The notes under the pieces are model-generated. The model made no database searches. It was not told the origin of the DNA and saw nothing but the letters and a program-made list of their open reading frames with translations. Below are positions 1-64,000 of a DNA stretch of 64,000 bases, one piece after another (within the stretch, counting starts at the first letter, position 1; each line of letters starts with the position of its first letter). The DNA is from Halobacterium sp. CBA1132. GTDB taxonomy: Archaea; Halobacteriota; Halobacteria; Halobacteriales; Halobacteriaceae. The stretch spans positions 62,001 through 126,000 of the forward strand of contig NZ_BCMZ01000001.1 of assembly GCF_001485535.1 (NCBI RefSeq), written 5' to 3'. Made by a program: the position numbers and the translations under genes.

Positions 1-1
1 A

Positions 2-802
2 CAGATCGTCTACCGCAACCAACTCTGCAGGAACCCCTTCTACATCCCACCTGAGGATTATCGTTCGACCGATAGCTCGGAGTTGAACGCGCCACTGATG
101 CTGGAGCAAGCGTACTCGCTGACCAACGCCCGCCGCGACATCAACGAACGCGAACAGCGGTTAGGGATCGTCAATCGCGTGCTTCGGCACAATATCCGTA
201 ATGACCTGAATCTCGTGAAGGGGACGCTTGAATTGTTAGACGAGACGGAGTCGTTGTCCGCCGAGAATCACCAGCGACTGGCGATCGCCACCGAGCATGC
301 TGAATCGGTCATCGAGATAGCGGAGAAAGCCCGCTACATCCAACAAACGACCGGCGATACGACGGTCGAACCACAGCAACTTGGCCCACTTATTAGGTCA
401 GCCGCCGAAGAAGTGACAGCCGAATATTCGGCTGCGGACATCCAGTTTTCCGGAGCGGACGGCGTAACGGTGCTTGCTGATGCGAACCTCGACGTTGCGG
501 TGCGCGAAGCCCTTGAGAATGGAATTATCCATCAGGAGACGGATTCTCCAACCGTTGTCGTCTCTGTTTCGACGCCGAACGAAGACATGGCCCAGATCGA
601 GATTCAGAACGAAGGCTCGATTCCGGATTTGGAACGGTATACGTTGGAGAAGGGCGAGGAGACCCCGTTAGAGCATTCGAGCGGGCTTGGCCTCTGGCTG
701 ATCAAGTGGGTTGTCGAGAACGCGCACGGGTCGATTGAATTTCCAGACCCAGACTCAGGCGAGGCACGCCTACAGATCGAATTGTACCGCGTTCCCTCAT
801 AG
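2..802 (+). CDS. Sensor histidine kinase, C-terminal part (cut by left edge)
   Basis: The frame is open from base 2, so the N-terminal sensor region lies outside the window. The visible part has a dimerisation helix with the phospho-acceptor histidine (LRHNIRNDL) followed by a HATPase_c domain: N-box around REALENGIIHQ, and the G-box GLGLWLIKWVVENAHG near the C terminus. This is the usual haloarchaeal soluble or PAS-linked kinase architecture; it should autophosphorylate from ATP and pass phosphate to an unseen response regulator. A TTG at 83 could be taken as a start, but the upstream codons remain open and protein-like, so I treat the gene as truncated. The stop at 800-802 is followed by an unremarkable 140-bp gap. 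Confidence 0.85.
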   Translation, partial: QIVYRNQLCRNPFYIPPEDYRSTDSSELNAPLMLEQAYSLTNARRDINEREQRLGIVNRVLRHNIRNDLNLVKGTLELLDETESLSAENHQRLAIATEHAESVIEIAEKARYIQQTTGDTTVEPQQLGPLIRSAAEEVTAEYSAADIQFSGADGVTVLADANLDVAVREALENGIIHQETDSPTVVVSVSTPNEDMAQIEIQNEGSIPDLERYTLEKGEETPLEHSSGLGLWLIKWVVENAHGSIEFPDPDSGEARLQIELYRVPS

Positions 803-942
803 AGTGGACGCCGGTACAGAACAGTTTAGACGCACTTGACACTACCCCGCACGCTGAAGCGCGCGGTGTCCTATTAGTACAACTTTCGTAGATGGGGATG
901 ATATCGTGAGTTGTGGCTGCTGGGGTGACGGCCCACCGATAT

Positions 943-1495
943 CTAGGCGTCGTCTGGGTCGATATTCACGTTCTGTTGGAACACATTCTCCGAATCGTAC
1001 TGATTCTTGATTGCTGCGAGCCGGTCGTAGCTCGACCCGTAGACTTGCTCGGACCAGTCTTCCCAGCCCTGTTCTTCGACGCCCGTGAAGCCGGCGTAGG
1101 CCCCCTCACCGGCCACGCCGCGCAGTTTCTGTTCGGTTTCACGCGCCCACTCGAGGTTCGGCGCGTTCTCGATACCCTCCCAGTTCCCCTCTATCGACAC
1201 CATGTACTGCTTGTCGTCCCACGCGAAGGCGGCGTTAGGCCCGTGGCCGACGTTCCCGTCAATTGGCCAGATACCAATCGCGTCTGTCACTGCCGGGGCT
1301 TTGGCCGCTTGCTCGGTGATGATGTCGTGGACCTCGTCGGTCAGTTCGTCGAGGAAGAGCGAGCGGTGAGTGTACTTGCGGCCACGGATAGAGCTGCTTG
1401 CCGAGTTCGTGCAGCATCTCGTAGGGCATCTCGTCGCTCAGGTCGATAATCGGGTCGCCGATCTCGCGCAACGGCGCGATAACTTCCCGCTTCAC
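943..1495 (-). pseudogene. Decayed FAD-linked (berberine-bridge type) oxidoreductase, C-terminal remnant
   Basis: Two minus-strand frames join into one protein. The upstream piece (1495 to about 1385) reads like the pre-C-terminal part of FAD/BBE oxidases (APLREIGDPIIDLSDEMPYE). The downstream piece (about 1385 to 943) continues with RKYTHRSLFLDEL and ends in the BBE signature YDSENVFQQNVNI. A single frameshift near 1375-1390 separates them, and a stop codon sits directly upstream of the first piece, so the FAD-binding N-terminal two thirds are missing. It lies at the junction between the histidine kinase gene and the accessory island, and was probably truncated by island insertion or deletion. 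Confidence 0.75.
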
Positions 1496-1573
1496 AGCTC
1501 ATGAATCTCTGACTGGGACTGTTCGGCAGGTTTCTCACCTGTATTGAACGGAATTTCATTCTCTGCTAGGAAT

Positions 1574-1681
1574 ATAGAAACCGTAGGCGGAACTCACTGA
1601 GAACGAACGACAGCAGCTAGCTGGCACTTTCCCCCGGAGACACCCCACCATGTCGAGTGTAATAGCCCGATAGAAACCGTA
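1574..1681. repeat. 12-bp direct repeat pair ATAGAAACCGTA
   Basis: ATAGAAACCGTA occurs at 1574-1585 and again at 1670-1681, 96 bp apart, between the decayed oxidase and the first island operon. An AGCTAGCT octamer follows each copy (1615 and 1682). It could mark an island end or a short duplication; I did not find a further copy near the right end of the island. Confidence 0.5.
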
Positions 1682-1683
1682 AG

Positions 1684-3315
1684 CTAGCTGTTGGCAGCGG
1701 CTTCGATATCTTCCCCGAGACGTGCCTGCGGATAATCCGCACCCAGCACAACAACACCCGAGTCATGGTCTCCGACAGGCTTCCAATTCAGCGCGGCCAC
1801 CGTCGAAACCCACGGAACTAGCTCGGTGTCCCCGTTAGCCAGTTTATCGAACGCGGGAGGGAAGGCAAACAGCGAGGAGTCAATATCACAGTCCAACTCG
1901 GTTGCTGCGTCCCACAGGACCTCACTCGCCCGCCGTAGCTGTAATTCATCCTTTGACTCATCCCAATACTCGTCCAGCTGAATCTCCCAGCCCTGTGCTG
2001 TCTCCTCGGCCAATCCGAACGCCTCGAGCTTGTCCTTATTATTGTAGTAGGAACCTTGGGACTTGGTGAACGAATCGTGGTTTAGAACATCCGTCGGAGA
2101 GAGTGGTTCGTCCGCTACGAGGAGCGTTTTCAGCAAAACGCCGACTGTCGGTGAATGCCTCGGAAGCAGTCGGTTCGCTGGCAGCGACGCTAACCCCGCA
2201 ATTATGCCCCGATATCCAATCTCGTCAGCCAGTGACCCATCTAACTGGAGTAACGCGTCTACGACATCATAGACAGACCCCGTTAACCCACCAAAGAACC
2301 CGACCAGATTCTGCATAGTCATAGAATCTGGCTCCGGACACAGCCCCTTCCGCGTCAGAGCTACCCGGATTGCCTTTCTGATGCCATCCTCTGACCACGT
2401 ATCGGCGACCATTATTGGCAGGCGCATCGGGACATGGTCGTCCCGGTCGTCCTGTCGATGCTCCTCATCAAACGCCGCTAACCGAGCCTGTAATGGCTCG
2501 ACATAGCCACTCACTCGATTCCCAGCAACTACCCACGAGACGGTCGTCGTTGCCTGCCGAAACCGTTCTTCCGCGAGCGGTTCCGTCTGCTCTCGCTTCG
2601 CCGAATCCGGCTCGTAGACATTCCTGTAGAAACTATGCCCACTATAGAGGGCATGCTTCGGAACCGTCCTCGCCAAGAGCTCAAGAAACTCATCGTCTTG
2701 CGTTCGATTCTGTTCTGGAACCCGAATCTCGACCACGACATCAATCCCGAGATGATCGTAAAGAGCTGTAGCCGACGCGAACAACCCGTGAGCCTCTTTG
2801 AGTAACTCTGCCCGTTCTGCTCCTCCCTTTCTCGATACTGTCCCAAGGGAACCACGCAACCCATTCCGTGCCGTCTTCACCCGCTCACGGAATGACTCAT
2901 ACGAATCATCTTGCTGGAGATAGCCGACCTGTCTGGCGTCCCGGAGGAGTTCGCGCGTTACCTCAGATTCCAATCCGCCCCTACAGGTAGCCCACAGGTT
3001 ATCAGCTGCCAATCCCGTCCGCCACAGCTTATCCGAAAACACAGCTGACGCCAACCGTAACAACGTCTGGAACGCTCCCGTATACTGCACCGAGACAACA
3101 AGTGAATCATCGAGGAGACTCACATAGGTCACCCGTGGGTCATTCCACTCCTCAACCGGATAATCGACGAAACTCACGCCCTCGTTTTGAGCGGCTGCAA
3201 GCACCCGAGCATGGAGCGGCCACGAACTCCCGTTATACTTCGGAAGCCACTGCACAAACTTCGACGTCTCCCCAGCACTCCCAGTCTCGGCCAGTAGTTG
3301 TTCGGGAGTAGTCAT
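1684..3315 (-). CDS. Hypothetical protein with C-terminal winged-helix-like region (second gene of island operon)
   Basis: A 543-residue soluble acidic protein of no family I recognise. A helix-turn-helix/winged-helix-like segment is visible around residues 390-450 (VGVLLKTLLVADEPLSPTDV, then a Lys/Tyr-rich wing). The N-terminal half is mixed alpha/beta without a Walker or nuclease motif I can identify. It overlaps the preceding gene by 4 bp (ATGA type), so the two are translationally coupled and probably act together. Its TAG stop lies inside an AGCTAGCT octamer. Low GC and position mark it as island cargo. A replication, regulation or defence role are all possible; none is shown by the sequence. 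Confidence 0.75.
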   Translation of the reverse strand: MTTPEQLLAETGSAGETSKFVQWLPKYNGSSWPLHARVLAAAQNEGVSFVDYPVEEWNDPRVTYVSLLDDSLVVSVQYTGAFQTLLRLASAVFSDKLWRTGLAADNLWATCRGGLESEVTRELLRDARQVGYLQQDDSYESFRERVKTARNGLRGSLGTVSRKGGAERAELLKEAHGLFASATALYDHLGIDVVVEIRVPEQNRTQDDEFLELLARTVPKHALYSGHSFYRNVYEPDSAKREQTEPLAEERFRQATTTVSWVVAGNRVSGYVEPLQARLAAFDEEHRQDDRDDHVPMRLPIMVADTWSEDGIRKAIRVALTRKGLCPEPDSMTMQNLVGFFGGLTGSVYDVVDALLQLDGSLADEIGYRGIIAGLASLPANRLLPRHSPTVGVLLKTLLVADEPLSPTDVLNHDSFTKSQGSYYNNKDKLEAFGLAEETAQGWEIQLDEYWDESKDELQLRRASEVLWDAATELDCDIDSSLFAFPPAFDKLANGDTELVPWVSTVAALNWKPVGDHDSGVVVLGADYPQARLGEDIEAAANS

Positions 3316-4463
3316 TGGTCTCCCTCCGTGTGGCGCTCCTCGTTTTCACTGTACGTCCTGTCGGGTTGTAACCCGGTCTTGTCGCGGCGCGTCCCATACA
3401 CTGTACATGCTGCCGAGTTGTAACCGGCTTCCTCCGACAGGGACAGAGGATGCCGTATCCGAATTTCGCTGGAATCGTCGTCAACAAGGCCGATGGCAGC
3501 TCTTCCGCGTGTAGTTAGTGAATACCGAGTCGTATTGCCGTTCTGCGTATGCTGGAGGAATTCGTGGTCGTCAGCTAGCTCACCTGCATATCGGCGGATT
3601 GTACTTCGGGAGTACGCATCTCCAAGAACTCCGTAGAGATGGCTTAGTGGGGCGGTAGACCGGTCTTCAAACGGCATGAGGATGCTGACCTTCCCTGTTC
3701 GGCTCTTCATCGTGACGAGCTGGTCGTAGGCCTCCCGGAGGGGTGTAGATGCGACACCGTGGGGCGGCCGGTGTGCCGGGTTGCAATATTCGGTAACAGC
3801 CTCAATCCAGTCGGCGTGGCGTAAGCGGATGCGCCGTTCGACGGCTGGTGTCGTACAGATGGTGATTGGGGCAACCCGTCCAAGTGCGAGCAGATATTGG
3901 AGCGAACGATTACGTGTGCGGGGATGAGTCGAGTCTAGCCACTCGTCACCGTCGAAGTCGAAAACGAGGTGCGGGAGCGTCCACTCGTCCAAGTTTTTCT
4001 CGAGGATGAGGAACAGGATTCCGTATCCCCGTTGGAATTCCTCCCACGTTGGGTCGCCCAATAGGTAGGTCGCTCGGCCGGTTGCGAAGTTCGAGAGGAG
4101 AGATTCCGCACTAGCTTTCTGCGCTTGACGGGCATCGCCAAGCTTCTCCAGTCGATGATAGCGTAGTGTATAGCGTGCGAGAAGCCGGGCAAACTCTCCG
4201 CCGTAGGCCTCCATACTGTTGTTCTGGAGAAATTCAGCTAGCTCTTTCTCGTAGCCCTTTGTTGGGTCAAGGTCGAGAGTGGCTTGACAAACGGTGAGGA
4301 GGTCGTCGGCGAGATGGGGAAGGAGTTTGTTGAGGCAGCGAGGGAGCCAGTCGGAGGCTGTAGGCCCGACATCGTCGATAACGATGGTTGAGTCGGATTC
4401 TGGGGTAATTGGTTGGAAGGTAATGCCTGCGTCGAGACGTTCGATCGAATTCGGAGATTGCAT
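3312..4463 (-). CDS. Hypothetical winged-helix protein (first gene of island operon)
   Basis: A 383-residue protein with a C-terminal winged helix at about residues 265-330 (SHLYGVLGDAYSRSTIRRYA, then a wing ending in TRYSLTTRGRAAIGL), typical of archaeal ArsR/MarR-like DNA-binding folds. The N-terminal 250 residues are helical with a conserved-looking acidic core (VFDFDGDEWLDS) but no motif I can name. It is the promoter-proximal gene of a two-gene operon with the 543-residue protein, overlapping it by 4 bp. Both proteins carry a DNA-binding-like module near the C terminus, which suggests joint action on DNA. The gene contains two AGCTAGCT octamers (3573, 4236). Function unknown. Confidence 0.75.
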   Translation of the reverse strand: MQSPNSIERLDAGITFQPITPESDSTIVIDDVGPTASDWLPRCLNKLLPHLADDLLTVCQATLDLDPTKGYEKELAEFLQNNSMEAYGGEFARLLARYTLRYHRLEKLGDARQAQKASAESLLSNFATGRATYLLGDPTWEEFQRGYGILFLILEKNLDEWTLPHLVFDFDGDEWLDSTHPRTRNRSLQYLLALGRVAPITICTTPAVERRIRLRHADWIEAVTEYCNPAHRPPHGVASTPLREAYDQLVTMKSRTGKVSILMPFEDRSTAPLSHLYGVLGDAYSRSTIRRYAGELADDHEFLQHTQNGNTTRYSLTTRGRAAIGLVDDDSSEIRIRHPLSLSEEAGYNSAACTVYGTRRDKTGLQPDRTYSENEERHTEGDQ

Positions 4464-4851
4464 AATTTTGGAAGGGTGGTGGATATTCAGGCTACAGATT
4501 CCGGTTCTATGGCGGTGTATCGTCTGATTAAGTGGTTCAGCGCACTGCTGTAGGAATCCGTTTGAGCGGCTGCTGGTTAGGGGTTAGCCAGCTAGTCACT
4601 CACTTCATGGATCGAGAATTAGGTCAGAGTAGGTCCTATCAAAACTCCATTAATTAGGCGCTATCGGTGATGGAGTATCCGTTAGGTTGGTGTGCGAACG
4701 TACCACCGAATCTTCTGCTAAGTTTCGTTGATGTTCTCTGCATCCTGCTGAATACAGGGCGCGAGTTGGTCAGCGGAGATGGTTTCGATAGAACTCAGGT
4801 CGGTAAGAAAAAATTTCTAAGAGGGTAGGTTCTGAATGGGGTTCCTATGCG
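4464..4851. other. 388-bp divergent intergenic region
   Basis: It separates the minus-strand operon (start 4463) from the plus-strand nuclease gene. It is AT-rich for this genome, with CCATTAATTAGG near 4650 and an A/T run AAAAAATTTCTAAG near 4808-4821 that could be the promoter of the downstream gene. I see no ORF or RNA gene. Confidence 0.4.
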
Positions 4852-5784
4852 GTGTATGATTTCGGCGGCCAACCAGCGTGGGACCGGGACGGACTCAATC
4901 GGGGCGGTGCAGTCGTGAGACTCTTGTCGTGGAACGTGCAGGGGTCTGTCCCGCCTGCGGGGAGCAAAGACCGAATTAGAAAGCAGGTGTCGTTCATCGG
5001 GGAGCAGTTGGATCAGCCAGACATCGTGATGCTCAACGAGGTGACAACCGTCCAGCGCGAACTATGGCTGGACCTGCTTTGTGAAGAGCAGGGGTACACC
5101 AAGATTGTGGATACGCTCGATTGGGGGCAGGAACTCCGTGAGAGCAACGTTCCTCCCCACCACGAGTTCATCCATACGAGCGGACAAATCACCGCCGTCC
5201 ATGAGAATGCGGACGTGGGAGACCTCGAACGTCGGCGTCCGAGCATCAGGAGTGGTCCGTGGGAGAACTCGGAGATGAAAGACTGGAGTACGAACTTCCC
5301 GGAGAAGATTCTCAATTCGGAGGTCCAGATTGCCGGACAATCGGTTGACCTCTGGAACGTCCGCACCGTGCCGGGGAGCATGTACGGGGAGGAGAAAATC
5401 AAGATACTGGAGAACGTCTACGCCCGAATCACCAAGTCCGACCCGGAGAGGTGCATACTGGCGGGCGACCTCAATATCCCTAAGGCCGAGCAAGCAGATG
5501 GGGCGGTAGTCTCGTGGGGCGAGAATAAGCCAGAGAGCATCCGCGAGCGGTGGATATCGGCAGAACTGGATGTCATGACGGGTTTTTCGGATGTCGGATT
5601 GGTGGATGCGTTCAGGCACGTCCACGGTTATGGAGACCTTGATACCGAGGACACCAGTCACGAATCGAGGCGAATTGACCACATCTTCGCGTCCGAGTCA
5701 CTGAACCCTGAGCGGTGCTGGTACGACCACGACGGTTACGAGTGTAGCGACCATGCCCCGATGTTGATGGAGTTCTCGGTCTAG
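4852..5784 (+). CDS. Endonuclease/exonuclease/phosphatase (EEP) family protein
   Basis: The protein (310 residues from GTG 4852; a GTG at 4915 would begin directly at the fold with MRLLSWNVQG) shows the complete EEP active-site pattern: SWNVQ (Asn), MLNEVT (metal-binding Glu), GDLNIP (Asp-Asn), RRIDHIF (Asp) and a terminal SDHAP (Asp-His). These metal-dependent phosphodiesterases cleave DNA, RNA or phospho-substrates; the substrate here is unknown. There is no signal peptide, so it should be cytoplasmic. It stands alone in the island, divergent from the operon on its left and convergent with a restriction-endonuclease-like gene on its right, which fits a nucleic-acid-directed role. The shorter start is as plausible as the longer. 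Confidence 0.8.
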   Translation: MYDFGGQPAWDRDGLNRGGAVVRLLSWNVQGSVPPAGSKDRIRKQVSFIGEQLDQPDIVMLNEVTTVQRELWLDLLCEEQGYTKIVDTLDWGQELRESNVPPHHEFIHTSGQITAVHENADVGDLERRRPSIRSGPWENSEMKDWSTNFPEKILNSEVQIAGQSVDLWNVRTVPGSMYGEEKIKILENVYARITKSDPERCILAGDLNIPKAEQADGAVVSWGENKPESIRERWISAELDVMTGFSDVGLVDAFRHVHGYGDLDTEDTSHESRRIDHIFASESLNPERCWYDHDGYECSDHAPMLMEFSV

Positions 5785-6020
5785 CGAATTTGTTGAAACC
5801 ATCAGCCAGAGATAGTTTCAGAGCCTGTGACCGACCCAGCCTCTATATCCAGCAGGCACTAATGGCATCGTTCGGATAGATCAATCCCCATTTCGATAAC
5901 TGCTTTCCCTGTATTTGCCAACGTCGGGTTAAATATGTTAGACGCTGAGAATTTCAACAGAGCCACTAGAGACGTTCATCGACATTCCCGCTATCTCGCC
6001 GTACCCAGCTAGCTTGGGTG

Positions 6021-6608
6021 TTACGTGGTCGGATATTCCCAGACGAAGAGTGGAATTGAGAAATTGAAGTACTGCTCTAACACCGCTTGAACGTCGTTTT
6101 CTGTACGTCCGAGTGTCGGGAAATTCACGTAGGATGGAATCAACAAGACACCTACATCAGCTACTCTCTTGCTAGAGAATACACTCGGGTCACGGTGAGC
6201 GGCTTCCATCTTCATCAGATGCCAGTTAGCCCGCATCTGCTCCCCGCTTTCGTGTTCAACGACCACCCCATCTTTGTACGCATCAAAGCTAGCTCGCCGC
6301 GAGACTAGATCAAAATCCGTTGTCGTCTCGAACTTCACAGAGACCTCCTGCACCCAGTTAACTGGATTGAGCAGTTCTCGTCGCTCACTTAGGTTCTGAT
6401 TCCCTCCCCCGTGTTCGATATACGCCTCCGCAATTGCTGGTAACTCCTGTTTCAGTCCCTTTCGCTCTACGATGTCTCGTCCGCCGTTGAACGACCACGT
6501 GTCTGTTCTCCGGATTTCCGGCTTCATTACGTAACGCGATACTCTACGCCACCATACATCTTTAGCCGAAGCGGACAATTCTTTGTTGTAGAACTCGGAC
6601 GCAGTCAA
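6021..6608 (-). CDS. BglII/BstYI-like restriction endonuclease (orphan)
   Basis: 195 residues. The central stretch FDAYKDGVVVEHES places Asp109, Glu118 and Glu120 as D-x8-E-x-E, the spacing of the catalytic D-x8-E-x-Q of R.BglII, with Glu in place of Gln. The following helix and RVADVGVLLIP strand also look like the BglII/BstYI fold. If active it would cut a short palindromic DNA site with Mg2+. No DNA methyltransferase gene occurs anywhere in the window, so the host would need modification from elsewhere, a site absent from its genome, or an inactive or regulated enzyme. Two AGCTAGCT octamers lie in or just behind the gene (6287, 6007). Family assignment is moderate, specificity unknown. Confidence 0.55.
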   Translation of the reverse strand: MTASEFYNKELSASAKDVWWRRVSRYVMKPEIRRTDTWSFNGGRDIVERKGLKQELPAIAEAYIEHGGGNQNLSERRELLNPVNWVQEVSVKFETTTDFDLVSRRASFDAYKDGVVVEHESGEQMRANWHLMKMEAAHRDPSVFSSKRVADVGVLLIPSYVNFPTLGRTENDVQAVLEQYFNFSIPLFVWEYPTT

Positions 6609-6840
6609 TCGTGTATTTGACCCAATCCAGAACTATCGTAGCTAATGCCTTATTCAGTTCATTTGTTCTGCTTCCTACCGTGGAAAGGGAATACAAGCAC
6701 CACCGTTCGGACGGGCAAACAGACAACGAGAGCTAGTTTTTGCTGGCGTCCGGTGACAACCGCCACCCTCTTCTTCGCTAATTCCGGATACCCCTTTCCG
6801 ACCCTATTGGGTATACTGGTCGGGATGCTGCGCCCTCTCG

Positions 6841-6860
6841 TCACGGCTAATTAGCCGTGA
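6841..6860. promoter_or_regulatory. Perfect 20-bp palindrome, probable operator
   Basis: TCACGGCTAATTAGCCGTGA is its own reverse complement over all 20 bases. It ends 20 nt before a TATA-like TTTATTTT (6881-6888), itself about 26 nt before the ATG at 6914. A dimeric regulator could bind just upstream of the BRE/TATA region. The encoded winged-helix protein directly downstream is the obvious candidate for autoregulation. Confidence 0.6.
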
Positions 6861-6880
6861 TTTTGGGGTTCGGATTCAGC

Positions 6881-6888
6881 TTTATTTT
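6881..6888 (+). promoter_or_regulatory. TATA box of the winged-helix/coiled-coil gene
   Basis: TTTATTTT centred about 29 nt upstream of ATG 6914 predicts a transcription start within a few bases of the ATG, a near-leaderless mRNA. This decides the start at 6914 over the upstream GTG at 6857, which overlaps the palindrome. Confidence 0.5.
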
Positions 6889-6913
6889 CGCTGGAATGCG
6901 ACCGGAGACTGCT

Positions 6914-7795
6914 ATGACTGGCTCTCTTGATCTCGATAAATGGAAGGACCGCATGGTTCTCCTCGCGATAGCTGACGCAGGCGGTACGGCGACTGTTCCA
7001 GAACTCCGCGACGACCTCGAACCTCTACTTGGAGAGGACAGCCTCGGGTCGAAGATTAGCTATCGTGCCGATAAAACCGACCTCATCGAGAAGCGTGAAT
7101 CCGACCAGACAGCCGACAACGGCGTCCCATACAACGAATACTATCTGACGAATCACGCGTGCGACCTCCTCTTCGGTGACAGTCTCGTCGAGGACCTCCG
7201 TGAGGAACGGAATGATCTCAGTGCGCTTTCCGAGGAACGTCGGTTAGCGGTTCTCTTGGCCGATATGAACCGACTCAAACGTGAGGTGTCGGAGTTAACG
7301 TCGGTAGCAGCAGGCGAAGGCGCTCTTGCAGAGTCTCTCGATGATGACGATATTGTCCAGCTGTCCAGCCGTCTCGATAGTATATCTGGACGTCTTGGAG
7401 CGGTGATTCGGCGGCTCAACAAGCTTGAGGCCCGGAATGGTGAGCGTGAACTTCCTGCGTACAGTGAGATTGATGACCGGGTTGCGAAGACGGAGACTCG
7501 TGTCGAAGAACTTGAGGAGGTGGTAGATGAGCGCATCAACTCTTTCGTGGCTGAGCAGGGCGAGAAGATGAAAGACCTCCATGACCGGTTGCAGGAGATT
7601 GAGCGTCGGACACAGCAAATAGAGGGCGAACATTCACGCTATGGTGATTATGACAATCTCTGGCGATTAACTCTGCTCAATACTGCATTAGCTGCTGATG
7701 CCGGTGAGATGACGCTGGAGCAGGCAGCCAAACAAAACCATTTGGCCGTGCTGGAACACCTCTCACGGACCGTCTTCGATGATTTAGAGGTCTAA
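6914..7795 (+). CDS. Winged-helix protein with long coiled coil
   Basis: 293 residues from ATG 6914. The N terminus (residues 1-75) is a winged helix (LLAIADAGGTATVPELRDDL, then YRADKTDLIEK and YYLTNHACDLLF). Residues about 100-250 are almost entirely heptad-like coiled coil (SELTSVAAGEGALAES, VAKTETRVEELEEVVDERI, LHDRLQEIERRTQQIEGE), and a short helical tail follows. This resembles archaeal DNA-binding regulators or segregation-type proteins that dimerise through a coiled coil, but no named family is clear. Two bases separate it from the next gene, with which it forms an operon. The upstream perfect palindrome suggests it controls its own promoter. Confidence 0.7.
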   Translation: MTGSLDLDKWKDRMVLLAIADAGGTATVPELRDDLEPLLGEDSLGSKISYRADKTDLIEKRESDQTADNGVPYNEYYLTNHACDLLFGDSLVEDLREERNDLSALSEERRLAVLLADMNRLKREVSELTSVAAGEGALAESLDDDDIVQLSSRLDSISGRLGAVIRRLNKLEARNGERELPAYSEIDDRVAKTETRVEELEEVVDERINSFVAEQGEKMKDLHDRLQEIERRTQQIEGEHSRYGDYDNLWRLTLLNTALAADAGEMTLEQAAKQNHLAVLEHLSRTVFDDLEV

Positions 7796-7797
7796 GA

Positions 7798-8121
7798 ATG
7801 TCCGACGAGGACCAGTTACTGGAGAGCTTGTATCACCGCGCACGTGCTGGGGTTATCGTTGGAGAGCCAACTCCGTTGCTCGAAGAGTTGATGAGTGCAT
7901 GCCGGACGCATCCAGATGAGGAGCGCGTCGTCGTCGCGCTCAAAATTAGTCACGTCGGGTGGGTTCTTGACTCGGCAGTATGGTCGCACAGTGAATTCGA
8001 CCGCCAGCTAGCTCACGGGTACTCGGTGGCATTTCGCGTGGAGCCGTCGCACTTTCTCGGGTATCGCGAGCTATGGGGGGAGATTGCCCCGCAGTTCGAG
8101 CAGCTACTGTCGGAGAGCTAG
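7798..8121 (+). CDS. Hypothetical small protein co-transcribed with the coiled-coil gene
   Basis: 107 residues, acidic, with no recognised domain and no membrane segment. It begins two bases after the stop of the winged-helix/coiled-coil gene, so the pair is almost surely one transcript and one functional unit. Its TAG stop lies in AGCTAG (a near variant of the island octamer), and an exact AGCTAGCT is inside the gene at 8006. Its 3' end overlaps the convergent ribbon-helix-helix gene by 4 bp. An accessory subunit of the upstream DNA-binding protein is one possibility, by context only. Confidence 0.65.
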   Translation: MSDEDQLLESLYHRARAGVIVGEPTPLLEELMSACRTHPDEERVVVALKISHVGWVLDSAVWSHSEFDRQLAHGYSVAFRVEPSHFLGYRELWGEIAPQFEQLLSES

Positions 8122-8285
8122 ATGTTTCGCGACTGGTGACTGATGTCGTCGCGCTCCTGTTCGCTCCCGAATTCGTTGTCGAGAGCGTCGATAATTAGGT
8201 ACTTGATTGGTGTTCCGGAGTCGTCGCTTTCGTCTCGGAGGTTGTCGTGCAGGTCGTCTGGGATTTCGATGTTGACTCGTGACAT
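8118..8285 (-). CDS. Ribbon-helix-helix (CopG/Arc-like) small DNA-binding protein
   Basis: 55 residues beginning MSRVNIEIPDDLHDNL, the strand-plus-helix opening of CopG/Arc/MetJ repressors, followed by a second helix (GTPIKYLIIDALDNEF). Such proteins dimerise through the N-terminal strand and bind operator DNA; in mobile elements they act as copy-control, excision or antitoxin regulators. The ATG at 8285 is chosen because the fold starts there, although the frame stays open further upstream. It is transcribed towards the operon on its left and divergently from the integrase on its right, a usual position for a regulator of integration genes. No toxin partner is adjacent. Confidence 0.65.
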   Translation of the reverse strand: MSRVNIEIPDDLHDNLRDESDDSGTPIKYLIIDALDNEFGSEQERDDISHQSRNI

Positions 8286-8646
8286 CGGCGAGTGTGGATT
8301 GTTACCTGTTGTGTATGAATGTCCGGTACCGCGACTGGAATATTCACTTCCGCTAACAGTAGAATGGAGTCTCCTCTTGTGGAAAAATCGGGTGGGGGTG
8401 GGCGTACTCTTATTAGTGTATAGCCAGAACGATTCGATGTCCCGTCGTGGGACGGCGGCATACGGGGCGAGCGCCCTGATTTGCCGTACCGAACAGCCAG
8501 TTGACCACCCAGTCTGAAGCAAGACAACCAGTCACAACTATAGCCAAATATGCAAGCAACTCTCGCGTCCGATCTCGACGACCGGTCTGCCAGCATCGTC
8601 CGTCTACTAGCCCTGCCGCTTGCCGTATCCACTAACTAATACAATA
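8286..8646. other. 361-bp region between RHH gene and integrase
   Basis: A divergent control region. A small inverted repeat GTCCC/GGGAC (8439-8443, 8449-8453, loop GTCGT) and TATA-like stretches TCTTATTAG (about 8408) and CAAATATGC (about 8545) are visible. It may hold the promoters of the RHH regulator and the integrase. No convincing ORF; reading frames here are shadows. Confidence 0.35.
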
Positions 8647-9738
8647 ATGTCTAACGAACATTCCTCTCCGAGTCACGACGTACTGCGTGAAAAACCTCCT
8701 GCTGAGGCCATCCGACGGTATTTCCGTTCGCTACGGGGTGAACTCCAAGATGCGACTATCAAGACACACCGGTATGCACTCGCGTTTTTCTCGCAGTGGT
8801 GTGATCAGAACGAGATCGAGTTCGTCTGCGAACTTGACGGATTCGACCTTGAGGACTATCATCAGTGGCGACGGTTGGACGCGACGGAGAAAGTTGATTC
8901 CCTCAGCAGACAGACGGACAAGTCTCAGATGGACATCCTTCGGAGCTTCATCGGGTTTTGCGAGAGCAACCACATGGTTCGCGAGGGGCTTTCAGACAAA
9001 GTCCCATCCCCCGACACCAACAACAAGAATTCACGCGTCCAAGCTCTGGACGAAGAACGCGCAGAGGAGATATTGGACTGGCTCGAGACGTACGAGTACG
9101 CCTCAGTGGAACACGTTTGTTGGGCGCTTCTCTGGTCCACGGGTATGCGTCTCGGAGCCGCTCGTTCGATTGACCTCCGGGACTATCATCCCGAGGAGGA
9201 TGTTCCTCGTGTTGAACTCCGCCACCGGCCGGACACAGACACTCCTCTAAAGCAGCAAAATGACAGTGAGCGAAGTATCTTCCTCACCGATGACCTCTGT
9301 GCCGTTATCGACGACTATCTCGAAAACCGTCGTCCGGATGTTACCGACGATCACGGTCGTGAACCGTTATTGGCCTCAACTCACGGACGAATCGCGGCGT
9401 CCACGATCCGGAAATATGTGTATAAGTGGTCGCGTCCGTGCCAAATTGGGAAGGAGTGTCCCCATGGCGAGGATATGGCCGACTGCGACTCTCTACCGGC
9501 GGACAAAGCATCTCAGTGCCCGTCTTCGGTTCCGCCACACGCACTTCGGCGTGGGTATATCACTGACGAGCTGAAACAGGAAGTTCCGAAGGACGTCCTT
9601 GCGGACCGCTGTGACCTATCCAAGCCAGTCCTTGTCAAACATTATGACAAGCGTTCGGAGGACGAGAAAATGAAGGTCCGCCGTCAGCGGATTCGCCAAG
9701 CACGTCGTGAAGGCGAGTCAACCGCTGAGTCCACCTGA
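8647..9738 (+). CDS. Tyrosine recombinase/integrase (XerC/D-like), copy 1
   Basis: 363 residues. The N-terminal SAM-like core-binding domain (about 15-115) is followed by a catalytic domain with Arg168 (TGMRLG), Lys202, HALRR (His298/Arg301) and Tyr333 (HYDKRS), the full tyrosine-recombinase set. Directly before the HxxR box is an insert with four cysteines, C265-x5-C271-x8-C280-x10-C291, probably a zinc knuckle. It should catalyse site-specific integration or excision of the island or a sub-element. ATG 8647 is preferred over an upstream in-frame start at 8620 because the protein fold begins shortly after. It is similar in design to the minus-strand copy at 15919-16929 and to the remnant at 13065. 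Confidence 0.88.
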   Translation: MSNEHSSPSHDVLREKPPAEAIRRYFRSLRGELQDATIKTHRYALAFFSQWCDQNEIEFVCELDGFDLEDYHQWRRLDATEKVDSLSRQTDKSQMDILRSFIGFCESNHMVREGLSDKVPSPDTNNKNSRVQALDEERAEEILDWLETYEYASVEHVCWALLWSTGMRLGAARSIDLRDYHPEEDVPRVELRHRPDTDTPLKQQNDSERSIFLTDDLCAVIDDYLENRRPDVTDDHGREPLLASTHGRIAASTIRKYVYKWSRPCQIGKECPHGEDMADCDSLPADKASQCPSSVPPHALRRGYITDELKQEVPKDVLADRCDLSKPVLVKHYDKRSEDEKMKVRRQRIRQARREGESTAEST

Positions 9739-9810
9739 CTACTATTCACCGCTAATTCTCTGCGTATAGTTCCCGACGCGGGATGATCCCTCGTCTTGTT
9801 GGAGGGTGAA

Positions 9811-10773
9811 CTAGCTAGTGGCGTCGTTCGCCGTCATACGAGCCATCACACGACGAGTCCGTTCGTGTTCCCACAGTGTTTCTAAAACGCTACGGAGCGA
9901 AAGGACGGTAACTGCGTCGTCCTTTGTATCTGGTTGTGTTCGCGTGAATAGATATGTATCGACGGTAGTTTGCTCACTAGAGGGGTGTTCTCGCACGATT
10001 TCACCAAGTTTCTCTACAGCAGTATCCGGCTGAGATTGGGTGTTTTTGACTTCACCGTAGACTGTTCGTCCCTCAGATTCGCCTAATAAGTCCACTTGGT
10101 GGGTTCCTGTTGGCCCTCCAGTATCCATGAGGGGGCAGTAGCTTGGATCGACAAGTCGGAGGTACTCCTCACAAAGAAGTTCTAATTGGTTCGTAGCATA
10201 GGAGACCGGGTCCTTTGGTGGGAGTGATTCTCCGGCCATGAGTGCTTGAAGTTGATGTTCGACCACCGGCCATGCAGTGAATGACGTATATGGCGGCTCG
10301 TATGCGGATAGGAAGTAGTCTGCACCGCGTAGCTCTTTCAGGCTATCTTCTTCGAGCTTTGTGCCTTTATACACGTATTCGAACTCGTCTACCCGTGACT
10401 CGGCTGTTTCAATATCCGAAATAATCTCTGGTGTATGGGGTGATTCATCTGGAATGCCGACTATGAGCTTATCCGCATCTTTCGGAATTACACCAAGCTT
10501 CCGCGCAGTAGTTCCTGCGTGCCTATTGGCAAGACGTGTAAGGCATAGATGTGCCTCGTCATCCGTAATTGCGTCATTCAGGTCCTCGATGTCTTGTGGT
10601 TCCTCGTCGTAGTCTTCCTTATCGAATGAAGTTTGATTCTCGTAGTGGACAAGGACATAGCCGTCCTTCCAGAGTTGCTTGAGAGTAGCCGATGGGGCTG
10701 ACATCCCCAAGTGATTAAACATCGCTTCTTTGTCTTGGTATGACATCAATTGAAACGCAGTGGGAAGGTGCAT
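9811..10773 (-). CDS. PD-(D/E)XK nuclease-like hypothetical protein
   Basis: 320 residues (or 311 from the Met at residue 10). The N-terminal 60 residues look like a winged-helix or regulatory part (SAPSATLKQLWKDGYVLVHY). The C-terminal domain contains QVDLLGESEGRTVYGEVKN, a D-x12-E-x-K motif (Asp228, Glu241, Lys243) on consecutive strands, typical of restriction-endonuclease-fold proteins. Conserved-looking cysteines (201, 213) and LVDPSYCP precede it. It may be a DNA nuclease or Holliday-junction-like enzyme; the family is not one I recognise. The stop lies within ACTAGCTAGT, a palindrome related to the island octamer. It is convergent with integrase 1. Confidence 0.6.
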   Translation of the reverse strand: MHLPTAFQLMSYQDKEAMFNHLGMSAPSATLKQLWKDGYVLVHYENQTSFDKEDYDEEPQDIEDLNDAITDDEAHLCLTRLANRHAGTTARKLGVIPKDADKLIVGIPDESPHTPEIISDIETAESRVDEFEYVYKGTKLEEDSLKELRGADYFLSAYEPPYTSFTAWPVVEHQLQALMAGESLPPKDPVSYATNQLELLCEEYLRLVDPSYCPLMDTGGPTGTHQVDLLGESEGRTVYGEVKNTQSQPDTAVEKLGEIVREHPSSEQTTVDTYLFTRTQPDTKDDAVTVLSLRSVLETLWEHERTRRVMARMTANDATS

Positions 10774-10844
10774 AAAATCCCCGGTAAAACACTCAAACTA
10801 AACACAACTCCCGCACCATCTATATTATTCTGTCCTACAGAAAG

Positions 10845-10856
10845 TTAATATAATTA
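10845..10856 (+). promoter_or_regulatory. AT-rich promoter element of the 10876 gene
   Basis: GTTAATATAATT lies about 20-31 nt before ATG 10876 and fits a haloarchaeal TATA box giving a leaderless message. It lies too close to the other candidate ATG at 10864 to serve it. A second TATA-like CTATATTATT lies at 10821-10830. Confidence 0.4.
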
Positions 10857-10875
10857 CGTCTGGATGATTTTGGTA

Positions 10876-11448
10876 ATGGGTTGGATTCGCAATCTTCTCT
10901 CCCCGAATGGAACCAGTATCGAAGACGCCCGGCCAGAGCGTGACGAACGGTTTCCACGCCACACCTACGGGCCGGGATACCCTATTGTCATTCACCGCCA
11001 AGAACTCGAAGACCTAGTCAATCTCTTGGAAATGGAAAGCAAAGCACCAGACGGGTGGGATAATTCGCCTCTTCTGAGCCGGGAAGACTTCGAGGAAATT
11101 GTTGAAGACCAAATTGGCGATGTTGCCGGTGGACTCCCATCACCTGAAGAGCGCCGTAGTGAAATCCGCGAAATCATCGAACTGTGGAGCGAACAGCTTA
11201 CCGGCTCAGAAGACACCGTCTGGACGACTATTGGTACGGACTATCAACTCAAATTCTATATCACCTACTGTGAGGGGCGAGCAAGTTCAGACGAGGACGA
11301 CTTCGAAGAGACGACCGAACTCGATACAGCACGCGAAATTCTCGACCGGATACAGGTCGCCCAAGACACCGATTCAAACCTCGCGATTGTGCATAAACGC
11401 GACCTCCCGCTTGAGGAGCCTAAGAACGGCTCGTCAGAAACGAGCTAG
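10876..11448 (+). CDS. Hypothetical acidic protein with a decayed paralogue downstream
   Basis: 190 residues from ATG 10876 (194 from ATG 10864). It opens with MGWIRNLLSPN, an amphipathic helix, and is otherwise soluble, acidic and without a recognised domain. The C-terminal tail HKRDLPLEEP...SSETS is repeated almost exactly at 13169-13229, where only the end of a paralogous gene survives, so this is a family carried by more than one element copy. The TAG stop is inside an AGCTAGCT octamer in both copies. Upstream lies the divergent PD-(D/E)XK-like gene; downstream the convergent HNH gene. Function unknown. Confidence 0.6.
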   Translation: MGWIRNLLSPNGTSIEDARPERDERFPRHTYGPGYPIVIHRQELEDLVNLLEMESKAPDGWDNSPLLSREDFEEIVEDQIGDVAGGLPSPEERRSEIREIIELWSEQLTGSEDTVWTTIGTDYQLKFYITYCEGRASSDEDDFEETTELDTAREILDRIQVAQDTDSNLAIVHKRDLPLEEPKNGSSETS

Positions 11449-11483
11449 CTGTCCTTTCTGCTGATGATAATATTCTTGCCGGA

Positions 11484-12770
11484 TTAGGAGGGCTGTTGCG
11501 TGGCTATTTTCGCCATCTCTTTTTCGATCGTTTTCTGGAGATAATAGTCACCAATCAATTTTGACGCAATTAACAACCCAATAGCGAGAAGGACGAACAA
11601 CACGAGACTCCCGGCCGCGTACGATATTCCCATTATTCCAAGACCGAGAAGAACGGCTCCGCCCACAATTTTATTCCCGGCTTTATTATACTCCTTCGAC
11701 AGTCTCCGATACTCGGTAACGTCTTCTGGCAACCGGTACCCTTCCTTACAGGCTTCCTCCACCACCTTTGTAACTAACTTCAATCCCTGCATATCATATT
11801 GACTATGTATCACTTCCATATTCGTTTCCGTTAAACCCCACTCTGTTTGACAATCTTCGCAACGTGCGAGAGTCAGTTGGTATTGCCCAGCGACGTTTTC
11901 TAGATTCTTCTGGTGAAGCTCCTCACCGCAGACAGGACAGTTATTAGGTTGGTTTACAACGGCTTGACTGCATTTTCCACTAAGGGTCGCAGTTTTCTCC
12001 TTGATAGTACGCAGGAGAAACTGAATGACTTCCTCAGACGCATTAATGTACTGCTCGGCAACTCTCTCCAATTCATCACTTGCCATATTAAGATCGACAA
12101 TATCTGATTGAGCGATCTTCCGTTGCTCCTTAACGCGGACCGAAATGTCGCGGTGATCCGCGACAGCCGTTTGAACGTCGTGAGATATGCTGGAGAGGTT
12201 TTGATACGCCTCTTGAGGTGCTTGTCCTTGATGTTCATTCGGAAGTGGGATGTCCCGAACTTCCGAAGTCGCCTGTTCAAACTCTTCTAAGTTGTTCGTG
12301 ACTTCCTCCACTACTTCCCGAAATTTGATGTTTAACCGGTCAGACTCATCTTCTTCCGAGAGCATGGCAAACATTTTGGCGTATTCAGCTAGTTCCTCCA
12401 AATCATCGGCAAAGCTGTCGATTATATTGACCGTCTTTATAAGTTGGTTGCCCAGCTGGACTTCATCGGAAACAGCGTACGGGTAGCGTTCAATAGAGAG
12501 TGGAAATTGCCATTCAGTGCCCTTCTGAGTTTCTGTCTCGGAGGGGGCCATGCTATTGCCATGAATAGCATTATGACACTCTCTACAGAGTGTTTTCAGG
12601 TTGCTCTTCTGATGGGTTCCACCTTTACTTTTCGGGACGATATGATGAGCATGCAATTCCGCATCGCCACCCGATCCCCCCTTCGAACCGCAGTTCTGGC
12701 ATTTATAATTATCCCGTTGATACACCTCTTTTCTTCGCGTATCCCAATCAGAAGGATATCCGTTCGTCAT
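11484..12770 (-). CDS. HNH endonuclease fused to coiled coil, zinc ribbon and two transmembrane helices
   Basis: 428 residues with an unusual order. An N-terminal HNH nuclease (about 10-72) has zinc-type pairs C24/C27 and C62/C65, the His pair at 42-43 (AHHIVPKS), Asn57 and His66/His70. A long helical or coiled region (100-265) follows, then a second zinc ribbon (CPVCGEE...CEDCQTEW, about 273-305). Near the C terminus is a hydrophobic pair (VGGAVLLGLGIMGISYA and LVLFVLLAIGLLIAS) ending in a charged tail. This predicts a membrane-anchored nuclease facing the cytoplasm. Such nuclease-plus-membrane designs occur among antiviral effectors, but that role is inference here. Low GC marks it as island cargo. 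Confidence 0.75.
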   Translation of the reverse strand: MTNGYPSDWDTRRKEVYQRDNYKCQNCGSKGGSGGDAELHAHHIVPKSKGGTHQKSNLKTLCRECHNAIHGNSMAPSETETQKGTEWQFPLSIERYPYAVSDEVQLGNQLIKTVNIIDSFADDLEELAEYAKMFAMLSEEDESDRLNIKFREVVEEVTNNLEEFEQATSEVRDIPLPNEHQGQAPQEAYQNLSSISHDVQTAVADHRDISVRVKEQRKIAQSDIVDLNMASDELERVAEQYINASEEVIQFLLRTIKEKTATLSGKCSQAVVNQPNNCPVCGEELHQKNLENVAGQYQLTLARCEDCQTEWGLTETNMEVIHSQYDMQGLKLVTKVVEEACKEGYRLPEDVTEYRRLSKEYNKAGNKIVGGAVLLGLGIMGISYAAGSLVLFVLLAIGLLIASKLIGDYYLQKTIEKEMAKIATQQPS

Positions 12771-12944
12771 TATCTGTCAGATGTGAAGCGGCGTTAGAAT
12801 ATCTGGTGGTGACTGTGTTCACTATTTGGCGGGCAATTACAACCCCACTTACCGGCTGTTTCGTCACAAATCGCATTTCACAAAAGCCGACATTCTCTAA
12901 TCGACTTCAGTTCGTTTATTATTGTACGCTAATGCGAGCCGGAT

Positions 12945-13049
12945 ATGAACTGCACCAAGTGTGGTGCCGAGATTGAGGCGACGAGTGAGTCAGCGACTGA
13001 AGCCGTTGTCACGCACTTCGAGCGTGTACACGACCTCGGCCAACGGTAA
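12945..13049 (+). CDS. 34-residue mini zinc-finger protein
   Basis: ATG 12945 opens a short frame starting MNCTKCGAEIEA and ending at TAA 13047. Cys3, Cys6, His24 and His29 give C-x2-C-x17-H-x4-H, a C2H2-like single zinc finger of the kind found as stand-alone small proteins in haloarchaea and their viruses. AT-rich sequence with TTTATTATTG lies about 28 nt upstream and could be its TATA box. It is likely to bind nucleic acid or protein; length alone makes the call uncertain, but the Cys/His pattern is hard to get by chance. Confidence 0.55.
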   Translation: MNCTKCGAEIEATSESATEAVVTHFERVHDLGQR

Positions 13050-13064
13050 CTGTAGTTGAGCGAC

Positions 13065-13166
13065 CTATATCTCGTCTAAGAACTCTTGACGGGCTTTGAT
13101 GCTGCATCACGAGGAAGGGCTTCGCAACGCTTCTCGTCTCTCCCGTGCGGACAGCTAGCTTGATGT
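13065..13166 (-). pseudogene. Remnant of a third tyrosine recombinase
   Basis: Read on the minus strand this gives HQASCPHGRDEKRCEALPRD followed by AASK, matching YQASCPHGRDKENCEALPRD then AASK of integrase 2. An internal deletion follows, then QEFLDEI and a stop matching the C-terminal REFLDEI of the same protein. The catalytic HxxR and Tyr are gone. It records a lost second copy of an element with an integrase-2-like recombinase. Confidence 0.8.
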
Positions 13167-13168
13167 GG

Positions 13169-13229
13169 ATAAACGCGATCTTCCACTTGAGGAGCCTGAG
13201 AAAGACTCGTTAGAAACGAGCTAGCTGTC
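13169..13229 (+). pseudogene. 3' remnant of a paralogue of the 10876-11448 gene
   Basis: The sequence encodes DKRDLPLEEPEKDSLETS and a TAG stop, against HKRDLPLEEPKNGSSETS in the intact gene. About 60 bases align with a few mostly silent or conservative changes, and both copies end in AGCTAGCTGTC. Nothing of the gene's 5' part remains; it abuts the integrase remnant, so one deletion joined the two. Confidence 0.8.
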
Positions 13230-13348
13230 GTAATATCGCAGATTTAGACTAGCTGCTTCTTCCGTAGCCGGTACGCGGCTATCCACACACTATTTTCGAA
13301 CTACTGGAGTATTTGCTGGCAGACGTCGGTGTCGTGTTGCGCCTTGAT

Positions 13349-13867
13349 TTACTCGATGACATCCGACTCACGTGTGCGAAGAAGCCGTTCAATTTCATCC
13401 AATATATCGCGAATGAGTTTTGCTGACGGGGAGGACACCTCGATAGTTCCATACTGCTCGTGATCATAGGTGTACGGTTTATAGAACGTCCGTCGGGTTA
13501 GCGCACTTTTGACCGTTTCTGCTGCACTGCACGACAAGTGTTCCGTCGCGCGAGCCGCCGCCTGCTGGTATTGACGGTCACACCGTGCCTCGTTGGAGAG
13601 AATATACTCAGCTACGAATACCGGCCATGTTTCTTTCAGGGCTTCTGTGGCTTTCCATGAGTATGGTGTGTTAGGAAGGGTCGCATCATCTTCTACCGAG
13701 ATACCTGCTGCTTCGAACTGTTCTTCCAGTTCGTCCCTGATGAGGGAGTCCACGTAGCCGCTATCGAATACCTCATCGAGGACTTCATAGATCAGACTGT
13801 ATTCGGATGGGTCTTGGTTGACGGTGTTATTGCGTAGGTCGGGCGAGTCATAATCGTCTAATGCCAT
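13349..13867 (-). CDS. Hypothetical island protein
   Basis: 172 residues, acidic, with no motif I recognise; there is no signal peptide or membrane helix. It has helical composition in the middle (WKATEALKETWPVFVAEYIL) and a C-terminal helix IRDILDEIERLLRT. A single gene, it lies in the same orientation as the dGTPase operon that starts about 1.7 kb upstream but is separated from it by a 220-bp gap rich in CTAG tetramers (13937-13985). Function unknown. Confidence 0.6.
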   Translation of the reverse strand: MALDDYDSPDLRNNTVNQDPSEYSLIYEVLDEVFDSGYVDSLIRDELEEQFEAAGISVEDDATLPNTPYSWKATEALKETWPVFVAEYILSNEARCDRQYQQAAARATEHLSCSAAETVKSALTRRTFYKPYTYDHEQYGTIEVSSPSAKLIRDILDEIERLLRTRESDVIE

Positions 13868-14087
13868 GGTGGGTTTGCTCTATTCCTTGGTTTGGGCCGG
13901 AGATTGTTATAAACGGGCGAGAGAAAGGCTCTTTGCTAGGTACTAGGTGCTAGTTCCCTCCTCACCTAGATTACTAATCGTCCTAGCAATTCGCAGTATA
14001 TCTATGAGAGTCCAATAGTAGCAACCCGGCCTTTGTGAGATTTACAACGGCTAACAGATTCTGGCGTAGGTTGATGAAGATAGGCAA

Positions 14088-15554
14088 TCACCCAACGATG
14101 TCGTTCTGGAGGGCATCTGGGGTATCTCCGCATAGACGCCGGTGTAGTGCTACTGCTTGCCGTTCCGTTAGTGCCGAGATGATATCTGCAACAATTCTAG
14201 ACCGAGGTGAATCATCATGGGTCTTCACCCAATCGTGGAAGGGAGAAGGAATGATGCTTTTTGAGAGGTCTTTTGGGTTTGCCTCGGAATACAGAGCTTC
14301 AAAGAGTTCCCGTAAAATCCGACGCTGACCATGTTGTTGCTGCATCAGCGTTGGATTACTGATGACATAGAACTCTGTCATCGCTTTCAGCATCCGGATC
14401 TCATCTATATACTCTTCCTTTTTGAGATTCCATCGTCCGTCTTCGTTTTCGACGAATACTGCTTCGGGCGATGTTTCTCGTCCTGCTTCCACGTAACGTT
14501 CAACGAGACCGCTTGTGAACTCGCTGAGTGCCTGTCTCTCCGCACTCGTATTTTCGAACGGCGTAACCAACGCTCGATTTGACCCGGACAACTCCTTGGC
14601 GAGATTTTCGAGATGACCCGCCACGTCGAAGGAATTCGGGTCCACCTCTGTATTCTCGTCTAAGTAGTCTTCGAATTTATCAAGGTGGTCTCTGGAACTG
14701 ACGCTATACTGTTCGTACGGGCCTGTAGACGAGTCATTACTCCCCTCGTCAATCGCCTCTCGAAACAGTTCATGAAGCGGGATTAATCCCGCCCGGTAGA
14801 AGTCCATCAGATCATGAATAGCATACGTCAAGTCATCTGCGTAGTCCATAATCTGCGCCTCCAAGGTCTGACGATGGTCGTCGTAAGCCCCTGTCTCTCG
14901 GTAGTCCCCTAGTCCTCGCCGTGCCCAACTGAAGGCTGCCCGGTCACTAGGGTAGTAACCCCACTTGCTATCATTTTTATCCCGGCCCCATGGGTACTTT
15001 AGCATCCCATTAAGTGTGGCACGAGTAAGATTCAGGCCTGTTTCTGGATCTCTATGATCTGCGAGTCGCGTGACGATTCGGAACGATTGTGCGTTCCCCT
15101 CAAACCCGATTTCCTTTTCTGATCCGTTATTTTTCGAATATTCTCTAACGAGGCTGTCTAGCTCATCTTCGCCTGCATGGCCGAATGGTGGATGACCGAT
15201 ATCGTGTGCATGAGCAGCAGCCTCTACCACGTAGGGATCAAGGCTAGTCTTTAGACCTGAGTCCCCCTTAGGGAACTCCCGACCTTCTGTGTACTCCGCT
15301 TGGATATCGTGGCGTTGGTGGATAATACGAGTAAGAGAACTCGCGACTTGTGCAACCTTGAGAGAGTGAGTAAGGCGGTCATGATAAAGGTATGACTCAT
15401 CTGCCCGTGCTACCTGCGTCACTCCCTTTAGCCGCCGAAATTCCCGCGCGTATCGTACACGGTCTCGGTCACGTCGAGACGGAGACCGAAATATTCCTTC
15501 TGAACTGTCTGTTTGACGCTCATACCTCTCTTTGGCCTCGAGATCTACCGTCAT
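14088..15554 (-). CDS. dGTPase-like HD-domain deoxynucleoside triphosphate triphosphohydrolase
   Basis: 488 residues with the HD signature of dGTPases: His63 (HDRLTHSLKV), HAHDIGHPPFGHAGE (His117-Asp118, with His121 and His126) and a later metal Asp in IMDYADDLTYAIHD. The N-terminal RLKGVTQV and the length also match the dGTPase family. The enzyme releases tripolyphosphate from dNTPs, lowering or balancing the nucleotide pool. Eighteen bases upstream ends a winged-helix gene on the same strand, so the two form an operon. In bacteria dGTPases can act as anti-phage enzymes by draining dNTPs; its place in an integrative island beside nucleases makes the same role plausible here, but it is not shown. 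Confidence 0.85.
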   Translation of the reverse strand: MTVDLEAKERYERQTDSSEGIFRSPSRRDRDRVRYAREFRRLKGVTQVARADESYLYHDRLTHSLKVAQVASSLTRIIHQRHDIQAEYTEGREFPKGDSGLKTSLDPYVVEAAAHAHDIGHPPFGHAGEDELDSLVREYSKNNGSEKEIGFEGNAQSFRIVTRLADHRDPETGLNLTRATLNGMLKYPWGRDKNDSKWGYYPSDRAAFSWARRGLGDYRETGAYDDHRQTLEAQIMDYADDLTYAIHDLMDFYRAGLIPLHELFREAIDEGSNDSSTGPYEQYSVSSRDHLDKFEDYLDENTEVDPNSFDVAGHLENLAKELSGSNRALVTPFENTSAERQALSEFTSGLVERYVEAGRETSPEAVFVENEDGRWNLKKEEYIDEIRMLKAMTEFYVISNPTLMQQQHGQRRILRELFEALYSEANPKDLSKSIIPSPFHDWVKTHDDSPRSRIVADIISALTERQAVALHRRLCGDTPDALQNDIVG

Positions 15555-15572
15555 TAAGAATCAGATTGGGAT

Positions 15573-15821
15573 TTATGCAGGCTTTCGCTGAGTCTGCTCG
15601 CCGACGTACTCGTACTCAAAGCTGGGAAGAGAGGCCACCAGCCGTTTCCGCGAAAGGTTATTCATCGCCTCCCGGACAGTATCGTGACTGCAATCTAACT
15701 CCTCCGCAACTTCGGAGATCTTCATCGGCCCCTTTTCTTCTAGCACCCTTAGGACATCCTCCTCGAGCTTTTCTAATTCAACTTCGAGGGATGCCACGTC
15801 TGATCGTGGGTGTTCCATCAC
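15573..15821 (-). CDS. Winged-helix regulator in operon with dGTPase
   Basis: 82 residues. After a short coiled start (LEVELEKLEEDVLRVLEEKG) comes a clean helix-turn-helix (KISEVAEELDCSHDTVREAM) and a wing (RKRLVASLPSFEYEYVG). It is the first gene of the operon and the dGTPase starts 18 nt after it, so it probably controls that enzyme's expression. No sensory domain is visible; a signal would have to act on the small wHTH itself. ATG 15821 or 15818 are equally possible starts. Confidence 0.75.
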   Translation of the reverse strand: MMEHPRSDVASLEVELEKLEEDVLRVLEEKGPMKISEVAEELDCSHDTVREAMNNLSRKRLVASLPSFEYEYVGEQTQRKPA

Positions 15822-15918
15822 ATCGTCTCATTCGCCCCCAAACACTTAATTCTGTATGGCCTACGAAACGTTCTCCAGAATATTCGGTTGTTAGGCTATC
15901 CTTTACGCGATTTTGTAG

Positions 15919-16929
15919 CTATATTTCATCTAAAAACTCTCGCCGTTGCTCCATTTTGTCGCGCTTGCTCCGTTGATCGTAGTGCTGTTCCAAGACATCA
16001 AGCGAAACGTTCGCCCGATCCGACACAGCCCGTTCCGGGATATCTTGACGTAGGTGGTGGGTGATTGCTCCTCGACGTATCGCGTGCGGCGATACGCTTG
16101 ACGGACACTTTGAGGCTGCATCACGAGGTAGGGCCTCGCAGTTTTCCTTGTCTCGCCCGTGCGGGCAGCTAGCTTGATATACACACGGGCGCGTGTAACG
16201 GTACACATAGGCTTGTACCGTACTCTCGTGTATTCGCCCGTAATTCGTCGCTAGCAGTGGTTTCCGTCCATTTTCATCGGTTATATCCGGCCGACGGTCT
16301 TCGATCCAATCGTCCAGTAGTTCGCAGGTTTGGTCGTCAAGAGCGATCATTCGCTCGCCTTCCTTCTTGTTCTTCAGGGGTGTTCCCGAGTCGGGCCTGT
16401 GTTTCGTGTCGAGGTACTGCTCTTCTGGGTTGTAGTCGCGGAGATCGAGTGATTTGACTGCTCCTCGCCGCATCATCGTATGCCATAGCAGCGTGAGCGT
16501 GACGTGTTCGATAGAGGCGTACTGGTACTTCTGGAGGTACGCCAGCACTTGGTCAGCTTCCTCAGCTTCGAGGGTAACGTCGCGCGTGTTCTCTTCTGGT
16601 GTGATATCCGGTGATTGGACTTTTGTGGAGAGGTCCTCTGGGACGGCTTCGATTGCCTCACACCAACGGAGGAACACACGGACAGTGTCCATCTGGGTTT
16701 TCTCCGTGGGCTTCGAGAGGTCCCCTACGTTTCGTCTCCAGATGCGGTATTCGTGGACTTTCCGTCCGGTGAGGTCGTTGAGGTTGTTAATCCCGTTTTC
16801 GTTGCACCACTCTACGAAGTAGCTGAGGCGGGACTTGTGCGAGTAGATGGTCGAACGGGCTAATTCTGCTTCCTTGTCTTGGAGGTACAGTTCGAGCGCG
16901 TGTTCTGGGGTGATTGGTTCGAGTGACAT
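15919..16929 (-). CDS. Tyrosine recombinase/integrase, copy 2
   Basis: 336 residues. A core-binding domain (about 8-105) is followed by a catalytic domain with Arg154 (TMMRRG), Lys186, HAIRR (His282/Arg285) and Tyr317 (HYDQRS). It carries the same four-Cys insert as integrase 1 with identical spacing (C249-x5-C255-x8-C264-x10-C275). It sits at the right end of the island and is transcribed inwards, the usual place for the integrase of an integrated element whose att site lies outside it; the 787-bp gap to its right should then hold the attachment site. The rightmost AGCTAGCT octamer (16167) is inside the gene. Confidence 0.88.
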   Translation of the reverse strand: MSLEPITPEHALELYLQDKEAELARSTIYSHKSRLSYFVEWCNENGINNLNDLTGRKVHEYRIWRRNVGDLSKPTEKTQMDTVRVFLRWCEAIEAVPEDLSTKVQSPDITPEENTRDVTLEAEEADQVLAYLQKYQYASIEHVTLTLLWHTMMRRGAVKSLDLRDYNPEEQYLDTKHRPDSGTPLKNKKEGERMIALDDQTCELLDDWIEDRRPDITDENGRKPLLATNYGRIHESTVQAYVYRYTRPCVYQASCPHGRDKENCEALPRDAASKCPSSVSPHAIRRGAITHHLRQDIPERAVSDRANVSLDVLEQHYDQRSKRDKMEQRREFLDEI

Positions 16930-16985
16930 GCGTCGGTAGACCGCACCCCAGCGGCGACCGTCGAAGGGTTAAACCAGAACCTCCT

Positions 16986-17162
16986 GTGCGCCGCGCACGG
17001 GTTCGTGGTGAATACCCTTCGCGCCCGTGTACCTTTTTACTTCGTCGGGTTCCCTCGCTCGCTTCGCTCGCTGCGGGAACCTCTCCTCGTAAAAATCTAC
17101 GCTAAAAACGTTCTCGCACTCGCTTCGCTCGTGCGAGTGAATCGCGCGGCTGCGCCGCGCGA
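16986..17162. repeat. Cluster of four short GC-rich hairpins
   Basis: Stems: GTGCGC/GCGCAC (16986-16998), GGTTCCC/GGGAACC (17048-17054, 17075-17081), CTCGCAC/GTGCGAG (17113-17119, 17131-17137) and TCGCGCGGC/GCCGCGCGA (17142-17150, 17154-17162). Between them run CTCGCTTCGCTC-type sequences. Similar modular hairpins recur at 37956-38212 and 57786-57802, so this is a dispersed intergenic repeat type. Confidence 0.6.
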
Positions 17163-17627
17163 ATGCCACCTCCAAAGTTAAGGCCACGAGCGGAGCAAGT
17201 ACGTCTGCGTATCTGAATTTCGTCACAGCGTATTACTGGTCCCCTTCGCGCCCGTCATTCCCGAACGTACTTGGAATCCACGTGACGGCTCCGAGGTCAC
17301 GCGGTTTCCTTTTAACCGGCGTGGATTGTGTGTCGTGATTCCGCAGCTTCGGGTGTTACGATCCGATTTCGTCGCGCGGTATCGACTGCTATTGCAATCC
17401 GGATACTTAGTTGCCGGCCGGCGGGATTGCCGGCGCACGCGTGTGGCGAAGCGTGCTGGTAGGCGCGAGGAGTCGTGGCGCGTGGTTGATTTCGAATTCA
17501 GCGGCGATTAGTCTGCCTTTTAGTAGTACCACTCGATTTCTAGTGCGTAAGCCCGGCACACGTACAACCGGCGAACTTACGTTGTGCGTTCCCCTGACCG
17601 CAGGACTTTTGCACTACGCGCAGCAAT

Positions 17628-17690
17628 AGCTATATCAAGGTGTTAGGTCACACGGGCACAATCTGGTTTGAAGTGTTCCGTGCCCGTGTG
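17628..17690 (+). promoter_or_regulatory. TATA box and 11-bp inverted repeat before the AbrB-like gene
   Basis: AGCTATATC (17628-17636) is a good haloarchaeal TATA box. Thirteen bases on, CACACGGGCAC (17649-17659) pairs perfectly with GTGCCCGTGTG (17680-17690). The repeat covers the expected transcription start and 5' leader, so it may be an operator or an mRNA hairpin ending 26 nt before the ATG at 17717. Confidence 0.55.
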
Positions 17691-17716
17691 CTGCTGCACC
17701 TTTAGAGGTAACAGCA

Positions 17717-18439
17717 ATGGCAAGGTTAGACTCCCAAGCGGATAAAGATGAGGACGTACCGCCGAAAGAAGAAATGGTGTACTGCGGTGAGTTCGAGCTA
17801 CGTGAGTCGACGAAGGAGGTCGAAGACGAAATCGATGGGACGCTAACCATCACCGACGGTGAGCGCGCTGCAAGCGGCGCAAAGCCCGGCGAGTACATCT
17901 GGCTACGTGTCCAAAACGCCGACGGTGATGAGACCACCGTCCAGCGGAAACTGCACTCCAACGGACGCAGCGTCACACTCCCGCTCAAAGCACGTCAGCA
18001 GATCGGCGTTGCTCCGGGTGACACTGTGCGCTACTGGATTGACTCCACACCGGACACGGTCTCTACGCAGCCGGACTCGCCGTCGCCCAAACGGTCACAG
18101 GCGGATAGTGAGGAGTACGTACTGGACTTGGGCGCTGGTGGCCTGACGTACCACGTCGTCGACGCCGACAGCGAAGACGAAACGGTTTGCGGACTGGACT
18201 TGTCTGACCGTGATGTCCGTCGGTTCTCTGATCCGGGTGACGCCCTCGAGATTTGTGCAGAGTGTAATGTGCGTGCGTCCGCGGATATGAGCAATCGCGA
18301 GATTGTGCAATGGTTGGCGGACACGGTTGACGAGTTCTCGCCGTCGGGGAACAATCCGTCGTACCTGACTAAGGAACAGCTCGTGGCGCTCCGCGACCAC
18401 ATTCTTGAGCTGCGCGACGAGGTGGAGCGTGACGACTAG
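17717..18439 (+). CDS. Hypothetical protein with AbrB/SpoVT-like segment
   Basis: 240 residues. Around residues 85-115 lies VTLPLKARQQIGVAPGDTVR, a swapped-hairpin (AbrB-like) DNA-binding pattern preceded by an all-beta stretch (EYIWLRVQNADGDETTVQRK). The middle is a Ser/Pro-rich linker. The C-terminal part has spaced cysteines (C157, C184, C187) and a helical end (KEQLVALRDHILELRDEV). It may be a transcription factor; the 11-bp inverted repeat at its promoter would suit autoregulation. It is the last gene before the IS6 insertion zone. Not assigned to a named family. Confidence 0.65.
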   Translation: MARLDSQADKDEDVPPKEEMVYCGEFELRESTKEVEDEIDGTLTITDGERAASGAKPGEYIWLRVQNADGDETTVQRKLHSNGRSVTLPLKARQQIGVAPGDTVRYWIDSTPDTVSTQPDSPSPKRSQADSEEYVLDLGAGGLTYHVVDADSEDETVCGLDLSDRDVRRFSDPGDALEICAECNVRASADMSNREIVQWLADTVDEFSPSGNNPSYLTKEQLVALRDHILELRDEVERDD

Positions 18440-18589
18440 ACGGTCGTTCGTGGGGTCTGTCGGCGGGATCGTAGCGTCAATAGCCGGCGGTGAGGTTGTG
18501 GCTACGGACGACGATGAGCCTCCACCAGCAGTTGCGGTTTGATTTGGCGCACTAGCCGCGTTCTTTGAGTTATCCACTCTTTGCCGGAG

Positions 18590-18735
18590 ATGGGTGGGCT
18601 GATATTCGTCGTTCTGGTGCAGTATTCCGTGTCGTTGTACCAGTGGATGGGGGCGAACCTATCCTCGCTTAGCCTCCTCGACAAGGCGGTGAAGTCGTCG
18701 GTGGGTAGGAAGATGATTGCTCCTACGGATAGTGC
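18590..18735 (+). pseudogene. Small ORF interrupted by the IS6 element
   Basis: From ATG 18590 the frame encodes a short protein with a hydrophobic start (MGGLIFVVLVQYSVSLYQWM) and runs straight into the IS at 18736. Removing the IS and one copy of the 9-bp duplication restores codons that end at the TAG 19444-19446, giving a 50-residue ORF. The insertion thus hits its last codons. Whether it was a real gene is uncertain, but the reconstruction is exact. Confidence 0.4.
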
Positions 18736-19430
18736 GGTCGTGTTTAGTTAAGGCTGAAAAGTGAGGCGAGAGTGATTTCTGCTGTCTATGGCTGAAACCA
18801 CTCGCCTCAGTGGCTGTAGCGACTGGATCGAGTTAGATTTTGTGGAGCGCGAGCGGACACCGAGCGAGCTGATGCAGCTTGGTATTCGACTTCATTTGGC
18901 TGGTCTCTCACTTTCGAATACAGTAAAAGAACTTGAGAAGTTCGGTGTCCAACGCTCGCGGAAAGCGGTCCATGATTGGGTACAGAAAGCTGATCTACAG
19001 CCCGCCAGCGACGCCAGCCCGGATCAGGTTGCGGTTGACGAAACGGTGATCCGTATCGACGGCCAGCAGTACTGGCTGTACGCTGCCGTCAATCCAGACT
19101 CGAACAAATTCCTGCACGTACGGCTGTTTCCGACGACAACAACGGCGTTGACTGAACGATTTCTGCAGGAATTACGCGAGAAACACGACGTCGAAGATGC
19201 CGTGTTTCTAGTTGATCACGCCCAGCACCTCAAAACAGCACTCCAGCGAGTCGGGCTCCGATTCCAAACCGTTCGTCATGGGAATCGGAATGCTGTCGAA
19301 CGTGTTTTTCGAGAGATAAAACGACGGACTTCCTCGTTCAGTAATAGTTTCAGCCACGTCGAGCCAACAACAGCGGAATCGTGGTTGCAAGCCTTCGCCG
19401 TCTGGTGGAACTCGCTAAACTAAACACGAT
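18736..19430 (+). mobile_element. IS6-family insertion sequence (about 695 bp)
   Basis: The ends are imperfect inverted repeats: left GGTCGTGTTTAGTTA, right (inverted) ATCGTGTTTAGTTTA. The 9-bp sequence GGATAGTGC flanks both sides (18727-18735 and 19431-19439) as a target-site duplication (IS6 elements usually make 8 bp; one base may be chance). A single full-length transposase fills the element. Matching duplications and an intact ORF point to a recent insertion. Confidence 0.8.
18788..19423 (+). CDS. IS6-family transposase (DDE)
   Basis: 211 residues, the normal size for haloarchaeal IS6 transposases. An N-terminal helix-turn-helix (LSLSNTVKELEKFGVQRSRK, ending HDWV) precedes the catalytic core with Asp84 (AVDETVIRIDG), Asp143 (FLVDHAQHL) and the Glu of NAVERVFREIKRRT (Glu171). 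It catalyses replicative transposition through a cointegrate. The start ATG 18788 lies 52 bp inside the left end, and the stop is 7 bp before the right end, so the gene fills the element. All catalytic residues are present and it looks functional. Confidence 0.92.
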   Translation: MAETTRLSGCSDWIELDFVERERTPSELMQLGIRLHLAGLSLSNTVKELEKFGVQRSRKAVHDWVQKADLQPASDASPDQVAVDETVIRIDGQQYWLYAAVNPDSNKFLHVRLFPTTTTALTERFLQELREKHDVEDAVFLVDHAQHLKTALQRVGLRFQTVRHGNRNAVERVFREIKRRTSSFSNSFSHVEPTTAESWLQAFAVWWNSLN

Positions 19431-19446
19431 GGATAGTGCCGAGTAG

Positions 19447-19733
19447 AGTATCTCCGCACGCACACCGAGGAGTTGGACTTGGCGGGGGAGGTCGAGCGGT
19501 GGCGCGGTGACCTCCTGCAATACGGTACCGAGCAGTTGACGGGCGACTCGGGCGACCAGAAGGATTAACGACACGCGGCCTGTAGTGGTGGTATGGCGAC
19601 CGAAGAGGGAGTCGAGTCGGAGTCGCCGCTCGATGCGGTGATGGAGGACATCCGCCACGAACTGGTACGGCGAGTGGCGGCCGCCGACCGGGAGGCGAAC
19701 CGCGGCGTCTACGACGCGCTCGAAGACGAGTAG
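19447..19733 (+). pseudogene. Two small ORF remnants right of the IS
   Basis: An open frame up to the TAA at about 19568-19570 encodes ELDLAGEVERWRGDLLQYGT-like acidic helix without a clear ATG. A second one starts at ATG 19594 (MATEEGVES) but shifts frame within a GAGTC repeat tract (about 19608-19624). The other frame continues MEDIRHELVRRVAAADREAN to the TAG at 19731. One extra base would fuse the two into a small continuous protein. They are either decayed small genes or a sequencing/repeat-slippage frameshift. Confidence 0.3.
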
Positions 19734-19996
19734 CCAGCCGTCGGTTCGCCGCTTCTCTTCGTCCAGTAGCAAGGACGCAGTGACCGATACGGGGCTTTTT
19801 CGCGTGAAACGACTCGCCGGACAGCTAGGACTTCTCAGGTATAATTCTCAGCTTCCACGTTTTGGCCGTCTCACGCCCGAAAGGCGATTCGTTCGTGTGT
19901 CGAACAAACGCCCTTCGCGCCCGCTTCTCAGCGATTCGATAGCGACCGTCGGAACTGGCAAACGATTTACTTGTCCGTGCGTCGTATCGGGCGAGT

Positions 19997-20401
19997 GTGA
20001 GTTGGCGCCGCTCGGCCCGTCGTCTCGTCGCGCTCGTCGTGTACTTCGCGACGTTCACGCTCGGCGCCGGGCTGTTCGCAATCGACCCGGTTCGCGTCCT
20101 GCTCGCCGTGCCGGTGCTGGCCGGCGTCGTGGTGCTCGGTCACGCGGTGAAAACAAGGCACCTCGACGCGGTCGGCGTCGCGATACTGTGGCTGTGGGGC
20201 GCTGTGCTGGCTCTCATCGTGAGTGGAGCGGTCGCCGAGACCGCGTTCCTGCTCCTGCACCGGGGTACACCGCCGCTAGTCGAACTGCCGGTGGTGCGCG
20301 CCGTCGGCACGGTCGCACTCGTCGCCGTTCCTCTCGCGGTCTACCTCCGCCGCGTCCGCCGGGACCGACGAGCGACGGGTTCGAGCGGACGCAACGACTG
20401 A
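19997..20401 (+). CDS. Small integral membrane protein
   Basis: 134 residues from GTG 19997, with about four hydrophobic helices (LVALVVYFATFTLGAGLFAI; VLLAVPVLAGVVVLG; VAILWLWGAVLALIVSGAVA; TVALVAVPLAVYL) and an Arg-rich C-terminal tail, positive-inside. No family is recognised. It is the first core-like high-GC gene after the island and IS region. There is no operon partner. A transporter fragment is unlikely given its complete start, stop and topology. Confidence 0.6.
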   Translation: MSWRRSARRLVALVVYFATFTLGAGLFAIDPVRVLLAVPVLAGVVVLGHAVKTRHLDAVGVAILWLWGAVLALIVSGAVAETAFLLLHRGTPPLVELPVVRAVGTVALVAVPLAVYLRRVRRDRRATGSSGRND

Positions 20402-20644
20402 TACCGGCTCTCGGAATCCTCGGCTGCGCCCACTCCGGGGGCCGTCACAAGACACTTCGCGGGGGCGTCGAACCCGCACAGCGATGGCTTCTGGTCCCCC
20501 GCGTTCAAGTCCTCCACCCTCGGAGTCGTCTCCGCGTCGTTCGTCGCCGGTCCGAGAGGGCTGTTCGCCCTCTCGCCGGAAGCGGACGACTGAGCGGACG
20601 AGCCGGCGCCGCCGGCCCGCGGTGTGGTGAACGGTCGGTTCCGG
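20402..20644. other. 243-bp non-coding stretch with a tRNA T-arm-like motif
   Basis: High-GC sequence between convergent genes. It contains GCGTTCAAGTCC near 20498 and GGGCGTCGAACCCGC near 20463, which resemble tRNA T-arms, but no complete cloverleaf can be drawn on either strand. I assign no gene. Confidence 0.3.
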
Positions 20645-21331
20645 TCAGTTCTCGTCGTCGGCGTCCGGTGCCACGCCCATCGCGGTGAGTTCGTCGTCGT
20701 CGAGTTCGATGGCGTCGCTCCCGGAGCCGTCGGCCATCCCCGTCGTCATGAGGATGCGGATGGCGGCGCGGACGCTGAGATCGGCGTCGTAGATTCGGCT
20801 CTCGGGGACGAGCAACAGCGAGCCCTGCGTGGGGTTCGGGCTTCCCGGGACGAAGACGTTGTGCGCGGGTTCGCCGGCGACGTCCGCGACGTCACGGGGG
20901 CTGTCGCCGGTCTGTAGGCCGAGTCGGTAGAGGCCGTCGCGCTCGTACTCGACGTACACCGCGGATTCGAAGTCCGAACTGCGCGAGGAGACGGAGTTGG
21001 CCATCTGCTTGATGCTCCCGTAGATGATGCGGAAGACGGGGACGAAGTTCACCAGTCGGCCGGTGCGCCCGAACACCCGCCGGCCGATTGGGCGCTTGGC
21101 GAACGCGCCGATGACGGTGACTGCGACGAGCAACACCGCGAGCGTGAGCAACTGCGCGAGCAGGTCGTTGTTCGCCGTGTACGTGGCGAGCCGCGTCCCC
21201 TCGACGATTGGTTGGAGTTGCCCCGCCAGCAGGTCCGTGGCGAACCGGAGGATGACGAGCGTCGCGACCAACGGCGCTACCAGCACTACTCCCGCCAGAA
21301 AACTGCTCTTCAGTGACTCCTTGAGCCGCAT
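20645..21331 (-). CDS. DUF502 family membrane protein
   Basis: 228 residues. Two N-terminal transmembrane helices (SFLAGVVLVAPLVATLVIL and LLTLAVLLVAVTVIGAF) flank a short extracytoplasmic loop. A soluble C-terminal domain follows with the family hallmarks VPVFRIIYGSIKQM and NVFVPGSPNPTQGSLLLVPE. This matches the DUF502 family (plant COV-like, bacterial and archaeal); function is not established. The ATG at 21331 gives the usual MRLKESLKSSFLAG start. It is transcribed alone, convergent with the small membrane gene. Confidence 0.85.
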   Translation of the reverse strand: MRLKESLKSSFLAGVVLVAPLVATLVILRFATDLLAGQLQPIVEGTRLATYTANNDLLAQLLTLAVLLVAVTVIGAFAKRPIGRRVFGRTGRLVNFVPVFRIIYGSIKQMANSVSSRSSDFESAVYVEYERDGLYRLGLQTGDSPRDVADVAGEPAHNVFVPGSPNPTQGSLLLVPESRIYDADLSVRAAIRILMTTGMADGSGSDAIELDDDELTAMGVAPDADDEN

Positions 21332-21445
21332 ATCGCGAACGGGCGCGCTGCGGAGAAAAGTGTGGCGGTGGCCTCAGCCCGTGTCACCCGTGAAACCATA
21401 TGTCAAACCTTATGTTGGTAGAGTAAGGTTATTACGTGAACACGA

Positions 21446-21994
21446 ATGGGAGGGGAGGAGCCCACTGACGGTTCGCCACACGTCCTCGTCGCGGGTGCGG
21501 ACGCGGCGGCCACGGACGCCGGCGTCCCGCCGTCGTCGAACGCGCTCGGCATCACCTACGAGACTGACGCTGAAACGTGGCTCGGGGAGTTTCGGGCCGA
21601 CTGCGAGCGCACGGCCGTCGTGAGTGTCGGGGAGCACTCGCGGGCGGCCGCCGCCGCGACGCCCGACGCGGGTGTCGATCCGCCGGACAACCTCGACGCC
21701 GCTGCGACGAGCGCTGTCGAGACTGTCCCGGAGGTCACGGACGTCGCCAGCGTCGGCGTGCTCGTCAACGACTATCTGTCGGCGTGGGACGACGAGACGA
21801 CCGTCTACGTCGACGACTTCTCCGTGCTGCTCGACCCCGCGCCCGCGGAGACGGCGTTCCGGTTCGCGCACGCGCTCACGTCGTGTACGGCCGCCAACGA
21901 CGCCCGCGTCGTCGCCGGGTTCGACACCACCGACCAGCCACCGCACGTTCCTGCCACGTTCGCGGAACTGTTCGGGGATGTCCGTGAACCCTAG
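21446..21994 (+). CDS. Haloarchaeal conserved protein, degenerate RecA/KaiC-like fold
   Basis: 182 residues. Its pattern of strands and helices (HVLVAGADAAAT, ALGITYETDAETWL, ERTAVVSVGEH, NDYLSAWDDETTVYVDDFSV, DARVVAGFDTT) resembles the haloarchaeal DUF7504-type proteins, which look like RecA/KaiC domains without a Walker A motif. They are common near signal-transduction genes, role unknown. Its 3' end overlaps that of the convergent corA by 4 bp. The family name is from memory of similar sequences and is tentative. Confidence 0.6.
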   Translation: MGGEEPTDGSPHVLVAGADAAATDAGVPPSSNALGITYETDAETWLGEFRADCERTAVVSVGEHSRAAAAATPDAGVDPPDNLDAAATSAVETVPEVTDVASVGVLVNDYLSAWDDETTVYVDDFSVLLDPAPAETAFRFAHALTSCTAANDARVVAGFDTTDQPPHVPATFAELFGDVREP

Positions 21995-22959
21995 ACCCAG
22001 TCCTCGCGGCGGAAGTACGCCACCAGTATCAGCGCCATCGCGCCCATGCCCACCATCACTGCGGGGTAGCTGTGCTCCCACGCGAGTTCGGGCATGTGCT
22101 CGAAGTTCATGCCGTAGACGCCCGCGACGAACGTCAACGGGAGGATGATGGTGGCGACGACGGTGAGCTTCTTCATCGCGTCGTTGGTGGACATCGACAG
22201 CGCGTTCAGGTAGATGTCGCGCGCGCCGCTGGTCAAATCCCGGTACGTCTCCACGAGGTCGACGAGCTGGACGAGGTGGTCGTAGACGTCCCGGTAGTAC
22301 TTCTCGGCGTCCTCGCCGACCTGCTCGGGGTCGCCGCGCGCGAGCACGCCGATGGCTTCGCGGGTCGGCCACAGCAGCCGACGCACTGACAACAAATCCC
22401 GCCGGAGATCGTTGATGCGTTCGAGGACGTCCTCGCCGGCGGCATCCACGACTTCGTCCTCGACGACCTCGATGTCGTCCTCGATGTCGTCCAGAATCGC
22501 GAAGTAGTCGTCGACGATGCCGTCCAGACATCGGTACGCGGTGAAGTCCGCGCCCCGCGAGGCGAGTCGCGGTTCCTCGCGGTGGACGCGCGCCCAGACG
22601 TCGTCGAGGGTGTCGGTGCGTTCGGGTTCGACGGTGACCAGCCAGTCGTCCCCGAGGAAGAGGCCGACCTGTTCGACATGCAGTTCGTCCGCGAACGCGA
22701 CGTCGCCGCGCTGCAGCGACGCCGCCTTCACGAGCACGAACGTGTGTCCGTCGAACTCCTCGACTTTCGGGCGGACGTCCCCGCGGACGTCCTCGACCTC
22801 CAGCGCGTGGACGTCGTAGGCGGCGGCGACGCGGTCCAGTTCGGCGTCGCTGGGGTCGGTGACGCGCACCCACGTCGTCCCCGGGGCGTCCCGCGCGGCT
22901 TCGAGGTCCGTCCACTCTGCGAGCCCGTCCGCCGTGTAGACGACGCAGTCGACGGTCAC
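21991..22959 (-). CDS. corA: Magnesium/cobalt transport protein CorA
   Basis: 322 residues. A large cytoplasmic alpha/beta domain with a long stalk helix is followed by two C-terminal transmembrane helices. The CorA signature YGMNFE ends the first one (LPLTFVAGVYGMNFEHMPEL) and YPAVMVGMGAMALILVAYF is the second. CorA forms a pentameric Mg2+ channel in the cytoplasmic membrane. Length and topology are normal. Its start overlaps the stop of the upstream 54-residue membrane protein by 4 bp, so the two are co-translated. Confidence 0.93.
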   Translation of the reverse strand: MTVDCVVYTADGLAEWTDLEAARDAPGTTWVRVTDPSDAELDRVAAAYDVHALEVEDVRGDVRPKVEEFDGHTFVLVKAASLQRGDVAFADELHVEQVGLFLGDDWLVTVEPERTDTLDDVWARVHREEPRLASRGADFTAYRCLDGIVDDYFAILDDIEDDIEVVEDEVVDAAGEDVLERINDLRRDLLSVRRLLWPTREAIGVLARGDPEQVGEDAEKYYRDVYDHLVQLVDLVETYRDLTSGARDIYLNALSMSTNDAMKKLTVVATIILPLTFVAGVYGMNFEHMPELAWEHSYPAVMVGMGAMALILVAYFRREDWV

Positions 22960-23120
22960 GCTTCGACCTCCCGGCCGGTAGTGATGCTCAACAGCGTGAT
23001 GCCGACGATGAGCGCGGTGACGCTGAACGCCCGCCCCGGGTACGCGACGGCGGTGCCGGCGACGTAGCCCGCGACGCCCGCGGCGGTCGCGGCGGCGCCG
23101 GCCGCTCGCAGCCAGTGCAT
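22956..23120 (-). CDS. 54-residue membrane protein co-transcribed with corA
   Basis: ATG 23120 opens MHWLRAAGAAATAAGVAGYV, continuing through a second hydrophobic stretch (FSVTALIVGITLLSI) to TGREVEA and a stop. It has two transmembrane helices and high GC like its neighbours. Its last 4 bp overlap the corA start, and the dUTPase gene begins further upstream on the same strand. It is too short for family assignment; it may be a haloarchaeal small membrane protein. Confidence 0.6.
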   Translation of the reverse strand: MHWLRAAGAAATAAGVAGYVAGTAVAYPGRAFSVTALIVGITLLSITTGREVEA

Positions 23121-23161
23121 GCTGTGGTGCTCGCGGGCAGCCCCCAAAATACCCCCGCCGG

Positions 23162-23638
23162 CTACTCGACGCGCTCGCCCTGATAGGAGCCGTCGTAGGT
23201 GTCGGCGTGCTCGGCGTCCGCGAGGACGAGTTGGGCGACGCGCGCGCCGCGCTCTACCTCGATTTCGTGGTGGACCTGCAGTAGCCCCTCGCCGCGCCCA
23301 GTGTAGCCGGCGTCCCAGACGGCGGTGTTGAGCATGCAGGAGTTGCGCAGCAGCGACGAGCGCGGGTAGAGGAAGCCGACGTGGTCTTCGGGAATGGAGA
23401 TGGTCTCGGCGTACTGGACGATGTAGCCGCCCGGCGACAGCGTGAACGTCTCTGCGCCGTCGACGGTCTCGACGTCGACTGGCTGGCGGTCGCCGATGGT
23501 CTTCCCGTCCTTGCCGATGCGGCCGGGTTCGCGCTGTTCGAAGACGGCTTCGACGGTGAGGTCGACGCCGTTCGGCTGGATCTGTTCCTCGGTGAGTGGC
23601 TCGATGTATTCGGCGACGAATGCGCCGCTCTCGTACAT
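23162..23638 (-). CDS. dut: dUTPase of the dCTP deaminase/dUTPase superfamily
   Basis: 158 residues with superfamily motifs: PNGVDLTV near the N terminus, FLYPRSSLLRNSCML (substrate-binding Ser/Arg) and the base-recognition motif AVWDAGYTGRGEG. A normal-length haloarchaeal trimeric enzyme that hydrolyses dUTP to dUMP, keeping uracil out of DNA and feeding dTMP synthesis. A dCTP deaminase activity cannot be excluded from motifs alone. The start ATG 23638 is the only one before the conserved N terminus. It lies 41 bp upstream of the corA pair, probably one transcript. Confidence 0.8.
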   Translation of the reverse strand: MYESGAFVAEYIEPLTEEQIQPNGVDLTVEAVFEQREPGRIGKDGKTIGDRQPVDVETVDGAETFTLSPGGYIVQYAETISIPEDHVGFLYPRSSLLRNSCMLNTAVWDAGYTGRGEGLLQVHHEIEVERGARVAQLVLADAEHADTYDGSYQGERVE

Positions 23639-23827
23639 GGCGTTGGGGTCTGTCTCCCGGACCTATGCTCTGTCGATTCCCACGCCAGGACAGTCCATAG
23701 CCCGTCGTCGTCGAGTGCGAGTAATGTCGCCGAACTCGCATTATCTTTCGTGAGTATTGTTCACACGCTTCAAATTAGGTGTTAGGCCGCGTAATAGGAG
23801 AATTGGACGTTCCTGAAACACGCGGGA

Positions 23828-23835
23828 TTTATAAT
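23828..23835 (+). promoter_or_regulatory. TATA box of the aconitase gene
   Basis: TTTATAAT centred about 30 nt before ATG 23861 predicts transcription starting a few bases before the ATG, consistent with a strong near-leaderless promoter. Confidence 0.6.
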
Positions 23836-23860
23836 CTTCGAAGGTGCATCTTCGGACGCT

Positions 23861-25846
23861 ATGGGACAGACGATTACGGAGAAAATCCTCGACGACCACC
23901 TCGTCGAGGGCGACCTCGAGCCCGGTGAGGAAATCGGGATCGAGATCGACCAGACGCTCTCCCAGGACACCACTGGGACGATGGTCTGGCTGCAGTTCGA
24001 GGCCCTCGAGATGGACGAAGTCCAGACCGAGCTCGCGGCCCAGTACTGCGACCACCAGACTTATCAGTTCGACTTCAAGAACACGGACGACCACCGCTTC
24101 CTGCGCTCCGCGGCCGGTACGTACGGCGCGTACTTCTCCCGGCCCGGGAACGGCATCTGTCACAACGTCCACAAGGAGAACTTCGCCGCACCCGGCAAGA
24201 CGCTCCTCGGTTCGGACAGCCACACGCCGACCCCCGGCGGGCTCGGTCAGCTCGCCATCGGCGCCGGTGGCATCGACATCGCCGTGGCGATGGGCGGCGG
24301 CGCCTACCACGTCGAGATGCCGGAAGTCGTCAACGTCCGCCTCGAAGGCGAGCTCCCCGAGTGGGCCACCGCCAAGGACGTCATCCTCGAGCTCCTCCGT
24401 CGCCTCTCCGTGAAGGGCGGCGTCGGCAAGGTGCTCGAATACACGGGTCCGGGCGTGGAGACGCTCTCGGTGCCCGAGCGCACCACCATCACGAACATGG
24501 GCACCGAACTGGGCGCCACCTCCTCCATCTTCCCGACCGACGAGAAGACCGAGGAGTGGCTCGCGCAGTTCGACCGCGAGGACGAGTTCGTCGACCTCGG
24601 CCCCGACGAGGACGCCGAGTACGCCGACGAAATCGTCGTCGACCTCTCGGACCTCGAACCGCTCGTCGCGAAACCGTCGATGCCCGACGAAGTCGTCCCC
24701 GTCCGCGAGGTCGAGGGCGAACAAGTCGAGCAGGTCATCGTCGGCTCCTGTACGAACGGCGCCTACGAGGACATCCTGCCGTCCGCGAAGATGCTCGAAG
24801 GCCGTCAGATCAACGCCGGCACCGAGATGATCGTCGCGCCCGGCTCCAAGCAGGCCTCCGAGATGCTCGCCCGTGAAGGCTGGACCGCCGAGATGATGGC
24901 GGCCGGCGTCAACTTCTCCGAGGCGACCTGCGGTGCCTGTATCGGCATCGGTCACGTTCCCGCCAGCGACTCCGTGTCGCTGCGGACGTTCAACCGGAAC
25001 TTCGAGGGCCGCTCGGGCATCGAGGACGACTCGGTGTACCTCTGCTCGCCGGAAGTCGCCACCGCGGCGGCCATCACCGGCGAAATCGTGGACCCGCGCG
25101 ACCTCGCCGACGAACTCGGCGACCTCGAAGCGCCCGGCTTCGAACTCGCGGACAAGTACTCCGCGGGCTACGGCGCCGACGACCCGGACATCATCACGCC
25201 CGACGAGGCCATCGACGACGACCTCATCAAGGGCCCGAACATCTCCAGTGTGCCGGTCAAAGACCCCATCGACGAGGACGTCTCCGGTGAGACGCTCCTG
25301 AAGATGGGCGACAACATCACGACCGACCACATCATCCCGGCGACCTCCGACATCCTGAAGTTCCGCTCGAACATCGAGCGGCTCTCGGAGTTCACGCTCT
25401 CGCGCATCGACGACACGTTCGCCGAGCGCGCGAAGGCGTCCGACCACGGCGTGCTCGTCGCGGGCGAGAACTACGGTCAGGGTTCCTCCCGCGAGCACGC
25501 GGCGATGTGCCCGATGTTCCTCGGCGTGGAAGCGGTGCTCGCACAGAGCTTCGCGCGCATCCACAAGGCCAACCTGTTCAACTTCGGCCTGATTCCGCTC
25601 ACCATCGACGAGGAGACCTACGAGCGCATCGAGCAGGGCGACGACGTCGAAATCGTCGACGACGCCCGCGAGGGCGTCGAGTCCGGCCAGGAGGAGTTCA
25701 CCATCCGCGTGAACGACGACTGGGAGGCCACCGCCTACCTCGACGCGTCCGAACGCGAGCGCCGCACGCTCGCGGCCGGCGGGAAGCTCTCGCTGACGAA
25801 GCAGCGCCACGGCGACAGTGGCGCGACGAGCTCCGCCGACGACTAA
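23861..25846 (+). CDS. acn: Aconitate hydratase
   Basis: 661 residues. Four-domain aconitase with the [4Fe-4S] cysteines in SCTNGAYED and TCGACIGIGH, SDSHTPTPGG in the N-terminal domain and the C-terminal swivel domain with NYGQGSSREHAAM. It interconverts citrate and isocitrate in the TCA cycle, in the cytoplasm. Its length matches the archaeal/mitochondrial-type group rather than the longer AcnA. It is single, with its own strong promoter; a RimI-type acetyltransferase gene follows after 105 bp. All catalytic residues are present. Confidence 0.95.
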   Translation: MGQTITEKILDDHLVEGDLEPGEEIGIEIDQTLSQDTTGTMVWLQFEALEMDEVQTELAAQYCDHQTYQFDFKNTDDHRFLRSAAGTYGAYFSRPGNGICHNVHKENFAAPGKTLLGSDSHTPTPGGLGQLAIGAGGIDIAVAMGGGAYHVEMPEVVNVRLEGELPEWATAKDVILELLRRLSVKGGVGKVLEYTGPGVETLSVPERTTITNMGTELGATSSIFPTDEKTEEWLAQFDREDEFVDLGPDEDAEYADEIVVDLSDLEPLVAKPSMPDEVVPVREVEGEQVEQVIVGSCTNGAYEDILPSAKMLEGRQINAGTEMIVAPGSKQASEMLAREGWTAEMMAAGVNFSEATCGACIGIGHVPASDSVSLRTFNRNFEGRSGIEDDSVYLCSPEVATAAAITGEIVDPRDLADELGDLEAPGFELADKYSAGYGADDPDIITPDEAIDDDLIKGPNISSVPVKDPIDEDVSGETLLKMGDNITTDHIIPATSDILKFRSNIERLSEFTLSRIDDTFAERAKASDHGVLVAGENYGQGSSREHAAMCPMFLGVEAVLAQSFARIHKANLFNFGLIPLTIDEETYERIEQGDDVEIVDDAREGVESGQEEFTIRVNDDWEATAYLDASERERRTLAAGGKLSLTKQRHGDSGATSSADD

Positions 25847-25951
25847 CGCTCTCGACTTTCTCTCTCTCTTTGTTTTTGCGCGCCCAGCAGCGGCGCCGCG
25901 CGGAGTGCTGGGGCCGTAGCTCCTTTATCCGCGGTGTGCTTAGGGTGTGGC

Positions 25952-26455
25952 GTGACGACTGTCGCCCCGCCCGATTCGGAGACGGCTATCCGGCAGGCGA
26001 CCCGCGCGGACCTGCTGGACGTCTTCGGCATCGAGAAACAGGTCTTCGACCAGCCGTGGCCGTACTCGGCGTTCGAGCGGCAGGTCGGGACGCCCGCGTT
26101 CCTCGTCAGCGAGACCGGCGGCCCCGTCGCCGCGGACGGTGAACTCACCGGCTTCGTCGTCGCGGACACGATTCCGAACCACCGCCAGCCGCTGGGCCAC
26201 GTCAAGGACATCGCGGTGCGCCCCGACAGCCGCGGCGAGGGTATCGGCGCGGCGCTGCTGCAGCGCTCGCTGGTCGCGCTCGGGCGACAGGGCGTCCGCA
26301 GCGTGAAACTGGAAGTCCGGCGGAGCAACGACCCTGCGATGAACCTCTACGAGAACCACGGCTTCGAGTACCTGCGCACGCTCCCGCAGTACTACTCCGA
26401 CGGCGAGGACGCCTACGTACTTGTGGCGAACCTCGAAGACCGTGACGCGTTTTAG
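25952..26455 (+). CDS. rimI: Ribosomal-protein-alanine acetyltransferase (RimI/GNAT)
   Basis: 167 residues from GTG 25952 (MTTVAPPDSETAIRQATRAD). GNAT fold: IRQATRADLLDVFGIEKQVF, the acetyl-CoA loop VKDIAVRPDSRGEGIGAALL (Q/RxxGxG/A) and the C-terminal ENHGFEYLRTLPQYYSDGED typical of RimI/Ard1. It transfers acetyl groups to protein N termini. The upstream alternative start (25934) adds residues without family support. It is downstream of aconitase on the same strand, likely independently expressed. Confidence 0.85.
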   Translation: MTTVAPPDSETAIRQATRADLLDVFGIEKQVFDQPWPYSAFERQVGTPAFLVSETGGPVAADGELTGFVVADTIPNHRQPLGHVKDIAVRPDSRGEGIGAALLQRSLVALGRQGVRSVKLEVRRSNDPAMNLYENHGFEYLRTLPQYYSDGEDAYVLVANLEDRDAF

Positions 26456-26627
26456 CTGAATTGAGGCGCTAAGCCCCCTTCCTCAGCGAGCGCCGACCGA
26501 ACGGGAGGCGCGAGCAGGGAGGGGATACAGCGCCGCACAGTTCTCATACACAATTCGGTGGCAGGCCTACAGGCCCACGCAATCACAACGGTTTTGCAAT
26601 AGGGTAATATAGTATTGACCGAACCCA

Positions 26628-27032
26628 ATGGAGTACGTCCTCGATTCGGGAGCGCATTCGACGTATTCCCTGCACTACCACCTGATACTCACCACGAAGT
26701 ATCGGCGCGGAGTGCTCACCGAGGAGCGAACCCAATTCATTCGCGGGGTCATCAGCGGGTTCACGGACAACTACGGCGTCGAACTGACGAACCTCGACGG
26801 CGAGGACGACCACGTCCACATCCTGTTCCGAGCGAAACCCACCACGGACCTCGTGAAGTTCATCAACACGGTCAAGGGCGCGACCGCTCGCCGTATCCGC
26901 AACGAGTACGCGGACGAACTGAAGACCGAACTGTGGGGAGACTCGTTCTGGAACGACTCGTACTGCCTCATCTCAACAGGGCAGGTGTCGCTAGATGTGC
27001 TGAAACAGTACGTCGAAGACCAACGCGAGTAG
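26628..27032 (+). CDS. tnpA: IS200-type Y1 transposase TnpA
   Basis: 134 residues. HUH motif DHVHIL (His62, His64) and catalytic Tyr128 in LKQYVEDQ; the opening YSLHYHLILTTKYRRGVL is typical of Y1 transposases. It excises and inserts the element as single-stranded DNA through a 5'-phosphotyrosine bond, acting as a dimer on subterminal hairpins. The length is normal and the active site complete. The stop TAG is followed after one base by the tnpB start. Confidence 0.95.
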   Translation: MEYVLDSGAHSTYSLHYHLILTTKYRRGVLTEERTQFIRGVISGFTDNYGVELTNLDGEDDHVHILFRAKPTTDLVKFINTVKGATARRIRNEYADELKTELWGDSFWNDSYCLISTGQVSLDVLKQYVEDQRE

Positions 27033-27033
27033 A

Positions 27034-28275
27034 ATGTACTACGCCTACAAGTACCGCCTCAAGCCGTCCAACGCCCACTACGAGGAGTTGGACCGCCACC
27101 GCGATATTTGTCGGCAGCTGTACAACCACACGCTCTACCGTCTCAACGAGTACCAAGACGAACACGGTGAACTGCCGTCCATGACCACGCTACGGTCGGA
27201 ACTCCCCGACCTCAAGGGATGGTGGGACGACCTCTCGGACGTCTACTCGAAGGTACTCCAAACCGTCGTCGAACGGCTGTTCGATAACCTGAAAGGCCTC
27301 TCCAAGCTCAAGGAGAACGGCTACGGTGTCGGCCACCTCAAGTGGAAGCCCCCACGCGAGTATCGGAGTTTCACGTACAGTCAGTCTGGCTTCAAGCTCG
27401 ACAAGAAGGGCGGTCAGGCTGTGCTGTCACTCTCGAAACTCGGAGACATCCCGATTCGGCTCCACCGCGCCATCCCCGACGACGCGAAACTCAAGCAGGT
27501 CACGGTTAAGAAGGAACCGACAGGCGAGTGGTTCGCCACCTTCGGCGTCCAAATGGACCGTGAACCGCCCGAACCACCTGAGAATCCCGATCAGTGCGTC
27601 GGTATCGATGTAGGAATTCTGAAGTACGCCCACGACACCGACGGCACGGCGGTCGGGTCGCTCGATCTTTCCGACGAGCGTGAACGCTTGGAGCGCGAGC
27701 AGCGGAAGCTCTCGCGGAAGCAATATGGGTCGAACAACTACGAGAAGCAACGGCGGCGCGTTGCGGAGTGTCACGCGGACCTCCGACGGAAGCGCCGCGA
27801 CTTCTTGCACAAACTCTCGAACTACTACGCTCGCGAGTACGACCTCGTGGCGGTCGAAGACCTGAACGTGAAGGAGATGATGGAAAGTCCGTCGAACAGC
27901 CGCAACACTGCGTCTGCCGCGTGGCGGACGTTCCTCTTGTTGCTCGAATACAAGTGCGAGCGTGAAGGAACGCACTTCGTGGCGGTCAACCCGAGAGGAA
28001 CGACCAAAGAGTGCGCGTCGTGCGGCGTTTCGACCGACAAGCCGTTGTGGGTCCGTGAACACGCCTGTCCCGCCTGCGGGTTTGAGGCGGACAGGGACGC
28101 GAATGCGGCATGGAACATTCTTTCTCGCGGTCTACAAGATGTAGGAGTGGGACACTCCGAACGAACGCCTGTGGAGACTGCGCTCCCTGTGGATACGCCT
28201 GTATCTGCAAAGCGCGTCGTGGAAGCAGGAAGCCCTACTCTACCGGAGCGAACGGCGTCAGCCGTGAGCGAGTAG
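27034..28275 (+). CDS. tnpB: RNA-guided nuclease TnpB (OrfB)
   Basis: 413 residues. RuvC-like catalytic residues are all present: Asp192 (CVGIDVGILK), Glu275 (VAVEDLNVKEM) and Asp353 (EADRDANAAWN), with the zinc ribbon C327/C330-C345/C348 between the last two. TnpB is the ancestor of Cas12 enzymes; it uses an omega-RNA made from the element's right end to cut DNA at the empty donor site and so keep the element. The C-terminal 45 residues beyond the fold are encoded by the end-hairpin region, as in many such elements. Confidence 0.93.
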   Translation: MYYAYKYRLKPSNAHYEELDRHRDICRQLYNHTLYRLNEYQDEHGELPSMTTLRSELPDLKGWWDDLSDVYSKVLQTVVERLFDNLKGLSKLKENGYGVGHLKWKPPREYRSFTYSQSGFKLDKKGGQAVLSLSKLGDIPIRLHRAIPDDAKLKQVTVKKEPTGEWFATFGVQMDREPPEPPENPDQCVGIDVGILKYAHDTDGTAVGSLDLSDERERLEREQRKLSRKQYGSNNYEKQRRRVAECHADLRRKRRDFLHKLSNYYAREYDLVAVEDLNVKEMMESPSNSRNTASAAWRTFLLLLEYKCEREGTHFVAVNPRGTTKECASCGVSTDKPLWVREHACPACGFEADRDANAAWNILSRGLQDVGVGHSERTPVETALPVDTPVSAKRVVEAGSPTLPERTASAVSE

Positions 28276-28277
28276 GG
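28233..28277 (+). ncRNA. Right-end hairpin, probable 3' part of omega-RNA
   Basis: CCCTACTC (28233-28240) pairs with GAGTAGGG (28270-28277), enclosing a second stem ACGGC/GCCGT (28252-28256, 28261-28265) with loop GTCA. It overlaps the 3' end of tnpB, exactly where the omega-RNA scaffold and the right-end transposition hairpin lie in IS200/IS605 elements. Confidence 0.6.
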
Positions 28278-28312
28278 TAGGGTATTTCACGCGGTAGCAC
28301 CTCGCTGTTCGT

Positions 28313-28687
28313 ATGGGCTACGAGTGTCCGGTCTGCGGCGTCGAGGAGGCGGACGGCGAACACCTCGCGAACCACCTCGCGTTCACGGCGCTGGTCCGCG
28401 GCGGCGACCACGAGTCGTGGCTCGACGAGAACGTCTCCGACTGGGAGGACCGCGACCCCGAGTCGCTGGCGCCCGACGTGACGCCGCACGCCGAGGAGAC
28501 GGACACCGAGACGGTGACCGAGCCACACGGCCACGAGATGCCGGCGGTCGAACAGCGCGGCGACGTCGACCTCTCCGGGGAGGCCGCCGCAATTCTCGAC
28601 GACGCGCAGGAACTCACCGAGGAGCTCCGCGAGTCCACGGTCACCGCCCCGGACACCGACGAGGACGACGACTCCGAAACCCAGTAG
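28313..28687 (+). CDS. Haloarchaeal zinc-finger protein (DUF5810-like)
   Basis: 124 residues opening MGYECPVCGVEEADGEHLAN followed by HLAFTALV: a C-x2-C...H-x3-H zinc site, then a long acidic tail. I recognise it as the haloarchaeal DUF5810 family, which typically lies next to the DUF5809 gene, as here. No experimental function is known to me; the zinc finger suggests nucleic-acid or protein binding. The IS200/605 element lies just upstream (start 23 nt after its estimated right end) and may separate it from its native promoter. Confidence 0.75.
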   Translation: MGYECPVCGVEEADGEHLANHLAFTALVRGGDHESWLDENVSDWEDRDPESLAPDVTPHAEETDTETVTEPHGHEMPAVEQRGDVDLSGEAAAILDDAQELTEELRESTVTAPDTDEDDDSETQ

Positions 28688-28711
28688 GGAGTGCGGGCCG
28701 ACCGCACGGGT

Positions 28712-29131
28712 ATGACAGAGACGCGTGGCGTACTCGCACCGCAGACCGAAGCGGCGGTCCGCGAGCGCTTCGAGGGCGTCGGGCCGGCCGCACAGACAGT
28801 CACCCGCGAAGTCGCTCGCGCGATGGAGCTCTCCAAGGAGGAGTACGACGAGCGCGTCACCAGCGACGTCGTGGGCGCCGCCCGCGAAGCTATGTTCGCG
28901 TCGCTGCTGGAAGTCTCGGTCGGCGACTACGAGGAGTTCGAGGCTGCGAGAGCCGACCACCCGGACGCAGACGTCCACGAGAACGGCAGCAGCGAGGTGG
29001 ACAACGCTGCGTGGCACTACGTCCCGTTTGCGGACGCGCTGGTGGTGACGACGTTCCAGAACGAGCCCGACGCCGCCGTCGCGACGCTTCGCCGCATCGC
29101 GTTCAGCAAATTCTACGAGCCGGCGCTCTGA
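28712..29131 (+). CDS. Haloarchaeal conserved protein (DUF5809-like)
   Basis: 139 residues: MTETRGVLAPQTEAAVRERF, AQTVTREVARAMELSKEEYD, and near the C terminus DAAVATLRRIAFSKFYEP. It matches my memory of the DUF5809 family that pairs with DUF5810. Soluble and acidic, mainly helical, function unknown. ATG 28712 is preferred over the upstream GTG 28691 because the conserved N terminus begins there. It lies 24 bp after its partner and is convergent with the DtxR-type regulator gene (1 bp between stops). Confidence 0.75.
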   Translation: MTETRGVLAPQTEAAVRERFEGVGPAAQTVTREVARAMELSKEEYDERVTSDVVGAAREAMFASLLEVSVGDYEEFEAARADHPDADVHENGSSEVDNAAWHYVPFADALVVTTFQNEPDAAVATLRRIAFSKFYEPAL

Positions 29132-29132
29132 G

Positions 29133-29570
29133 CTACCGGGACACCTGAAACTCCGGACAGCACTCCGCGAAGTCAGCGTCGGGCGCCGAACACCGCCCCG
29201 TGCAGGGGTGGTCGATGTGGTGCTTGAGCGCGCGAGCGGCGTCCTCGGAGAGTGCGTCGCCGATGGACGCGCTGTCGACGCCGTCGAGACCGAGGTCGTC
29301 GCCCGTAAAGTTCTCGACGAGGCACTGCTTCCACATGAGTTCTCGCGTGACCGCCTCGCCGTCGCCGGTGAGCGTCGCGCCCTCGTAGCGCTCGTAGTCG
29401 ACGAGGCCGCGCTCCGCGAAGTCCGCCACGCGCTCGGTGACCGTCGACGGGTCGACGCCCAGACGGTCGGCGACCTCCCCGGTCTTGGCGGGTCGCTCCT
29501 CGCGGGCCGACACGAGCAGGATAGCACTGAGATAGCGTCCCGCCGTCTTCGAGAGCTCTCCCCCACTCAT
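29133..29570 (-). CDS. DtxR/MntR-family metal-dependent transcriptional regulator
   Basis: 145 residues. The N-terminal winged helix (RYLSAILLVSAREERPAKTG, EVADRLGVDPSTVTERVADF) and the metal-binding dimerisation domain (MWKQCLVENFTG, ALKHHIDHPCTGRC) are those of DtxR/MntR/SirR repressors. Additional cysteines (CTGRC...FAECCPEF) at the C terminus are usual for haloarchaeal SirR-like proteins. It should repress iron or manganese uptake genes when metal is bound. No target gene is adjacent; it stands alone. Confidence 0.88.
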   Translation of the reverse strand: MSGGELSKTAGRYLSAILLVSAREERPAKTGEVADRLGVDPSTVTERVADFAERGLVDYERYEGATLTGDGEAVTRELMWKQCLVENFTGDDLGLDGVDSASIGDALSEDAARALKHHIDHPCTGRCSAPDADFAECCPEFQVSR

Positions 29571-29662
29571 CTCGCGTGTTCGTCCGCCCCTCGGAGGGAA
29601 AAGGCTGTTCCCGGCGGCCTGCGTCCCTGGAAGGCTTTGTGGGCGGGCGCGTACGGCCGGCT

Positions 29663-30235
29663 ATGCGCGACCACGACTGGCCGGTCGTCGACGCCGTGAC
29701 CGAGTACGAGACGAGCTGGTACGACGGCGGCTACGACCGCGTCGAACAGCCCGACGGCTCGCTGAAAGACTACTACTGGGCGGCCCTCCCGCCCGCGGTC
29801 GTCGTCGTCGCCGTCGACGACGGGGACGTGTTGTTCGTCGACCAGTACCGGCCGACGATTCGCGAGCAGTGCATGGAATTGGTTGCAGGAATCGTAGAGG
29901 AATCGAGTGAAGAAACAGCGGACGTCGCACCCACCCCGGACCGCGAGTCGTACGTCTCGGCTGGCCGCCGCGAACTCCGCGAGGAGACGGGCTACGAGGC
30001 CGACGACGTCCACTTTCTGGAGTCGTTCTGGACGGCGACGGGCGTGCTCCGGCACAAGCGCGGCATCGTCTTCGCCGAGGGGCTGACCGAAGTGGGGAAC
30101 GACCTCGACGACAACGAATTCCTCTCCGTCGAGCGCGTGCCCGTCGAGGACGCCCTGTCGGTGGCGCGCGCACCGCCCGCCAACGACGCCACCATCGAGG
30201 GCTTGCTGTTGGCGCAGGCCGATGGCTACCTCTGA
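29663..30235 (+). CDS. NUDIX hydrolase (ADP-ribose pyrophosphatase-like) with expanded box
   Basis: 190 residues. The C-terminal half of the Nudix box, RRELREETGYEA (Arg103-Tyr111), is perfect. The Gly that opens the box (Gly76, AGIVEESSEE) lies 27 residues before Arg103 instead of 14, so about 13 residues (around TADVAPTPDRESY) are inserted. The surrounding fold (FVDQYRPTIREQCMELVAG and FWTATGVLRHKRGIVFAEGL) resembles ADP-ribose or nucleoside-diphosphate-sugar hydrolases. ATG 29663 is chosen because the frame upstream is not protein-like. A rhodanese gene follows after 55 bp. Confidence 0.85.
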   Translation: MRDHDWPVVDAVTEYETSWYDGGYDRVEQPDGSLKDYYWAALPPAVVVVAVDDGDVLFVDQYRPTIREQCMELVAGIVEESSEETADVAPTPDRESYVSAGRRELREETGYEADDVHFLESFWTATGVLRHKRGIVFAEGLTEVGNDLDDNEFLSVERVPVEDALSVARAPPANDATIEGLLLAQADGYL

Positions 30236-30290
30236 CTCGCCCGTTTCCCCGACCGCAAGCCGTAACTCCGCGCAGACCCACCGAAGGGAC

Positions 30291-30662
30291 ATGGACGGCG
30301 AGATTTCCGCCGACGAACTCGAAGCGCTCCTCGACGACGGCGAGGACGTCCGCGTCGTCGACATCCGCCCGCGGGCGGCCTTCGAGCGCGGCCACATCCC
30401 GGACAGCGAGAACATCCCGTTCGGCGAACTCCCACAGTCCGTCGACCGGCTCGAAGGCGCCGACCGCGTTGTCACGGTCTGCCCGCACGGCCAAGCCAGC
30501 GTGCAGGCTGCGCGCCTCGTGCAGTCCTACGAGGGCCTCGGCGAGGACGCGCGCGTCGAGAGTCTCGCCAGCGGCATCACCGGCTGGGAGGGCGACGTCG
30601 TCGCCAGCGAATCCGACGACGAAGGCCCGGACACCGAATCACCGACCGAGTCTCCCTTCTGA
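30291..30662 (+). CDS. Rhodanese-like domain protein
   Basis: 123 residues. A single rhodanese domain: VRVVDIRPRAAFERGHIPDS with ENIPFGEL, the active-site cysteine in VCPHGQAS, and GITGWEGDV; the tail is acidic and disordered (ESDDEGPDTESPTESPF). Such enzymes move sulfane sulfur or act as persulfide carriers. ATG 30291 fits the domain start. It probably shares a transcript with the NUDIX gene upstream, though no functional link is evident. Confidence 0.88.
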   Translation: MDGEISADELEALLDDGEDVRVVDIRPRAAFERGHIPDSENIPFGELPQSVDRLEGADRVVTVCPHGQASVQAARLVQSYEGLGEDARVESLASGITGWEGDVVASESDDEGPDTESPTESPF

Positions 30663-30752
30663 GCGCTACGTCGTAGTTTTCGCGTTTGTCCTGCCCAGCG
30701 CTGCGGCTGTCGACGCGAGTGCAGTGAGAAGTGGTGGTCGTCGACGCGCGAG

Positions 30753-31070
<318 letters not shown>

Positions 31071-31080
31071 CTATTAAACA

Positions 31081-33273
31081 CTATCGCCGAGGGGCGGGCA
31101 GGCGGCTGTTTTCGGCGGCCAGCGACCGCGCGAGCCGTCTCGCCTCGGCGGCGTCCTCGGCGTCGACGCGACCGGCGTACCGCGCTCGCTCCCGGAGGGC
31201 TGCGACCCGGCGGGCGCGCTCGTCGGTCGCCACGTCCGCGACGAAGCGCCGGACCGTCTCCCCGGGTTCGCGCTCGCGGTACCGGCGTTCGAGGACGTAC
31301 TCCACGCGCTCGAAGGCGCCCTCGACTTCCGCGCGCGGGTCGCCGCGCGGCAGCCAACGCAGCCACACGGCCCGGTACGCGCGCTCGGTTGCCCCGGTGT
31401 ATCGCGCCGTAGCGACGACGCCGGCGGCGAGCACGCCCCAGACCACGAGCTTCGACGCGGGCGGGAGCGTCGGGCCGCTACCGCCGCCCGGTGCCGTGTC
31501 CGGGCCGGTCGGTGCGGTCACATTCGCGGGGTCCGCACCGCCTTCGAGGTTCCCGACGCCGTACGCCGACTGCTCCGTCGGTGCGTCCGACTCGCCGCTC
31601 ACGACCGTCTCGTCGGTCGCCGTCGTGGTCGTCGTAGTCGTGTCGTCCGACGGCGTCCACGTGCCGTTCTCGCTGCCCGCTGCGTCGACGCCCTCGGTCC
31701 CGTCGTCGCGAGCCGCCTCCACGCGCTCTTGCTCGACGCTCGTGCGCTCGGCGCTCGGTGTCGGATCGAAGCGCACCCACCCGCGGTCCGGCACGTACAC
31801 TTCCACCCACGCGTGCGAGTCCAGCCCCCGCACCACCCACTCATCGTCGGCGACCTGCTGGCCGGGCGTGAAGCCCGTGACGAACCGCGCGGGCACGCCT
31901 TGCGAGCGCAGCATGACCGTCATCGCGCTCGCGAAGTACGTGCAGTAGCCCGGCGTCTCCCCGAGCACGAACGCCGTCACGAGGTCACCGTCGGGCTTGG
32001 GGGCGTCCAGCGAGTAGTTCTTGTTCACTTCCAGCCAGCCTTCGACGGCGACCGCTCGCTCGTAGTTCGAGTCCGCGCCAGCGGTCAGCGACGCCGCGAG
32101 GTCGACCACGCGGTCGTCCGTGCTGTCCGGCAACTGGCGGTACGTCGACGCCACGCTATCGGGCACTTCTCCGGTCTCGCGCGTGAGGACGGCGGAGTCG
32201 TTGACCGGCCGCCGGCTCTCGACCACGTAGCTGTCGCCTTCTCGAAGCGTCGGCCCGTCTACGAGGAGGCCGCCCTCGCTCACCTCGGCGTCGATGCCGC
32301 GCACCGACTGCGGGACGGCAGCGGACGGCAGCACGTCGAGCGTTCGCTCGGCGGTGACGCGCTGGCGGACGCGCTCCCCGGTCGGCGCCGGGAGCGGCGC
32401 CGAACCGACATCTGCGGTCCGCACCCACCCCTCGCCAGTGTACCGGTCGTAGACGCCCGCCCGGTAGTAGGACGAACTGTCGGCTTCGACGACGAACTGC
32501 ACGCGCGGGTCGAGGTCGAGGCTGCCGCCGACGCCGACGTAGCTGTCCGCGCTCACGAGGCTGCTCGCGCTCGGATTCGACGACGACGCCGGGACGAGCG
32601 GCGACTGGCCGCCCGGCACCGCGGTCACCGTCGCGGACCCGACTATCATCACCGCGAGCACGACCGTCACCACCTGCGTCTGTCGCGCGCTCGCGGCGTG
32701 CTCGGCGAGCGTTCCGAACCCGAGCGCGCCCGCCGAGCCGAGCACCCCGACGAGCGTCGTGGTCGTTGTGCTGTCTCCGGTCAACACGAAGAATCCGAGC
32801 GTGGCGGCCGCGACCCCGGTCGCTCGCGCGTGCTGGCCCCGGAGCGCGAGGTACGCTGCGAGGAACGTCGGCGCTGGTGCGACTGCGGTCGCCCACGCGC
32901 CCGCGGCGGGCATCCGCAACACCGAGTACCCGGTCAGCAACGCGACCGCGTCTTCGACGACGCGCAGCGGCGACAGCGCGTCGAGGTACGCCGGTGGGAC
33001 CGTCGACAGGTACAGCGCCAGTCCACCCACGAGTATCGCGGCCGCGAGACCGACCGCGTACGCGCTCGGGAGCGCCCGGAGCACGCCGGCCAGCGCGACT
33101 GCGCCGACCACCACCGCGACGAACAGCGTCGGGTCGCCGACCACGGTGACGACGCTGTACAGGACCGAGAGGTACGCCGCGACGACGACGGCGACGGAGC
33201 CACCTGTCGCCGCGTTCCGCCACGAGACAGTCCACTCGCCGCCCACAGCGGCCCGGACGCGCGCGGTGCTCAC
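31081..33273 (-). CDS. Transglutaminase-like membrane protein (TgpA type)
   Basis: 730 residues. About six to seven transmembrane helices lie in the first 220 residues. An extracytoplasmic transglutaminase core follows with the Cys (PGYCTYFASAMTVMLRSQG), His (GLDSHAWVEVYV) and Asp (FDPTPS) triad. A low-complexity Thr/Asp linker, one more transmembrane helix and a DUF4129-like helical end complete it. It is the last gene of a MoxR-DUF58-transglutaminase operon and overlaps DUF58 by 4 bp. The operon is thought to act in protein or cell-surface maturation. Confidence 0.9.
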   Translation of the reverse strand: MSTARVRAAVGGEWTVSWRNAATGGSVAVVVAAYLSVLYSVVTVVGDPTLFVAVVVGAVALAGVLRALPSAYAVGLAAAILVGGLALYLSTVPPAYLDALSPLRVVEDAVALLTGYSVLRMPAAGAWATAVAPAPTFLAAYLALRGQHARATGVAAATLGFFVLTGDSTTTTTLVGVLGSAGALGFGTLAEHAASARQTQVVTVVLAVMIVGSATVTAVPGGQSPLVPASSSNPSASSLVSADSYVGVGGSLDLDPRVQFVVEADSSSYYRAGVYDRYTGEGWVRTADVGSAPLPAPTGERVRQRVTAERTLDVLPSAAVPQSVRGIDAEVSEGGLLVDGPTLREGDSYVVESRRPVNDSAVLTRETGEVPDSVASTYRQLPDSTDDRVVDLAASLTAGADSNYERAVAVEGWLEVNKNYSLDAPKPDGDLVTAFVLGETPGYCTYFASAMTVMLRSQGVPARFVTGFTPGQQVADDEWVVRGLDSHAWVEVYVPDRGWVRFDPTPSAERTSVEQERVEAARDDGTEGVDAAGSENGTWTPSDDTTTTTTTATDETVVSGESDAPTEQSAYGVGNLEGGADPANVTAPTGPDTAPGGGSGPTLPPASKLVVWGVLAAGVVATARYTGATERAYRAVWLRWLPRGDPRAEVEGAFERVEYVLERRYREREPGETVRRFVADVATDERARRVAALRERARYAGRVDAEDAAEARRLARSLAAENSRLPAPRR

Positions 33274-34304
33274 GCCGACACCTCCCCGCCCACTGGCTGC
33301 TCCCGGCGATCCGCGCGCTCCGGTCCGGCGCCGCTACCGACGAACTCCGCGTACCGGTAGTCCGTCCCGCCGACGGTGACCACGACGTGTTCGCCGCTCT
33401 CCGGCGCTCGCACGACCACGTCGGCGTCCTCGCGCAGGTGAGTTGGGAGCCGCCCGCGCTCGAACGCCGCGAGCGCGCCGAGCAACCGCCGTCGGTGCGG
33501 GTCGCCGTGCGCGGGTTCGACGCTCCCTGAGGCGGTCGCCACGCCGACGGCGACGCCCGCGTCGAGGAGGTGAACGGCCACGCTCGCGGCGGCCTCCGCG
33601 ACGGAGTCCGCGCGCGGCCCGATTGCTTCGGCTGCGACCACTACGCGGTCGGTCGCGCCCTCGCCGGCGTACTCGGTGACCGCGAACTCGTTCGGTCGCT
33701 TCGCGGACGCCTTCCAGTTGACGTCCCGCAGCGGGTCGCCGCGCTCGTACTCGCGGACGCCCGCGAACTGCTCTCGGTCGTCGGTCACGCCCACGTACCC
33801 CGACAGCAGCGCCGCCGTGTCCCGGAGCGCGTGAACGCGCGGGAACACGGTCACTCGCTCCTGCGTGCCCGCGACGAAGCCGACGGTCCACAGCCCGAAC
33901 GGGTCGGTCGCGCGCACCGAACACGGCCCGACGGAGTCCACGCCGCGCTCGGCTAGTTCGATGTCGTAGGTCAGTGTGCGGCCGTCGGTCTCCGAATTCC
34001 GCTCGCTGTCGCCTCGCAGACCGTCCGAGAGTCGGTCGCGTATCGTCGCCGGGTACGGCCGCGCCGCGTCCACGACCAGTTCGACGGTCCGCCGGTCGCC
34101 CTGGTAGCCCTCGCTGGGTGCGGTTCGCTCGACGGTCGGCTCCGAGAACGAGTGGACGTACAGCCGCGTCACCGCGAGGAGCGCGGCGGCCGGCACGACG
34201 ACGGCGTTCAGGCTGCGGCCGCCGAACGCGTACCCGAGCGCCGCGCCGACCACGGCGACCGCGAGCACCGCCTTCCCGCGGCGCGTGAGCTTCGTCGACG
34301 CCAT
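33270..34304 (-). CDS. DUF58 family protein
   Basis: 344 residues. Two N-terminal transmembrane helices (GKAVLAVAVVGAALGYAF; LNAVVVPAAALLAVTRLYV), a beta-rich middle, and the DUF58 hallmark REYERGDPLRDVNWKASAKR with NEFAVTEY, followed by a degenerate von-Willebrand-like region. In MoxR operons DUF58 proteins are the partner of the AAA+ ATPase and probably serve as the client or adaptor. Its ATG follows the MoxR stop directly (TAG-ATG), and it overlaps the transglutaminase gene, so the three are tightly coupled. Confidence 0.92.
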   Translation of the reverse strand: MASTKLTRRGKAVLAVAVVGAALGYAFGGRSLNAVVVPAAALLAVTRLYVHSFSEPTVERTAPSEGYQGDRRTVELVVDAARPYPATIRDRLSDGLRGDSERNSETDGRTLTYDIELAERGVDSVGPCSVRATDPFGLWTVGFVAGTQERVTVFPRVHALRDTAALLSGYVGVTDDREQFAGVREYERGDPLRDVNWKASAKRPNEFAVTEYAGEGATDRVVVAAEAIGPRADSVAEAAASVAVHLLDAGVAVGVATASGSVEPAHGDPHRRRLLGALAAFERGRLPTHLREDADVVVRAPESGEHVVVTVGGTDYRYAEFVGSGAGPERADRREQPVGGEVSA

Positions 34305-35297
34305 CTATTCCACGTCGACCCGCTGGAGCGCGCGCTGCACGAGCGTGCGCGCGGGCTCCCCGCCGAGCGTCCCACCGGCCTCCGCGCGGATGCGGTGCGC
34401 GAGCACTGGCTCGGCTTCCGCCTGTACGTCGTCGGGCACCACGTAGTCGCGGCCGTCGAGCACCGCCCGGCCCTGCGACGCCCGGAGGAGCGAAATCGAG
34501 CCCCGGGGGCTGACGCCGAGCGCGGCGTGGTCGCGGGTGTACCGCGCTAACTCCGTGACGTACTCCTTGACGGGACGGGCGACCTCCACGCCCGCGGTTG
34601 CGGCGCGGGCGCGGCGGAGGTCCTCGACCGACGCCACGGCCTCGATGTCGTCGATTGGGTGGCCGCCGACCGCGCGGTCCAGCACGTCGATTTCGCCCTC
34701 GCGGTCCGGGTAGCCCAGCCGGAGCTTCTTCATGAAGCGGTCCAGCTCCGCGACCGGCAGTTCGTACGCGCGGTCGCGCTCGACGGCGTTCTGCGTCGCC
34801 ACCACGACGAACGGGTCCGGGAGCGCGCGCGTCTCCCCGTCCGCGGTCACCTGCGCCTCCTCCATCGCCTCCAGCAGCGACGACTGCGTCTTCGGGGGCG
34901 CGCGGTTGATTTCGTCCGCCAGCAGCACGTTCGCGAACACGGGACCGGGCTGGAACTCGAACTCCCGCGTCTTCTCGTTGAACACGTTCACGCCCGTGAC
35001 GTCCGTCGGCAGCAAGTCGGGCGTGAACTGCACGCGCCGGAAGTCGCCGTCGAACGACCGCGCGACCGACCGCGCGAGCATCGTCTTCCCGACGCCGGGC
35101 ACGTCTTCGAGGAGGACGTGACCGCCGCCGAGGACGGCGGTCAGAACGTGCTCGACGGCGTCGCGGTTGTCGACGATGACCGTCTCGATGTTCTCGACGA
35201 CGCGGCCCGCGAGGTCGCTGGCGTCCGGGACCGACATCGCGGTCGTCGCGCCGCCCCGCGAATCGGCGACGGTGTGGGTGTCGTGTGCATCTGTCAT
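34305..35297 (-). CDS. moxR: MoxR-type AAA+ ATPase
   Basis: 330 residues from ATG 35297 (MTDAHDTHTV). Walker A in EDVPGVGKTMLARSVA, Walker B/sensor in LLADEINRAPPKTQSSLLEA, and the MoxR helix-2 insert region FQPGPVFANVLL. It forms hexameric chaperone-like rings that remodel von-Willebrand-factor proteins. First gene of the MoxR-DUF58-transglutaminase operon. The long open frame upstream of 35297 is non-coding in character, so the later ATG is chosen. Confidence 0.92.
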   Translation of the reverse strand: MTDAHDTHTVADSRGGATTAMSVPDASDLAGRVVENIETVIVDNRDAVEHVLTAVLGGGHVLLEDVPGVGKTMLARSVARSFDGDFRRVQFTPDLLPTDVTGVNVFNEKTREFEFQPGPVFANVLLADEINRAPPKTQSSLLEAMEEAQVTADGETRALPDPFVVVATQNAVERDRAYELPVAELDRFMKKLRLGYPDREGEIDVLDRAVGGHPIDDIEAVASVEDLRRARAATAGVEVARPVKEYVTELARYTRDHAALGVSPRGSISLLRASQGRAVLDGRDYVVPDDVQAEAEPVLAHRIRAEAGGTLGGEPARTLVQRALQRVDVE

Positions 35298-35388
35298 GGT
35301 GTGCGAGCGCCGGGCGGCGGTCGTCAGTTGTGGGACCGTAGGAGAGCAATCACTTGTATGTTTCTCGGTCACACGCGACAGTGCCGGT

Positions 35389-35607
35389 TCACGACCACCG
35401 CTTGCAGGCCGTACACACGCGCTCGCCGTCGTCCAGCCAGCGCCGGCCCGCGGCCTCCCCGCAGGACTCACAGACCGACGCGTCGCCCCACGAACTCGTC
35501 ACCGGCGCCGCGTCCGCGTCCTCGTGTTCGGACTCCGGTTCGTCGCGAGTGAACGCGTCGATGGTGGCGTCGTCGGACACACCCGCTCGTTCGGCGGGGA
35601 CCGACAT
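35389..35607 (-). CDS. Small haloarchaeal zinc-ribbon protein
   Basis: 72 residues beginning MSVPAERAGVSDDATIDAFT. A disordered acidic N-terminal part is followed by a four-cysteine zinc ribbon, CESCGEAAGRRWLDDGERVC then TACKRW, at the C terminus. I recall similar proteins as a haloarchaeal DUF7573-type family; function unknown. It lies 91 bp upstream of moxR on the same strand but with its own start region. Confidence 0.7.
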   Translation of the reverse strand: MSVPAERAGVSDDATIDAFTRDEPESEHEDADAAPVTSSWGDASVCESCGEAAGRRWLDDGERVCTACKRWS

Positions 35608-35652
35608 AACCGTCCCGGAGCACCTAAGGTACCGGCTCACACACGGCCGCAC

Positions 35653-35847
35653 ATGGTCTGGTTCATCGACAACGCCGTCTCGCTCGCCGAGAACATCCTC
35701 ACCGCGGCCACCACGGACCCGATTTCCGCCGCGCTCGTCCTCGTCGGCGGCGCCCTCGTCACGCTCGCCGCCGGCGGCTTCGGCGCGCTCGCGCTCGGCG
35801 CGCTCGTCGAATCGCTGGTCCCCGACACCGCCACCCAGCGCCACTAA
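35653..35847 (+). CDS. Small membrane protein
   Basis: 64 residues from ATG 35653 (MVWFIDNAVSLAENILTAAT). One long Ala/Gly/Leu-rich hydrophobic segment (ALVLVGGALVTLAAGGFGAL) forms one or two transmembrane helices. It is divergent from the zinc-ribbon gene, and its TAA abuts the stop of the convergent F420 reductase gene. Conserved haloarchaeal small protein by appearance; function unknown. Confidence 0.6.
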   Translation: MVWFIDNAVSLAENILTAATTDPISAALVLVGGALVTLAAGGFGALALGALVESLVPDTATQRH

Positions 35848-36822
35848 TTAGACGCCCGCCGCGTCGAACGCGTCCGCGAGCAACGACACCGCCTTCTCCC
35901 GGTCGGGGCCGAGCGGCGACGCCGCCACCACGCTGTCGACGTGCTCGCCGACGCCCCCCAACTGTTCGGCAACGTCCTCGGGGTCGCCCGCGATACAGAA
36001 CGCCGACAGCATCCGCTCGGAGACTTCCGCGAACGCGGCCGAGAACTCCCCTGCTTCGATTAACTCCCCGATTTCCTCGGCGCGCTCGGCGTCGATACCG
36101 TGGCGCTCCAGTACGGGTGGTGCCGCACCGGACGCGATGAACGCCACCGGCGGCCGCGCCGCCTCCAGCGCCGCGTCCGCGTCCTCGGCAATCGAGACGG
36201 ACGCGAACGCCGCCACGTCCACGTCCCCGTCGACCACGCGGTCCTCGACGCCCTCCGCGACGCGGTCGGCCGACCACGCGAGGTCCTTCTCGTGGCTCGC
36301 GTTCACCAGCACGCCGTCGGCGTGCTTGCCCGCCATCCGCAGCATGTGCGGGCCCTGCGCGCCCACGTACACCGGAACCTCGCCGACCTCGTAGTTCAGG
36401 CCGGCGTCCCGCGCGACGAACGTTCCGTCGTGGTCGACGCGCTCGCCCGCCCACAAGTCCTGCGAGACCTTCATCGCCTCCAACACCCGCCGGAGCGGCC
36501 GCTCCCGCTCGACGCCGAGGTTCCGCAGCGTCGACGCGTCCCCCGCGCCCAACCCCAGCACGGCGCGCCCGCCGCTCACCTCGTCGACGGTCGCCACCTG
36601 CGACGCGAGTTTCACGGGGTGCGTGTCGTAGGGGTTCGCCACGCCCGGACCCAACTGGACGGTCTCCGTCGCTTCGGCCACGCGGTCGAGCGCCACGAAC
36701 GGGTCGCGGTTGTTGTAGTGACACGACGCGAACACCGCGTCGAAGCCCGCTGCCTCCGCGTTCGCCGCCAGCGACGCGACCTCCGAAACCGGGATTTCCG
36801 GTGTCAACTCAATTCCGCGCAT
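35848..36822 (-). CDS. mer: F420-dependent methylenetetrahydrofolate/H4MPT reductase-like enzyme (Mer, luciferase-like)
   Basis: 324 residues from ATG 36822 (MRGIELTPEIPVSEVASLAA). A luciferase-like TIM barrel with the bacterial-luciferase/Mer signatures QLGPGVANPYDTHPVKLASQ, GRAVLGLGAGDASTLRNLGV and VPVYVGAQGPHMLRMAGKHA. In haloarchaea this family is taken to reduce methylene-tetrahydrofolate with F420H2. Its start overlaps the end of cofE by 14 bp, so cofactor maker and user are in one operon. The exact substrate is inferred. Confidence 0.85.
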   Translation of the reverse strand: MRGIELTPEIPVSEVASLAANAEAAGFDAVFASCHYNNRDPFVALDRVAEATETVQLGPGVANPYDTHPVKLASQVATVDEVSGGRAVLGLGAGDASTLRNLGVERERPLRRVLEAMKVSQDLWAGERVDHDGTFVARDAGLNYEVGEVPVYVGAQGPHMLRMAGKHADGVLVNASHEKDLAWSADRVAEGVEDRVVDGDVDVAAFASVSIAEDADAALEAARPPVAFIASGAAPPVLERHGIDAERAEEIGELIEAGEFSAAFAEVSERMLSAFCIAGDPEDVAEQLGGVGEHVDSVVAASPLGPDREKAVSLLADAFDAAGV

Positions 36823-37570
36823 ACTCCCACCCCCGGAGCGCCTGCCGCACGAAGTCACCGTCGACCTCTCGGTACAGCTCCTCGCTGCTGTCGTGGTCGC
36901 CGAACTCGAACTCCCGCACGACGACCACCGGCGTGCCGCCGTCGCCCTCCCCGGAGACGAGGTTTGCCGTCGCCGCGAGTTCGTCCACCACGCTCTCGAC
37001 GGTCACTTCGAGTTCGTGGCCGTCGCGGTCGGTCTCTCCGCGCCAGTCCCGAGAAGCCGGCATCCCCGTCCAGCCGAGCGCGACGCCGCGCTGGCCGTGC
37101 CGGAACGGCCGCCCGGACGTGTCCGTCACGACGACGGCGACGTCCGCGTCCAGCCCCTCGCGGATGCGCTCCGCGCTCTCCGCGGGGCGTTCGGGCAGCA
37201 ACAACAGTTCCGCGCCGCCCGTGTTCGAGCGGTCGATGCCGGCGTTCACGCCGACGTGACCGAACGCGGTCTCGGTCAACAGGAACGGCGCCTCCAGTAG
37301 CAGGTCCACGGACTCTTCGAGGACGGCCTGCGCGAACCGCGGGTCCTTCTGTTCGCCCGTGACGTCGGCCAGTCGGTCGGCGACCTCGCGAGCGCGCGGC
37401 CCCGCCGGGTAGTCCGACAGGGACGCCGTCCGCCCCTCCGCTTTCGAGACGACCGTGCTGGCGACGCAGACGACGTCGCCGTCTTCCAGTTCGGCGCGCT
37501 CGGCCACGAGGTCAGCGAGACTGTCGCCCGAACGCACCTCCGGAAACTCCGGCACCGCGAACGCGTGCAT
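36809..37570 (-). CDS. cofE: Coenzyme F420-0:L-glutamate ligase
   Basis: 253 residues from ATG 37570 (MHAFAVPEFPEVRSGDSLAD). Family motifs: GDVVCVASTVVSKAEGR, the metal/GTP site GVNAGIDRSNTGG, and VVVTDTSGRPFRHGQRGVAL followed by GWTGM. It adds the first glutamates to F420-0 using GTP, completing coenzyme F420. The ATG is chosen because the conserved N terminus starts here and the frame upstream is non-coding. It is in an operon with the Mer-like F420-dependent enzyme. Confidence 0.93.
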   Translation of the reverse strand: MHAFAVPEFPEVRSGDSLADLVAERAELEDGDVVCVASTVVSKAEGRTASLSDYPAGPRAREVADRLADVTGEQKDPRFAQAVLEESVDLLLEAPFLLTETAFGHVGVNAGIDRSNTGGAELLLLPERPAESAERIREGLDADVAVVVTDTSGRPFRHGQRGVALGWTGMPASRDWRGETDRDGHELEVTVESVVDELAATANLVSGEGDGGTPVVVVREFEFGDHDSSEELYREVDGDFVRQALRGWEYARN

Positions 37571-38231
37571 ACTCGACCTTCGACGCCCCTCACAAAAGCC
37601 CCGGCGGTACCGGACACGCCGGCCACCCGGGCACGTACGGGCGCTGGCGCCGGTTACCGACGAGCACCGCGGCTGGCCCGACTGGGAGTGAAAGGCTCTT
37701 CTCCCGGGAGCCCCTACCGAACTCCCGGGCGACGGTGACGAGGAGTTACCCCCTCCGAGCCCCTTGTGACGAGGCCTTTCTCCCGAGTCGCCCGTCTCAG
37801 AACGAGTCAGCGACGGCTGTGGCTCGCAGGCGGCGTTCGAATCCGCGAGCCGGTCCGCCACCGTTCCGCGTCCGCCGGCCCGCGGCGACTGTCAGGTCAC
37901 GCGCAGGGGTGGCTCCGCTCTCCTACTTGAACCTACGTAACCGACGAGCAAGCATCCGCGAGCGCCATACGGCGCTCGCGGTTCACTCCACGAGTGAGCG
38001 CAGCGAACGAGTGGAGGCCGACGAGCGACCGTAGGGAGTGGTTCGAAAGGCGCTTCGCGCCTTTCGTCATCACGAAAGACGGCGGAGCCGTCTTTCGAAC
38101 GACGAGGAGCGCTTTTAGCGTAGCTTTTGCCAGCCGAGCGAGACCGGAGGTCTCGCTGGCCGTGCGAACGGGCGCTCCGCGCCCGTGAGCAGAGAGCGCG
38201 CCGGAGGCGCGCGACCGCAGCAAAAGGTACC
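37571..38231. other. 661-bp intergenic region
   Basis: No gene found on either strand. The left part contains an inverted repeat CTCCCGGGAG (37703-37712) repeated in part at 37721 and a GGCTCGC/GCGAGCC hairpin around a GTTCGAATC stretch (37823-37854) that mimics a tRNA T-arm. The right part is a dense hairpin array (37956-38212, separate entry). Confidence 0.4.
37956..38212. repeat. Array of six intergenic hairpins
   Basis: Perfect stems: CCGCGAGCGCC/GGCGCTCGCGG (37956-37981), CTCCAC/GTGGAG (37986-38016), CGAAAGGCG/CGCCTTTCG (38044-38066), CGAAAGACGGC/GCCGTCTTTCG (38073-38097), ACGGGCG/CGCCCGT (38168-38186) and GCGCGCC/GGCGCGC (38196-38212). Loops are mostly 3-5 nt of the CTTCG, CTCCG or GGA kind. 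Each stem differs in sequence but keeps the design, so structure rather than sequence seems conserved. Confidence 0.7.
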
Positions 38232-38849
38232 TCAGAAGAACTTCTTGAGGTCGTCGCGTTTCTCGGCTTCGAGGTGGGTGCGGACGGCGTCGTCGAAGGC
38301 GCTGGTACGTTCGTGTTTGGCGGCGATGGGGGCGATGGTGTCCTGCCACTGTTTCCACGGCGGGTGGAGGCCGAGGCGGTCGGCGACGTCGTCGAGGCGT
38401 TCGTCGCGGTCGTCGACTTTGTCCATCTTGTTGACAGCGACGACGGGCGCGATGCCGAGGTCTTCGAGGAGGTAGAACAGTTCGACGACGTGGGGAATTT
38501 CTTCGTCGCTGGTGTGGCGGTCGATGATGTCGACGGCGGCTTTGCCGTCGAGGACGAGCACGCCGACCATGATGTTCTCGGCGTTGTCTTCGAGGTAGCG
38601 GACGACGTCGGTCTTGATGCGCTCGCGGACGTCGTCCTCGACGCCGGACATGAAGCCGAAGCCGGGGAGGTCGGTGACGACGAAGTCGTCGCTGGCCCAG
38701 TCGTAGTGGTTGGGTTTGCGGGTGACGCCGGGCTTCTGCCCGGTCGCGACGCTGTGGCCGGTAATCTCGCGCATGAGCGTGGATTTACCGACGTTCGACC
38801 GGCCGACGAGGACGACCTCGTCGCTTCGGTCGGGGCGGGTGTCGAACAT
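38232..38849 (-). CDS. engB: Ribosome-biogenesis GTPase EngB-like (YihA)
   Basis: 205 residues. G1 [20 protein letters not shown]3 DLPGFGFM and G4 VNKMDKV give a complete TrmE-Era-EngB type G domain. The archaeal form is probably involved in large-subunit ribosome assembly by analogy to bacterial EngB. ATG 38849 is the only start before G1. It is monocistronic; the hairpin array directly follows its stop and may act in 3' end formation. Confidence 0.92.
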
Positions 38850-38958
38850 ACCGCGTGTAGCCGGTCACTGGGGTTAAGTCCCGCGTCCGGCGCGCGCTCA
38901 AACGACGGTTTCACTCTGAGCGAGGTTGATAGGGGGTGGCGTCGTAGGTGGTCGTGTG

Positions 38959-39711
38959 ATGCGACAGCAAACAGTCCTGATTGCGGTCCTCGGTACAGCC
39001 CTCCTGGTGACCGCCGGGGTCGCCGGCGCGTTGACGCTCGGGAGCGGGTCGGCGACCGCCGGGCAGGCAGCGCCCGACGGACAGTCGATTACGGTTTCCG
39101 CGGACGGGACCGTCGAGGCGTCCCCCGACCAAGCGGTCGTCCGGGTCGCGGTGACGGCGACCGGGAACGACTCGTCGGCGGTCCGCGACGAGATCGCCGA
39201 GCGCGTCGAGACGATGCGGTCGGCGCTCGAATCGGACGGCATCCCCTCGGAGAACGTCCGCACCGCGCACTTCGACATCCGGCAGGAGATCGAACGGACG
39301 CCCGAGGGAACTGAGCGCGGCCAGTACGTCGGCACGCACGCGTTCGAAATCACTGTCGAGGACATCGACGCGGCGGGCGAGGTCATCGACACCGCGGTGA
39401 ACAACGGCGCCGACCGCGTCGACGGCGTCTCGTTCGGGCTCTCCGACGAGAAGCGCGAGACCCTCTACCAGGACGCGCTCACGAACGCGATGGGGAACGC
39501 CGAGACGCGCGCGCAGACGCTCGCCGACGCCGGCGGGCTCTCGGTGACCGACACCCACACCATCGTCTCGACGAACACCGACTACCGCGCGTACCGCGTC
39601 GAAACCGCCGCGTTCACGTCCGGCGCCGCGGTGTCCGGGACGTCCGTGGAGTCCGGGCCGGTCACGGTCACGGCCGGCGTGCGCGTGACGTACAACGCGA
39701 CCGTCGCCTGA
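38959..39711 (+). CDS. SIMPL-domain (DUF541) secreted or membrane-anchored protein
   Basis: 250 residues from ATG 38959: MRQQTVLIAVLGTALLVTAG is a hydrophobic signal or anchor. The SIMPL domain follows: ITVSADGTVEASPDQAVVRV, IPSENVRTAHFDIRQEI, ALTNAMGNAETRAQTLADAG. Proteins of this family are periplasmic or surface-exposed oligomers with unclear function, linked in bacteria to oxidative and membrane stress. The start is taken at the Met preceding the hydrophobic helix. Monocistronic. Confidence 0.87.
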   Translation: MRQQTVLIAVLGTALLVTAGVAGALTLGSGSATAGQAAPDGQSITVSADGTVEASPDQAVVRVAVTATGNDSSAVRDEIAERVETMRSALESDGIPSENVRTAHFDIRQEIERTPEGTERGQYVGTHAFEITVEDIDAAGEVIDTAVNNGADRVDGVSFGLSDEKRETLYQDALTNAMGNAETRAQTLADAGGLSVTDTHTIVSTNTDYRAYRVETAAFTSGAAVSGTSVESGPVTVTAGVRVTYNATVA

Positions 39712-39757
39712 CACCGTCGCCTGAACGCTTTTCTTTCGCCCGCGTGAACGCGCAGTC

Positions 39758-41053
39758 GTGCGACTCGTTCAGGCAACCGTTCCGACGGGCAAACGCGAGG
39801 CCGTCCTCGACGCGCTCGACGAGGAGGGTATCGACTACGTGGTCAGCGACGAGACCAGCGGCCGCGACTACAACGCCGTCGTCCACTTCCCGATACCTAC
39901 CGAGGGCGTCGAGGACGCGCTGGACGCGCTCCGCTCGGCGGGCCTCTCAGAGGACGCCTACACGGTTGTCCTGAGCGCGGAGACAGTCGTCTCCAGGCAC
40001 TTCGACGAACTCGAAGAGCGCTACACCGAGGAGGAGGAGAACGGCGACAAAATCGCGCGCGAGGAACTCGTCGCGCGCGCCAAGGACCTCGCACCGTCGC
40101 GGCTCACGTACGTCGTGATGACGCTGGTCAGCACCATCATCGCGACGGCGGGCCTGCTGTTGGACTCGCCGGCGACGGTCGTCGGGTCGATGGTCATCGC
40201 GCCGCTGCTGGGGCCCGCGATGTCCGCCAGCGTCGGCACCGTCGTCGACGACGAGGACTTGTTCCGTCGCGGCGTCTACCTCCAGTTGGTCGGCGTCGTG
40301 CTCGCCGTGGTGGGCGCGGCGGCGTTCGCGTTCTTCGTGAAGTTCACGAACGTCGTCCCACCCGGCTTAGACGTGTTGTCGCTCTCGGAGGTCAGCGAGC
40401 GCTTGCGCCCGGACTTCCTCTCGCTGGTGGTCGCGCTCGGCGCCGGCGTCGCGGGCGTGTTCAGCCTGATGACCGGCGTCTCCTCGGCGCTGGTGGGCGT
40501 CGCCATCGCCGTCGCGTTGATTCCGCCGGCAGCCACCGTCGGCATCGGTATCGCGTGGGGCGTCCCGACGCTCGCCGTCGGGTCCGGCGTCCTCGTGCTG
40601 GTGAACGTGCTCTCCATCAACCTCGCGGCGCTCGTCGTGCTGTGGTACTCGGGGTACCGCCCGCAGCGGTTCTTCGAGGTCGGACAGGCGCGGTCGGCGT
40701 TGTTGAAGCGCGGCGCCGCGCTCGCCGTCGCCATCGTGGTGCTTTCGGCGTTCCTCGGCGGCGTCACGTACACGTCCTACCAGTCGGCCACCGAGGAACA
40801 GGCCATCAACGACGCCCTCGGCGACACCCTCTCGCAGTCGGAGTACGCGGACGCCGCGCTGCTGGACACCAGTTACGAGTACGAACAGGGGTTGATTCAG
40901 CGCGAGCCACAGCGCGTCGTCGTCACCGTCGGGGTGCCGCCCGGCGCGGACTACCCCGAACTCTACGAGCGACTGAACGAACGCGTCGCCGCGACGACGA
41001 ACCACGACATCGAACTGGAACTCAGGTACGTCTACCGCGAGCGCGCCGGCTGA
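39758..41053 (+). CDS. DUF389 / TIGR00341-type membrane protein
   Basis: 431 residues. A cytoplasmic ferredoxin-like N-terminal domain (MRLVQATVPTGKREAVLDAL) is followed by six or more transmembrane helices. The family signature TAGLLLDSPATVVGSMVIAP and the GVAIAVALIPPAATVGIGIA segment are present; the soluble tail ends in VTVGVPPGADYPELYERL. Transport or sensing roles have been proposed for this family, none proven. It starts 46 bp after the SIMPL gene on the same strand and ends 1 bp before the convergent NOG1 gene. Confidence 0.85.
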   Translation: MRLVQATVPTGKREAVLDALDEEGIDYVVSDETSGRDYNAVVHFPIPTEGVEDALDALRSAGLSEDAYTVVLSAETVVSRHFDELEERYTEEEENGDKIAREELVARAKDLAPSRLTYVVMTLVSTIIATAGLLLDSPATVVGSMVIAPLLGPAMSASVGTVVDDEDLFRRGVYLQLVGVVLAVVGAAAFAFFVKFTNVVPPGLDVLSLSEVSERLRPDFLSLVVALGAGVAGVFSLMTGVSSALVGVAIAVALIPPAATVGIGIAWGVPTLAVGSGVLVLVNVLSINLAALVVLWYSGYRPQRFFEVGQARSALLKRGAALAVAIVVLSAFLGGVTYTSYQSATEEQAINDALGDTLSQSEYADAALLDTSYEYEQGLIQREPQRVVVTVGVPPGADYPELYERLNERVAATTNHDIELELRYVYRERAG

Positions 41054-41054
41054 C

Positions 41055-42041
41055 TCACTCCTCGTGGGGGAGCGTCGGCTCGTAGCCGACCGCTTCGACC
41101 GCCGCGTCCAGCGTCTCTTGGACGCCCTCGCCGTTCTGCACGCTCATGTAGCAGTCCGCCGCCACGTCCTCGGAGAGGTCGGCCTTGTTGCAGACCGTGA
41201 CCAGCGGCACGTCGCCGAACTGGTCGGCGACCTCCGCGCGGAGCGCGCGCTGGTCGTCGAGCATGTACCCGCACGTCTCGCTGGCGTCGACGAAGAACAG
41301 GATGACGTCGCCGGCGTGCGCGAGCGCGGAGACGGCCTGATTCTCGATTTCGTTGCGCTCGTCGGCAGGGCGGTCGAGCAGGCCGGGCGTGTCCACGATT
41401 TGCCAGCGCACGCGCTCGACGTCGAGGTGGCCGACCTCGATGCCTTTCGTCGTGAACGGGTACTCGGCGGTCTCGATTTTCGCCGTGGAGACGGCGTTGA
41501 CGAACGACGACTTCCCGACGTTCGGGTAGCCCGCGACCACGATGGTCGGGTCGTCGGGGTCGATCTCGGGGAGGTTCTTCAGCGCGTCGCGGGCGCGTCC
41601 CACGGCGTCGAGGTCGTCCTCGATTTGGTCCATCACGGAGCCCATGCGCGCGAACCCCTGCTTGCGGACCTTCCGCATCGAGTCGGTGTCGCCGCGCGGC
41701 AGTTTCCCGATGTACTCGCGGCCGAGGTCGTGGGTCTTTCTCGCCGCCCACGAAATCTCGGAGAGGTGCTGGCGGAGCGCGTCGATTCCCCGGTCGTCGT
41801 CGAACTCCCTGCGCAGCACGGCGTCCGCGAGTTCGTAGTAGAACGGGTCGACGGAGTCGAAGTCCGGCCACGCCGTCACGACGTTGCGGAGGTTGTCCCC
41901 GAGGATGTTCGAGGACGTCTGCAGCATCGACTCTTGGGCCTCGTAGCCGCCCTTCGCGCGTCCGGCCCGGGCCGCCCGCGAGAACGCCTTGTCGAGGAGC
42001 TCCTCCGACGTCGGTGTCGTCGGCAGGTTCTCGAAAATCAT
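41055..42041 (-). CDS. NOG1-family GTPase
   Basis: 328 residues. An N-terminal helical domain (IFENLPTTPTSEELLDKAFS) is followed by an Obg/NOG1 G domain: G1 VAGYPNVGKSSFVNAV, G3 DTPGLLDRPADERN, G4 TVCNKADL. NOG1 GTPases act in maturation of the large ribosomal subunit. Length and order fit the archaeal form lacking the eukaryotic C-terminal extension. Convergent with the DUF389 gene; start ATG 42041. Confidence 0.93.
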   Translation of the reverse strand: MIFENLPTTPTSEELLDKAFSRAARAGRAKGGYEAQESMLQTSSNILGDNLRNVVTAWPDFDSVDPFYYELADAVLRREFDDDRGIDALRQHLSEISWAARKTHDLGREYIGKLPRGDTDSMRKVRKQGFARMGSVMDQIEDDLDAVGRARDALKNLPEIDPDDPTIVVAGYPNVGKSSFVNAVSTAKIETAEYPFTTKGIEVGHLDVERVRWQIVDTPGLLDRPADERNEIENQAVSALAHAGDVILFFVDASETCGYMLDDQRALRAEVADQFGDVPLVTVCNKADLSEDVAADCYMSVQNGEGVQETLDAAVEAVGYEPTLPHEE

Positions 42042-42133
42042 ACCCCGGAGTAGGCCTGCGAGACGTAAAAGGCCACGTATCGGCGCCGACGGCCGCCCGC
42101 GAGGCTTTTCGGTCTCGCTCGTGTTCCTCCCGT

Positions 42134-42493
42134 ATGGTCAACTGGCGCGCGGTCCTCACCGGGTTCGCCGTGGAGTTCGTACTGGGCGTGTTCGCGTTCG
42201 CGCTACCGGGAATCGGGCACGCGGCGGCCGGCCTCGTCGGCGGGTTCGTCGCGGGCTGGATGGCCGACGACGGCGTCTGGGGCGGCGCCGTCCACGGCCT
42301 CCTCGCGGGCGCGCTCGGCGGCGTCCTTGTCGCGATCCTCGTGCTCGTACTGGGGGTCGTGTTCTCGGCGACAGGCCTGCTGCCCGCCGGACTGCTCACG
42401 CTCAGTCTCGGCGCGTTCGCGCTCGTCGCCTTCGGCCTGCTCGCTGTCGACAGCGCGATTGCGGGCGCGGTCGCCGGTCTGATTGCGGACTAA
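42134..42493 (+). CDS. DUF5518-like membrane protein
   Basis: 119 residues from ATG 42134 (MVNWRAVLTGFAVEFVLGVF). Four transmembrane helices, Gly/Ala-rich, with GLVGGFVAGWMADDGVWGGA between the second and third, which is the pattern of the haloarchaeal DUF5518 family. Function unknown. Its last 4 bp overlap the convergent hydrolase gene. Confidence 0.7.
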   Translation: MVNWRAVLTGFAVEFVLGVFAFALPGIGHAAAGLVGGFVAGWMADDGVWGGAVHGLLAGALGGVLVAILVLVLGVVFSATGLLPAGLLTLSLGAFALVAFGLLAVDSAIAGAVAGLIAD

Positions 42494-43242
42494 GCCGCGA
42501 ACTCGCGTATCGCCGCCGCCACTCGCTCGGGTGCGGTGTTGTTCCCGAGGTGGCCCGTGTCGGCGAGCGTCACGCGCTCGGTGTCGTCCAGTCGCTCCGT
42601 GAGCGCGCGAATGGCCGCCTGCAGGTGGTCGGGGCCGTCCTCGCCGGCGAGCAGCAGCGTCGGCACGCCCGTCTCCGGGTCCCCGAGTTCGTAGTTCTCC
42701 ACGACGTCGATTTCGCGGGCGACAGTGTCCACAATTTCGGCGGCCTGCTCGACCACCGGCCCGCCGACGAGGTGGTTCGCGCCGACGGCCTCGAAGAACG
42801 CTTCGACCCCGCCCGCGGGGTCGCCGGCCGCCACACGGGAGCGGATTCGCGCCGCGAGGTCACCGCCGTGTGGTTCGCCCGACAGAATCGACGGCTCGTA
42901 GAGGACGAGGCGGTCGACGGCCATCCCGTCGGCGGCTTCGAGCGCGGTCAGCCCGCCGAACGAGTGCCCGAAGACGACGGGAGTCCCCTCGACTGATTCG
43001 ACGACCGCCTGCAGGTCCGCTACTTCTTTCGAGAGGTCGTAGTCGCCGCTCGCTCGCTCCGTGCGGTTCGTGCCGCGCCCGCGCCTGTCGTAGGTCACCA
43101 CCTCGAAGTCGTCTTCGAGGTGGGGGACGAGGCGGCGGAAACTCTCCTCGCGCGCGCTGGTGCCGTGGACGAGCACGAGCGGCTGGCCGCTGCCGCGCGT
43201 CTCGTATTCGAGTTCCGTCCCGTCCGCAGAAGTGGTGTGCAT
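42490..43242 (-). CDS. Alpha/beta-fold hydrolase
   Basis: 250 residues from ATG 43242 (MHTTSADGTELEYETRGSGQ). Oxyanion stretch VLVHGTSAREE, nucleophile elbow GHSFGG (Ser), acid Asp in LLAGEDGPDH and catalytic His in DTGHLGN make a complete triad. Substrate unknown; small esterase, lactonase or C-C hydrolase activities all occur in this fold. The start at residue 12 of the longest frame matches the usual N terminus of the family. It precedes no obvious partner; hisE is next upstream on the same strand. Confidence 0.87.
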   Translation of the reverse strand: MHTTSADGTELEYETRGSGQPLVLVHGTSAREESFRRLVPHLEDDFEVVTYDRRGRGTNRTERASGDYDLSKEVADLQAVVESVEGTPVVFGHSFGGLTALEAADGMAVDRLVLYEPSILSGEPHGGDLAARIRSRVAAGDPAGGVEAFFEAVGANHLVGGPVVEQAAEIVDTVAREIDVVENYELGDPETGVPTLLLAGEDGPDHLQAAIRALTERLDDTERVTLADTGHLGNNTAPERVAAAIREFAA

Positions 43243-43287
43243 GTGTCCGGCTTCGTGCCCGGCTACTTGAGCCACACTAGTCGGCGA

Positions 43288-43575
43288 CTACCGCCGGGCT
43301 TCGAGTTCGTCCAGCAGGTCGTCGGCGTCCACGTCGTGCTGGGCGAGCACGACGAGCATGTGGTAGACGATGTCCGCGCCCTCGTGCGCGAGTTCGTCTT
43401 CGTCGCCGTCCTTCGCGGCGAGGATGAACTCCGTCGCTTCCTCGCCGAGCTTCTCCAAGGCGGCGTTCTCGCCCTTCTCGTGGGTGAACAGCTCCGCCGT
43501 GTAGGAGTCCTCGGGGAGGTTCTCTTTCCGGTCCTCGATGACCTCGAACAGCTCGCGGAGCAGGTCGTCGCTCAC
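43288..43575 (-). CDS. hisE: Phosphoribosyl-ATP pyrophosphatase
   Basis: 95 residues. All-alpha MazG-like fold with EEATEFILAAKDGDEDELAHEGADIVYHML trimmed here to its key residues: Glu-Glu-x2-Glu and Glu-x2-Asp metal ligands. It hydrolyses PR-ATP to PR-AMP, step 2 of histidine synthesis. Its start overlaps the end of the DUF151 gene by 4 bp. No other his gene is adjacent, as is usual for haloarchaea where his genes are scattered. Confidence 0.93.
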   Translation of the reverse strand: MSDDLLRELFEVIEDRKENLPEDSYTAELFTHEKGENAALEKLGEEATEFILAAKDGDEDELAHEGADIVYHMLVVLAQHDVDADDLLDELEARR

Positions 43576-44018
43576 GCCGCCATCACCTCGCGGATGTCGT
43601 CGAGGTCGTCGAACTCGCCGGGGTCGCGGCGGCCGTCCTCGAAGACCGCGTCGTCGACCTCGATTCGGGCGTCAGTCCGCGCAGCAAGCGCCAGCGAGTC
43701 GCTGGGTCGGGCGTCCACGACGGCGTCGCCGCGCGGCGTGTCGACGTGGAGGTCCGCGTAGTACGTCCCGCCGTCGACATCCGACACCGTGACGTGGTCG
43801 ATGCGGCCGCCCAACTCCTCGACGAGGTCCAGCGTGAGGTCGTGGGTCAGCGGCCGCCCGATGTCCGTGGCGTCCAGCCCGTGCGCGATGCTGGTGGCTT
43901 CCTCGAAGCCGACGAAGATGGGGAGCACGTCGTCCTCGCCGTCGACGCCGACGAGCACGACCGGCAGCGGGCCGTCCGGCGTCCCGGCCACGCGAACGCC
44001 GTCGATGTGTGCGTTCAT
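43572..44018 (-). CDS. Bifunctional nuclease family protein (DUF151)
   Basis: 148 residues from ATG 44018 (MNAHIDGVRVAGTPDGPLPV). DUF151 features: LPIFVGFEEATSIAHGLDA, RPLTHDLTLDLVEELGGRI and ARPSDSLALAARTDARIEV. Plant and bacterial members have reported DNase/RNase activity; the role in archaea is unproven. A Met two codons earlier (44024) is also possible. It is co-translated with hisE (4-bp overlap). Confidence 0.88.
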   Translation of the reverse strand: MNAHIDGVRVAGTPDGPLPVVLVGVDGEDDVLPIFVGFEEATSIAHGLDATDIGRPLTHDLTLDLVEELGGRIDHVTVSDVDGGTYYADLHVDTPRGDAVVDARPSDSLALAARTDARIEVDDAVFEDGRRDPGEFDDLDDIREVMAA

Positions 44019-44040
44019 GCCCATGTTTTCGCGAGGACGC

Positions 44041-44640
44041 TCAAAAGCTTGCCTCCTCGTTCAGGAAGAACGCGAGGTCGTGAATCCGGGAGTCGTCGGT
44101 TAGCTCGGGGTGGAACGACGTACCGACGACCGGCCCGTGGCGGATGGCGACGGGGTTGCCGTCCCAATCCGCGAGCACGTCCACGCCGTCGCCGACGTCC
44201 GCGACCAGCGGCGCGCGGATGAACACCGCGGGGAACGGCTCGTCGAGTCCCTCGACGTCGAGCGGTGCCTCGAAGGAGTCTTTCTGCCGGCCGAACGCGT
44301 TCCGGTCGACGGTCGCGTCCACGAGGTCAAGCGTCTGCACGCGGTCGTCGTTGGCGTCCGTCGAGGAGACGATGAGGCCCGCACAGGTCGCCAGCATCGG
44401 CTTCCCGGCGTCGACGTGCGCGCGAATCTCCTCGTCGATGCCCTCGCGGGCGAGCAGCCGCGAAATCGCGGTGGACTCCCCGCCCGGCAACAACAGGATG
44501 TCACAGTCCGGGACGAGCCCGGAGCGCCGAATCTCGGTGACGTCGGCGTCGAGTCCGTGCTCGTCGGCGGCCCGACGGATGGCGTCCGCGTGCTCGGAGA
44601 CGTCGCCCTGCACGGCGACGACGCCGGCGCTAACAGTCAT
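44041..44640 (-). CDS. pdxT: Pyridoxal 5'-phosphate synthase glutaminase subunit
   Basis: 199 residues. Class-I glutaminase: VVAVQGDVSEHADAIRRA at the N terminus, LLPGGESTAISRLL, the nucleophile in LATCAGLIV (Cys) and the C-terminal GTSFHPEL (His) with Glu two residues on. It supplies ammonia from glutamine to PdxS for PLP synthesis. pdxS is not in the window. Complete, normal length; 22 bp upstream of the DUF151 gene, likely same transcript. Confidence 0.94.
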   Translation of the reverse strand: MTVSAGVVAVQGDVSEHADAIRRAADEHGLDADVTEIRRSGLVPDCDILLLPGGESTAISRLLAREGIDEEIRAHVDAGKPMLATCAGLIVSSTDANDDRVQTLDLVDATVDRNAFGRQKDSFEAPLDVEGLDEPFPAVFIRAPLVADVGDGVDVLADWDGNPVAIRHGPVVGTSFHPELTDDSRIHDLAFFLNEEASF

Positions 44641-44685
44641 GCACTCGCGTACGAGCCGCCGCGGAAAAAGCCTCTCGGGGTCCGG

Positions 44686-44847
44686 TCAGGCGAAGAACTG
44701 CAGGAGGAGTACGGCGATGCCGAAGAACGCGCCCGTCGCCACCACGGAGCGCGGGTCGATGCGGATGGCGTTCGGGTCCTCGGAGTCGAAGTACCGGACT
44801 AGTCCTGCGCTGGACATCAGCCCGCCGGAGTTCTCACCACTGCTCAT
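44686..44847 (-). CDS. Preprotein translocase subunit Sec61-beta (SecG-like)
   Basis: 53 residues: [20 protein letters not shown], the archaeal Sec61-beta opening, then [20 protein letters not shown] as the single C-terminal transmembrane helix. It is the small non-essential subunit of the SecYE-beta channel. Placement upstream of pdxT on the same strand is usual in haloarchaea. ATG 44847 fits the conserved length exactly. Confidence 0.92.
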
Positions 44848-44997
44848 ACACCCGACTCCGACCCGAACCCGCGTAAACCTTTCGTGTCCGGGCGGCTCGC
44901 CGCTGGAACGGCGCCGCGGCGCTCTCCGCGGTGAAGCGGCGAGCGCCGTCCCGTGAGTAACCCTTATGCGGGGCGCGGGGCAAGGACGAAGGGACCG

Positions 44998-45267
44998 ATG
45001 ACTGTCACAATCAAGGACTTCTACGCCGACTGGTGTGGCCCCTGCAAGACGCAAGACCCCATCCTCGAAGACCTCGAGGAGGACTACGGCGACAGCGTCA
45101 CCTTCGAGAAAATCGATGTCGACGAGAACGAAGACGTCGCCAACGAGTACCAGGTGCGTTCGATTCCGACTGTCGTCGTCGAGGACGACGACGGCGTCGT
45201 CGAGCGCTTCGTCGGTGTCACGCAGCGCGACCAGCTCGAGGACGCCCTCAAGGAAGCCGGCGCGTAA
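44998..45267 (+). CDS. trxA: Thioredoxin
   Basis: 89 residues from ATG 44998 ([20 protein letters not shown]). Active site WCGPC, followed by [20 protein letters not shown] with the cis-Pro in SIPTVVVE. Compact archaeal thioredoxin reducing protein disulfides in the cytoplasm. The upstream frame start at 44953 would add a non-conserved leader; a TATA-like CCTTATGC at about 44965 supports a start at 44998. Confidence 0.92.
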
Positions 45268-45376
45268 CCGAGGCGTTCCTCGACGCGGCGGCCGCAACAC
45301 TCACCCCTCCGTTGTTTTTCTCGCGCCCAGCGTAGCGACCGTCAGGCTGTTGTGACCCACCGCCGACAGTCCTCTC

Positions 45377-47239
45377 ATGTTCGCGTCTCTGCCGCTCGCC
45401 GCGCTCGGGGACCTTCCCCCGGTGACGACCGAGATGGCAGTCGTCTTCGCACTCGTTGCGGTGACGCTGGTGTTGTTCGTGACGGAGGCGCTGCCGCTGG
45501 ACGTCACCGCGATTCTCGTGATGGTGACGCTGATGATTCTAGAGCCGTGGACGAACATCACCGTCACCGAGGGGCTCTCGGGGTTCTCGAACCCGGCGAC
45601 CATCACGGTGTTGGCGATGCTCATCCTGAGCCACGGCGTCTCCCGGTCGGGCGTCGTCCAGATTATCGGGCGCTGGATGTCGGCGTTCGCGGGCACGAAC
45701 AAGCGCCGCCAGCTCGCGTCGACGATTCTCGCGACCGGCCCCGCGTCGGGGTTCATCAACAACACGCCCGTGGTCGCCATCCTCGTGCCGGTCATCAGCG
45801 ACCTCGCGCACAAGGGCGGGACATCGCCGTCGAAGCTCTTGATTCCCCTGTCCTACGCGTCGATGCTCGGCGGGATGTTGACGCTCATCGGGACGTCGAC
45901 GAACATCCTCGCGAGTCAGACCGCCGAACGCATCGGGACGGCGCGGGGAATCGACGCCCTCCACGCGTTCTCGATGTTCGAGTTCACGCACCTCGGCATC
46001 ATCGTGCTCGTCGTCGGCGCAGCCTACCTGATGACGATTGGCTACTGGCTGCTCCCCGAGCGCGTCCCCCCGGAGGAGGACTATCTCGCGGAGTACGACA
46101 TGCAGGACTACCTCAGCGAGGTCGTCGTGCAGGCGTCCTCGCCGCTCGTCGGGAAGACCGTCTCGGAGGCCATCGACGAGCAGCGCTTCGACGCCGACGT
46201 CCTCCAGCTCGTGCGCGGCGGGGAGCGATTCATCGAGCCCATCGGGCAGAAGGTCATCAAGCCCGGTGACGTGCTCACGATTCGGACCGACCGGCAGACG
46301 CTGGCCGCCATCGCGAACGTCGACGACCTCGCGCTGACGGGCGCGCCCGAGACGGACCCCGAACTGGAGCCTAGCACCGAAGAAGACCAGACGCTCGTCG
46401 AACTCGTCATCCAGTCGGGGTCGTCGCTGGTCGGCGAGACGCTGAAGTCGTCGTCGTTCCGCGGGCGCTACGACGCGAACGTGTTGGCGTACCGCTCGCG
46501 CGGGGAGACCGTCCGCCAGCGCATGGACGAACTCAAGCTCCGCGTCGGCGACACGCTGCTGATTCAGGCGCCCGAGGACAGCATCGACCGGCTCTCGCAG
46601 AGCCCGGACTTCATCCTCGCGCACGAGCCCGATGAGCCCGACTACCGCACCGAGAAGATTCCGTACGCCGTCGCCACCATCGTCGGCGTCATCGGCGCGG
46701 CGACGCTGCTCCCGGTCAACATCGTCGTGGCCGCGCTCGCTGGCGTCGTCGCGATGGTCGCCACCGGCGTGTTGCACCCCGGCGAAATCTACGAGTCCGT
46801 GGACTGGAACGTCATCTTCCTGCTGGCGGGCGTGATTCCGCTCGGCATCGCCTTAGAGCAGACCGGCGGCGCGAACCTCTTGGGCGCGCTCGTCGCGGCG
46901 ACCGGTACGGTCCTTCCCCCAATCGGCGTGCTGTGGGTGTTCTACGTCGCGACGAGTCTCATCACCGGCGTCATCTCGAACAACGCCAGCGTCGTGTTGA
47001 TGATTCCCGTCGCCGTCGAGGCCTCGCTGGAAGTCGGCGCGAACCCGTTCGCGTTCGTGCTCGCGGTGACGTTCGCGGCGTCGACGGCGTTCATGACGCC
47101 GGTCGGCTACCAGACGAACCTCTTCGTGTACGGGCCGGGCGGCTACAAGTTCGGAGACTACGTCCGCGTCGGGATGCCGCTGCAGTTGCTGTTGTCGTTC
47201 GTCACGGTCGGCGGCATCGCCGTCTTCTGGACGCTGTAA
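45377..47239 (+). CDS. SLC13-type anion permease with TrkA-C domains
   Basis: 620 residues. Five to six N-terminal transmembrane helices with the SLC13/CitMHS motif ATGPASGFINNTPVVAILVP and LIGTSTNILASQ. Two cytoplasmic TrkA-C (RCK-C) regulatory domains lie at about residues 240-415 (VVQASSPLVGKTVSEAIDEQ; VIQSGSSLVGETLKSSSFRG). The second membrane half carries SLITGVISNNASVVLMIPVA and VGYQTNLFVYGPGGYKFGDY. It likely imports sulfate, phosphate or dicarboxylates with Na+; the substrate is not readable. It faces the PiT phosphate transporter gene, convergent with 3 bp between stops. Confidence 0.9.
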   Translation: MFASLPLAALGDLPPVTTEMAVVFALVAVTLVLFVTEALPLDVTAILVMVTLMILEPWTNITVTEGLSGFSNPATITVLAMLILSHGVSRSGVVQIIGRWMSAFAGTNKRRQLASTILATGPASGFINNTPVVAILVPVISDLAHKGGTSPSKLLIPLSYASMLGGMLTLIGTSTNILASQTAERIGTARGIDALHAFSMFEFTHLGIIVLVVGAAYLMTIGYWLLPERVPPEEDYLAEYDMQDYLSEVVVQASSPLVGKTVSEAIDEQRFDADVLQLVRGGERFIEPIGQKVIKPGDVLTIRTDRQTLAAIANVDDLALTGAPETDPELEPSTEEDQTLVELVIQSGSSLVGETLKSSSFRGRYDANVLAYRSRGETVRQRMDELKLRVGDTLLIQAPEDSIDRLSQSPDFILAHEPDEPDYRTEKIPYAVATIVGVIGAATLLPVNIVVAALAGVVAMVATGVLHPGEIYESVDWNVIFLLAGVIPLGIALEQTGGANLLGALVAATGTVLPPIGVLWVFYVATSLITGVISNNASVVLMIPVAVEASLEVGANPFAFVLAVTFAASTAFMTPVGYQTNLFVYGPGGYKFGDYVRVGMPLQLLLSFVTVGGIAVFWTL

Positions 47240-47242
47240 CGC

Positions 47243-48424
47243 TCAGAACCCGAAAATGGGGACGAAGCGGAACGTGAGGTAGGCGCCGATAGTCGCCAGC
47301 ATCGGAACGACGTTCTGCATGAGGACGACGCGGCCGGTCGTCCCGGGGTCGAAGAGGTCCGACGCGCTCGGGATGTCCTCGGGGTCCTCCTCGCCGATAG
47401 CCGGAACCTCGTCGTCGCCGTCTTCGTCGGCGGCGAGGCCGCCCACAGAGACGGGCACCTCGCCCTCGCCGCGGACCGCCTCCGGCACGGAGACGGGGCG
47501 CGTCGCGCGCCCCCAGCCGAGGCCGACGATGGACATGGTGGCGATGACGACGAAGCTCGCGGGGATGCCGATGGCCGACAGGAAGATGACCAGCGACGCG
47601 CTCACGACCGCGACGACGATGGCCGCCGTCAGCGGGAGTTCCGTGATGTCGCTGCCCATCGTTTCGAGCGTGCGCCGCGCGATGGTGAACGCGCCGATAC
47701 CGACTGCGACGCAGCCGATGATGATGGCGGGGTTCATCTCCAGGACGCCGCTGCCGACCAGCGGCGCGATGGCGTTCGCGACGTTGCTCGTCCCCGAACT
47801 GAACGCCATCAGGCAGCCGATAGCGATGACGGTGGTGACGCCGATTAGCTCGCGGCGGTTCGTCGTCTCCGTGGGCCGCGGCACCGGGACGGCGCCTGAG
47901 CGGTCCACTTCCAGTAGGTCGCCGTCGCTGCGGTCCATCGCGATGAATCTGTTCAGTCGCGCGTAGAAGTACCGCCCGACGATGAGCGACACCCAGAAGC
48001 CGATGACGGGCGCGACCAGCCACCAGATAGCGATTTCGCCGAACACCGCCCAGTCGAGAGCGTTCTGCGCGACGCCGAGTCCGGCGATGGCGCCGACGGC
48101 CGTCATCGACGTGGAGGCGGGGACGCCGAAGAAGTTCCCGACGAACAGCGCGATTCCCACGAAGAACAGCACGCCGATGCTGGCCTCCAGCGTGAATATC
48201 TCGGGGTTCGTGACGAGTTCGCGCCCGAGCGTGTCCACGACGCGGCGGCCCAGCGTCCACGCGCCGACCGCGAAGAACGCCGTCATCAGCAGCGCCGCCA
48301 TCGGTTTCGAGATGGCGTCCGCACCGACCGCGGGACCGAACGCCGGCCCGGTCGTCGACCCGCCGACGTTGAAGCCGACGAACATTGCGACCAAGATGCC
48401 GACCACCAGCAGGACGCCAATCAC
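47243..48424 (-). CDS. Inorganic phosphate transporter (PiT family)
   Basis: 393 residues from GTG 48424 (translated MIGVLLVVGILVAMFVGFNV). PiT repeats: GGSTTGPAFGPAVGADAISK near the N terminus and MAFSSGTSNVANAIAPLVGS in the second half, separated by a cytoplasmic loop. It is an Na+ or H+-coupled phosphate importer. The frame stays open upstream through the antisense of the repeat gene; that part is not coding, so the GTG directly before the first membrane helix is used. It starts 37 bp after the ETVE-repeat gene, probably one operon. Confidence 0.88.
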   Translation of the reverse strand: MIGVLLVVGILVAMFVGFNVGGSTTGPAFGPAVGADAISKPMAALLMTAFFAVGAWTLGRRVVDTLGRELVTNPEIFTLEASIGVLFFVGIALFVGNFFGVPASTSMTAVGAIAGLGVAQNALDWAVFGEIAIWWLVAPVIGFWVSLIVGRYFYARLNRFIAMDRSDGDLLEVDRSGAVPVPRPTETTNRRELIGVTTVIAIGCLMAFSSGTSNVANAIAPLVGSGVLEMNPAIIIGCVAVGIGAFTIARRTLETMGSDITELPLTAAIVVAVVSASLVIFLSAIGIPASFVVIATMSIVGLGWGRATRPVSVPEAVRGEGEVPVSVGGLAADEDGDDEVPAIGEEDPEDIPSASDLFDPGTTGRVVLMQNVVPMLATIGAYLTFRFVPIFGF

Positions 48425-48461
48425 GCCGCCACCTCCGGGGACGTCCGCGTAGCGAGCGCGC

Positions 48462-49238
48462 TCATTTGGGCTCGTCCTCGTCGGGTTCCACGTCGTCTCT
48501 CGACTGCTTCTCCTCGTCGCCGTCCTCGTCGGTGTACCGCTCTTCGACGGCTTCGACTTTCTCCTCGACCGACTCGTCGTCGGCGTCCGCCGTCGTCTCC
48601 TCGACGGTTTTCTCGACGGTTTCTTCGACGGTTTTCTCGACGGTTTCCTCGACCGTTTCTTCGACGGTCTCTTCGACGGTTTCGCCGACTTTCTGCTCGA
48701 CAGTCTCGCCAACGGTTTCTTCGACGGTTTTCTCGACGGTTTCCTCGACCGTTTCCTCGACGGTCTCTTCGACGGTTTCGCCCACCGTCTCCTCGACCGT
48801 CTCACCAACCTTCTGCTCGACAGTTTCGCCAACGGTTTCTTCGACAGTCTCACCGACTTTCTGCTCGACAGTTTCGCCAACCGTCTCCTCGACGGTTTTC
48901 TCGACGGTCTCGTCGACGGTTTCGCCGACGGACTTCTCGACGCTGTCTGCGACGGTCTGTTCGACCGTCTCACCGACCTTCTCCTCGACAGTTTCGTCGA
49001 CCGTTTCCTCGACGGTGTCGCTGACAGTCTCCTCGACGGTGTCGCTGACCGCTTGGGTCATCCAGTCGGGGTCGAAGCGCGCCATCTTCCACGCGATGTG
49101 GACGACGTACGACGCCAACACCCCGAGGCCGAACGCCAGTCCGGTCTCCGTTCCGACGACGGAGAACAGGGCGACCGAGACGAAGATGAGCACGCCGTAG
49201 GTCAGGTCCGTGAGGCTGTCGACGCGGTTCGGGTTCAC
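48462..49238 (-). CDS. Membrane protein with long ETVE-type tandem repeats
   Basis: 258 residues. Two transmembrane helices at the N terminus (VLIFVSVALFSVVGTETGLA; FGLGVLASYVVHIAWKMA) and then about 150 residues built from four-residue units Glu-Thr-Val-Glu/Gly (ETVEETVEETVGETVEQKVG) before an acidic tail. This should form a very long, highly negative amphipathic or helical stalk. The repeat period at DNA level is 12 bp with many synonymous differences. It lies immediately upstream of the PiT phosphate transporter gene, so a role in regulating or scaffolding that transporter is possible; no family function is known to me. Confidence 0.8.
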   Translation of the reverse strand: MNPNRVDSLTDLTYGVLIFVSVALFSVVGTETGLAFGLGVLASYVVHIAWKMARFDPDWMTQAVSDTVEETVSDTVEETVDETVEEKVGETVEQTVADSVEKSVGETVDETVEKTVEETVGETVEQKVGETVEETVGETVEQKVGETVEETVGETVEETVEETVEETVEKTVEETVGETVEQKVGETVEETVEETVEETVEKTVEETVEKTVEETTADADDESVEEKVEAVEERYTDEDGDEEKQSRDDVEPDEDEPK

Positions 49239-49485
49239 GCACCCACCTCCGGCGTCGGGCGGGCCGTCGCGCGCGCTGTGTGGGTCGTTTGCAGTTCACG
49301 CGGTCGTACGTAGCCCGGCGCTAGCGGACCACGGTTGACGAGAAATGTGATACTCGAACGGAGGAGTCGCACAGAGAAAGGGATTCCGGTGGACCGGAAC
49401 ACTCGGGCGGCCGCTCGCTCCGTTTCGAGGACGCCTCGCGCCGAATCTACTCGCCGCCGCGATTGTCGTCAACGCACATCCAAAC

Positions 49486-49494
49486 CGATAAGTA
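49486..49494 (+). promoter_or_regulatory. TATA-like element of thi4
   Basis: CGATAAGTA lies about 23-31 nt before ATG 49517, giving a leaderless or near-leaderless transcript. There is thus no room for a TPP riboswitch in the leader; none of its conserved boxes is visible upstream. Confidence 0.45.
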
Positions 49495-49516
49495 GCCGGT
49501 GGTATCACTAGCGAAT

Positions 49517-50446
49517 ATGTCGTTCGACTCGTTCGCCGACGCAGACGAAGCACAGGTCACTCGCGCAATCGCCCGCCAGTGGACAGAGGAGTTCATCGAC
49601 GACACCGAGACCGACGTCATCATCGTCGGCGGCGGCCCGTCCGGACTGATGGCCGCCAAAGAGCTCGCCGAACGCGACGTCGACGTCACCGTCGTCGAGA
49701 AGAACAACTATCTCGGTGGTGGGTTCTGGCTCGGCGGCTTCCTGATGAACAAGCTCACCGTCCGCGCGCCCGCCGACGAAGTCCTCGACGACCTCGGCGT
49801 CCCCTACGAGTACGACGACGAGACCGAGGGCCTCGCGGTCGCGGACGGCCCCCACGCTTGCTCGTCGCTCATCAAGGCGGCCTGCGACGCCGGCGCGCGC
49901 ATCCAGAACATGACCGAGTTCACGGACGTCGTCGTGCGCGACGACCACGAGGTCGCGGGCATCGTGATGAACTGGACGCCCGTCCACGCGCTCCCCCGGG
50001 AACTCACGTGCGTCGACCCCATCGCCGTCGAATCCGACGTGGTCGTCGACGCCACCGGCCACGACGCCGTCGTCGTCTCCAAACTCCAAGAACGCGGCGT
50101 CGTCGACGCGGCCGGCATCGAGCACGCCGACGAACACAACACCGGGATGGACAACACCGAGGAGGGCGAGTACGGCGCGCCCGGCCACGACTCCCCCGGC
50201 CACGACTCGATGTGGGTCGCGGACAGCGAGGACAAGGTCGTCGAGCAGACCGGCAAGGTCCACGACGGTCTGATTACCGCCGGCCTCTCCACGGCGACCG
50301 TCCACGGTCTCACGCGCATGGGCCCGACGTTCGGCGCGATGCTGCTCTCCGGGAAGGCCGCCGCGAACGCCGTCATGGACGAACTCGGCACCGACGAGCC
50401 GCGGGTCGACCTCCCGTCGCAGGCCGCGCCCGCCGCCGACGACTGA
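49517..50446 (+). CDS. thi4: Thiamine thiazole synthase Thi4
   Basis: 309 residues from ATG 49517 ([20 protein letters not shown]). Rossmann dinucleotide motif [29 protein letters not shown], and Cys165 in PRELTCVDP, the position of the essential cysteine in the Haloferax volcanii and yeast enzymes. A Cys-type Thi4 may give up its own sulfur to make the thiazole moiety from NAD and glycine (suicide mechanism). It is in a TGATG-overlapped operon with thiD/thiN, so both thiamin precursors are made from one transcript. Confidence 0.93.
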
Positions 50447-51816
50447 TGCGTCCCGTCGCGCTCACCGTCGCGGGCTCGGACAGCGGCGGCGGCGCGGGCG
50501 CGCAAGCCGACCTGAAGACGTTCGAGGCCTGCGGCGCGTTCGGCACCTCGGCGCTCACCGCCGCCACCGCCCAGAACACCACGGGCGTCACCCACAGCAC
50601 CGTCCTCGACCCCGAAGCGGTTCGCGCGCAGTACGACGCCGTCGTCTCCGACTTCGACGTCGCTGCCGCGAAGACCGGGATGCTCGGAGACGCCGACATC
50701 GTCGCAGAAGTCGCCGACGCCCTCGGGGATGCGGACTTCCCGGTCGTGGTCGACCCCGTCGTGGTCGCCCAGTCCGGGGACCGCCTGCTCACCGAGCGCG
50801 GCGTCGACGCGGTCCGCGAGGACCTGCTGCCGGCGGCGACCGTCGCCACGCCGAACGTCCCCGAAGCCGAACTGCTCGCCGGCGTCACAATCGAGAGCGA
50901 AGCCGACATGCGGGCCGCCGCCGAGGCGGTTCGCGACCTCGGCCCCGACGCCGTCCTCCTCACAGGCGGCCACCTCGACGGCGACCCCGTGGACATCTAC
51001 GCGGGTGAGACGACGCGCGCGTTCTCTCACGAGCGCGTCGACACCGACGACACGCACGGCTCCGGCTGCACGCTCTCGGCCGCCATCGCCGCGCACCTCG
51101 CCGCGGGCGACGACACTGAGACGGCCGTCGAGCGCGGTATCGACGCCGTCGCCGCCGCCATCGCGTCGGACCTCTCGCTGGGTTCGGGCGCCGGCCCCGT
51201 CGACCACGCCGCAATCGCGGACGGACGACGCGCCGCTGCGGACGGCGCACGCGAGGCTGTGCGCCCCGACGCGACCGACGCCATCGACGCGGTCCGCGAG
51301 GTGGTCGCCGCGCTCGAACGCGAGTGGTCGCCCGAACTCGTCCCAGAGGTCGGGACGAACGTCGCCGTCGCGCCCGCCGACGCCACTTCTCCCGAGGACG
51401 TGGTCGCCGTCGATGGCCGCCTGCACGCCACGAACCGCGGCGTGCGAGCCACGGGTGGCGTCGCGCCGGGCGCGTCCAGTCACGTCGCGCGCTTCCTGCT
51501 CGGCGTCCGCGAACACGACCCTCGGGTCGCCGCCGCCGGGAACGTCCGCTACAGCGAGGCGCGCGAGGCGGCGCTGCGCGAGCGCTGGGACGTCGAACGT
51601 ATCGACCGCACCGACGAGCCCGCGGACGCCGACGGCACGATGGACTGGTCCGCGCGCGAAGCGATGACTGGTCGCGAGCGCGCCCCCGACGCCGTCGTCG
51701 ACCGCGGCGCCGTCGGAAAAGAAGCGATGATTCGCGTCGTCGCCAGCGACGCCGACGCGCTCGAAGCGAAACTCAGGGAGGTCGCGTCACTCGAACGTGA
51801 CGCCGACGTCGTGTAG
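50446..51816 (+). CDS. thiD: Bifunctional HMP/HMP-P kinase and thiamine-phosphate synthase (ThiD-ThiN)
   Basis: 456 residues. The N-terminal ThiD ribokinase-like domain (1-260): VALTVAGSDSGGGAGAQADL, VVDPVVVAQSGDRLL and the C-terminal anion hole DDTHGSGCTLSAAIAAHLA. The ThiN domain (about 285-456): LVPEVGTNVAVAPADATSPE and HVARFLLGVREHDPRVAAAG. It phosphorylates HMP twice, then joins HMP-PP and thiazole phosphate; ThiN replaces ThiE in archaea. The start overlaps the thi4 stop (TGATG). The 3' end overlaps the convergent npdG by 30 bp. Confidence 0.92.
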   Translation: MRPVALTVAGSDSGGGAGAQADLKTFEACGAFGTSALTAATAQNTTGVTHSTVLDPEAVRAQYDAVVSDFDVAAAKTGMLGDADIVAEVADALGDADFPVVVDPVVVAQSGDRLLTERGVDAVREDLLPAATVATPNVPEAELLAGVTIESEADMRAAAEAVRDLGPDAVLLTGGHLDGDPVDIYAGETTRAFSHERVDTDDTHGSGCTLSAAIAAHLAAGDDTETAVERGIDAVAAAIASDLSLGSGAGPVDHAAIADGRRAAADGAREAVRPDATDAIDAVREVVAALEREWSPELVPEVGTNVAVAPADATSPEDVVAVDGRLHATNRGVRATGGVAPGASSHVARFLLGVREHDPRVAAAGNVRYSEAREAALRERWDVERIDRTDEPADADGTMDWSAREAMTGRERAPDAVVDRGAVGKEAMIRVVASDADALEAKLREVASLERDADVV

Positions 51817-52455
51817 GCTGTCGTTGTGGAGCGCGAGGTCGACGAGCAGCGGCGTCAGCGACTCCACTTCCGCGGCGTTCGCCAGCGGCCCCGCGTCGAG
51901 CGCGCGGATGCCCTCGATGCCCTCCGCGAGGTCGACGACGTTCTGCTTGGCGTCGCTATCGTCCCCGACGACGAGCGTGTCGAGGGACAACTCCACGTCG
52001 AGGTTCGCCAGTCGGTCGGCCGCGAGATTCTGGAACGCGCCCACCACGGGCACCTCGTCGGGCGCCGTCTCCGCGACGAGTTCGGTGACGCTGCCCGCGC
52101 CCGGCGGGTTGTAGTCGAAGCCGCCCTCGCGCTTCTTCATTCCGACCGCCGGAGAGAGTACCAGCGTGTCCTCGTCGATGCGGTCCGCGATTTCCTCGAC
52201 GAGGTCGGCGACGTGGTACGGCGGCACCGCAAGCACCACGACGTCCGCGCGGTCGGCGGCCATCGCGTTCTCGAAGCCCGTGATTTTCCGGTCGACGCCG
52301 CGGCTGTCCAGTTCGGTCTCGTACTCCTCGGCCTTCGAGCGGGCGCGCTCCGGGTCCCGCGACCCGACGACGACGTCGTGGTCGGTGTCGTACGCCCACC
52401 GCAGCGCCAGTCCGCCGCCGATGTCGCCAGTCCCGCCGAGTAACGCGATTCGCAT
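51787..52455 (-). CDS. npdG: F420H2:NADP oxidoreductase (NpdG)
   Basis: 222 residues. N-terminal Rossmann motif MRIALLGGTGDIGGGLALRW with the NADP-binding VVVGSRDPERA, then VVVLAVPPYHVADLVEEI and the F420-site region PPGAGSVTELVAE and VVGAFQNLAADRLA. It transfers hydride between F420H2 and NADP+. With CofE and the Mer-like enzyme 15 kb to the left it shows an F420-using metabolism. The 3' ends of this gene and thiD overlap by 30 bp, convergent. Confidence 0.92.
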   Translation of the reverse strand: MRIALLGGTGDIGGGLALRWAYDTDHDVVVGSRDPERARSKAEEYETELDSRGVDRKITGFENAMAADRADVVVLAVPPYHVADLVEEIADRIDEDTLVLSPAVGMKKREGGFDYNPPGAGSVTELVAETAPDEVPVVGAFQNLAADRLANLDVELSLDTLVVGDDSDAKQNVVDLAEGIEGIRALDAGPLANAAEVESLTPLLVDLALHNDSLHDVGVTFE

Positions 52456-52560
52456 ACCTCACTGTCTCCCGGCGCGCGGTTAAGAATTGTGTGGGCGCCC
52501 GCTCGAAAAATGATTTACTACATAAAACATTAAGTTTTGGAGCGTGGTGGGTCGGGGTGC

Positions 52561-55500
52561 ATGCCAACACTCGACAGGCGAACGCTGTTGAAGCTCCTCG
52601 GCACCGGCGCGGCCGCCACCGTCGCCGGCGCCGGCAACGTTGCGGCTGGCGCGCCGCCCGTGGGCGGTGACGACGCGTACTGGACGACCGGCGAACAGTA
52701 CGGCGTCGGCACCGTCGCCGACCACGCTGACGACGGCTTCTCCCGAGTCTGGTACACGCTCACCGAGGGGGCGCTCGCGCAGGCCCGCTTCCCGCGCGCC
52801 GACCTCGCGAACGTGCGAACGCTCGATTTCCTCGTCACCGACCCGAGCGGCGAGTACACTGCCCGCACGTTTCAGGTGGACCGCACGGGCGACGCGCTCG
52901 AACGAACGACCGAACCCGTCGCCGACGACGCGTTGCTGTTCCGACAGACGACGACCGACCCCGAGCGCGGCTGGACGGTGACCGTCGAGTACGCCGCCGA
53001 CCCCGACGGCGACGCCGTGCTCGCGGACGTCTCCTTCGACGGCGCGGGCAGCGAGTACGACGTCTACGTCGTCTGCGACCTCGCGCTCTCGAACTCCGGG
53101 TTCGGCGACGACGCCAGCGTCCGCCAACTTCGGGGCTCGAAGGGCAACGGCAAGGCGAAGGGCGGCGACAAGGGCAACGGCAAGGCGAAAGGCCACGGTC
53201 CCGCGTACGCGCTCACCGCCCACGACACCGGCGAGAACGACGAACAGGCCGTGATTCGCGACGAGAACGGCGACCCCTACAACGTCGCGCTCGCGCTCGC
53301 CGCGCGCAGCGGCTTCGAGTGGGCGAGCGTCGATGTCATCGGCGGGGACAGCGTCTCGCCGCTACTCACGGCCGGTGACGACAGCACCAGCTACGAGAGT
53401 GCGTCGGGGAACGTCGCGCTCGCCGCGCGCGTCGGCTCCGGGGCCGCGCTCTCGGAGACGGTCGCGCTCGGGTTCGCTGAGGACGCCGATGAGGCCGCCG
53501 CGCTCGACGAAGCCACCGGGAGCCTCGAGCGCTCGTTCGACGCCACGCGAGCGAAGTACGCGAAGTCGTGGCGGAACTGGCTGGGACACGTCGACACGCC
53601 CGCGTCGGTCGCCGGCGACGACGCCCTCGAACCCCAGTACAACTTCGCCGCGATGACGCTGAAAGCCGCCGAATCCAAGCAGTTCCCCGGCGCGGGGCTG
53701 GCGGCGCTGTGCGTCCCGTGGGGCGGCGAAGTGCAGGCGAACGAGCCCAGCGACTACGGCTACAACTACGTCTGGGGGCGGGACCTCTACCAGTCCGCGA
53801 CCGCCTTCGAGGCGATGGGCGACGTCGAGTCGATGCGCGCCGCCGTCGAGTACCTCTACGGCGTCCAGCAGCGCGAGGACGGCTTCCTCCCGCAGAACAC
53901 GTACCTCGACGGGCGGACGCGGTGGGGCGGCGAACAGCTCGACGAAATCGCGTTCCCGAGCCTTCTCACCCACCAGCTCGTCGAGCGCCACGGCTACGAC
54001 CTCGCGGACCTCGGCTTCGACTACGCGGACGTGAAGGCGTCCGCCGACTACGTCGCCGCGAACGGCCCCGAAACCGGACAGGAGCGCTGGGAGGAGGAGG
54101 GCGGCCTGTCACCGTCGACGACCGCCGCCGAAATCGCGGGACTGGTCGGCGCTGCGCACCTCGCCGACGACGCCGACGCCCGCGAGGACGCGCTGCTGTA
54201 CCTCGCGCTCGCGGACCACTGGCAGTCCAACACCGAGGAATGGATGGCCACCGACACCGGCGCCGACGGCAACGGGCCGACGCCGTACTACGTACGCGTC
54301 AACGACGACCGCGACCCCGACGACGGCGCGCCGCGCAACCTCAACAACGGCGGCCCGACGCTCGACGAGCGCGCGGTCGTCGACGCCGGCTTCCTCGAAC
54401 TCGTCCGCCTCGGCGTGAAGCCCGCCGACGACCCGGTCGTGGCGAACTCCGTCTCCGTCGTTGACGACACCATCCGCGCGGAGACGCCCCACGGCCCCGC
54501 GTTCTACCGGTACAACGGCGACGGCTACGGCGAACAGGACGGCTCCGGCCAGTACCGCGCTGGCGCCCCGTGGAGCCTCGATAACGCCGGCAAGGGCCGC
54601 CTGTGGCCGATTTTCACCGGCGAGCGCGCGGAGTACGAACTCCTCGCGGGCGAGGAGGACCCCGCGGCGCTGCTCCGGACGATGGCTGGATTCGCCAACG
54701 ACGGCCGGATGCTCCCCGAGCAGGTGTGGGACCGCGAGGAGCCGACCGCGTTCGGCTGGGAGTTCGGCGAGGGCACTGGCTCGGCGACCCCGCTGTCGTG
54801 GAGCATGGCGCAGTTCGTGCGCCTCGCGCATTCGCTGGACGCCGGCGAGCCCGTCGAGACGCCGGCGGCCGTCCGCGACCGCTACGCCGCCAGCGACCCG
54901 CCGGACGGCCCCTCGCTGGATGTGTCGTTCCCACCGCGGGTCGTCGGCGAACAGCCCGCCACCGTTTCCGGCACCACCGACGGCGAGGAAGTCGTCGTGA
55001 GCGCGCTCGGCGACACCCGCCACGTCCCCGTCGAGAACGGCTCCTTCGAGACGACCGTCGAACTGCCCGACGGCGAGACTCGCATCACCGTGGTCGCCGC
55101 CGACGGCGGCGACGTTGCGGACGCCGGGACCACGGTCGCCCGGAAGACGGTCGCTTACGCCGACGTCGGCGCGCCGGTCGCGGAGTTCGACGATGTCACC
55201 GGCGACGACTACGGCCCCGGCCACTACACGTATCCGACCGCCGATGTCTTCGAGGACGGCGTCTTCGACATCGACACGTTCGGCGTCTACGAGACCGACG
55301 AGACCGCCCAGTTCCTCGTCTCACTCGCCGGCCCGCTCACGAACCCGTGGGGTGGCAACGGGTTCAGCCTCCAGGCGGTGCAGGTGTACCTCAGTAACCC
55401 CAGCGCCGACAGCGGAACGACGACGGCTCGCGAGGGCGTGAACGCCACCTTCGAGGCGCCCTACCAGCGACGCGTCGTCGTCGAGGGCTGGAACCCGCCG

Positions 55501-55836
55501 CAGGTCGAAGCCCCCGACGGAGCCACAGTCACCAGCGACGTCGCCGTCTCCGCGTACCCGTCGCTGGACGCGCTGAAAATCGAACTCCCGAAGAGCGCGT
55601 TCGACGGCAGCGTCACCGACCAACGCATCGCGCCACTGGTGCTCTCACAGGAGGGTAGCGGCCCAGGGCGTATCCGACAGATTCAGGCGTCGAACTCCGG
55701 CTACCAGTTCGGCGGCGCGCGCAACGACAACGCGCCGAACGTCGTCGACCTCGTGACGCCCGACGGCGTGACGAACGCCGACGCGCTCGCGTACACGGAT
55801 TCGGAGAAAGCGACGATTCCGTACGTCGATCTCTGA
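52561..55836 (+). CDS. Tat-exported glycoside hydrolase family 15 glucoamylase/glucodextranase-like
   Basis: 1091 residues from ATG 52561. The Tat signal LDRRTLLKLLGTGAAATVAG ends at about Ala28. The GH15 part has an N-terminal beta domain (30-330), interrupted at about 197-222 by a Gly/Lys-rich insert with two GNGKAKG copies, and an (alpha/alpha)6 barrel (340-790). The barrel shows YGYNYVWGRDLYQSATAFEA, the general acid in RWEEEGGLSPSTTAA, and the base Glu near FGWEFGEGTGSATPLSWSM. C-terminal beta domains like glucodextranase domains B/C follow. It hydrolyses alpha-glucans outside the cell. AT-rich promoter sequence lies upstream (52508-52540). Substrate not certain. Confidence 0.9.
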   Translation: MPTLDRRTLLKLLGTGAAATVAGAGNVAAGAPPVGGDDAYWTTGEQYGVGTVADHADDGFSRVWYTLTEGALAQARFPRADLANVRTLDFLVTDPSGEYTARTFQVDRTGDALERTTEPVADDALLFRQTTTDPERGWTVTVEYAADPDGDAVLADVSFDGAGSEYDVYVVCDLALSNSGFGDDASVRQLRGSKGNGKAKGGDKGNGKAKGHGPAYALTAHDTGENDEQAVIRDENGDPYNVALALAARSGFEWASVDVIGGDSVSPLLTAGDDSTSYESASGNVALAARVGSGAALSETVALGFAEDADEAAALDEATGSLERSFDATRAKYAKSWRNWLGHVDTPASVAGDDALEPQYNFAAMTLKAAESKQFPGAGLAALCVPWGGEVQANEPSDYGYNYVWGRDLYQSATAFEAMGDVESMRAAVEYLYGVQQREDGFLPQNTYLDGRTRWGGEQLDEIAFPSLLTHQLVERHGYDLADLGFDYADVKASADYVAANGPETGQERWEEEGGLSPSTTAAEIAGLVGAAHLADDADAREDALLYLALADHWQSNTEEWMATDTGADGNGPTPYYVRVNDDRDPDDGAPRNLNNGGPTLDERAVVDAGFLELVRLGVKPADDPVVANSVSVVDDTIRAETPHGPAFYRYNGDGYGEQDGSGQYRAGAPWSLDNAGKGRLWPIFTGERAEYELLAGEEDPAALLRTMAGFANDGRMLPEQVWDREEPTAFGWEFGEGTGSATPLSWSMAQFVRLAHSLDAGEPVETPAAVRDRYAASDPPDGPSLDVSFPPRVVGEQPATVSGTTDGEEVVVSALGDTRHVPVENGSFETTVELPDGETRITVVAADGGDVADAGTTVARKTVAYADVGAPVAEFDDVTGDDYGPGHYTYPTADVFEDGVFDIDTFGVYETDETAQFLVSLAGPLTNPWGGNGFSLQAVQVYLSNPSADSGTTTAREGVNATFEAPYQRRVVVEGWNPPQVEAPDGATVTSDVAVSAYPSLDALKIELPKSAFDGSVTDQRIAPLVLSQEGSGPGRIRQIQASNSGYQFGGARNDNAPNVVDLVTPDGVTNADALAYTDSEKATIPYVDL

Positions 55837-55893
55837 ACGCTCCGCTACTGGCCACGTGAGGGTTGCAGAAACCGGTATCGTGTCGACGTGGCC

Positions 55894-56769
55894 CTACCGT
55901 GATTCGACGACCTCGGGCAGATCGTTCACGGAGTCGAGCACGCCGTCCGCGCCCGCGTCCTCGTACTTCCGGCGGCCTTCCGGTCCCGTCAGCCCGCCCG
56001 TGAGCACGCCGAACGCGTAGTACGTCCGGTCCGGGTCCGCTTCTCGCGCGTTCACGACCGTCTCGATGTCGTCGAGGGTGTCCCCGACGAACGCCACCGA
56101 CTCCGCGCTCGTGCGTTCGGCGAGCGCGACCAGCGCGCGCGGGTGGGGTTTGCCCTCCTCCCAGTCGTCCATCGTGAACCGGCGCTCCGGCGGCACGTCC
56201 AGTCCGACGCGCTCCAAGGCGATTTCGGCCTCCGCCTCGGGGCGACCAGTCAGCACGCAGACCGGGAACGACGACGTGAGCGCGTCCACCGTCTCCGTGG
56301 TCACGATGACCGGCTCGTCGTTGATGTAGCCGTCCTCAGGGGGGAGGTCGGCCTCCTCGCCCTCCAGTTCCTCGTACAACTCGGAGCCGAGGTACAGCTG
56401 CTGGAACACCTCGCGGAGGCGGTCGGGCGCCCAGTCGCCGCGAACGCGCTCGACGCCACGCGGGTCGAGGTGGGACTCGACGACCCCCTCCGCGCCCGCC
56501 AGCCCGCCGCCGTGCGCGGCAATTTGGTCCGTGAACTCCTCGACGTCGCCGTCGTAGCCCTCCCGCGCGGCGAGCACGAACAGCGCTGCCGCGTCCGTCA
56601 GCGTCCAGTCGTTGTTGAACCCGCCCGCGTCCTTGAACTGCTGGACGGCGGCCTTCTCGATGGTGTCCCCGTAGACGTACTGGACCGACTCTACGATGGC
56701 GCGCCGGTAGGAGTCCGCGACGTCCACGAGCACGCCGTCGACGTCGAGCACGACCGCGTCCACTTCCAT
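55894..56769 (-). CDS. HAD-superfamily hydrolase (TIGR01548-like)
   Basis: 291 residues from ATG 56769 ([20 protein letters not shown]). HAD motif I DVDGVLVD, motif [18 protein letters not shown], motif III lysine in [10 protein letters not shown] and motif [13 protein letters not shown] helical cap (residues 20-150) makes it longer than simple phosphatases and matches the haloarchaeal TIGR01548 group. Phosphatase acting on an unknown small substrate. It is followed upstream on the same strand by the UPF0146 gene (32 bp), probably one transcript. Confidence 0.87.
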
Positions 56770-56801
56770 ACCACCACCGACGCGGCCCGCCGAAAAGACA
56801 G

Positions 56802-57203
56802 TTACGCGTCCCGCCGGCCGCGCTCCCGCGCGACGTACAGCGTCCCCGAGGCGACGGTCCGCCGCTCGACTGGAACCGCGGGCTGGTCGCCGCCCAGCGT
56901 CGTGAACAGGCACGCTGCGCCCGCCTTCGCTGCCGCCGCGACGAGCGCGCGGTGGAGTTCGGGCGGGCAGTTCAGCGCGTACACCGCGTCTGCGCCGGCG
57001 TACACCGACGGCTCCGGGTCGGTCACGTCGTCCCGAACGAACGCCACACCCTCTGGGACCTCGCACTCGTGGACGTCTGTCGAGGTTACGTCCCGGCCGC
57101 GAGCCGCTAACTCCGCCGCTACGTCGGGCCGCCGCCCCACGCCAACCTCCACCAGTCGGTCGTAGGCCGCGAGCACGTCCACGACCGCGGGTAGGTTGCT
57201 CAT
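56802..57203 (-). CDS. UPF0146 family protein
   Basis: 133 residues from ATG 57203 ([20 protein letters not shown]). Rossmann-like pattern [60 protein letters not shown]. It resembles a truncated SAM-dependent methyltransferase fold; UPF0146 is archaeal with unknown activity. The HAD gene starts 32 bp after its stop. It is divergent from the archaemetzincin gene across a 40-bp shared promoter. Confidence 0.87.
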
Positions 57204-57243
57204 GCCGGGATGTTTATGCCTCACGCCGCTTAACATCGTCCTA
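57204..57243. promoter_or_regulatory. 40-bp divergent promoter
   Basis: The interval between the two ATGs carries TTTATG (57211-57216) about 28 nt before the plus-strand ATG 57244 and, on the other strand, GTTAAGC about 25 nt before the minus-strand ATG 57203. The two core promoters interleave within the 40 bp, so both genes must be leaderless and may compete for factors. Confidence 0.5.
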
Positions 57244-57765
57244 ATGCGGGTGGACATCGTGCCCGTCGGCGACGTTCCCGCGAACGTCAAACGCGAGGCC
57301 TCTGCGAGCCTACGGAGCATCTACGACTGCGACGTCGTCGTCGCGACAGAACAACCCGTCCCCGAGAGCGCGTACGACGACGGGCGCGGCCAGTACCGCG
57401 CCGCCGAGTTCATCGACGTCGCCACGCGCGCCGGCAACGGCGACAAAACCATCGCCATCACCCCCGAAGACCTCTACTACCGCCGCCGAAACTACGTCTT
57501 CGGGCTCGCGTACCTCGACGGCCGCGGCTGCGTCGTCTCCACGTACCGCCTCCAGACGTCCAGCGACGGCGGCTTCTCCGAGCGCCCCGCCAGCGACGTC
57601 TTCGCCGACCGCGTCCGCAAGGAAGTCGTCCACGAACTCGGACACACCCTCGGCCTCGAACACTGCGACAACAACCGCTGCGCGATGAACTTCTCACCGA
57701 CGGTGCGAGAAGTCGACCGGAAAGAACAGCACCTCTGCGGGAGCTGCCAGCGCACGGTCTTCTAA
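57244..57765 (+). CDS. amzA: Archaemetzincin zinc metalloprotease
   Basis: 173 residues from ATG 57244 (MRVDIVPVGDVPANVKREAS). Zinc site HELGHTLGLEHC (metzincin HExxHxxGxxHC) followed by CAMNFS (Met-turn) and a second four-Cys zinc site ending LCGSCQRTVF. Single-domain, cytoplasmic aminopeptidase-like protease conserved from archaea to mammals. The upstream ORF start (57196) overlaps the promoter and is not used. Confidence 0.94.
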   Translation: MRVDIVPVGDVPANVKREASASLRSIYDCDVVVATEQPVPESAYDDGRGQYRAAEFIDVATRAGNGDKTIAITPEDLYYRRRNYVFGLAYLDGRGCVVSTYRLQTSSDGGFSERPASDVFADRVRKEVVHELGHTLGLEHCDNNRCAMNFSPTVREVDRKEQHLCGSCQRTVF

Positions 57766-58011
57766 ACGCACTTTTTCCAGCGTTCGGCGCGCTCCGCGCG
57801 CCTCACTTGCAAAAACTTGCGGAAAAAGCGCCGTCACCCCACCTCCGGTGGGGTTCGGCGCCCGCGCTCCCTCCGGTCGCGCGGTGAACCGCTTCGTTCG
57901 GGTCCGTTGGACCGCTCACTCGCGGATACTCGTTGTCGGCTGCTTCACTCTGCCGTACTTCGTGTTCGGTGAATAGCGCGAAGAAGAGCCGACCGCGACC
58001 GTATTACCTGG
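57766..58011. repeat. Intergenic region with short hairpins
   Basis: 246 bp. GGCGCG/CGCGCC (57786-57802, loop CTCCG) follows the archaemetzincin stop closely and may end transcription; further CTCCGGTGGGG and CTCCGGTCGCGCGG stretches (57842-57882) are of the same modular kind as the arrays at 16986 and 37956. No ORF or RNA gene recognised. Confidence 0.45.
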
Positions 58012-58977
58012 TCAGGGGAGCAGCGAGGTGAGCACGCTCAGGTCGATGAGCGGGCCGTTGCCGTTCCCGGGGTCGTCCGGCGGCCCGGGTTCGTCGCTCG
58101 TCTCGTTGGTCTCGTTCACGCCCGGTCCGTTACCGGACGCGCCAGACGAGTTTCCCGGCGTGTCACCCTCGCCGGGGCTGGTGGCTGTCTCGTTTTCGTC
58201 GTCGCCGTCCTCGTTACCGGATGCGTCGGGACCGTTCCCGGGGTCGTCGGGCGCGCCCTCACCGGGATTCGTCTCGTTGTCGGCCGTTTCGTTCTCGTCG
58301 TCACCGGGGGTCGCTGGCGTGTCGACCGGTGGGCCGGCCATGCCGTTCCCGAACGGCGGTCCCGTGCTGTTGTTCCCCGGCGCACCGGCGATGCTCCGGG
58401 CGATAGCCGCGACTTCGGGGCCCGAAAGGTTGCTCGCGGACGTCCGGAGGCGTTCGAGCGCGGAGACGTTCACACCACGTTCGGCGAGCGCCTCCTCGGG
58501 CAGGCTACGCGCGGTCTCGGCGGTCTCGTTGGTCATCGACTGGAGCGTCGAAATCCGGGCGACGAGTCCCGCCATCTCGGCGCGGTAGCGCCCCGTGGAG
58601 ATGTTCCCGTTCTCGCGGGCGGCCTCTAGCTCCTGCTTGCGTTCCCGGAGGTCCTCGAGGCGCTGGTCGAGGTTCTGCGTCTGGTTGGCGACGACTGACG
58701 CCTTCGAGGCGTTCGACTTCGCCGCCGCGACCTGCAGGCCGAACGACCGCCGCTCGACCTCGCCCTCGACTTCGGCGGCCTGTACGTCGACGACGCCGGC
58801 GAGCTGGGCACCGGGCGCTGTCTCGGTTTCGTTGTCGGTCTCGTTCGCTGCGTCCCCGTCCTGCACCGCCACGGACTCGGTCGCTGCCGGTCCGTCGGCC
58901 GTCGACGCGGCGACCGCCATCGGCGCAGCGGCGCCGACGACGAGGAGTGCAGTCACGAGCAGTACGGTCGCTTTCAT
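58012..58977 (-). CDS. Secreted haloarchaeal protein with coiled coil and Gly/Asn/Glu-rich tail
   Basis: 321 residues from ATG 58977. A Sec-type signal (KATVLLVTALLVVGAAAPMA) is followed by a conserved helical domain (LAGVVDVQAAEVEGEVERRS; NQTQNLDQRLEDLRERKQEL; GRYRAEMAGLVARISTLQSM). The second half is low-complexity acidic (GDDENETADNETNPGEGAPD), a surface linker. It resembles a haloarchaeal conserved family (DUF7096-like, from memory). No C-terminal anchor is clear; the end is PLIDLSVLTSLLP. Role unknown, extracytoplasmic. Confidence 0.75.
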   Translation of the reverse strand: MKATVLLVTALLVVGAAAPMAVAASTADGPAATESVAVQDGDAANETDNETETAPGAQLAGVVDVQAAEVEGEVERRSFGLQVAAAKSNASKASVVANQTQNLDQRLEDLRERKQELEAARENGNISTGRYRAEMAGLVARISTLQSMTNETAETARSLPEEALAERGVNVSALERLRTSASNLSGPEVAAIARSIAGAPGNNSTGPPFGNGMAGPPVDTPATPGDDENETADNETNPGEGAPDDPGNGPDASGNEDGDDENETATSPGEGDTPGNSSGASGNGPGVNETNETSDEPGPPDDPGNGNGPLIDLSVLTSLLP

Positions 58978-59142
58978 CTCGGTCGGTCGTTGGGCGTCCC
59001 GTGGCTTATACCCGCGGGACCGTGGCCGCGACTTCCGTACAATCAACGCCGATTAACCCGGATTAAGCGGGTCTCCCGGGGAGAACAGGCGGTCGGCGCG
59101 CCACGTCGGTACCGTGGGCGTAGCGAGCGCGGCGTCGGCGCG

Positions 59143-60978
59143 CTACTCGGTGGTGTAGTAGTATTCGCCGTCGCGCTTCTGTTGTTTGTCCAGTTGGCTG
59201 CCGGGCTTGTTGATGCGCGGGCGGCCGAGGTTCTCGTCGCGGCGGAACGTCACGTCGAGGTTCGCGAGGAACTCGTTCATGCCCGAGCGCATCTGCTGCG
59301 GGGTGGAGGCGCGGCCGCGCTCGCCGGGTTCGCCGTCGAACACCATCAGCCGGTCGCTCATCAGGTCTATCGTGTAGATGTCGTGGTCGATGACCATCAC
59401 GGTGGTCTCGCGATTCTCCGCGAACCGCCGGATGGCGCGGGTCGCGAGCACGCGCTGCTCGACGTCGAGGTGCGCGCTCGGCTCGTCGAGGAGGTAGAGG
59501 TCGGCGTCCTTCGAGAGCGTCGCGGCGATGGCGACGCGCTGGCGCTCCCCGCCCGAGAGGTCCGTGAGGTTCTGCTCGAGAATCGAGTCGAGCTGGAGCG
59601 GGTCGCCGATTTCGGTGTTCCAGTAGCTCGTCCCGAAGTCGTCCGTGATCGAGGACAGGAACGCGTCCACGCGGATGTGCTGGTCGGCCTCGACGTACTG
59701 GGGTTTGTACGCGATGTCCAGCCCCACGTCGAGGTCCGCGCCTTCCTCGCCGTCGACGCTCGTCGGGTCGAGGTCGCCGGCCAGCATCTGGGCGAGCGTC
59801 GACTTCCCGATGCCGTTCGGGCCGACCACGCCCAGCACTTCGTTGCGGTTGATGTCGCCGCCGTCGACGCTGAGCGTGAACTCGCCGTCGCCGTAGGACT
59901 TCGTCATGTCCGGGTACGAGACCAGCGTCTCCGCTTTCGAGGTCTCTCGGGGGGCGTGCTCCTCGAACGTGATTGCCTCCGGCCGGATGCGCATGTTCTC
60001 GTTGTCGAGGTAGCCGCGCAGATACTCGTTGATGCCGTTGCGCACCGACTTGGGCGGCGTGACGACACCGTACACCGAGGGCTCACCGTACGCGACGTGG
60101 ATGGAGTCCGCGAGCAAGTCCAGTACCGCGAGGTCGTGTTCGACGACGAGGACCGCCTTGTCCTCCTCCTCGGCGAGTTCGCGGACGATGCGCGCCGCGG
60201 TGACGCGCTGGCCGATGTCGAGATACGGCGTGAGTTCGTCCACGAAGTAGAAGTCCGCGTCGCGGGCGAGCGTCGCCGCGAGCGCGACGCGCTGGAGTTC
60301 GCCGCCGGACAGCGAGTCGATGGACTGGTCGATGACGGGGCGAATCGAGAGCCGGTCGACGAGTTCGTCGAGGACGTCCCGTTCGTCCGTGCGTTCCAGC
60401 AGTTCCCGCGTGGTGCCGTCGAACTGGTCGGGAATCTGGTCGACGTACTGGGGCTTGCGGGCGACGTCGACGTCGCCGGCGCGGACGCCTTCGAGGTAGT
60501 CCTGGAGTTCCGTGCCGCGGTACTCGTCGACGACCTCGTCCCACGTCGGCTCCTCGTCGTGGCGACCGAGGTTGGGCGTGATTTCGCCGGCGAGAATCTT
60601 CACCGCCGTCGACTTCCCGATGCCGTTCGGGCCGAGCAGGCCCGTGACCTTCCCCGACTCGGGGACCGGGAGGCCGTACAGCGAGAACGCGTTCTCGCCG
60701 TAGCGGTGGGTTGGCTCGTCGTCGAGCTCCTGCGGGAGATTGATGATTTCGATGGCGTCGAAGGGACACTTCTCGACGCAGATGCCGCAGGTCTCCCCGA
60801 GACAGATTTCCTCGGAGATGCGGACTTGGTCGGGGTCGCCGTCGTCGGCGTCCTCCCCGCGGAGCGTGATGCACTCCTTGCCCGTCCGGTTGGGCGGGCA
60901 GTAGTTCGAACACTCGTAGTTACAACGGTCGGGCTGGCACCTGTCCAGGTCTACGACCGCGATGCTGTCGTCGGCCAT
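59143..60978 (-). CDS. ABCE1/Rli1 ribosome-recycling ATPase
   Basis: 611 residues. N-terminal 2x[4Fe-4S] domain (CQPDRCNYECSNYC and CLGETCGICVEKCPF), then two ABC domains with Walker A GPNGIGKST in each, signatures LSGGELQRVA and LSGGERQRVA, and a conserved hinge. With aPelota and aRF1 it splits the 70S ribosome after termination. All motifs are intact. Its start lies 2 bp after the stop of the EMC6-like gene, so the two are co-transcribed. Confidence 0.96.
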   Translation of the reverse strand: MADDSIAVVDLDRCQPDRCNYECSNYCPPNRTGKECITLRGEDADDGDPDQVRISEEICLGETCGICVEKCPFDAIEIINLPQELDDEPTHRYGENAFSLYGLPVPESGKVTGLLGPNGIGKSTAVKILAGEITPNLGRHDEEPTWDEVVDEYRGTELQDYLEGVRAGDVDVARKPQYVDQIPDQFDGTTRELLERTDERDVLDELVDRLSIRPVIDQSIDSLSGGELQRVALAATLARDADFYFVDELTPYLDIGQRVTAARIVRELAEEEDKAVLVVEHDLAVLDLLADSIHVAYGEPSVYGVVTPPKSVRNGINEYLRGYLDNENMRIRPEAITFEEHAPRETSKAETLVSYPDMTKSYGDGEFTLSVDGGDINRNEVLGVVGPNGIGKSTLAQMLAGDLDPTSVDGEEGADLDVGLDIAYKPQYVEADQHIRVDAFLSSITDDFGTSYWNTEIGDPLQLDSILEQNLTDLSGGERQRVAIAATLSKDADLYLLDEPSAHLDVEQRVLATRAIRRFAENRETTVMVIDHDIYTIDLMSDRLMVFDGEPGERGRASTPQQMRSGMNEFLANLDVTFRRDENLGRPRINKPGSQLDKQQKRDGEYYYTTE

Positions 60979-60980
60979 CG

Positions 60981-61280
60981 TTAGAACGTGATGCCTTCAG
61001 AGAGCAGTACGCCCCACGTGACGAACCAGAGGGCGAACGACATGAAGCCGACGTAGAGGTGGTCTTTCGCCGAGAACTCAGTGATGTCGACGCCGGTCGC
61101 GCGCATCAACCCGAGTTCCACGGCGACCACGCCGAGCAACACCAACAGCCCGGTGCGGCTGGCCGGGTTGGCGACGACCGCCTCCGAGGCGAACGCCGCG
61201 ACGACGCCGCCGAGGGTGGCGATTGTGGTCACCTTCAGGCTGCGCCGGTGGGCAGCCGTCGGGTCCACTGTTTCTGTCAT
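60981..61280 (-). CDS. EMC6-like membrane protein
   Basis: 99 residues from ATG 61280 (MTETVDPTAAHRRSLKVTTI). Three transmembrane helices: TTIATLGGVVAAFASEAV, TGLLVLLGVVAVELGLM and LYVGFMSFALWFVTWGVLLS. Size and topology match the archaeal EMC6-like family, relatives of the eukaryotic membrane-protein insertase subunit. It is the first gene of an operon with ABCE1, a link between membrane insertion and ribosome recycling. The name is by family resemblance. Confidence 0.75.
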   Translation of the reverse strand: MTETVDPTAAHRRSLKVTTIATLGGVVAAFASEAVVANPASRTGLLVLLGVVAVELGLMRATGVDITEFSAKDHLYVGFMSFALWFVTWGVLLSEGITF

Positions 61281-61400
61281 ACCCACACGTCCGTGAGCCG
61301 CGCTCAAAAGGTGTTCGCTTGCCGAACGGCTCCTCGTGACGACGACGGTCCGTGGGAGACACTCCCGCAGTTTTAAGCGCGTGGAGTGTTTCGAAACGTA

Positions 61401-61673
61401 ATGATGGCTGAAGACGACAGTGTGCTGGAGGACCTCCCGCCGAGCGCCAAGCTCGTCTACAAGGTGCTCGAGTACGACGGCCCCCTCACGCAGAAGCGAA
61501 TCGTCGAGGAAACCATGCTCTCCGCGCGAACCGTCCGGTACGCGCTCGAACGGCTCGAAGACCGCGGGGTCGTCGACGAGGACATCTACTTCGCCGACGC
61601 CCGGCAGAGCCTCTACCAGTTGACCCGCGAGAAGGAAAGCGAGGACGCGTCCGCCGACGCCGAAGCCGCCTGA
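61401..61673 (+). CDS. Winged-helix transcriptional regulator
   Basis: 90 residues from ATG 61401 (a second ATG follows at 61404). A single winged helix: KLVYKVLEYDGPLTQKRIVE, ETMLSARTVRYALERLEDRG, DARQSLYQL, then a short acidic tail. TTTTAA at 61371-61376 places the TATA box about 27 nt before the ATG, so the mRNA is leaderless. MarR/TrmB-like in size; the target is unknown. Convergent with the PIN-ATPase-KH gene, stop to stop without a gap. Confidence 0.88.
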   Translation: MMAEDDSVLEDLPPSAKLVYKVLEYDGPLTQKRIVEETMLSARTVRYALERLEDRGVVDEDIYFADARQSLYQLTREKESEDASADAEAA

Positions 61674-63566
61674 TTACTCGTTCGGCACGACCGTAATCGT
61701 CCGCTCGCGGTCGATGGCGCGCTCTAACTCCTCCGCGATGGCCGACCCTCGCGAGACCTGGATGTCGCCGCCGCGGCCGACTGTCGCCGTGAACAGGTAC
61801 TCGCCGTCGGCCTGCACTTCCACGGTCTCGCCCGCGCGGTCGCCGGACAGCGGCAGGATGATGTGGCGGGAGGTGACCTCCGGCGTCACGACTTTCCCGC
61901 CCGCCTGCTCGTCGTCACCGCGGCCCGCGGTCTCCGTGGTGCGCTCGTCGAGCGTGCGCACGTCGATGTTGATGCCGAGGCGCTCCTCGATGTCCGAGAT
62001 GCGGCCGCCGCCCTTCCCGATGACGTGGCTGATCTCGTCGTCGGAGACGTACACCACGGCCTCGTTCGGGCCGCGGATGTCCACCTCCACGGGGCCACGG
62101 GTCGCGGCCTGAATCTCGCGTTCGACCTCCTGTTTCGCGAGTTTGTCGACGCCGGACTCGGGGGCCTCCTCGGTCTCCTCGAGTGGGACCGTGACGACCT
62201 GCCGGTTGAACGTGTAAATCTCGTAGGCGGGCGTCCCGGTCGCGAAGTCACGCACTTGGATGACCGGGCGCGCGAGGTCCTCCTCCATGAGACCCTCGGG
62301 TACCTTCACCTCCGTCGTCACGTCGTAGACGGTCTCCACGTCGCCCTCCTCGATGTAGACGACGGTGTCCACGATTTGCGGAATCATCCCCAACTCGACG
62401 CGGCCGACGAGCCGCTGGAGCGCGTCGATGGGGCGCGTGGCGTGGACGACGCCGACCATCCCGACGCCCGCCAGCCGCATGTCCGCGAACACCTCGAAGT
62501 CGTCGGTCTTCCGCACCTCGTCGTAGATGGTGTAGTCGGGCCGCACCATCAGCAGCGAGTCGGCGGTCTTGGACATCTCGCCGCCCAGCTCCGTGTACTG
62601 GGTGACCTCCTCGCCGACCTGCAGGTCGCGGGGCTTCTCCATTGTCTTCACGACGTTGTCGTGGTCGGAGAGGAACTCCGCGACCGCTTGCGCGAACGTC
62701 GACTTCCCGGCGCCCGGCGCGCCCGCGATGAGCACACCGCGGTCCCGCTCGAGCAGCCGCTCGCGGAGTTCGTCGGCGTGCTCGTAGTCCTCCATCGTCG
62801 TCTTCACGATGGGGCGCACGGCCGTGATTTCGACGGCCTCCGAGAACGGCGGTCGCGAGATGGCGATGCGCATGTCCCGCACCTGCGCGATGGTCATCCC
62901 CTCCTCGGAGAGCTCGACGAACGCGTCGTCGTCCCGTTTCGCGGTCGTGACGACTTCGTTGGCGTACTCCTCGATGGTGTCGATGTCCAGTTCCTCGTCG
63001 CCCGCCGGCTGGTACTCGATTTCGCCGACCTCGCCGCGCTTGACCATCGGCACCACGCCCTCCTTGAGGTGGACGCTCATCGTCTGCTCGTCGAAGTACC
63101 GTTCGAGGCCGAGTTCGCCGAGTTCGCGTTCGAGCGGTTCGAGGTACTCCACGTCGATGCCCTTCCCCTTCGCGACTTCCGCCTGCACGATGTCGCTGGT
63201 GAGCAGGCGCGCGTCGTACTCCATCGCCACGTCCCGGATGATGGCGTCGATGGCGCCCGCCGCCGCGCGCTGAATGTCCTCCTCGCCGGCGCGCTCGCCG
63301 ACGTACTTCACTTCTATCGTCCCGTCGTCGGCGAGTTCGACGAGCCGCTGCAGTTCCTCCAAGGCGTCCCAGCCGGTCTGTCGACCGCTGTTCGCCTGCG
63401 CTTCGACCTCACCGACGACCGCCTCCGGAACGTAGACGGTGTCGCCCTCGTACTCGCCGTCGCCGGACGACGTCCGGCTGCTCGAGGAGCTCCGCTCCTC
63501 GCTGTCTTCGACCCGCTGAGAGATGCGGCCGTCGACGACGACGCTCGTGTCGGGCACGATGTTCAT
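61674..63566 (-). CDS. PIN-ATPase-KH domain protein (PINc/VapC-type ATPase)
   Basis: 630 residues. The N-terminal PIN nuclease (MNIVPDTSVVVDGRIS with its metal Asp residues, through about residue 140) is followed by a VirB11/PilT-like secretion ATPase (AGAPGAGKSTFAQAVAEFLS, RPDYTIYDEVRKTDDFEVFA) and a C-terminal KH RNA-binding domain (VSDDEISHVIGKGGGRISDI, EERLGINIDVR). The architecture is widespread and conserved in Euryarchaeota. RNA cleavage coupled to ATP is likely but poorly characterised. Ends directly at the convergent wHTH gene. Confidence 0.92.
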   Translation of the reverse strand: MNIVPDTSVVVDGRISQRVEDSEERSSSSSRTSSGDGEYEGDTVYVPEAVVGEVEAQANSGRQTGWDALEELQRLVELADDGTIEVKYVGERAGEEDIQRAAAGAIDAIIRDVAMEYDARLLTSDIVQAEVAKGKGIDVEYLEPLERELGELGLERYFDEQTMSVHLKEGVVPMVKRGEVGEIEYQPAGDEELDIDTIEEYANEVVTTAKRDDDAFVELSEEGMTIAQVRDMRIAISRPPFSEAVEITAVRPIVKTTMEDYEHADELRERLLERDRGVLIAGAPGAGKSTFAQAVAEFLSDHDNVVKTMEKPRDLQVGEEVTQYTELGGEMSKTADSLLMVRPDYTIYDEVRKTDDFEVFADMRLAGVGMVGVVHATRPIDALQRLVGRVELGMIPQIVDTVVYIEEGDVETVYDVTTEVKVPEGLMEEDLARPVIQVRDFATGTPAYEIYTFNRQVVTVPLEETEEAPESGVDKLAKQEVEREIQAATRGPVEVDIRGPNEAVVYVSDDEISHVIGKGGGRISDIEERLGINIDVRTLDERTTETAGRGDDEQAGGKVVTPEVTSRHIILPLSGDRAGETVEVQADGEYLFTATVGRGGDIQVSRGSAIAEELERAIDRERTITVVPNE

Positions 63567-63748
63567 GTTACCTCGGCGTAGTCGCGGCGCACGGATAAGG
63601 GTATTTGCCTGGCATCGCTGCCGTCTCCGTACTGGATTCCGTTACACGAGTCTCGCTGGGAGCGGGCATCCGACATCTTCGTCTCGTCCCGTTCATGGCC
63701 CCGTTTCCACCAATAACTATTTCAGCAGACACGCTCGTACAGTCTGCC

Positions 63749-63847
63749 ATGGGAATGGACTGGGAGGCTGAACGGGATATGGCCCGTGACGTCGAAGAGA
63801 ACGAGGAACTCTACGAAGCACTCGCTGACGACTCTACTGGCGAGTAA
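63749..63847 (+). CDS. Small acidic protein
   Basis: 32 residues from ATG 63749 (MGMDWEAERDMARDVEENEE). Purely helical and acidic. AT-rich ACCAATAACTATTT (63707-63720) about 30-40 nt upstream could be its promoter. The frame extends upstream but loses protein character. It ends 4 bp before the convergent truncated gene. Plausible but weakly supported; may be a small haloarchaeal protein or an antitoxin-like tail. Confidence 0.4.
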   Translation: MGMDWEAERDMARDVEENEELYEALADDSTGE

Positions 63848-63851
63848 CAGT

Positions 63852-64000
63852 TCACTCCGGTACGACTTCCAGTTCGTCTTCGAAGAACTCGAACCAAACA
63901 GCGTGCAGCTCGTCCTCACGGTATAGGTCGGACATCGTTACGACATCTATCTCCTGTCGAATTTGGTGGGACGTCTTTCGCGCTTCCTGTAGCCGTTGGA
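63852..64000 (-). CDS. Unidentified protein, C-terminal end (cut by right edge)
   Basis: Minus strand; the stop TGA is at 63852-63854 and the frame remains open to base 64000. The visible 48 residues read QRLQEARKTSHQIRQEIDVV, then MSDLYREDELHAVWFEFFED and an acidic VVPE end. No family can be recognised from this piece. The start lies outside the window. Confidence 0.5.
   Translation of the reverse strand, partial: QRLQEARKTSHQIRQEIDVVTMSDLYREDELHAVWFEFFEDELEVVPE

Follow-up and report, generated by a model that had tools for sequence, protein, structure and literature searches.

A palindromic octamer iterated across an integrated haloarchaeal element: possible recognition sites of a dimeric protein

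Introduction

Toward one end of a 64,000-nucleotide stretch of DNA from Halobacterium sp. CBA1132 (the window, positions 62001-126000 of contig C1 in genome G000), the eight-base palindrome AGCTAGCT recurs time and again, raising the question of what has accumulated this word and what might read it. Dispersed palindromic sites serve several nucleoid and segregation proteins (parS/ParB, matS/MatP, SlmA, and Noc); like the octamer, these sites are palindromic and scattered over a defined domain of DNA, but they are longer and sparser than the sites described here. Polar genome signals, such as Chi, KOPS, and DNA uptake sequences, are asymmetric words with a strand bias; this class is ruled out, as the octamer is its own reverse complement and not a strand-biased asymmetric word. 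The closest known system is HIP1 of cyanobacteria, although the octamer lacks two of its defining features. HIP1 and the alternate HIPs are, like this octamer, exact short palindromes that are grossly over-represented, recur about once per 1-2 kb, lie in and out of genes, and have an unsettled function, with HIP1 sites close to one per 1000 nt (Elhai 2015, PMC4390886).

The element and its octamers

The copies seen in the window belong to a 44.6-kb element (C1:34,649-79,260) integrated at a tRNA-Arg gene, which begins to the left of the window and fills its positions 1 to 17,260 (Table 1). A 19-bp direct repeat, CCCTTCGCGCCCGTCATTC, is found at C1:34636-34654, where it comprises the 3' end of tRNA-Arg (CCG) plus six bases, and again at C1:79242-79260. 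The element is plasmid-derived and att-bounded, with a GC content of 0.525 in comparison to 0.68 in the flanking chromosome. Homologues of the replication ORF 1684-3315 in other haloarchaea are 27-41% identical, and in long haloarchaeal ORFs a match to 3312-4463 is followed by a match to 1684-3315. The element also carries a parA gene (C1:39747-40523) matching the ParA of C4, a plasmid of the same cell (2.65e-6; itself matching AAA_31 and CbiA), and a ParA of genome G010 (3e-24); a ParA partner ORF (C1:40520-40918) matching phrog_26668; and, looked at as possible enzymes for a Type II restriction-modification site, a Type I HsdM/S/R set along with HNH and Exo_endo_phos proteins. Two proteins of HTH_20 type (C1:42933-43478 and 59824-60219) are encoded as well.

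Table 1. Octamer sites and element features within the window (window coordinates unless marked C1).
Feature	Position	Strand	Remarks
Right part of integrated element	1..17260		att repeat; left part outside window
AGCTAGCT	1615..1622		62 bp off end of rep ORF 1684-3315
21-bp repeat ACACCCCACCATGTCGAGTGT, outlying copy	1640..1660	+	array itself at C1:59264-61250
AGCTAGCT	1682..1689		spans AGC-TAG end of ORF 1684-3315
Replication protein, C-terminal part (split ORF)	1684..3315	-	phrog_17376, 1e-48, profile 336-887 of 891
Replication protein, N-terminal part	3312..4463	-	matches long haloarchaeal ORFs, most ~880-1185 aa
AGCTAGCT	3573..3580		within ORF 3312-4463, phase CTA-GCT
AGCTAGCT	4236..4243		within ORF 3312-4463, phase CTA-GCT
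AGCTAGCT	6007..6014		~7 bp past stop of ORF 6021-6608
AGCTAGCT	6287..6294		within ORF 6021-6608, phase GCT-AGC; two homologues with one and two mismatches
312-aa coiled-coil protein	6857..7795	+	weak, mostly coiled-coil Pfam matches, all under curated cut-offs
AGCTAGCT	8006..8013		within ORF 7798-8121, phase CTA-GCT
Tyrosine recombinase 1	8620..9738	+	PF00589 2.8e-7
AGCTAGCT	11443..11450		spans AGC-TAG end of ORF 10864-11448
AGCTAGCT	13153..13160		4 bp from edge of 83-bp partial integrase-gene copy
AGCTAGCT	13219..13226		3 bp off edge of 66-bp partial copy of ORF 10864-11448 end
Tyrosine recombinase 2 (integrase)	15919..16929	-	PF00589 8.5e-8; att repeat 313 bp away
AGCTAGCT	16167..16174		within integrase gene 15919-16929, phase GCT-AGC
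attR-like copy of tRNA-Arg 3' end	17242..17260	+	CCCTTCGCGCCCGTCATTC repeat

The original prediction, of eleven exact copies marking an accessory island, was borne out: all eleven are in place, with none elsewhere in the window, and 22 of the 31 copies in the 3.01-Mb genome fall within the element. The full array spans C1:38287-78174, extending left past the window edge, which cuts it. Nor is the octamer equally frequent outside the island, as four copies lie on the 21.6-kb C4 (0.14 expected, p 1.4e-5) and five in the remaining 2.95 Mb. The array is restricted to one att-bounded element and, at lower density, to the co-resident plasmid C4.

The early estimate of about 0.2 chance occurrences agrees with the 0.17, 0.29, and 0.38 obtained for window positions 1-20,000 under Markov orders 1, 2, and 3. 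For the element, composition predicts 0.4-0.8 copies (0.54-0.77 in 44.6 kb) against the 22 seen, an excess of about thirty to forty times chance, while block-wise dinucleotide shuffles (n=200, 47.35 kb) gave a mean of 0.385 and a maximum of 3. When 8-mers were ranked across the island, as had been proposed, AGCTAGCT came out on top, its z of 28 being the highest among those seen at least three times; the next unrelated 8-mer reached 7.9. The copies are spread over coding and noncoding DNA with Poisson-like spacing (CV 1.02). With block boundaries set after the copy positions were known, a dense part (C1:56,901-79,000) holds 18 copies in 22.1 kb, about one per 1.2 kb (p 0.002), and a block containing CD-NTase, IS, and HsdMSR (C1:44,001-56,900) holds one copy in 12.9 kb (p 0.005). 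Defence-type genes (dGTPase-like, HNH) are present in the octamer-dense part too.

Selection on the exact word

Selection works on the DNA word and not on the protein, and a test of codon choice agrees with the DNA-level signal first described. The test covered 38 ORFs, a partial list chosen by length and homology (41 ORFs minus the doubtful 57337-57915 and two beyond the element, with C1:34988-35911 left out). Six of 20 [KQE]LA tripeptides spell the octamer, in comparison to 0.27 expected from codon usage, as do two of 39 AS dipeptides (0.054 expected). Coding copies do occur in different phases: among the 22, six read CTA-GCT, two GCT-AGC, and three AGC-TAG with the stop codon, and eleven are outside the gene list. 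The accompanying description of CTA as a rare leucine codon did not hold, since CTA makes up 129 of the 1095 leucine codons in the listed island genes. Three overlaps with stop codons had been reported. In the window, the copies at 1682 and 11443 are intact ORF ends reading AGC-TAG, and the one at 13219 belongs to a partial, diverged duplicate of the end of the gene carrying 11443. All six listed ORFs ending in AGC use a TAG stop (p 0.0025), three being octamers.

The exact octamer is the unit. In the element region, 22 of 29 occurrences of GCTAGC are flanked by A and T to give the full word (p ~3e-22). One-mismatch versions, such as a tolerant binder could be expected to leave too, are near background, except for AACTAGCT (5 seen, 1.1-1.4 expected); this tells against a binding protein. 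A weaker preference is found in both flanks, with the consensus CGCC-AGCTAGCT-GGCG. The flanks of 20 of the 22 copies (two duplicated copies dropped) scored 77; none of 5000 random sets, each given its own best consensus, exceeded a score of 70, and a control drawn from 99 other CTAG sites reached 67 at most. Applied to six of the nine other genome copies (four on C4 and two on C2, leaving out three further copies on C1), the fixed consensus scored 21/48 against 14.4 (p 0.034). Flank symmetry, position by position, was not significant (27/80, p 0.057). The octamer is kept in both internal duplicated pairs, which is uninformative at 12-18% divergence. Homologues elsewhere, where the sites might have been shared, do not have them: the octamer stands at none of nine aligned homologous positions, so that long-term conservation is without support, and it is absent from 29 loci (2.6-4.1 kb) around rep homologues. 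Of the two outcomes named at the outset as refuting, equal frequency outside the island was not seen, but absence from homologous genes in other genomes was.

A putative recognition site

Of the functions originally suggested, that of a binding site, although putative, fits best. We give close to an even chance to the view that the 22 copies are dispersed cis-acting recognition sites, selected on the element, for a sequence-specific DNA-binding protein acting as a symmetric dimer. Such a protein would bind the octamer and might be made by the element, or be common to the element and plasmid C4. Since the sites are scattered in a Poisson-like manner over coding and noncoding DNA, their role would presumably be to organise, segregate, or mark the whole element rather than to control single genes. 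By inspection, the 312-aa coiled-coil protein is a candidate DNA binder. Pfam scans covering part of the element's proteins revealed no ParB-type domain, and no MatP-, SlmA-, or Noc-like protein was identified among those scanned.

A parS-like centromere would fit the presence of ParA, yet the sites are not clustered by parA, which has one copy within the gene and none in the 330 bp upstream. Six other haloarchaeal parA operons were inspected visually. Five of them, the C4 operon among them, have upstream short repeats that are their own and differ in sequence from the octamer, so a centromere role for this word would be unusual; the sixth, from pNG500, has no clear upstream repeats. In G010, another Halobacterium, a tandem AGCTAGCTCAGCTAGCT upstream of parA (L087:8957) was rejected as a centromere, the surrounding repeats being of the TAGGTA type, and the 14 kb of G010:C3 over which three copies cluster proved, by eye, to be ordinary plasmid ORFs.

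It is possible, if somewhat doubtful, that the octamer is a private, element-wide "address" word, spread over genes and intergenic gaps via selection on codon choice and read by a protein, so that the element and C4 would count as a single unit in segregation, in transfer, or in being shielded from host systems; the co-resident plasmid would then have begun to acquire the word. No array of this kind on an archaeal element was found in the literature (open-licence PMC papers). HIP1 is puzzling in part because its spread over whole genomes makes separation from the host impossible, whereas an element-bound iterated palindrome is a small system: the sites number 22, the boundary is known, and the same cell supplies both a control chromosome and another plasmid carrying few copies. 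With the octamer as bait, the reader protein, if it exists, could be isolated, and the consequences of silent site removal could be measured. Such an array would also serve as a new type of hallmark for archaeal islands of plasmid origin.

Alternative explanations

The octamer may instead mark DNA as HIPs do, with no dedicated binder, accumulating as an orphan methyltransferase methylates its inner CTAG (or AGCT) and a repair or epigenetic process favours the word; we consider this rather unlikely. Its form, its frequency in the densest part, and its scatter through genes and gaps are HIP-like, its core is the CTAG of methyltransferases that are widespread across Halobacteria (PMC6471742), and the host encodes a predicted 341-aa candidate N4/N6 methyltransferase. 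However, the element proteins scanned included no orphan methyltransferase, and enrichment is of the octamer alone. CTAG was said to be avoided. This is true of the surrounding chromosome (20 seen, 71 expected, 78 kb), whereas the island shows no such avoidance (121 vs 134, 47.35 kb); GCTAGC accounts for three of those 20 chromosomal sites, about the base-content level. HIPs are genome-wide, whereas the octamer is confined to the element and, thinly, to one small archaeal plasmid. One-off deviants of HIP1 are biased to the outer bases, whereas first- and last-base deviants here (TGCTAGCT 1, CGCTAGCT 1, GGCTAGCT 0; 0.9-1.7 expected for each) show no enrichment, the commonest deviant being AACTAGCT.

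It is decidedly unlikely that the element arose in a host or lineage rich in AGCTAGCT and carried the word along. The low GC content of the element would suit a foreign origin, and at least one Bathyarchaeota MAG has an excess of the word (584 copies in 2.1 Mb; backward control 41), with 25 seen in comparison to 0.75-1.49 expected in 59 kb of contigs picked for their listed sites. Bathyarchaeota copies often run on as AGCT, however, and those of the element do not. The 390 other haloarchaeal genomes searched, which sample a larger group, included no donor with the same word, and none came near the element's density; for most, totals without positions were obtained, so that a smaller cluster is possible. 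Eight have at least 22 copies in total (G133, G151, G166, G173, G176, G180, G276, and G288). Five of the eight belong to genus g16, in which, as in the Bathyarchaeota MAG DVMM_8, the octamer is numerous but many copies are embedded in longer repeats or in AGCT runs whose flanks are shared (by eye, in stretches mostly around listed sites), and in the densest genome (180 in 3.8 Mb) a longer interspersed repeat accounts for many of the sampled copies. The word is dispersed in G133, G173, and G158 (21 copies), and G288 is near composition (4 seen, 1.4-2.3 expected, 163 kb).

No homologous whole element was found (the contig scans detect close relatives only), and no close relative in phages; among the plasmid matches listed, the element's matches are haloarchaeal and consist of single genes and IS. 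Close relatives were likewise absent for the rep protein in genome or viral contigs and for the ParA partner in viral contigs; C4 had none in plasmids, in phages, or in 12 further genomes from the genus. Scans with an octamer pair pattern returned at least 120 stretches in viral and at least 117 in genome contigs, and most high counts among these 237 loci were tandem repeats. Nine records, found through the pattern itself, were counted whole (backward control 0-41): seven had 584 copies in 2.1 Mb, 883 in 4.2, 212 in 2.0, 271 in 1.2, 203 in 1.1, 133 in 1.8, and 477 in 1.6, and two virus records 19 in 24.6 kb and 8 in 25.8 kb. Composition was checked in four of the nine, of which a Bathyarchaeota MAG is strongly enriched; two were near composition (21 vs 10-15; 19 vs 17-23), and for the fourth, Persicirhabdus, only short contigs were drawn.

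It is highly improbable that a recombinase shuffling modules of the element uses AGCTAGCT for its crossovers. Two homology blocks on C1 (75082-75164 vs 78094-78178 and 75164-75229 vs 73388-73453) do end 3-4 bp past an octamer, and the octamer forms the end of three ORFs; such endpoints, however, occur in one small remnant only, eight copies are within reading frames, and the aligned stretches around the hsdM copy and the copy at window 6287 differ by substitutions, with no gaps. The same gap-free alignments contradict a very remote alternative, that the copies are scars left by excision of a transposon that duplicates a 4-bp AGCT target: the octamer consists of AGCT twice in direct orientation, and some insertion sequences are reported to target CTAG (PMC6471742), but a 4-bp gain would shift reading frames, and both aligned coding copies show substitutions instead. 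Compositional accident or ascertainment by a reader who picked the octamer by eye from one window is scarcely credible, given that the best palindromic octamer (at least 4 copies) in 17 control stretches had a z of 10.8 as against 29, that no null model tried gave 22 copies save Markov orders holding most of the word (orders 4-6 raise the expectation for window positions 1-20,000 to 1.6, 6.2, and 10.1 because most of it is already in the model), and that copies outside the window, invisible to that reader, lift the count from 11 to 22.

Enrichment of the octamer in the integrated element

The octamer, a self-complementary 8-bp word with core CTAG in which GCTAGC is flanked by A and T, is concentrated in an element integrated at a tRNA-Arg gene on the main contig, C1. 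All eleven copies predicted in the window are exact and begin where they had been placed, and the rest of the window is free of the word, as was also claimed. A search of the whole genome (3.01 Mb) found 31 copies: 22 at C1:38287-78174, three more on C1, two on C2 (283 kb), four on the co-resident plasmid C4 (21.6 kb) and none on C3 (121 kb). Equal frequency outside the island, which would have told against the original prediction, is not what these counts show. The reversed word, with identical base content, occurs 25 times genome-wide. Against the 22 copies in the element, 0.54 (Markov order 2) to 0.77 (order 3) are expected, and 200 block shuffles gave a mean of 0.385 and a maximum of 3. 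Among 8-mers with at least three occurrences it has the highest z (28), the next unrelated word reaching 7.9. Neither CTAG (121 seen, 134 expected) nor AGCT (193 seen, 191 expected) is enriched as such in 47.35 kb, and the full octamer makes up 22 of 29 GCTAGC. Its one-mismatch versions, in 12 classes, occur at about expectation, except for AACTAGCT (5 against 1.1-1.4).

The G+C content of C1 drops from about 0.68 to 0.47-0.59 over 34-82 kb. The repeated tRNA-Arg end gives an element of 44.6 kb with its right end at window 17,260, and all 22 octamers lie within the att repeats; the absence of octamers from the 2.7 kb of low-GC sequence past these repeats proves little, since an even spread of 22 copies across C1:34,650-82,000 would leave that stretch empty with a chance of 0.27. 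The gene content of the element reads like that of a cargo-bearing integrated plasmid: it encodes a replication protein split in two (phrog_17376), ParA and a partner ORF, and two tyrosine recombinases. Its defence-type genes encode Type I HsdM/S/R, an oligonucleotide cyclase, HNH and Exo_endo_phos proteins, and a dGTPase-like HD protein.

Features of the element and distribution of octamers along it
Feature	Coordinates	Remark
tRNA-Arg (CCG), end	C1:34648	CCCTTCGCGCCCGTCATTC is its final 13 bases plus 6 more
Left block	C1:34,650-44,000	3 octamers
Sparse block	C1:44,001-56,900	1 octamer; contains cyclase, IS, HsdMSR
Defence block	C1:45193-54867	left of window; CD-NTase (PADLOC cyclase 1.8e-155), Type I HsdM/S/R, YgjP-like protease
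Dense part	C1:56,901-79,000	18 octamers
Repeat region	C1:59264-61250	left of window; gene-poor 2 kb; long ACACCCC..GTGTCGAGTGT repeat; another repeat, 25 bp, present 8 times
Outlying copy of the long repeat	window 1640-1660	
Octamers 36-44 bp ahead of a repeat box	C1:59344, 61202, 63615	
Replication protein	window 1684-4463	two overlapping ORFs (543 + 383 aa)
Octamer pair	C1:75153/75219	adjoins gene remnant
Tyrosine recombinase gene	C1:77919-78929	313 bp from second CCCTTCGCGCCCGTCATTC copy
CCCTTCGCGCCCGTCATTC, second copy	C1:79242-79260	
Rightmost block	C1:79,001-82,000	0 octamers

Octamer spacing is Poisson-like (CV 1.02). With block limits set after the data were seen, binomial tests gave p 0.005 (sparse block) and 0.002 (dense part). 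Since further defence-type genes lie within the dense part, a description as cargo without sites is true of the sparse block alone. There are two close pairs, separated by 66 and 67 bp; the remnant beside the tabulated pair consists of an integrase-gene piece and the end of the neighbouring gene, and both homology blocks end 3-4 bp past an octamer.

In most homologues the replication protein is a single long ORF. The repeat region near these genes is a candidate origin region. The word TGTCGAGTGT occurs 12 times in the element on a single strand (two of the 12 with one mismatch; one at C1:63651) and four times in 81 kb outside. The gene order of the defence block recurs on one Haloarcula plasmid, for HsdM, S and R together with a SprT-type protease.

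Site shape, codon choice and homologous positions

The flanks, analyzed in 20 octamers with two internal duplicates left out, prefer C, C, G, C at -1 to -4 with the complement opposite (21, 19, 17 and 20 of 40). The resulting score of 77 exceeds the maximum of 70 in 5000 random sets, each given its own best consensus, and of 67 with other CTAG sites as the random source. Applied to six other copies in the genome, the fixed consensus matched 21 of 48 positions (14.4 expected, p 0.034); symmetry of the flanks by itself gave p 0.057. T is scarce at -1 partly because T there creates a stop in the CTA-GCT frame.

The proposal that the signal acts at DNA level is borne out by codon choice in 38 ORFs, where six of 20 [KQE]LA tripeptides able to spell the octamer do so (0.27 expected), as do two of 39 AS dipeptides (0.054 expected). 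Three ORFs terminate in an octamer-embedded AGC-TAG. Among the listed element ORFs with AGC as final sense codon, TAG is the stop in six of six, three of them octamers.

Homologous positions in other genomes do not share the word: in aligned genes the octamer is present in 0 of 9 comparisons, four more homology matches that stop short of their site being left out of the count. The two homologues aligned at window 6287 have AACTCGCT and AGCTCGCT there; at 11443 a single homologue, aligned across six of the eight bases, has AGTTAG; at 16167 five of five homologues lack the octamer, three with a gap at the site; and at the hsdM site a Haloarcula plasmid has AACTGGAG. The simplest reading of these alignments is gain of octamers by substitution in the element's lineage; loss in the others is also possible, the comparison having no outgroup.

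Possible roles

The octamers have the look of binding sites for a dimeric protein, as they are self-complementary, have preferred flanks, show selection at DNA level that overrides codon preference, and are limited to one replicon and its co-resident plasmid. In this general sense, with no single role implied, they may be binding sites, a reading to which we give slightly less than an even chance; any one specific role is much less probable. Their scatter across the element argues for a whole-molecule role (such as compaction, segregation or marking) over promoter control. Segregation is plausible given the ParA system; no octamer cluster was found at the element's parA, and parA of C4 is preceded by repeats of another sequence. 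By eye, short element-specific repeats (CATTCA, AACGAA/G, TGAATCA, TAGGTA, GTAACC) precede parA in the loci L402, L405, L406 and L087 (the last from another Halobacterium) and in C4; they are unclear in pNG500 and were not seen in this element.

The titles and abstract openings listed for the octamer word contained no haloarchaeal use of it, and a literature search on over-represented palindromes in haloarchaea and plasmids returned unrelated work only. The CTAG passages of PMC6471742 describe CTAG as under-represented in every genome of Halobacteria analyzed in that work, less so on plasmids; these passages have no bearing on the octamer. The closest described system is the cyanobacterial iterated palindrome HIP1 (PMC4390886); of four HIP features, the octamer array shows one and lacks two, and on the fourth, a cognate methyltransferase, a candidate N4/N6 enzyme is encoded by the host.

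Occurrence in other genomes

At least 22 octamers were found in eight of 390 other haloarchaeal genomes. Five of the eight belong to one genus (g16), where many sampled copies lie within a longer repeat; the octamer is dispersed in genomes G133 and G173 and near composition in G288 (163 kb counted). The other twelve genomes of the same genus as the host have 0-11 octamers each. Each of 17 control stretches of haloarchaeal plasmids or contigs (35-60 kb; three from the host genome, one of these picked for its two octamers) contains 0, 1 or 2 copies, and among these stretches the best palindromic octamer with at least four copies reaches z of at most 10.8, against 29 in the element. Eight g16 loci (L060, L064, L066, L068-L072), from several genomes, carry an interspersed octamer-bearing repeat, AGCTAGCTACTCCCG..GAGAGACCGC, and its reverse.

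Outside haloarchaea, searching with the pattern itself found a Bathyarchaeota MAG with 584 octamers in 2.1 Mb and a virus contig (L151; 24.6 kb, podovirus-like by eye) with 19, including 12 in 12.4 kb where 1.5-4.5 are expected; in both, the flanks often continue as AGCT runs. Across the surveyed haloarchaeal genomes the control word TCGATCGA occurs 1000-1554 times in some genomes of two families (f3, f4) and fewer than 50 times in other members of those families, a contrast that, as a guess only, might be linked to GATC methylation.

Follow-up and report, generated by a model that had tools for sequence, protein, structure and literature searches.

Immunity by depletion of deoxynucleotides (dNTPs) is known from animals (SAMHD1) and bacteria. 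Bacterial anti-phage dGTPases (of the type of Tal et al. 2022) have, to our knowledge, been described as stand-alone effectors. dGTPases of the TIGR01353 family restrict phages in bacteria, and in Clover, a two-gene system of the dGTPase CloA and the nucleotidyltransferase CloB, CloA is toxic without its restraining partner (PMC12265719). Toxin-antitoxin defence by dNTP removal is found in AvcID, a pair of the deaminase AvcD and the RNA antitoxin AvcI (PMC10511110). Other immune operons are kept off until DNA damage occurs by controllers encoded next to them, namely CapW/BrxR (WYL), CapH with CapP and CapK with CapS (PMC13373217).

The window, i.e. the whole stretch of 64,000 nucleotides analysed here (C1:62001-126000 of the 3.0 Mb host genome G000, Halobacterium sp. 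CBA1132), contains a cassette of a small winged-helix (wHTH) gene and a dGTPase gene. The enzyme belongs to the same TIGR01353 family and has the same catalytic signature as the bacterial anti-phage dGTPases (NF041026, PADLOC dGTPase; Shewanella 9p8w), which are also found in mobile or defence DNA; it differs from them in being archaeal, in scoring under the NF041026 cut-off and in being always accompanied by a small upstream wHTH. Clover likewise consists of a dGTPase and a restraining partner (restraint is proposed here), and CloA is among the nearest folds, but the haloarchaeal partner is a wHTH of 63-90 aa without a nucleotidyltransferase domain, and the control by p3diT and dTTP cannot be carried over to the haloarchaeal pair. 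No CloB-type nucleotidyltransferase was found beside the window cassette, the neighbours being an integrase and a 172-aa protein. Like the Cap controllers and BrxR, the wHTH is an HTH-type protein encoded beside the (here presumed) promoter of its operon; unlike them, the window wHTH lacks WYL and STAS domains and has no kinase or peptidase partner (the adjacent genes encode the dGTPase and the integrase), and the haloarchaeal wHTH is tied to one effector type, whereas Cap controllers are tied to many. With AvcID the pair shares the two-gene layout, a nucleotide-depleting effector (predicted here) and a small control element, with a predicted protein partner and a dGTPase instead of an RNA antitoxin and a deaminase. 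The gene layout of type II toxin-antitoxin systems, with a short gene just ahead of that of the effector, is present as well.

Because the cassette recurs intact across distant haloarchaea, often in or beside antiviral clusters, it has the appearance of an archaeal version, so far undescribed, of the virus-starvation defence known from bacteria. An earlier note on this DNA had called such a version little described, and in text searches of the open-access literature, among it a survey of archaeal immunity from 2026 (PMC12988326), neither haloarchaeal dGTPases nor the wHTH-dGTPase pair were found described. If true, a defined two-gene system in archaea would bring dNTP-depleting immunity into the third domain, and the cassette would allow a test of how cells keep a dGTPase in check when no nucleotide signal is involved.

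The wHTH-dGTPase cassette

The gene of the dGTP triphosphohydrolase (HD domain, 488 aa) lies at 14088-15554 (- strand). The protein was matched by TIGR01353 over residues 23-476 (246 bits, 8.8e-73, cut-off 152.35), as expected of a complete enzyme, by Pfam HD and HD_assoc, both above cut-off, and by the PADLOC 'dGTPase' model (300 bits), which bears out the full HD-type dGTPase that the earlier note had claimed. With NF041026 (NCBI 'anti-phage dGTPase') 218.6 bits were obtained, below the cut-off of 400. H63, H117-D118 (HD motif), the catalytic pair H126/E129 and D240-D241 were invariant in 15 haloarchaeal homologues, and the segments HDIGHPPFGH and IMDYADD lined up with those of solved dGTPases in the alignment. 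As read from the sequence the catalytic signature is intact, and dGTPase activity, which splits dGTP into deoxyguanosine and triphosphate, is predicted for the enzyme. An AlphaFold2 model (mean pLDDT 69, moderate) had its nearest folds in Vibrio VC1979, the anti-phage Shewanella dGTPase 9p8w and Clover CloA (9p8s-9p8v). In the host genome this is the sole full dGTPase; three further HD proteins scored far under the TIGR01353 cut-off.

The wHTH protein (81 aa) is encoded upstream at 15573-15818 (- strand; ATG at 15818, stop at 15573), with an alternative GTG start one codon further upstream at 15821. A gap of 18 bp separates its gene from the dGTPase gene that follows on the same strand, so that a two-gene operon, as proposed earlier, is the natural reading and is predicted here. 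This gap appears too short to hold a promoter; the operon promoter is presumed to lie in the 100 bp between the wHTH gene and the integrase gene (15819-15918, - strand), with an AT-rich TATA-like stretch ~30 bp upstream of the wHTH ATG. TATA-like boxes ~25-40 bp ahead of the wHTH start were read by eye in many loci. The term winged helix proved correct as a description of the fold: many wHTH families matched weakly, GntR and TrmB matched above cut-off, and the predicted structure (pLDDT 81.6) consists of a helix, an HTH, a wing and a loose tail. Structurally it resembles generic wHTHs, with the IclR, DtxR and Z-domain types closest, and a likeness to Zalpha/Z-DNA proteins was set aside as too generic for a claim. 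No sensor domain was found in the 81 aa, which matched profiles of wHTH families only. The 172-aa gene adjoining the cassette (13349-13867), without Pfam match, was considered as a third operon member and rejected, a homologue being found beside no other cassette. Taken together, the comparisons support the reading of the locus as a candidate antiviral nucleotide-depletion module.

Pairing and distribution in haloarchaea

A survey of haloarchaea for the pair, as suggested in the earlier note, found a small homologous wHTH directly upstream of all 17 testable full dGTPases. In the first round 15 of 15 loci had a wHTH-like ORF of ~63-90 aa upstream, on the same strand and after a short gap (18 bp at the window, roughly 5-24 bp at the others); the rule was then checked as a prediction on two later-found dGTPases of genome G761, both of which were preceded by a wHTH. 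For loci L040, L048 and L086 the mechanically set dGTPase start was shifted downstream to clear an overlap. Locus L042, where the dGTPase begins at a contig end, was counted as untestable and left out of the tally, because joining it to a contig-end wHTH of the same genome (L116, both G219) failed for lack of overlap between the ends.

The wHTH was upstream of none of 16 core haloarchaeal HD-protein genes (corrected gene starts), some of which are preceded by another small ORF, in four cases a similar small membrane protein. No such partner was found before bacterial dGTPases at six plasmid loci (one by annotation only); the annotated small genes upstream of the Deinococcus and Rhizobium dGTPases were rejected as partners, not being wHTH-like. 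Among the methanogen dGTPases of the phylum that were inspected, none had a comparable upstream gene, and a 115-aa wHTH located 67 bp upstream of one of them (L060) was discarded because of its different size and spacing.

Leave-one-out profiles built from 16 of the 17 wHTHs recovered each seventeenth (E 5e-21 to 6e-6, Z=3000). Between pairs of loci, wHTH distances were correlated with dGTPase distances (Mantel r 0.78, reached in 0 of 10000 permutations). When 292 genomes were searched with the wHTH profile alone, the top ranks were taken by 11 dGTPase-adjacent copies and the next two by copies beside dGTPase remnants, namely a truncated dGTPase of 134 aa (G002, L113) and the first 27 residues of a dGTPase (G048, L114); an orphan wHTH was found in G043 (L115), where no dGTPase was detected. 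Since dGTPase loci carry the wHTH and a wHTH search returns dGTPase loci, each partner predicts the other, and the inherited unit is, to judge from these comparisons, the pair and not the dGTPase alone.

A dGTPase above the TIGR01353 cut-off was present in 16 of 391 haloarchaeal genomes and missing from about 96%; within the genus the pair occurred in 1 of 13 genomes and in none of the 12 sister species. Cassettes were found on three plasmids, and their G+C averaged 0.48 versus 0.58 and 0.60 in the 5-kb flanks. In a maximum-likelihood tree of 48 sequences, with a small bacterial sample and several long outgroup branches, the 18 haloarchaeal dGTPases formed one clade (100/100) that was nested among bacterial-type enzymes and apart from nearly all methanogen enzymes; the nearest relative in this small bacterial sample was an actinobacterium. 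Host families are mixed within the clade: the window dGTPase groups with that of Halorubrum and that of Natribaculum with that of G318, while G761 has two distant copies in one genome. The haloarchaeal cassette is thus judged to be moving horizontally. No relatives of the window dGTPase were found in viral contigs, and among annotated phages only distant bacterial-phage dGTPases are related to it. The Salinirubellus salinus plasmid has two copies of the cassette together with several of its neighbours (L046, L049), and the second dGTPase is split into two reading frames.

Proposed action of the dGTPase and its restraint

With moderate confidence the cassette is interpreted as a self-contained, horizontally moving two-gene antiviral module, in which the dGTPase effector drains dGTP and the wHTH restrains it via its own promoter. 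Once active in an infected cell, the dGTPase would drain dGTP, and the loss of dGTP would stall viral DNA replication; restriction of viruses by the cassette is proposed by analogy with the bacterial enzymes. In uninfected cells the wHTH, encoded by the first gene of the operon, would hold the costly dGTPase off, most likely as a repressor of its own operon whose hold is released by infection or DNA damage. As CloA is toxic when unrestrained (PMC12265719), it is plausible that a mobile dGTPase must come with an off-switch; the one candidate that is always there is the wHTH, presumably acting at the level of transcription. Autorepression relieved on infection is the simplest model; it is weakened, not overturned, by the lack of a palindrome, since no significant palindromic operator was detected upstream of the wHTH genes at the 15 loci tested (window included).

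For the same reason a second model, in which the wHTH binds the enzyme directly, is retained as a strong rival, possible if on the whole doubtful: the wHTH would act on the dGTPase and not, or not only, on the promoter, either as a toxin-antitoxin-style inhibitor or as a DNA-sensing subunit that activates the enzyme when viral DNA appears. The missing conserved palindrome is joined here by the strict one-to-one pairing with one effector type, even in solitary cassettes, by the position of the small partner upstream as in many toxin-antitoxin operons, and by the E. coli dGTPase structure 4x9e, which contains DNA effector molecules. In the haloarchaeal wHTH homologues the wing motif T-x-D-(W/F)-x-Y is also more conserved than the presumed recognition helix, but conservation of the wing may be structural, and the fold is that of an ordinary wHTH of the types named above. 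More speculative, and rather unlikely, is the version in which the minimal wHTH is itself the detector of viral or damaged nucleic acid and, bound to the dGTPase, turns the enzyme on or off, which would make the cassette a protein-based counterpart of Clover and a new archaeal immune class.

The island and the surroundings of the cassettes

The window cassette lies in an island of 47.3 kb (G000:C1 34649-81910) that includes the low-G+C left part of the window and ends at window position ~19910. In the sister genome G066 the island is absent at the same place and both flanks are joined directly. The island was inserted at a tRNA-Arg(CCG) gene, whose 3' end is the 13-bp att core CCCTTCGCGCCCG at which the flanks meet in G066. 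Four copies of the core were found in the host genome: one at the left boundary outside the window (G000:C1 34636-34648, tRNA-Arg 3' end), two internal (+ strand, 17015-17027 and 17242-17254) and one forming the right boundary (+ strand, 19911-19923). The integrative island of the earlier note is confirmed by these data, and the repeated core copies indicate that elements were probably inserted in tandem. As a side observation, four copies fit nested or tandem integration events within one island, and the same tRNA-Arg carries other inserts in at least three sister species (G353, G319, G093) and none in G066, which marks it as an integration hot spot.

A tyrosine integrase of 336 aa (15919-16929, - strand) is encoded next to the cassette on its upstream side, at a distance of 86 bp from the internal core copy at 17015. 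Its family adjoins the cassette in Halorubrum halodurans (L005) and is found within 10 kb of it in L039 and L040; in all, integrases adjoin or lie near the cassette in five loci (window, L005, L039, L040, L044). At L036 (5897-19895) the cassette lies on the opposite strand within a BREX operon, between PglX and BrxC-BrxB-BrxC; placed antisense amid the genes of a haloarchaeal BREX operon, it would be a nested defence system. At L037 it is surrounded by genes of DUF1156 methylases and of a DUF499 ATPase (BREX-related), DUF499 ATPases being part of BREX-related systems (PMC12839542). Insertion in two different BREX-type operons is hard to put down to chance. Further defence genes were a type IIG RM enzyme within 4 kb (L042), a methyltransferase at 1.6 kb (L043), a pAgo at ~6 kb (L038, Salinigranum rubrum plasmid) and a CBASS cyclase at ~2.3 kb (L046, Salinirubellus salinus plasmid); this link to defence genes is qualitative. 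No defence gene was present among the few neighbours scanned at L035, L041, L045 and L047. The neighbours identified at L035, L041 and L045 are housekeeping or metabolic genes (lysyl-tRNA synthetase, PheRS beta, FAD oxidoreductase), a radical-SAM gene lies near L047, and helicase and lactate-racemase-type genes lie near L048. At least three cassettes are solitary between housekeeping-type genes with no mobile element evident nearby, so that the two genes alone can form a unit.

These solitary copies bear on the unlikely reading that the dGTPase is a weapon of the resident integrative element, keeping out rival elements instead of protecting the host from viruses. Such a role would suit the integrase directly adjoining the cassette at the window and L005 and the repeated integration at tRNA-Arg seen in the internal core copies; it is at odds with cassettes that have no element nearby, and in mechanism it overlaps with the defence reading. 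That the enzyme is an ordinary one of dNTP-pool or mutation control, on mobile DNA by accident, is very improbable given its absence from most haloarchaeal genomes, the low G+C, the decayed copies and the insertions within BREX and BREX-related operons, even though some haloarchaeal copies are flanked by housekeeping genes, and some bacterial dGTPases have housekeeping roles, as with a Caulobacter Dgt that promotes cell-cycle progression (PMC12186491). Nor does the case that the earlier note had set against itself, a core gene set with no link to mobile DNA, agree with the 16 of 391 genomes, the three plasmids, the five integrase-linked loci and the BREX-type operons.

The same note had described the island as full of nuclease-like genes. 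This stands for an HNH protein (11484-12770) and an Exo_endo_phos protein (4852-5784), and fails for most other island genes, in which a nuclease match is lacking. The HNH protein (428 aa) has an N-terminal HNH nuclease, a coiled coil, zinc-ribbon-like cysteines and apparent C-terminal membrane helices, and is possibly an uncharacterised defence nuclease. In a 320-aa protein without Pfam match (9811-10773), residues near VDLLGESEGRTVYGEVKNT resemble, by eye only, a PD-(D/E)xK nuclease core. On the far side of the cassette lies a remnant of an integrase gene (13070-13164, - strand), of which 13094-13164 is 85% identical to 16108-16178; within window 13070-13230 it is fused with an 88% copy of the end of gene 10864-11448, which suggests recombination-driven shuffling of modules.
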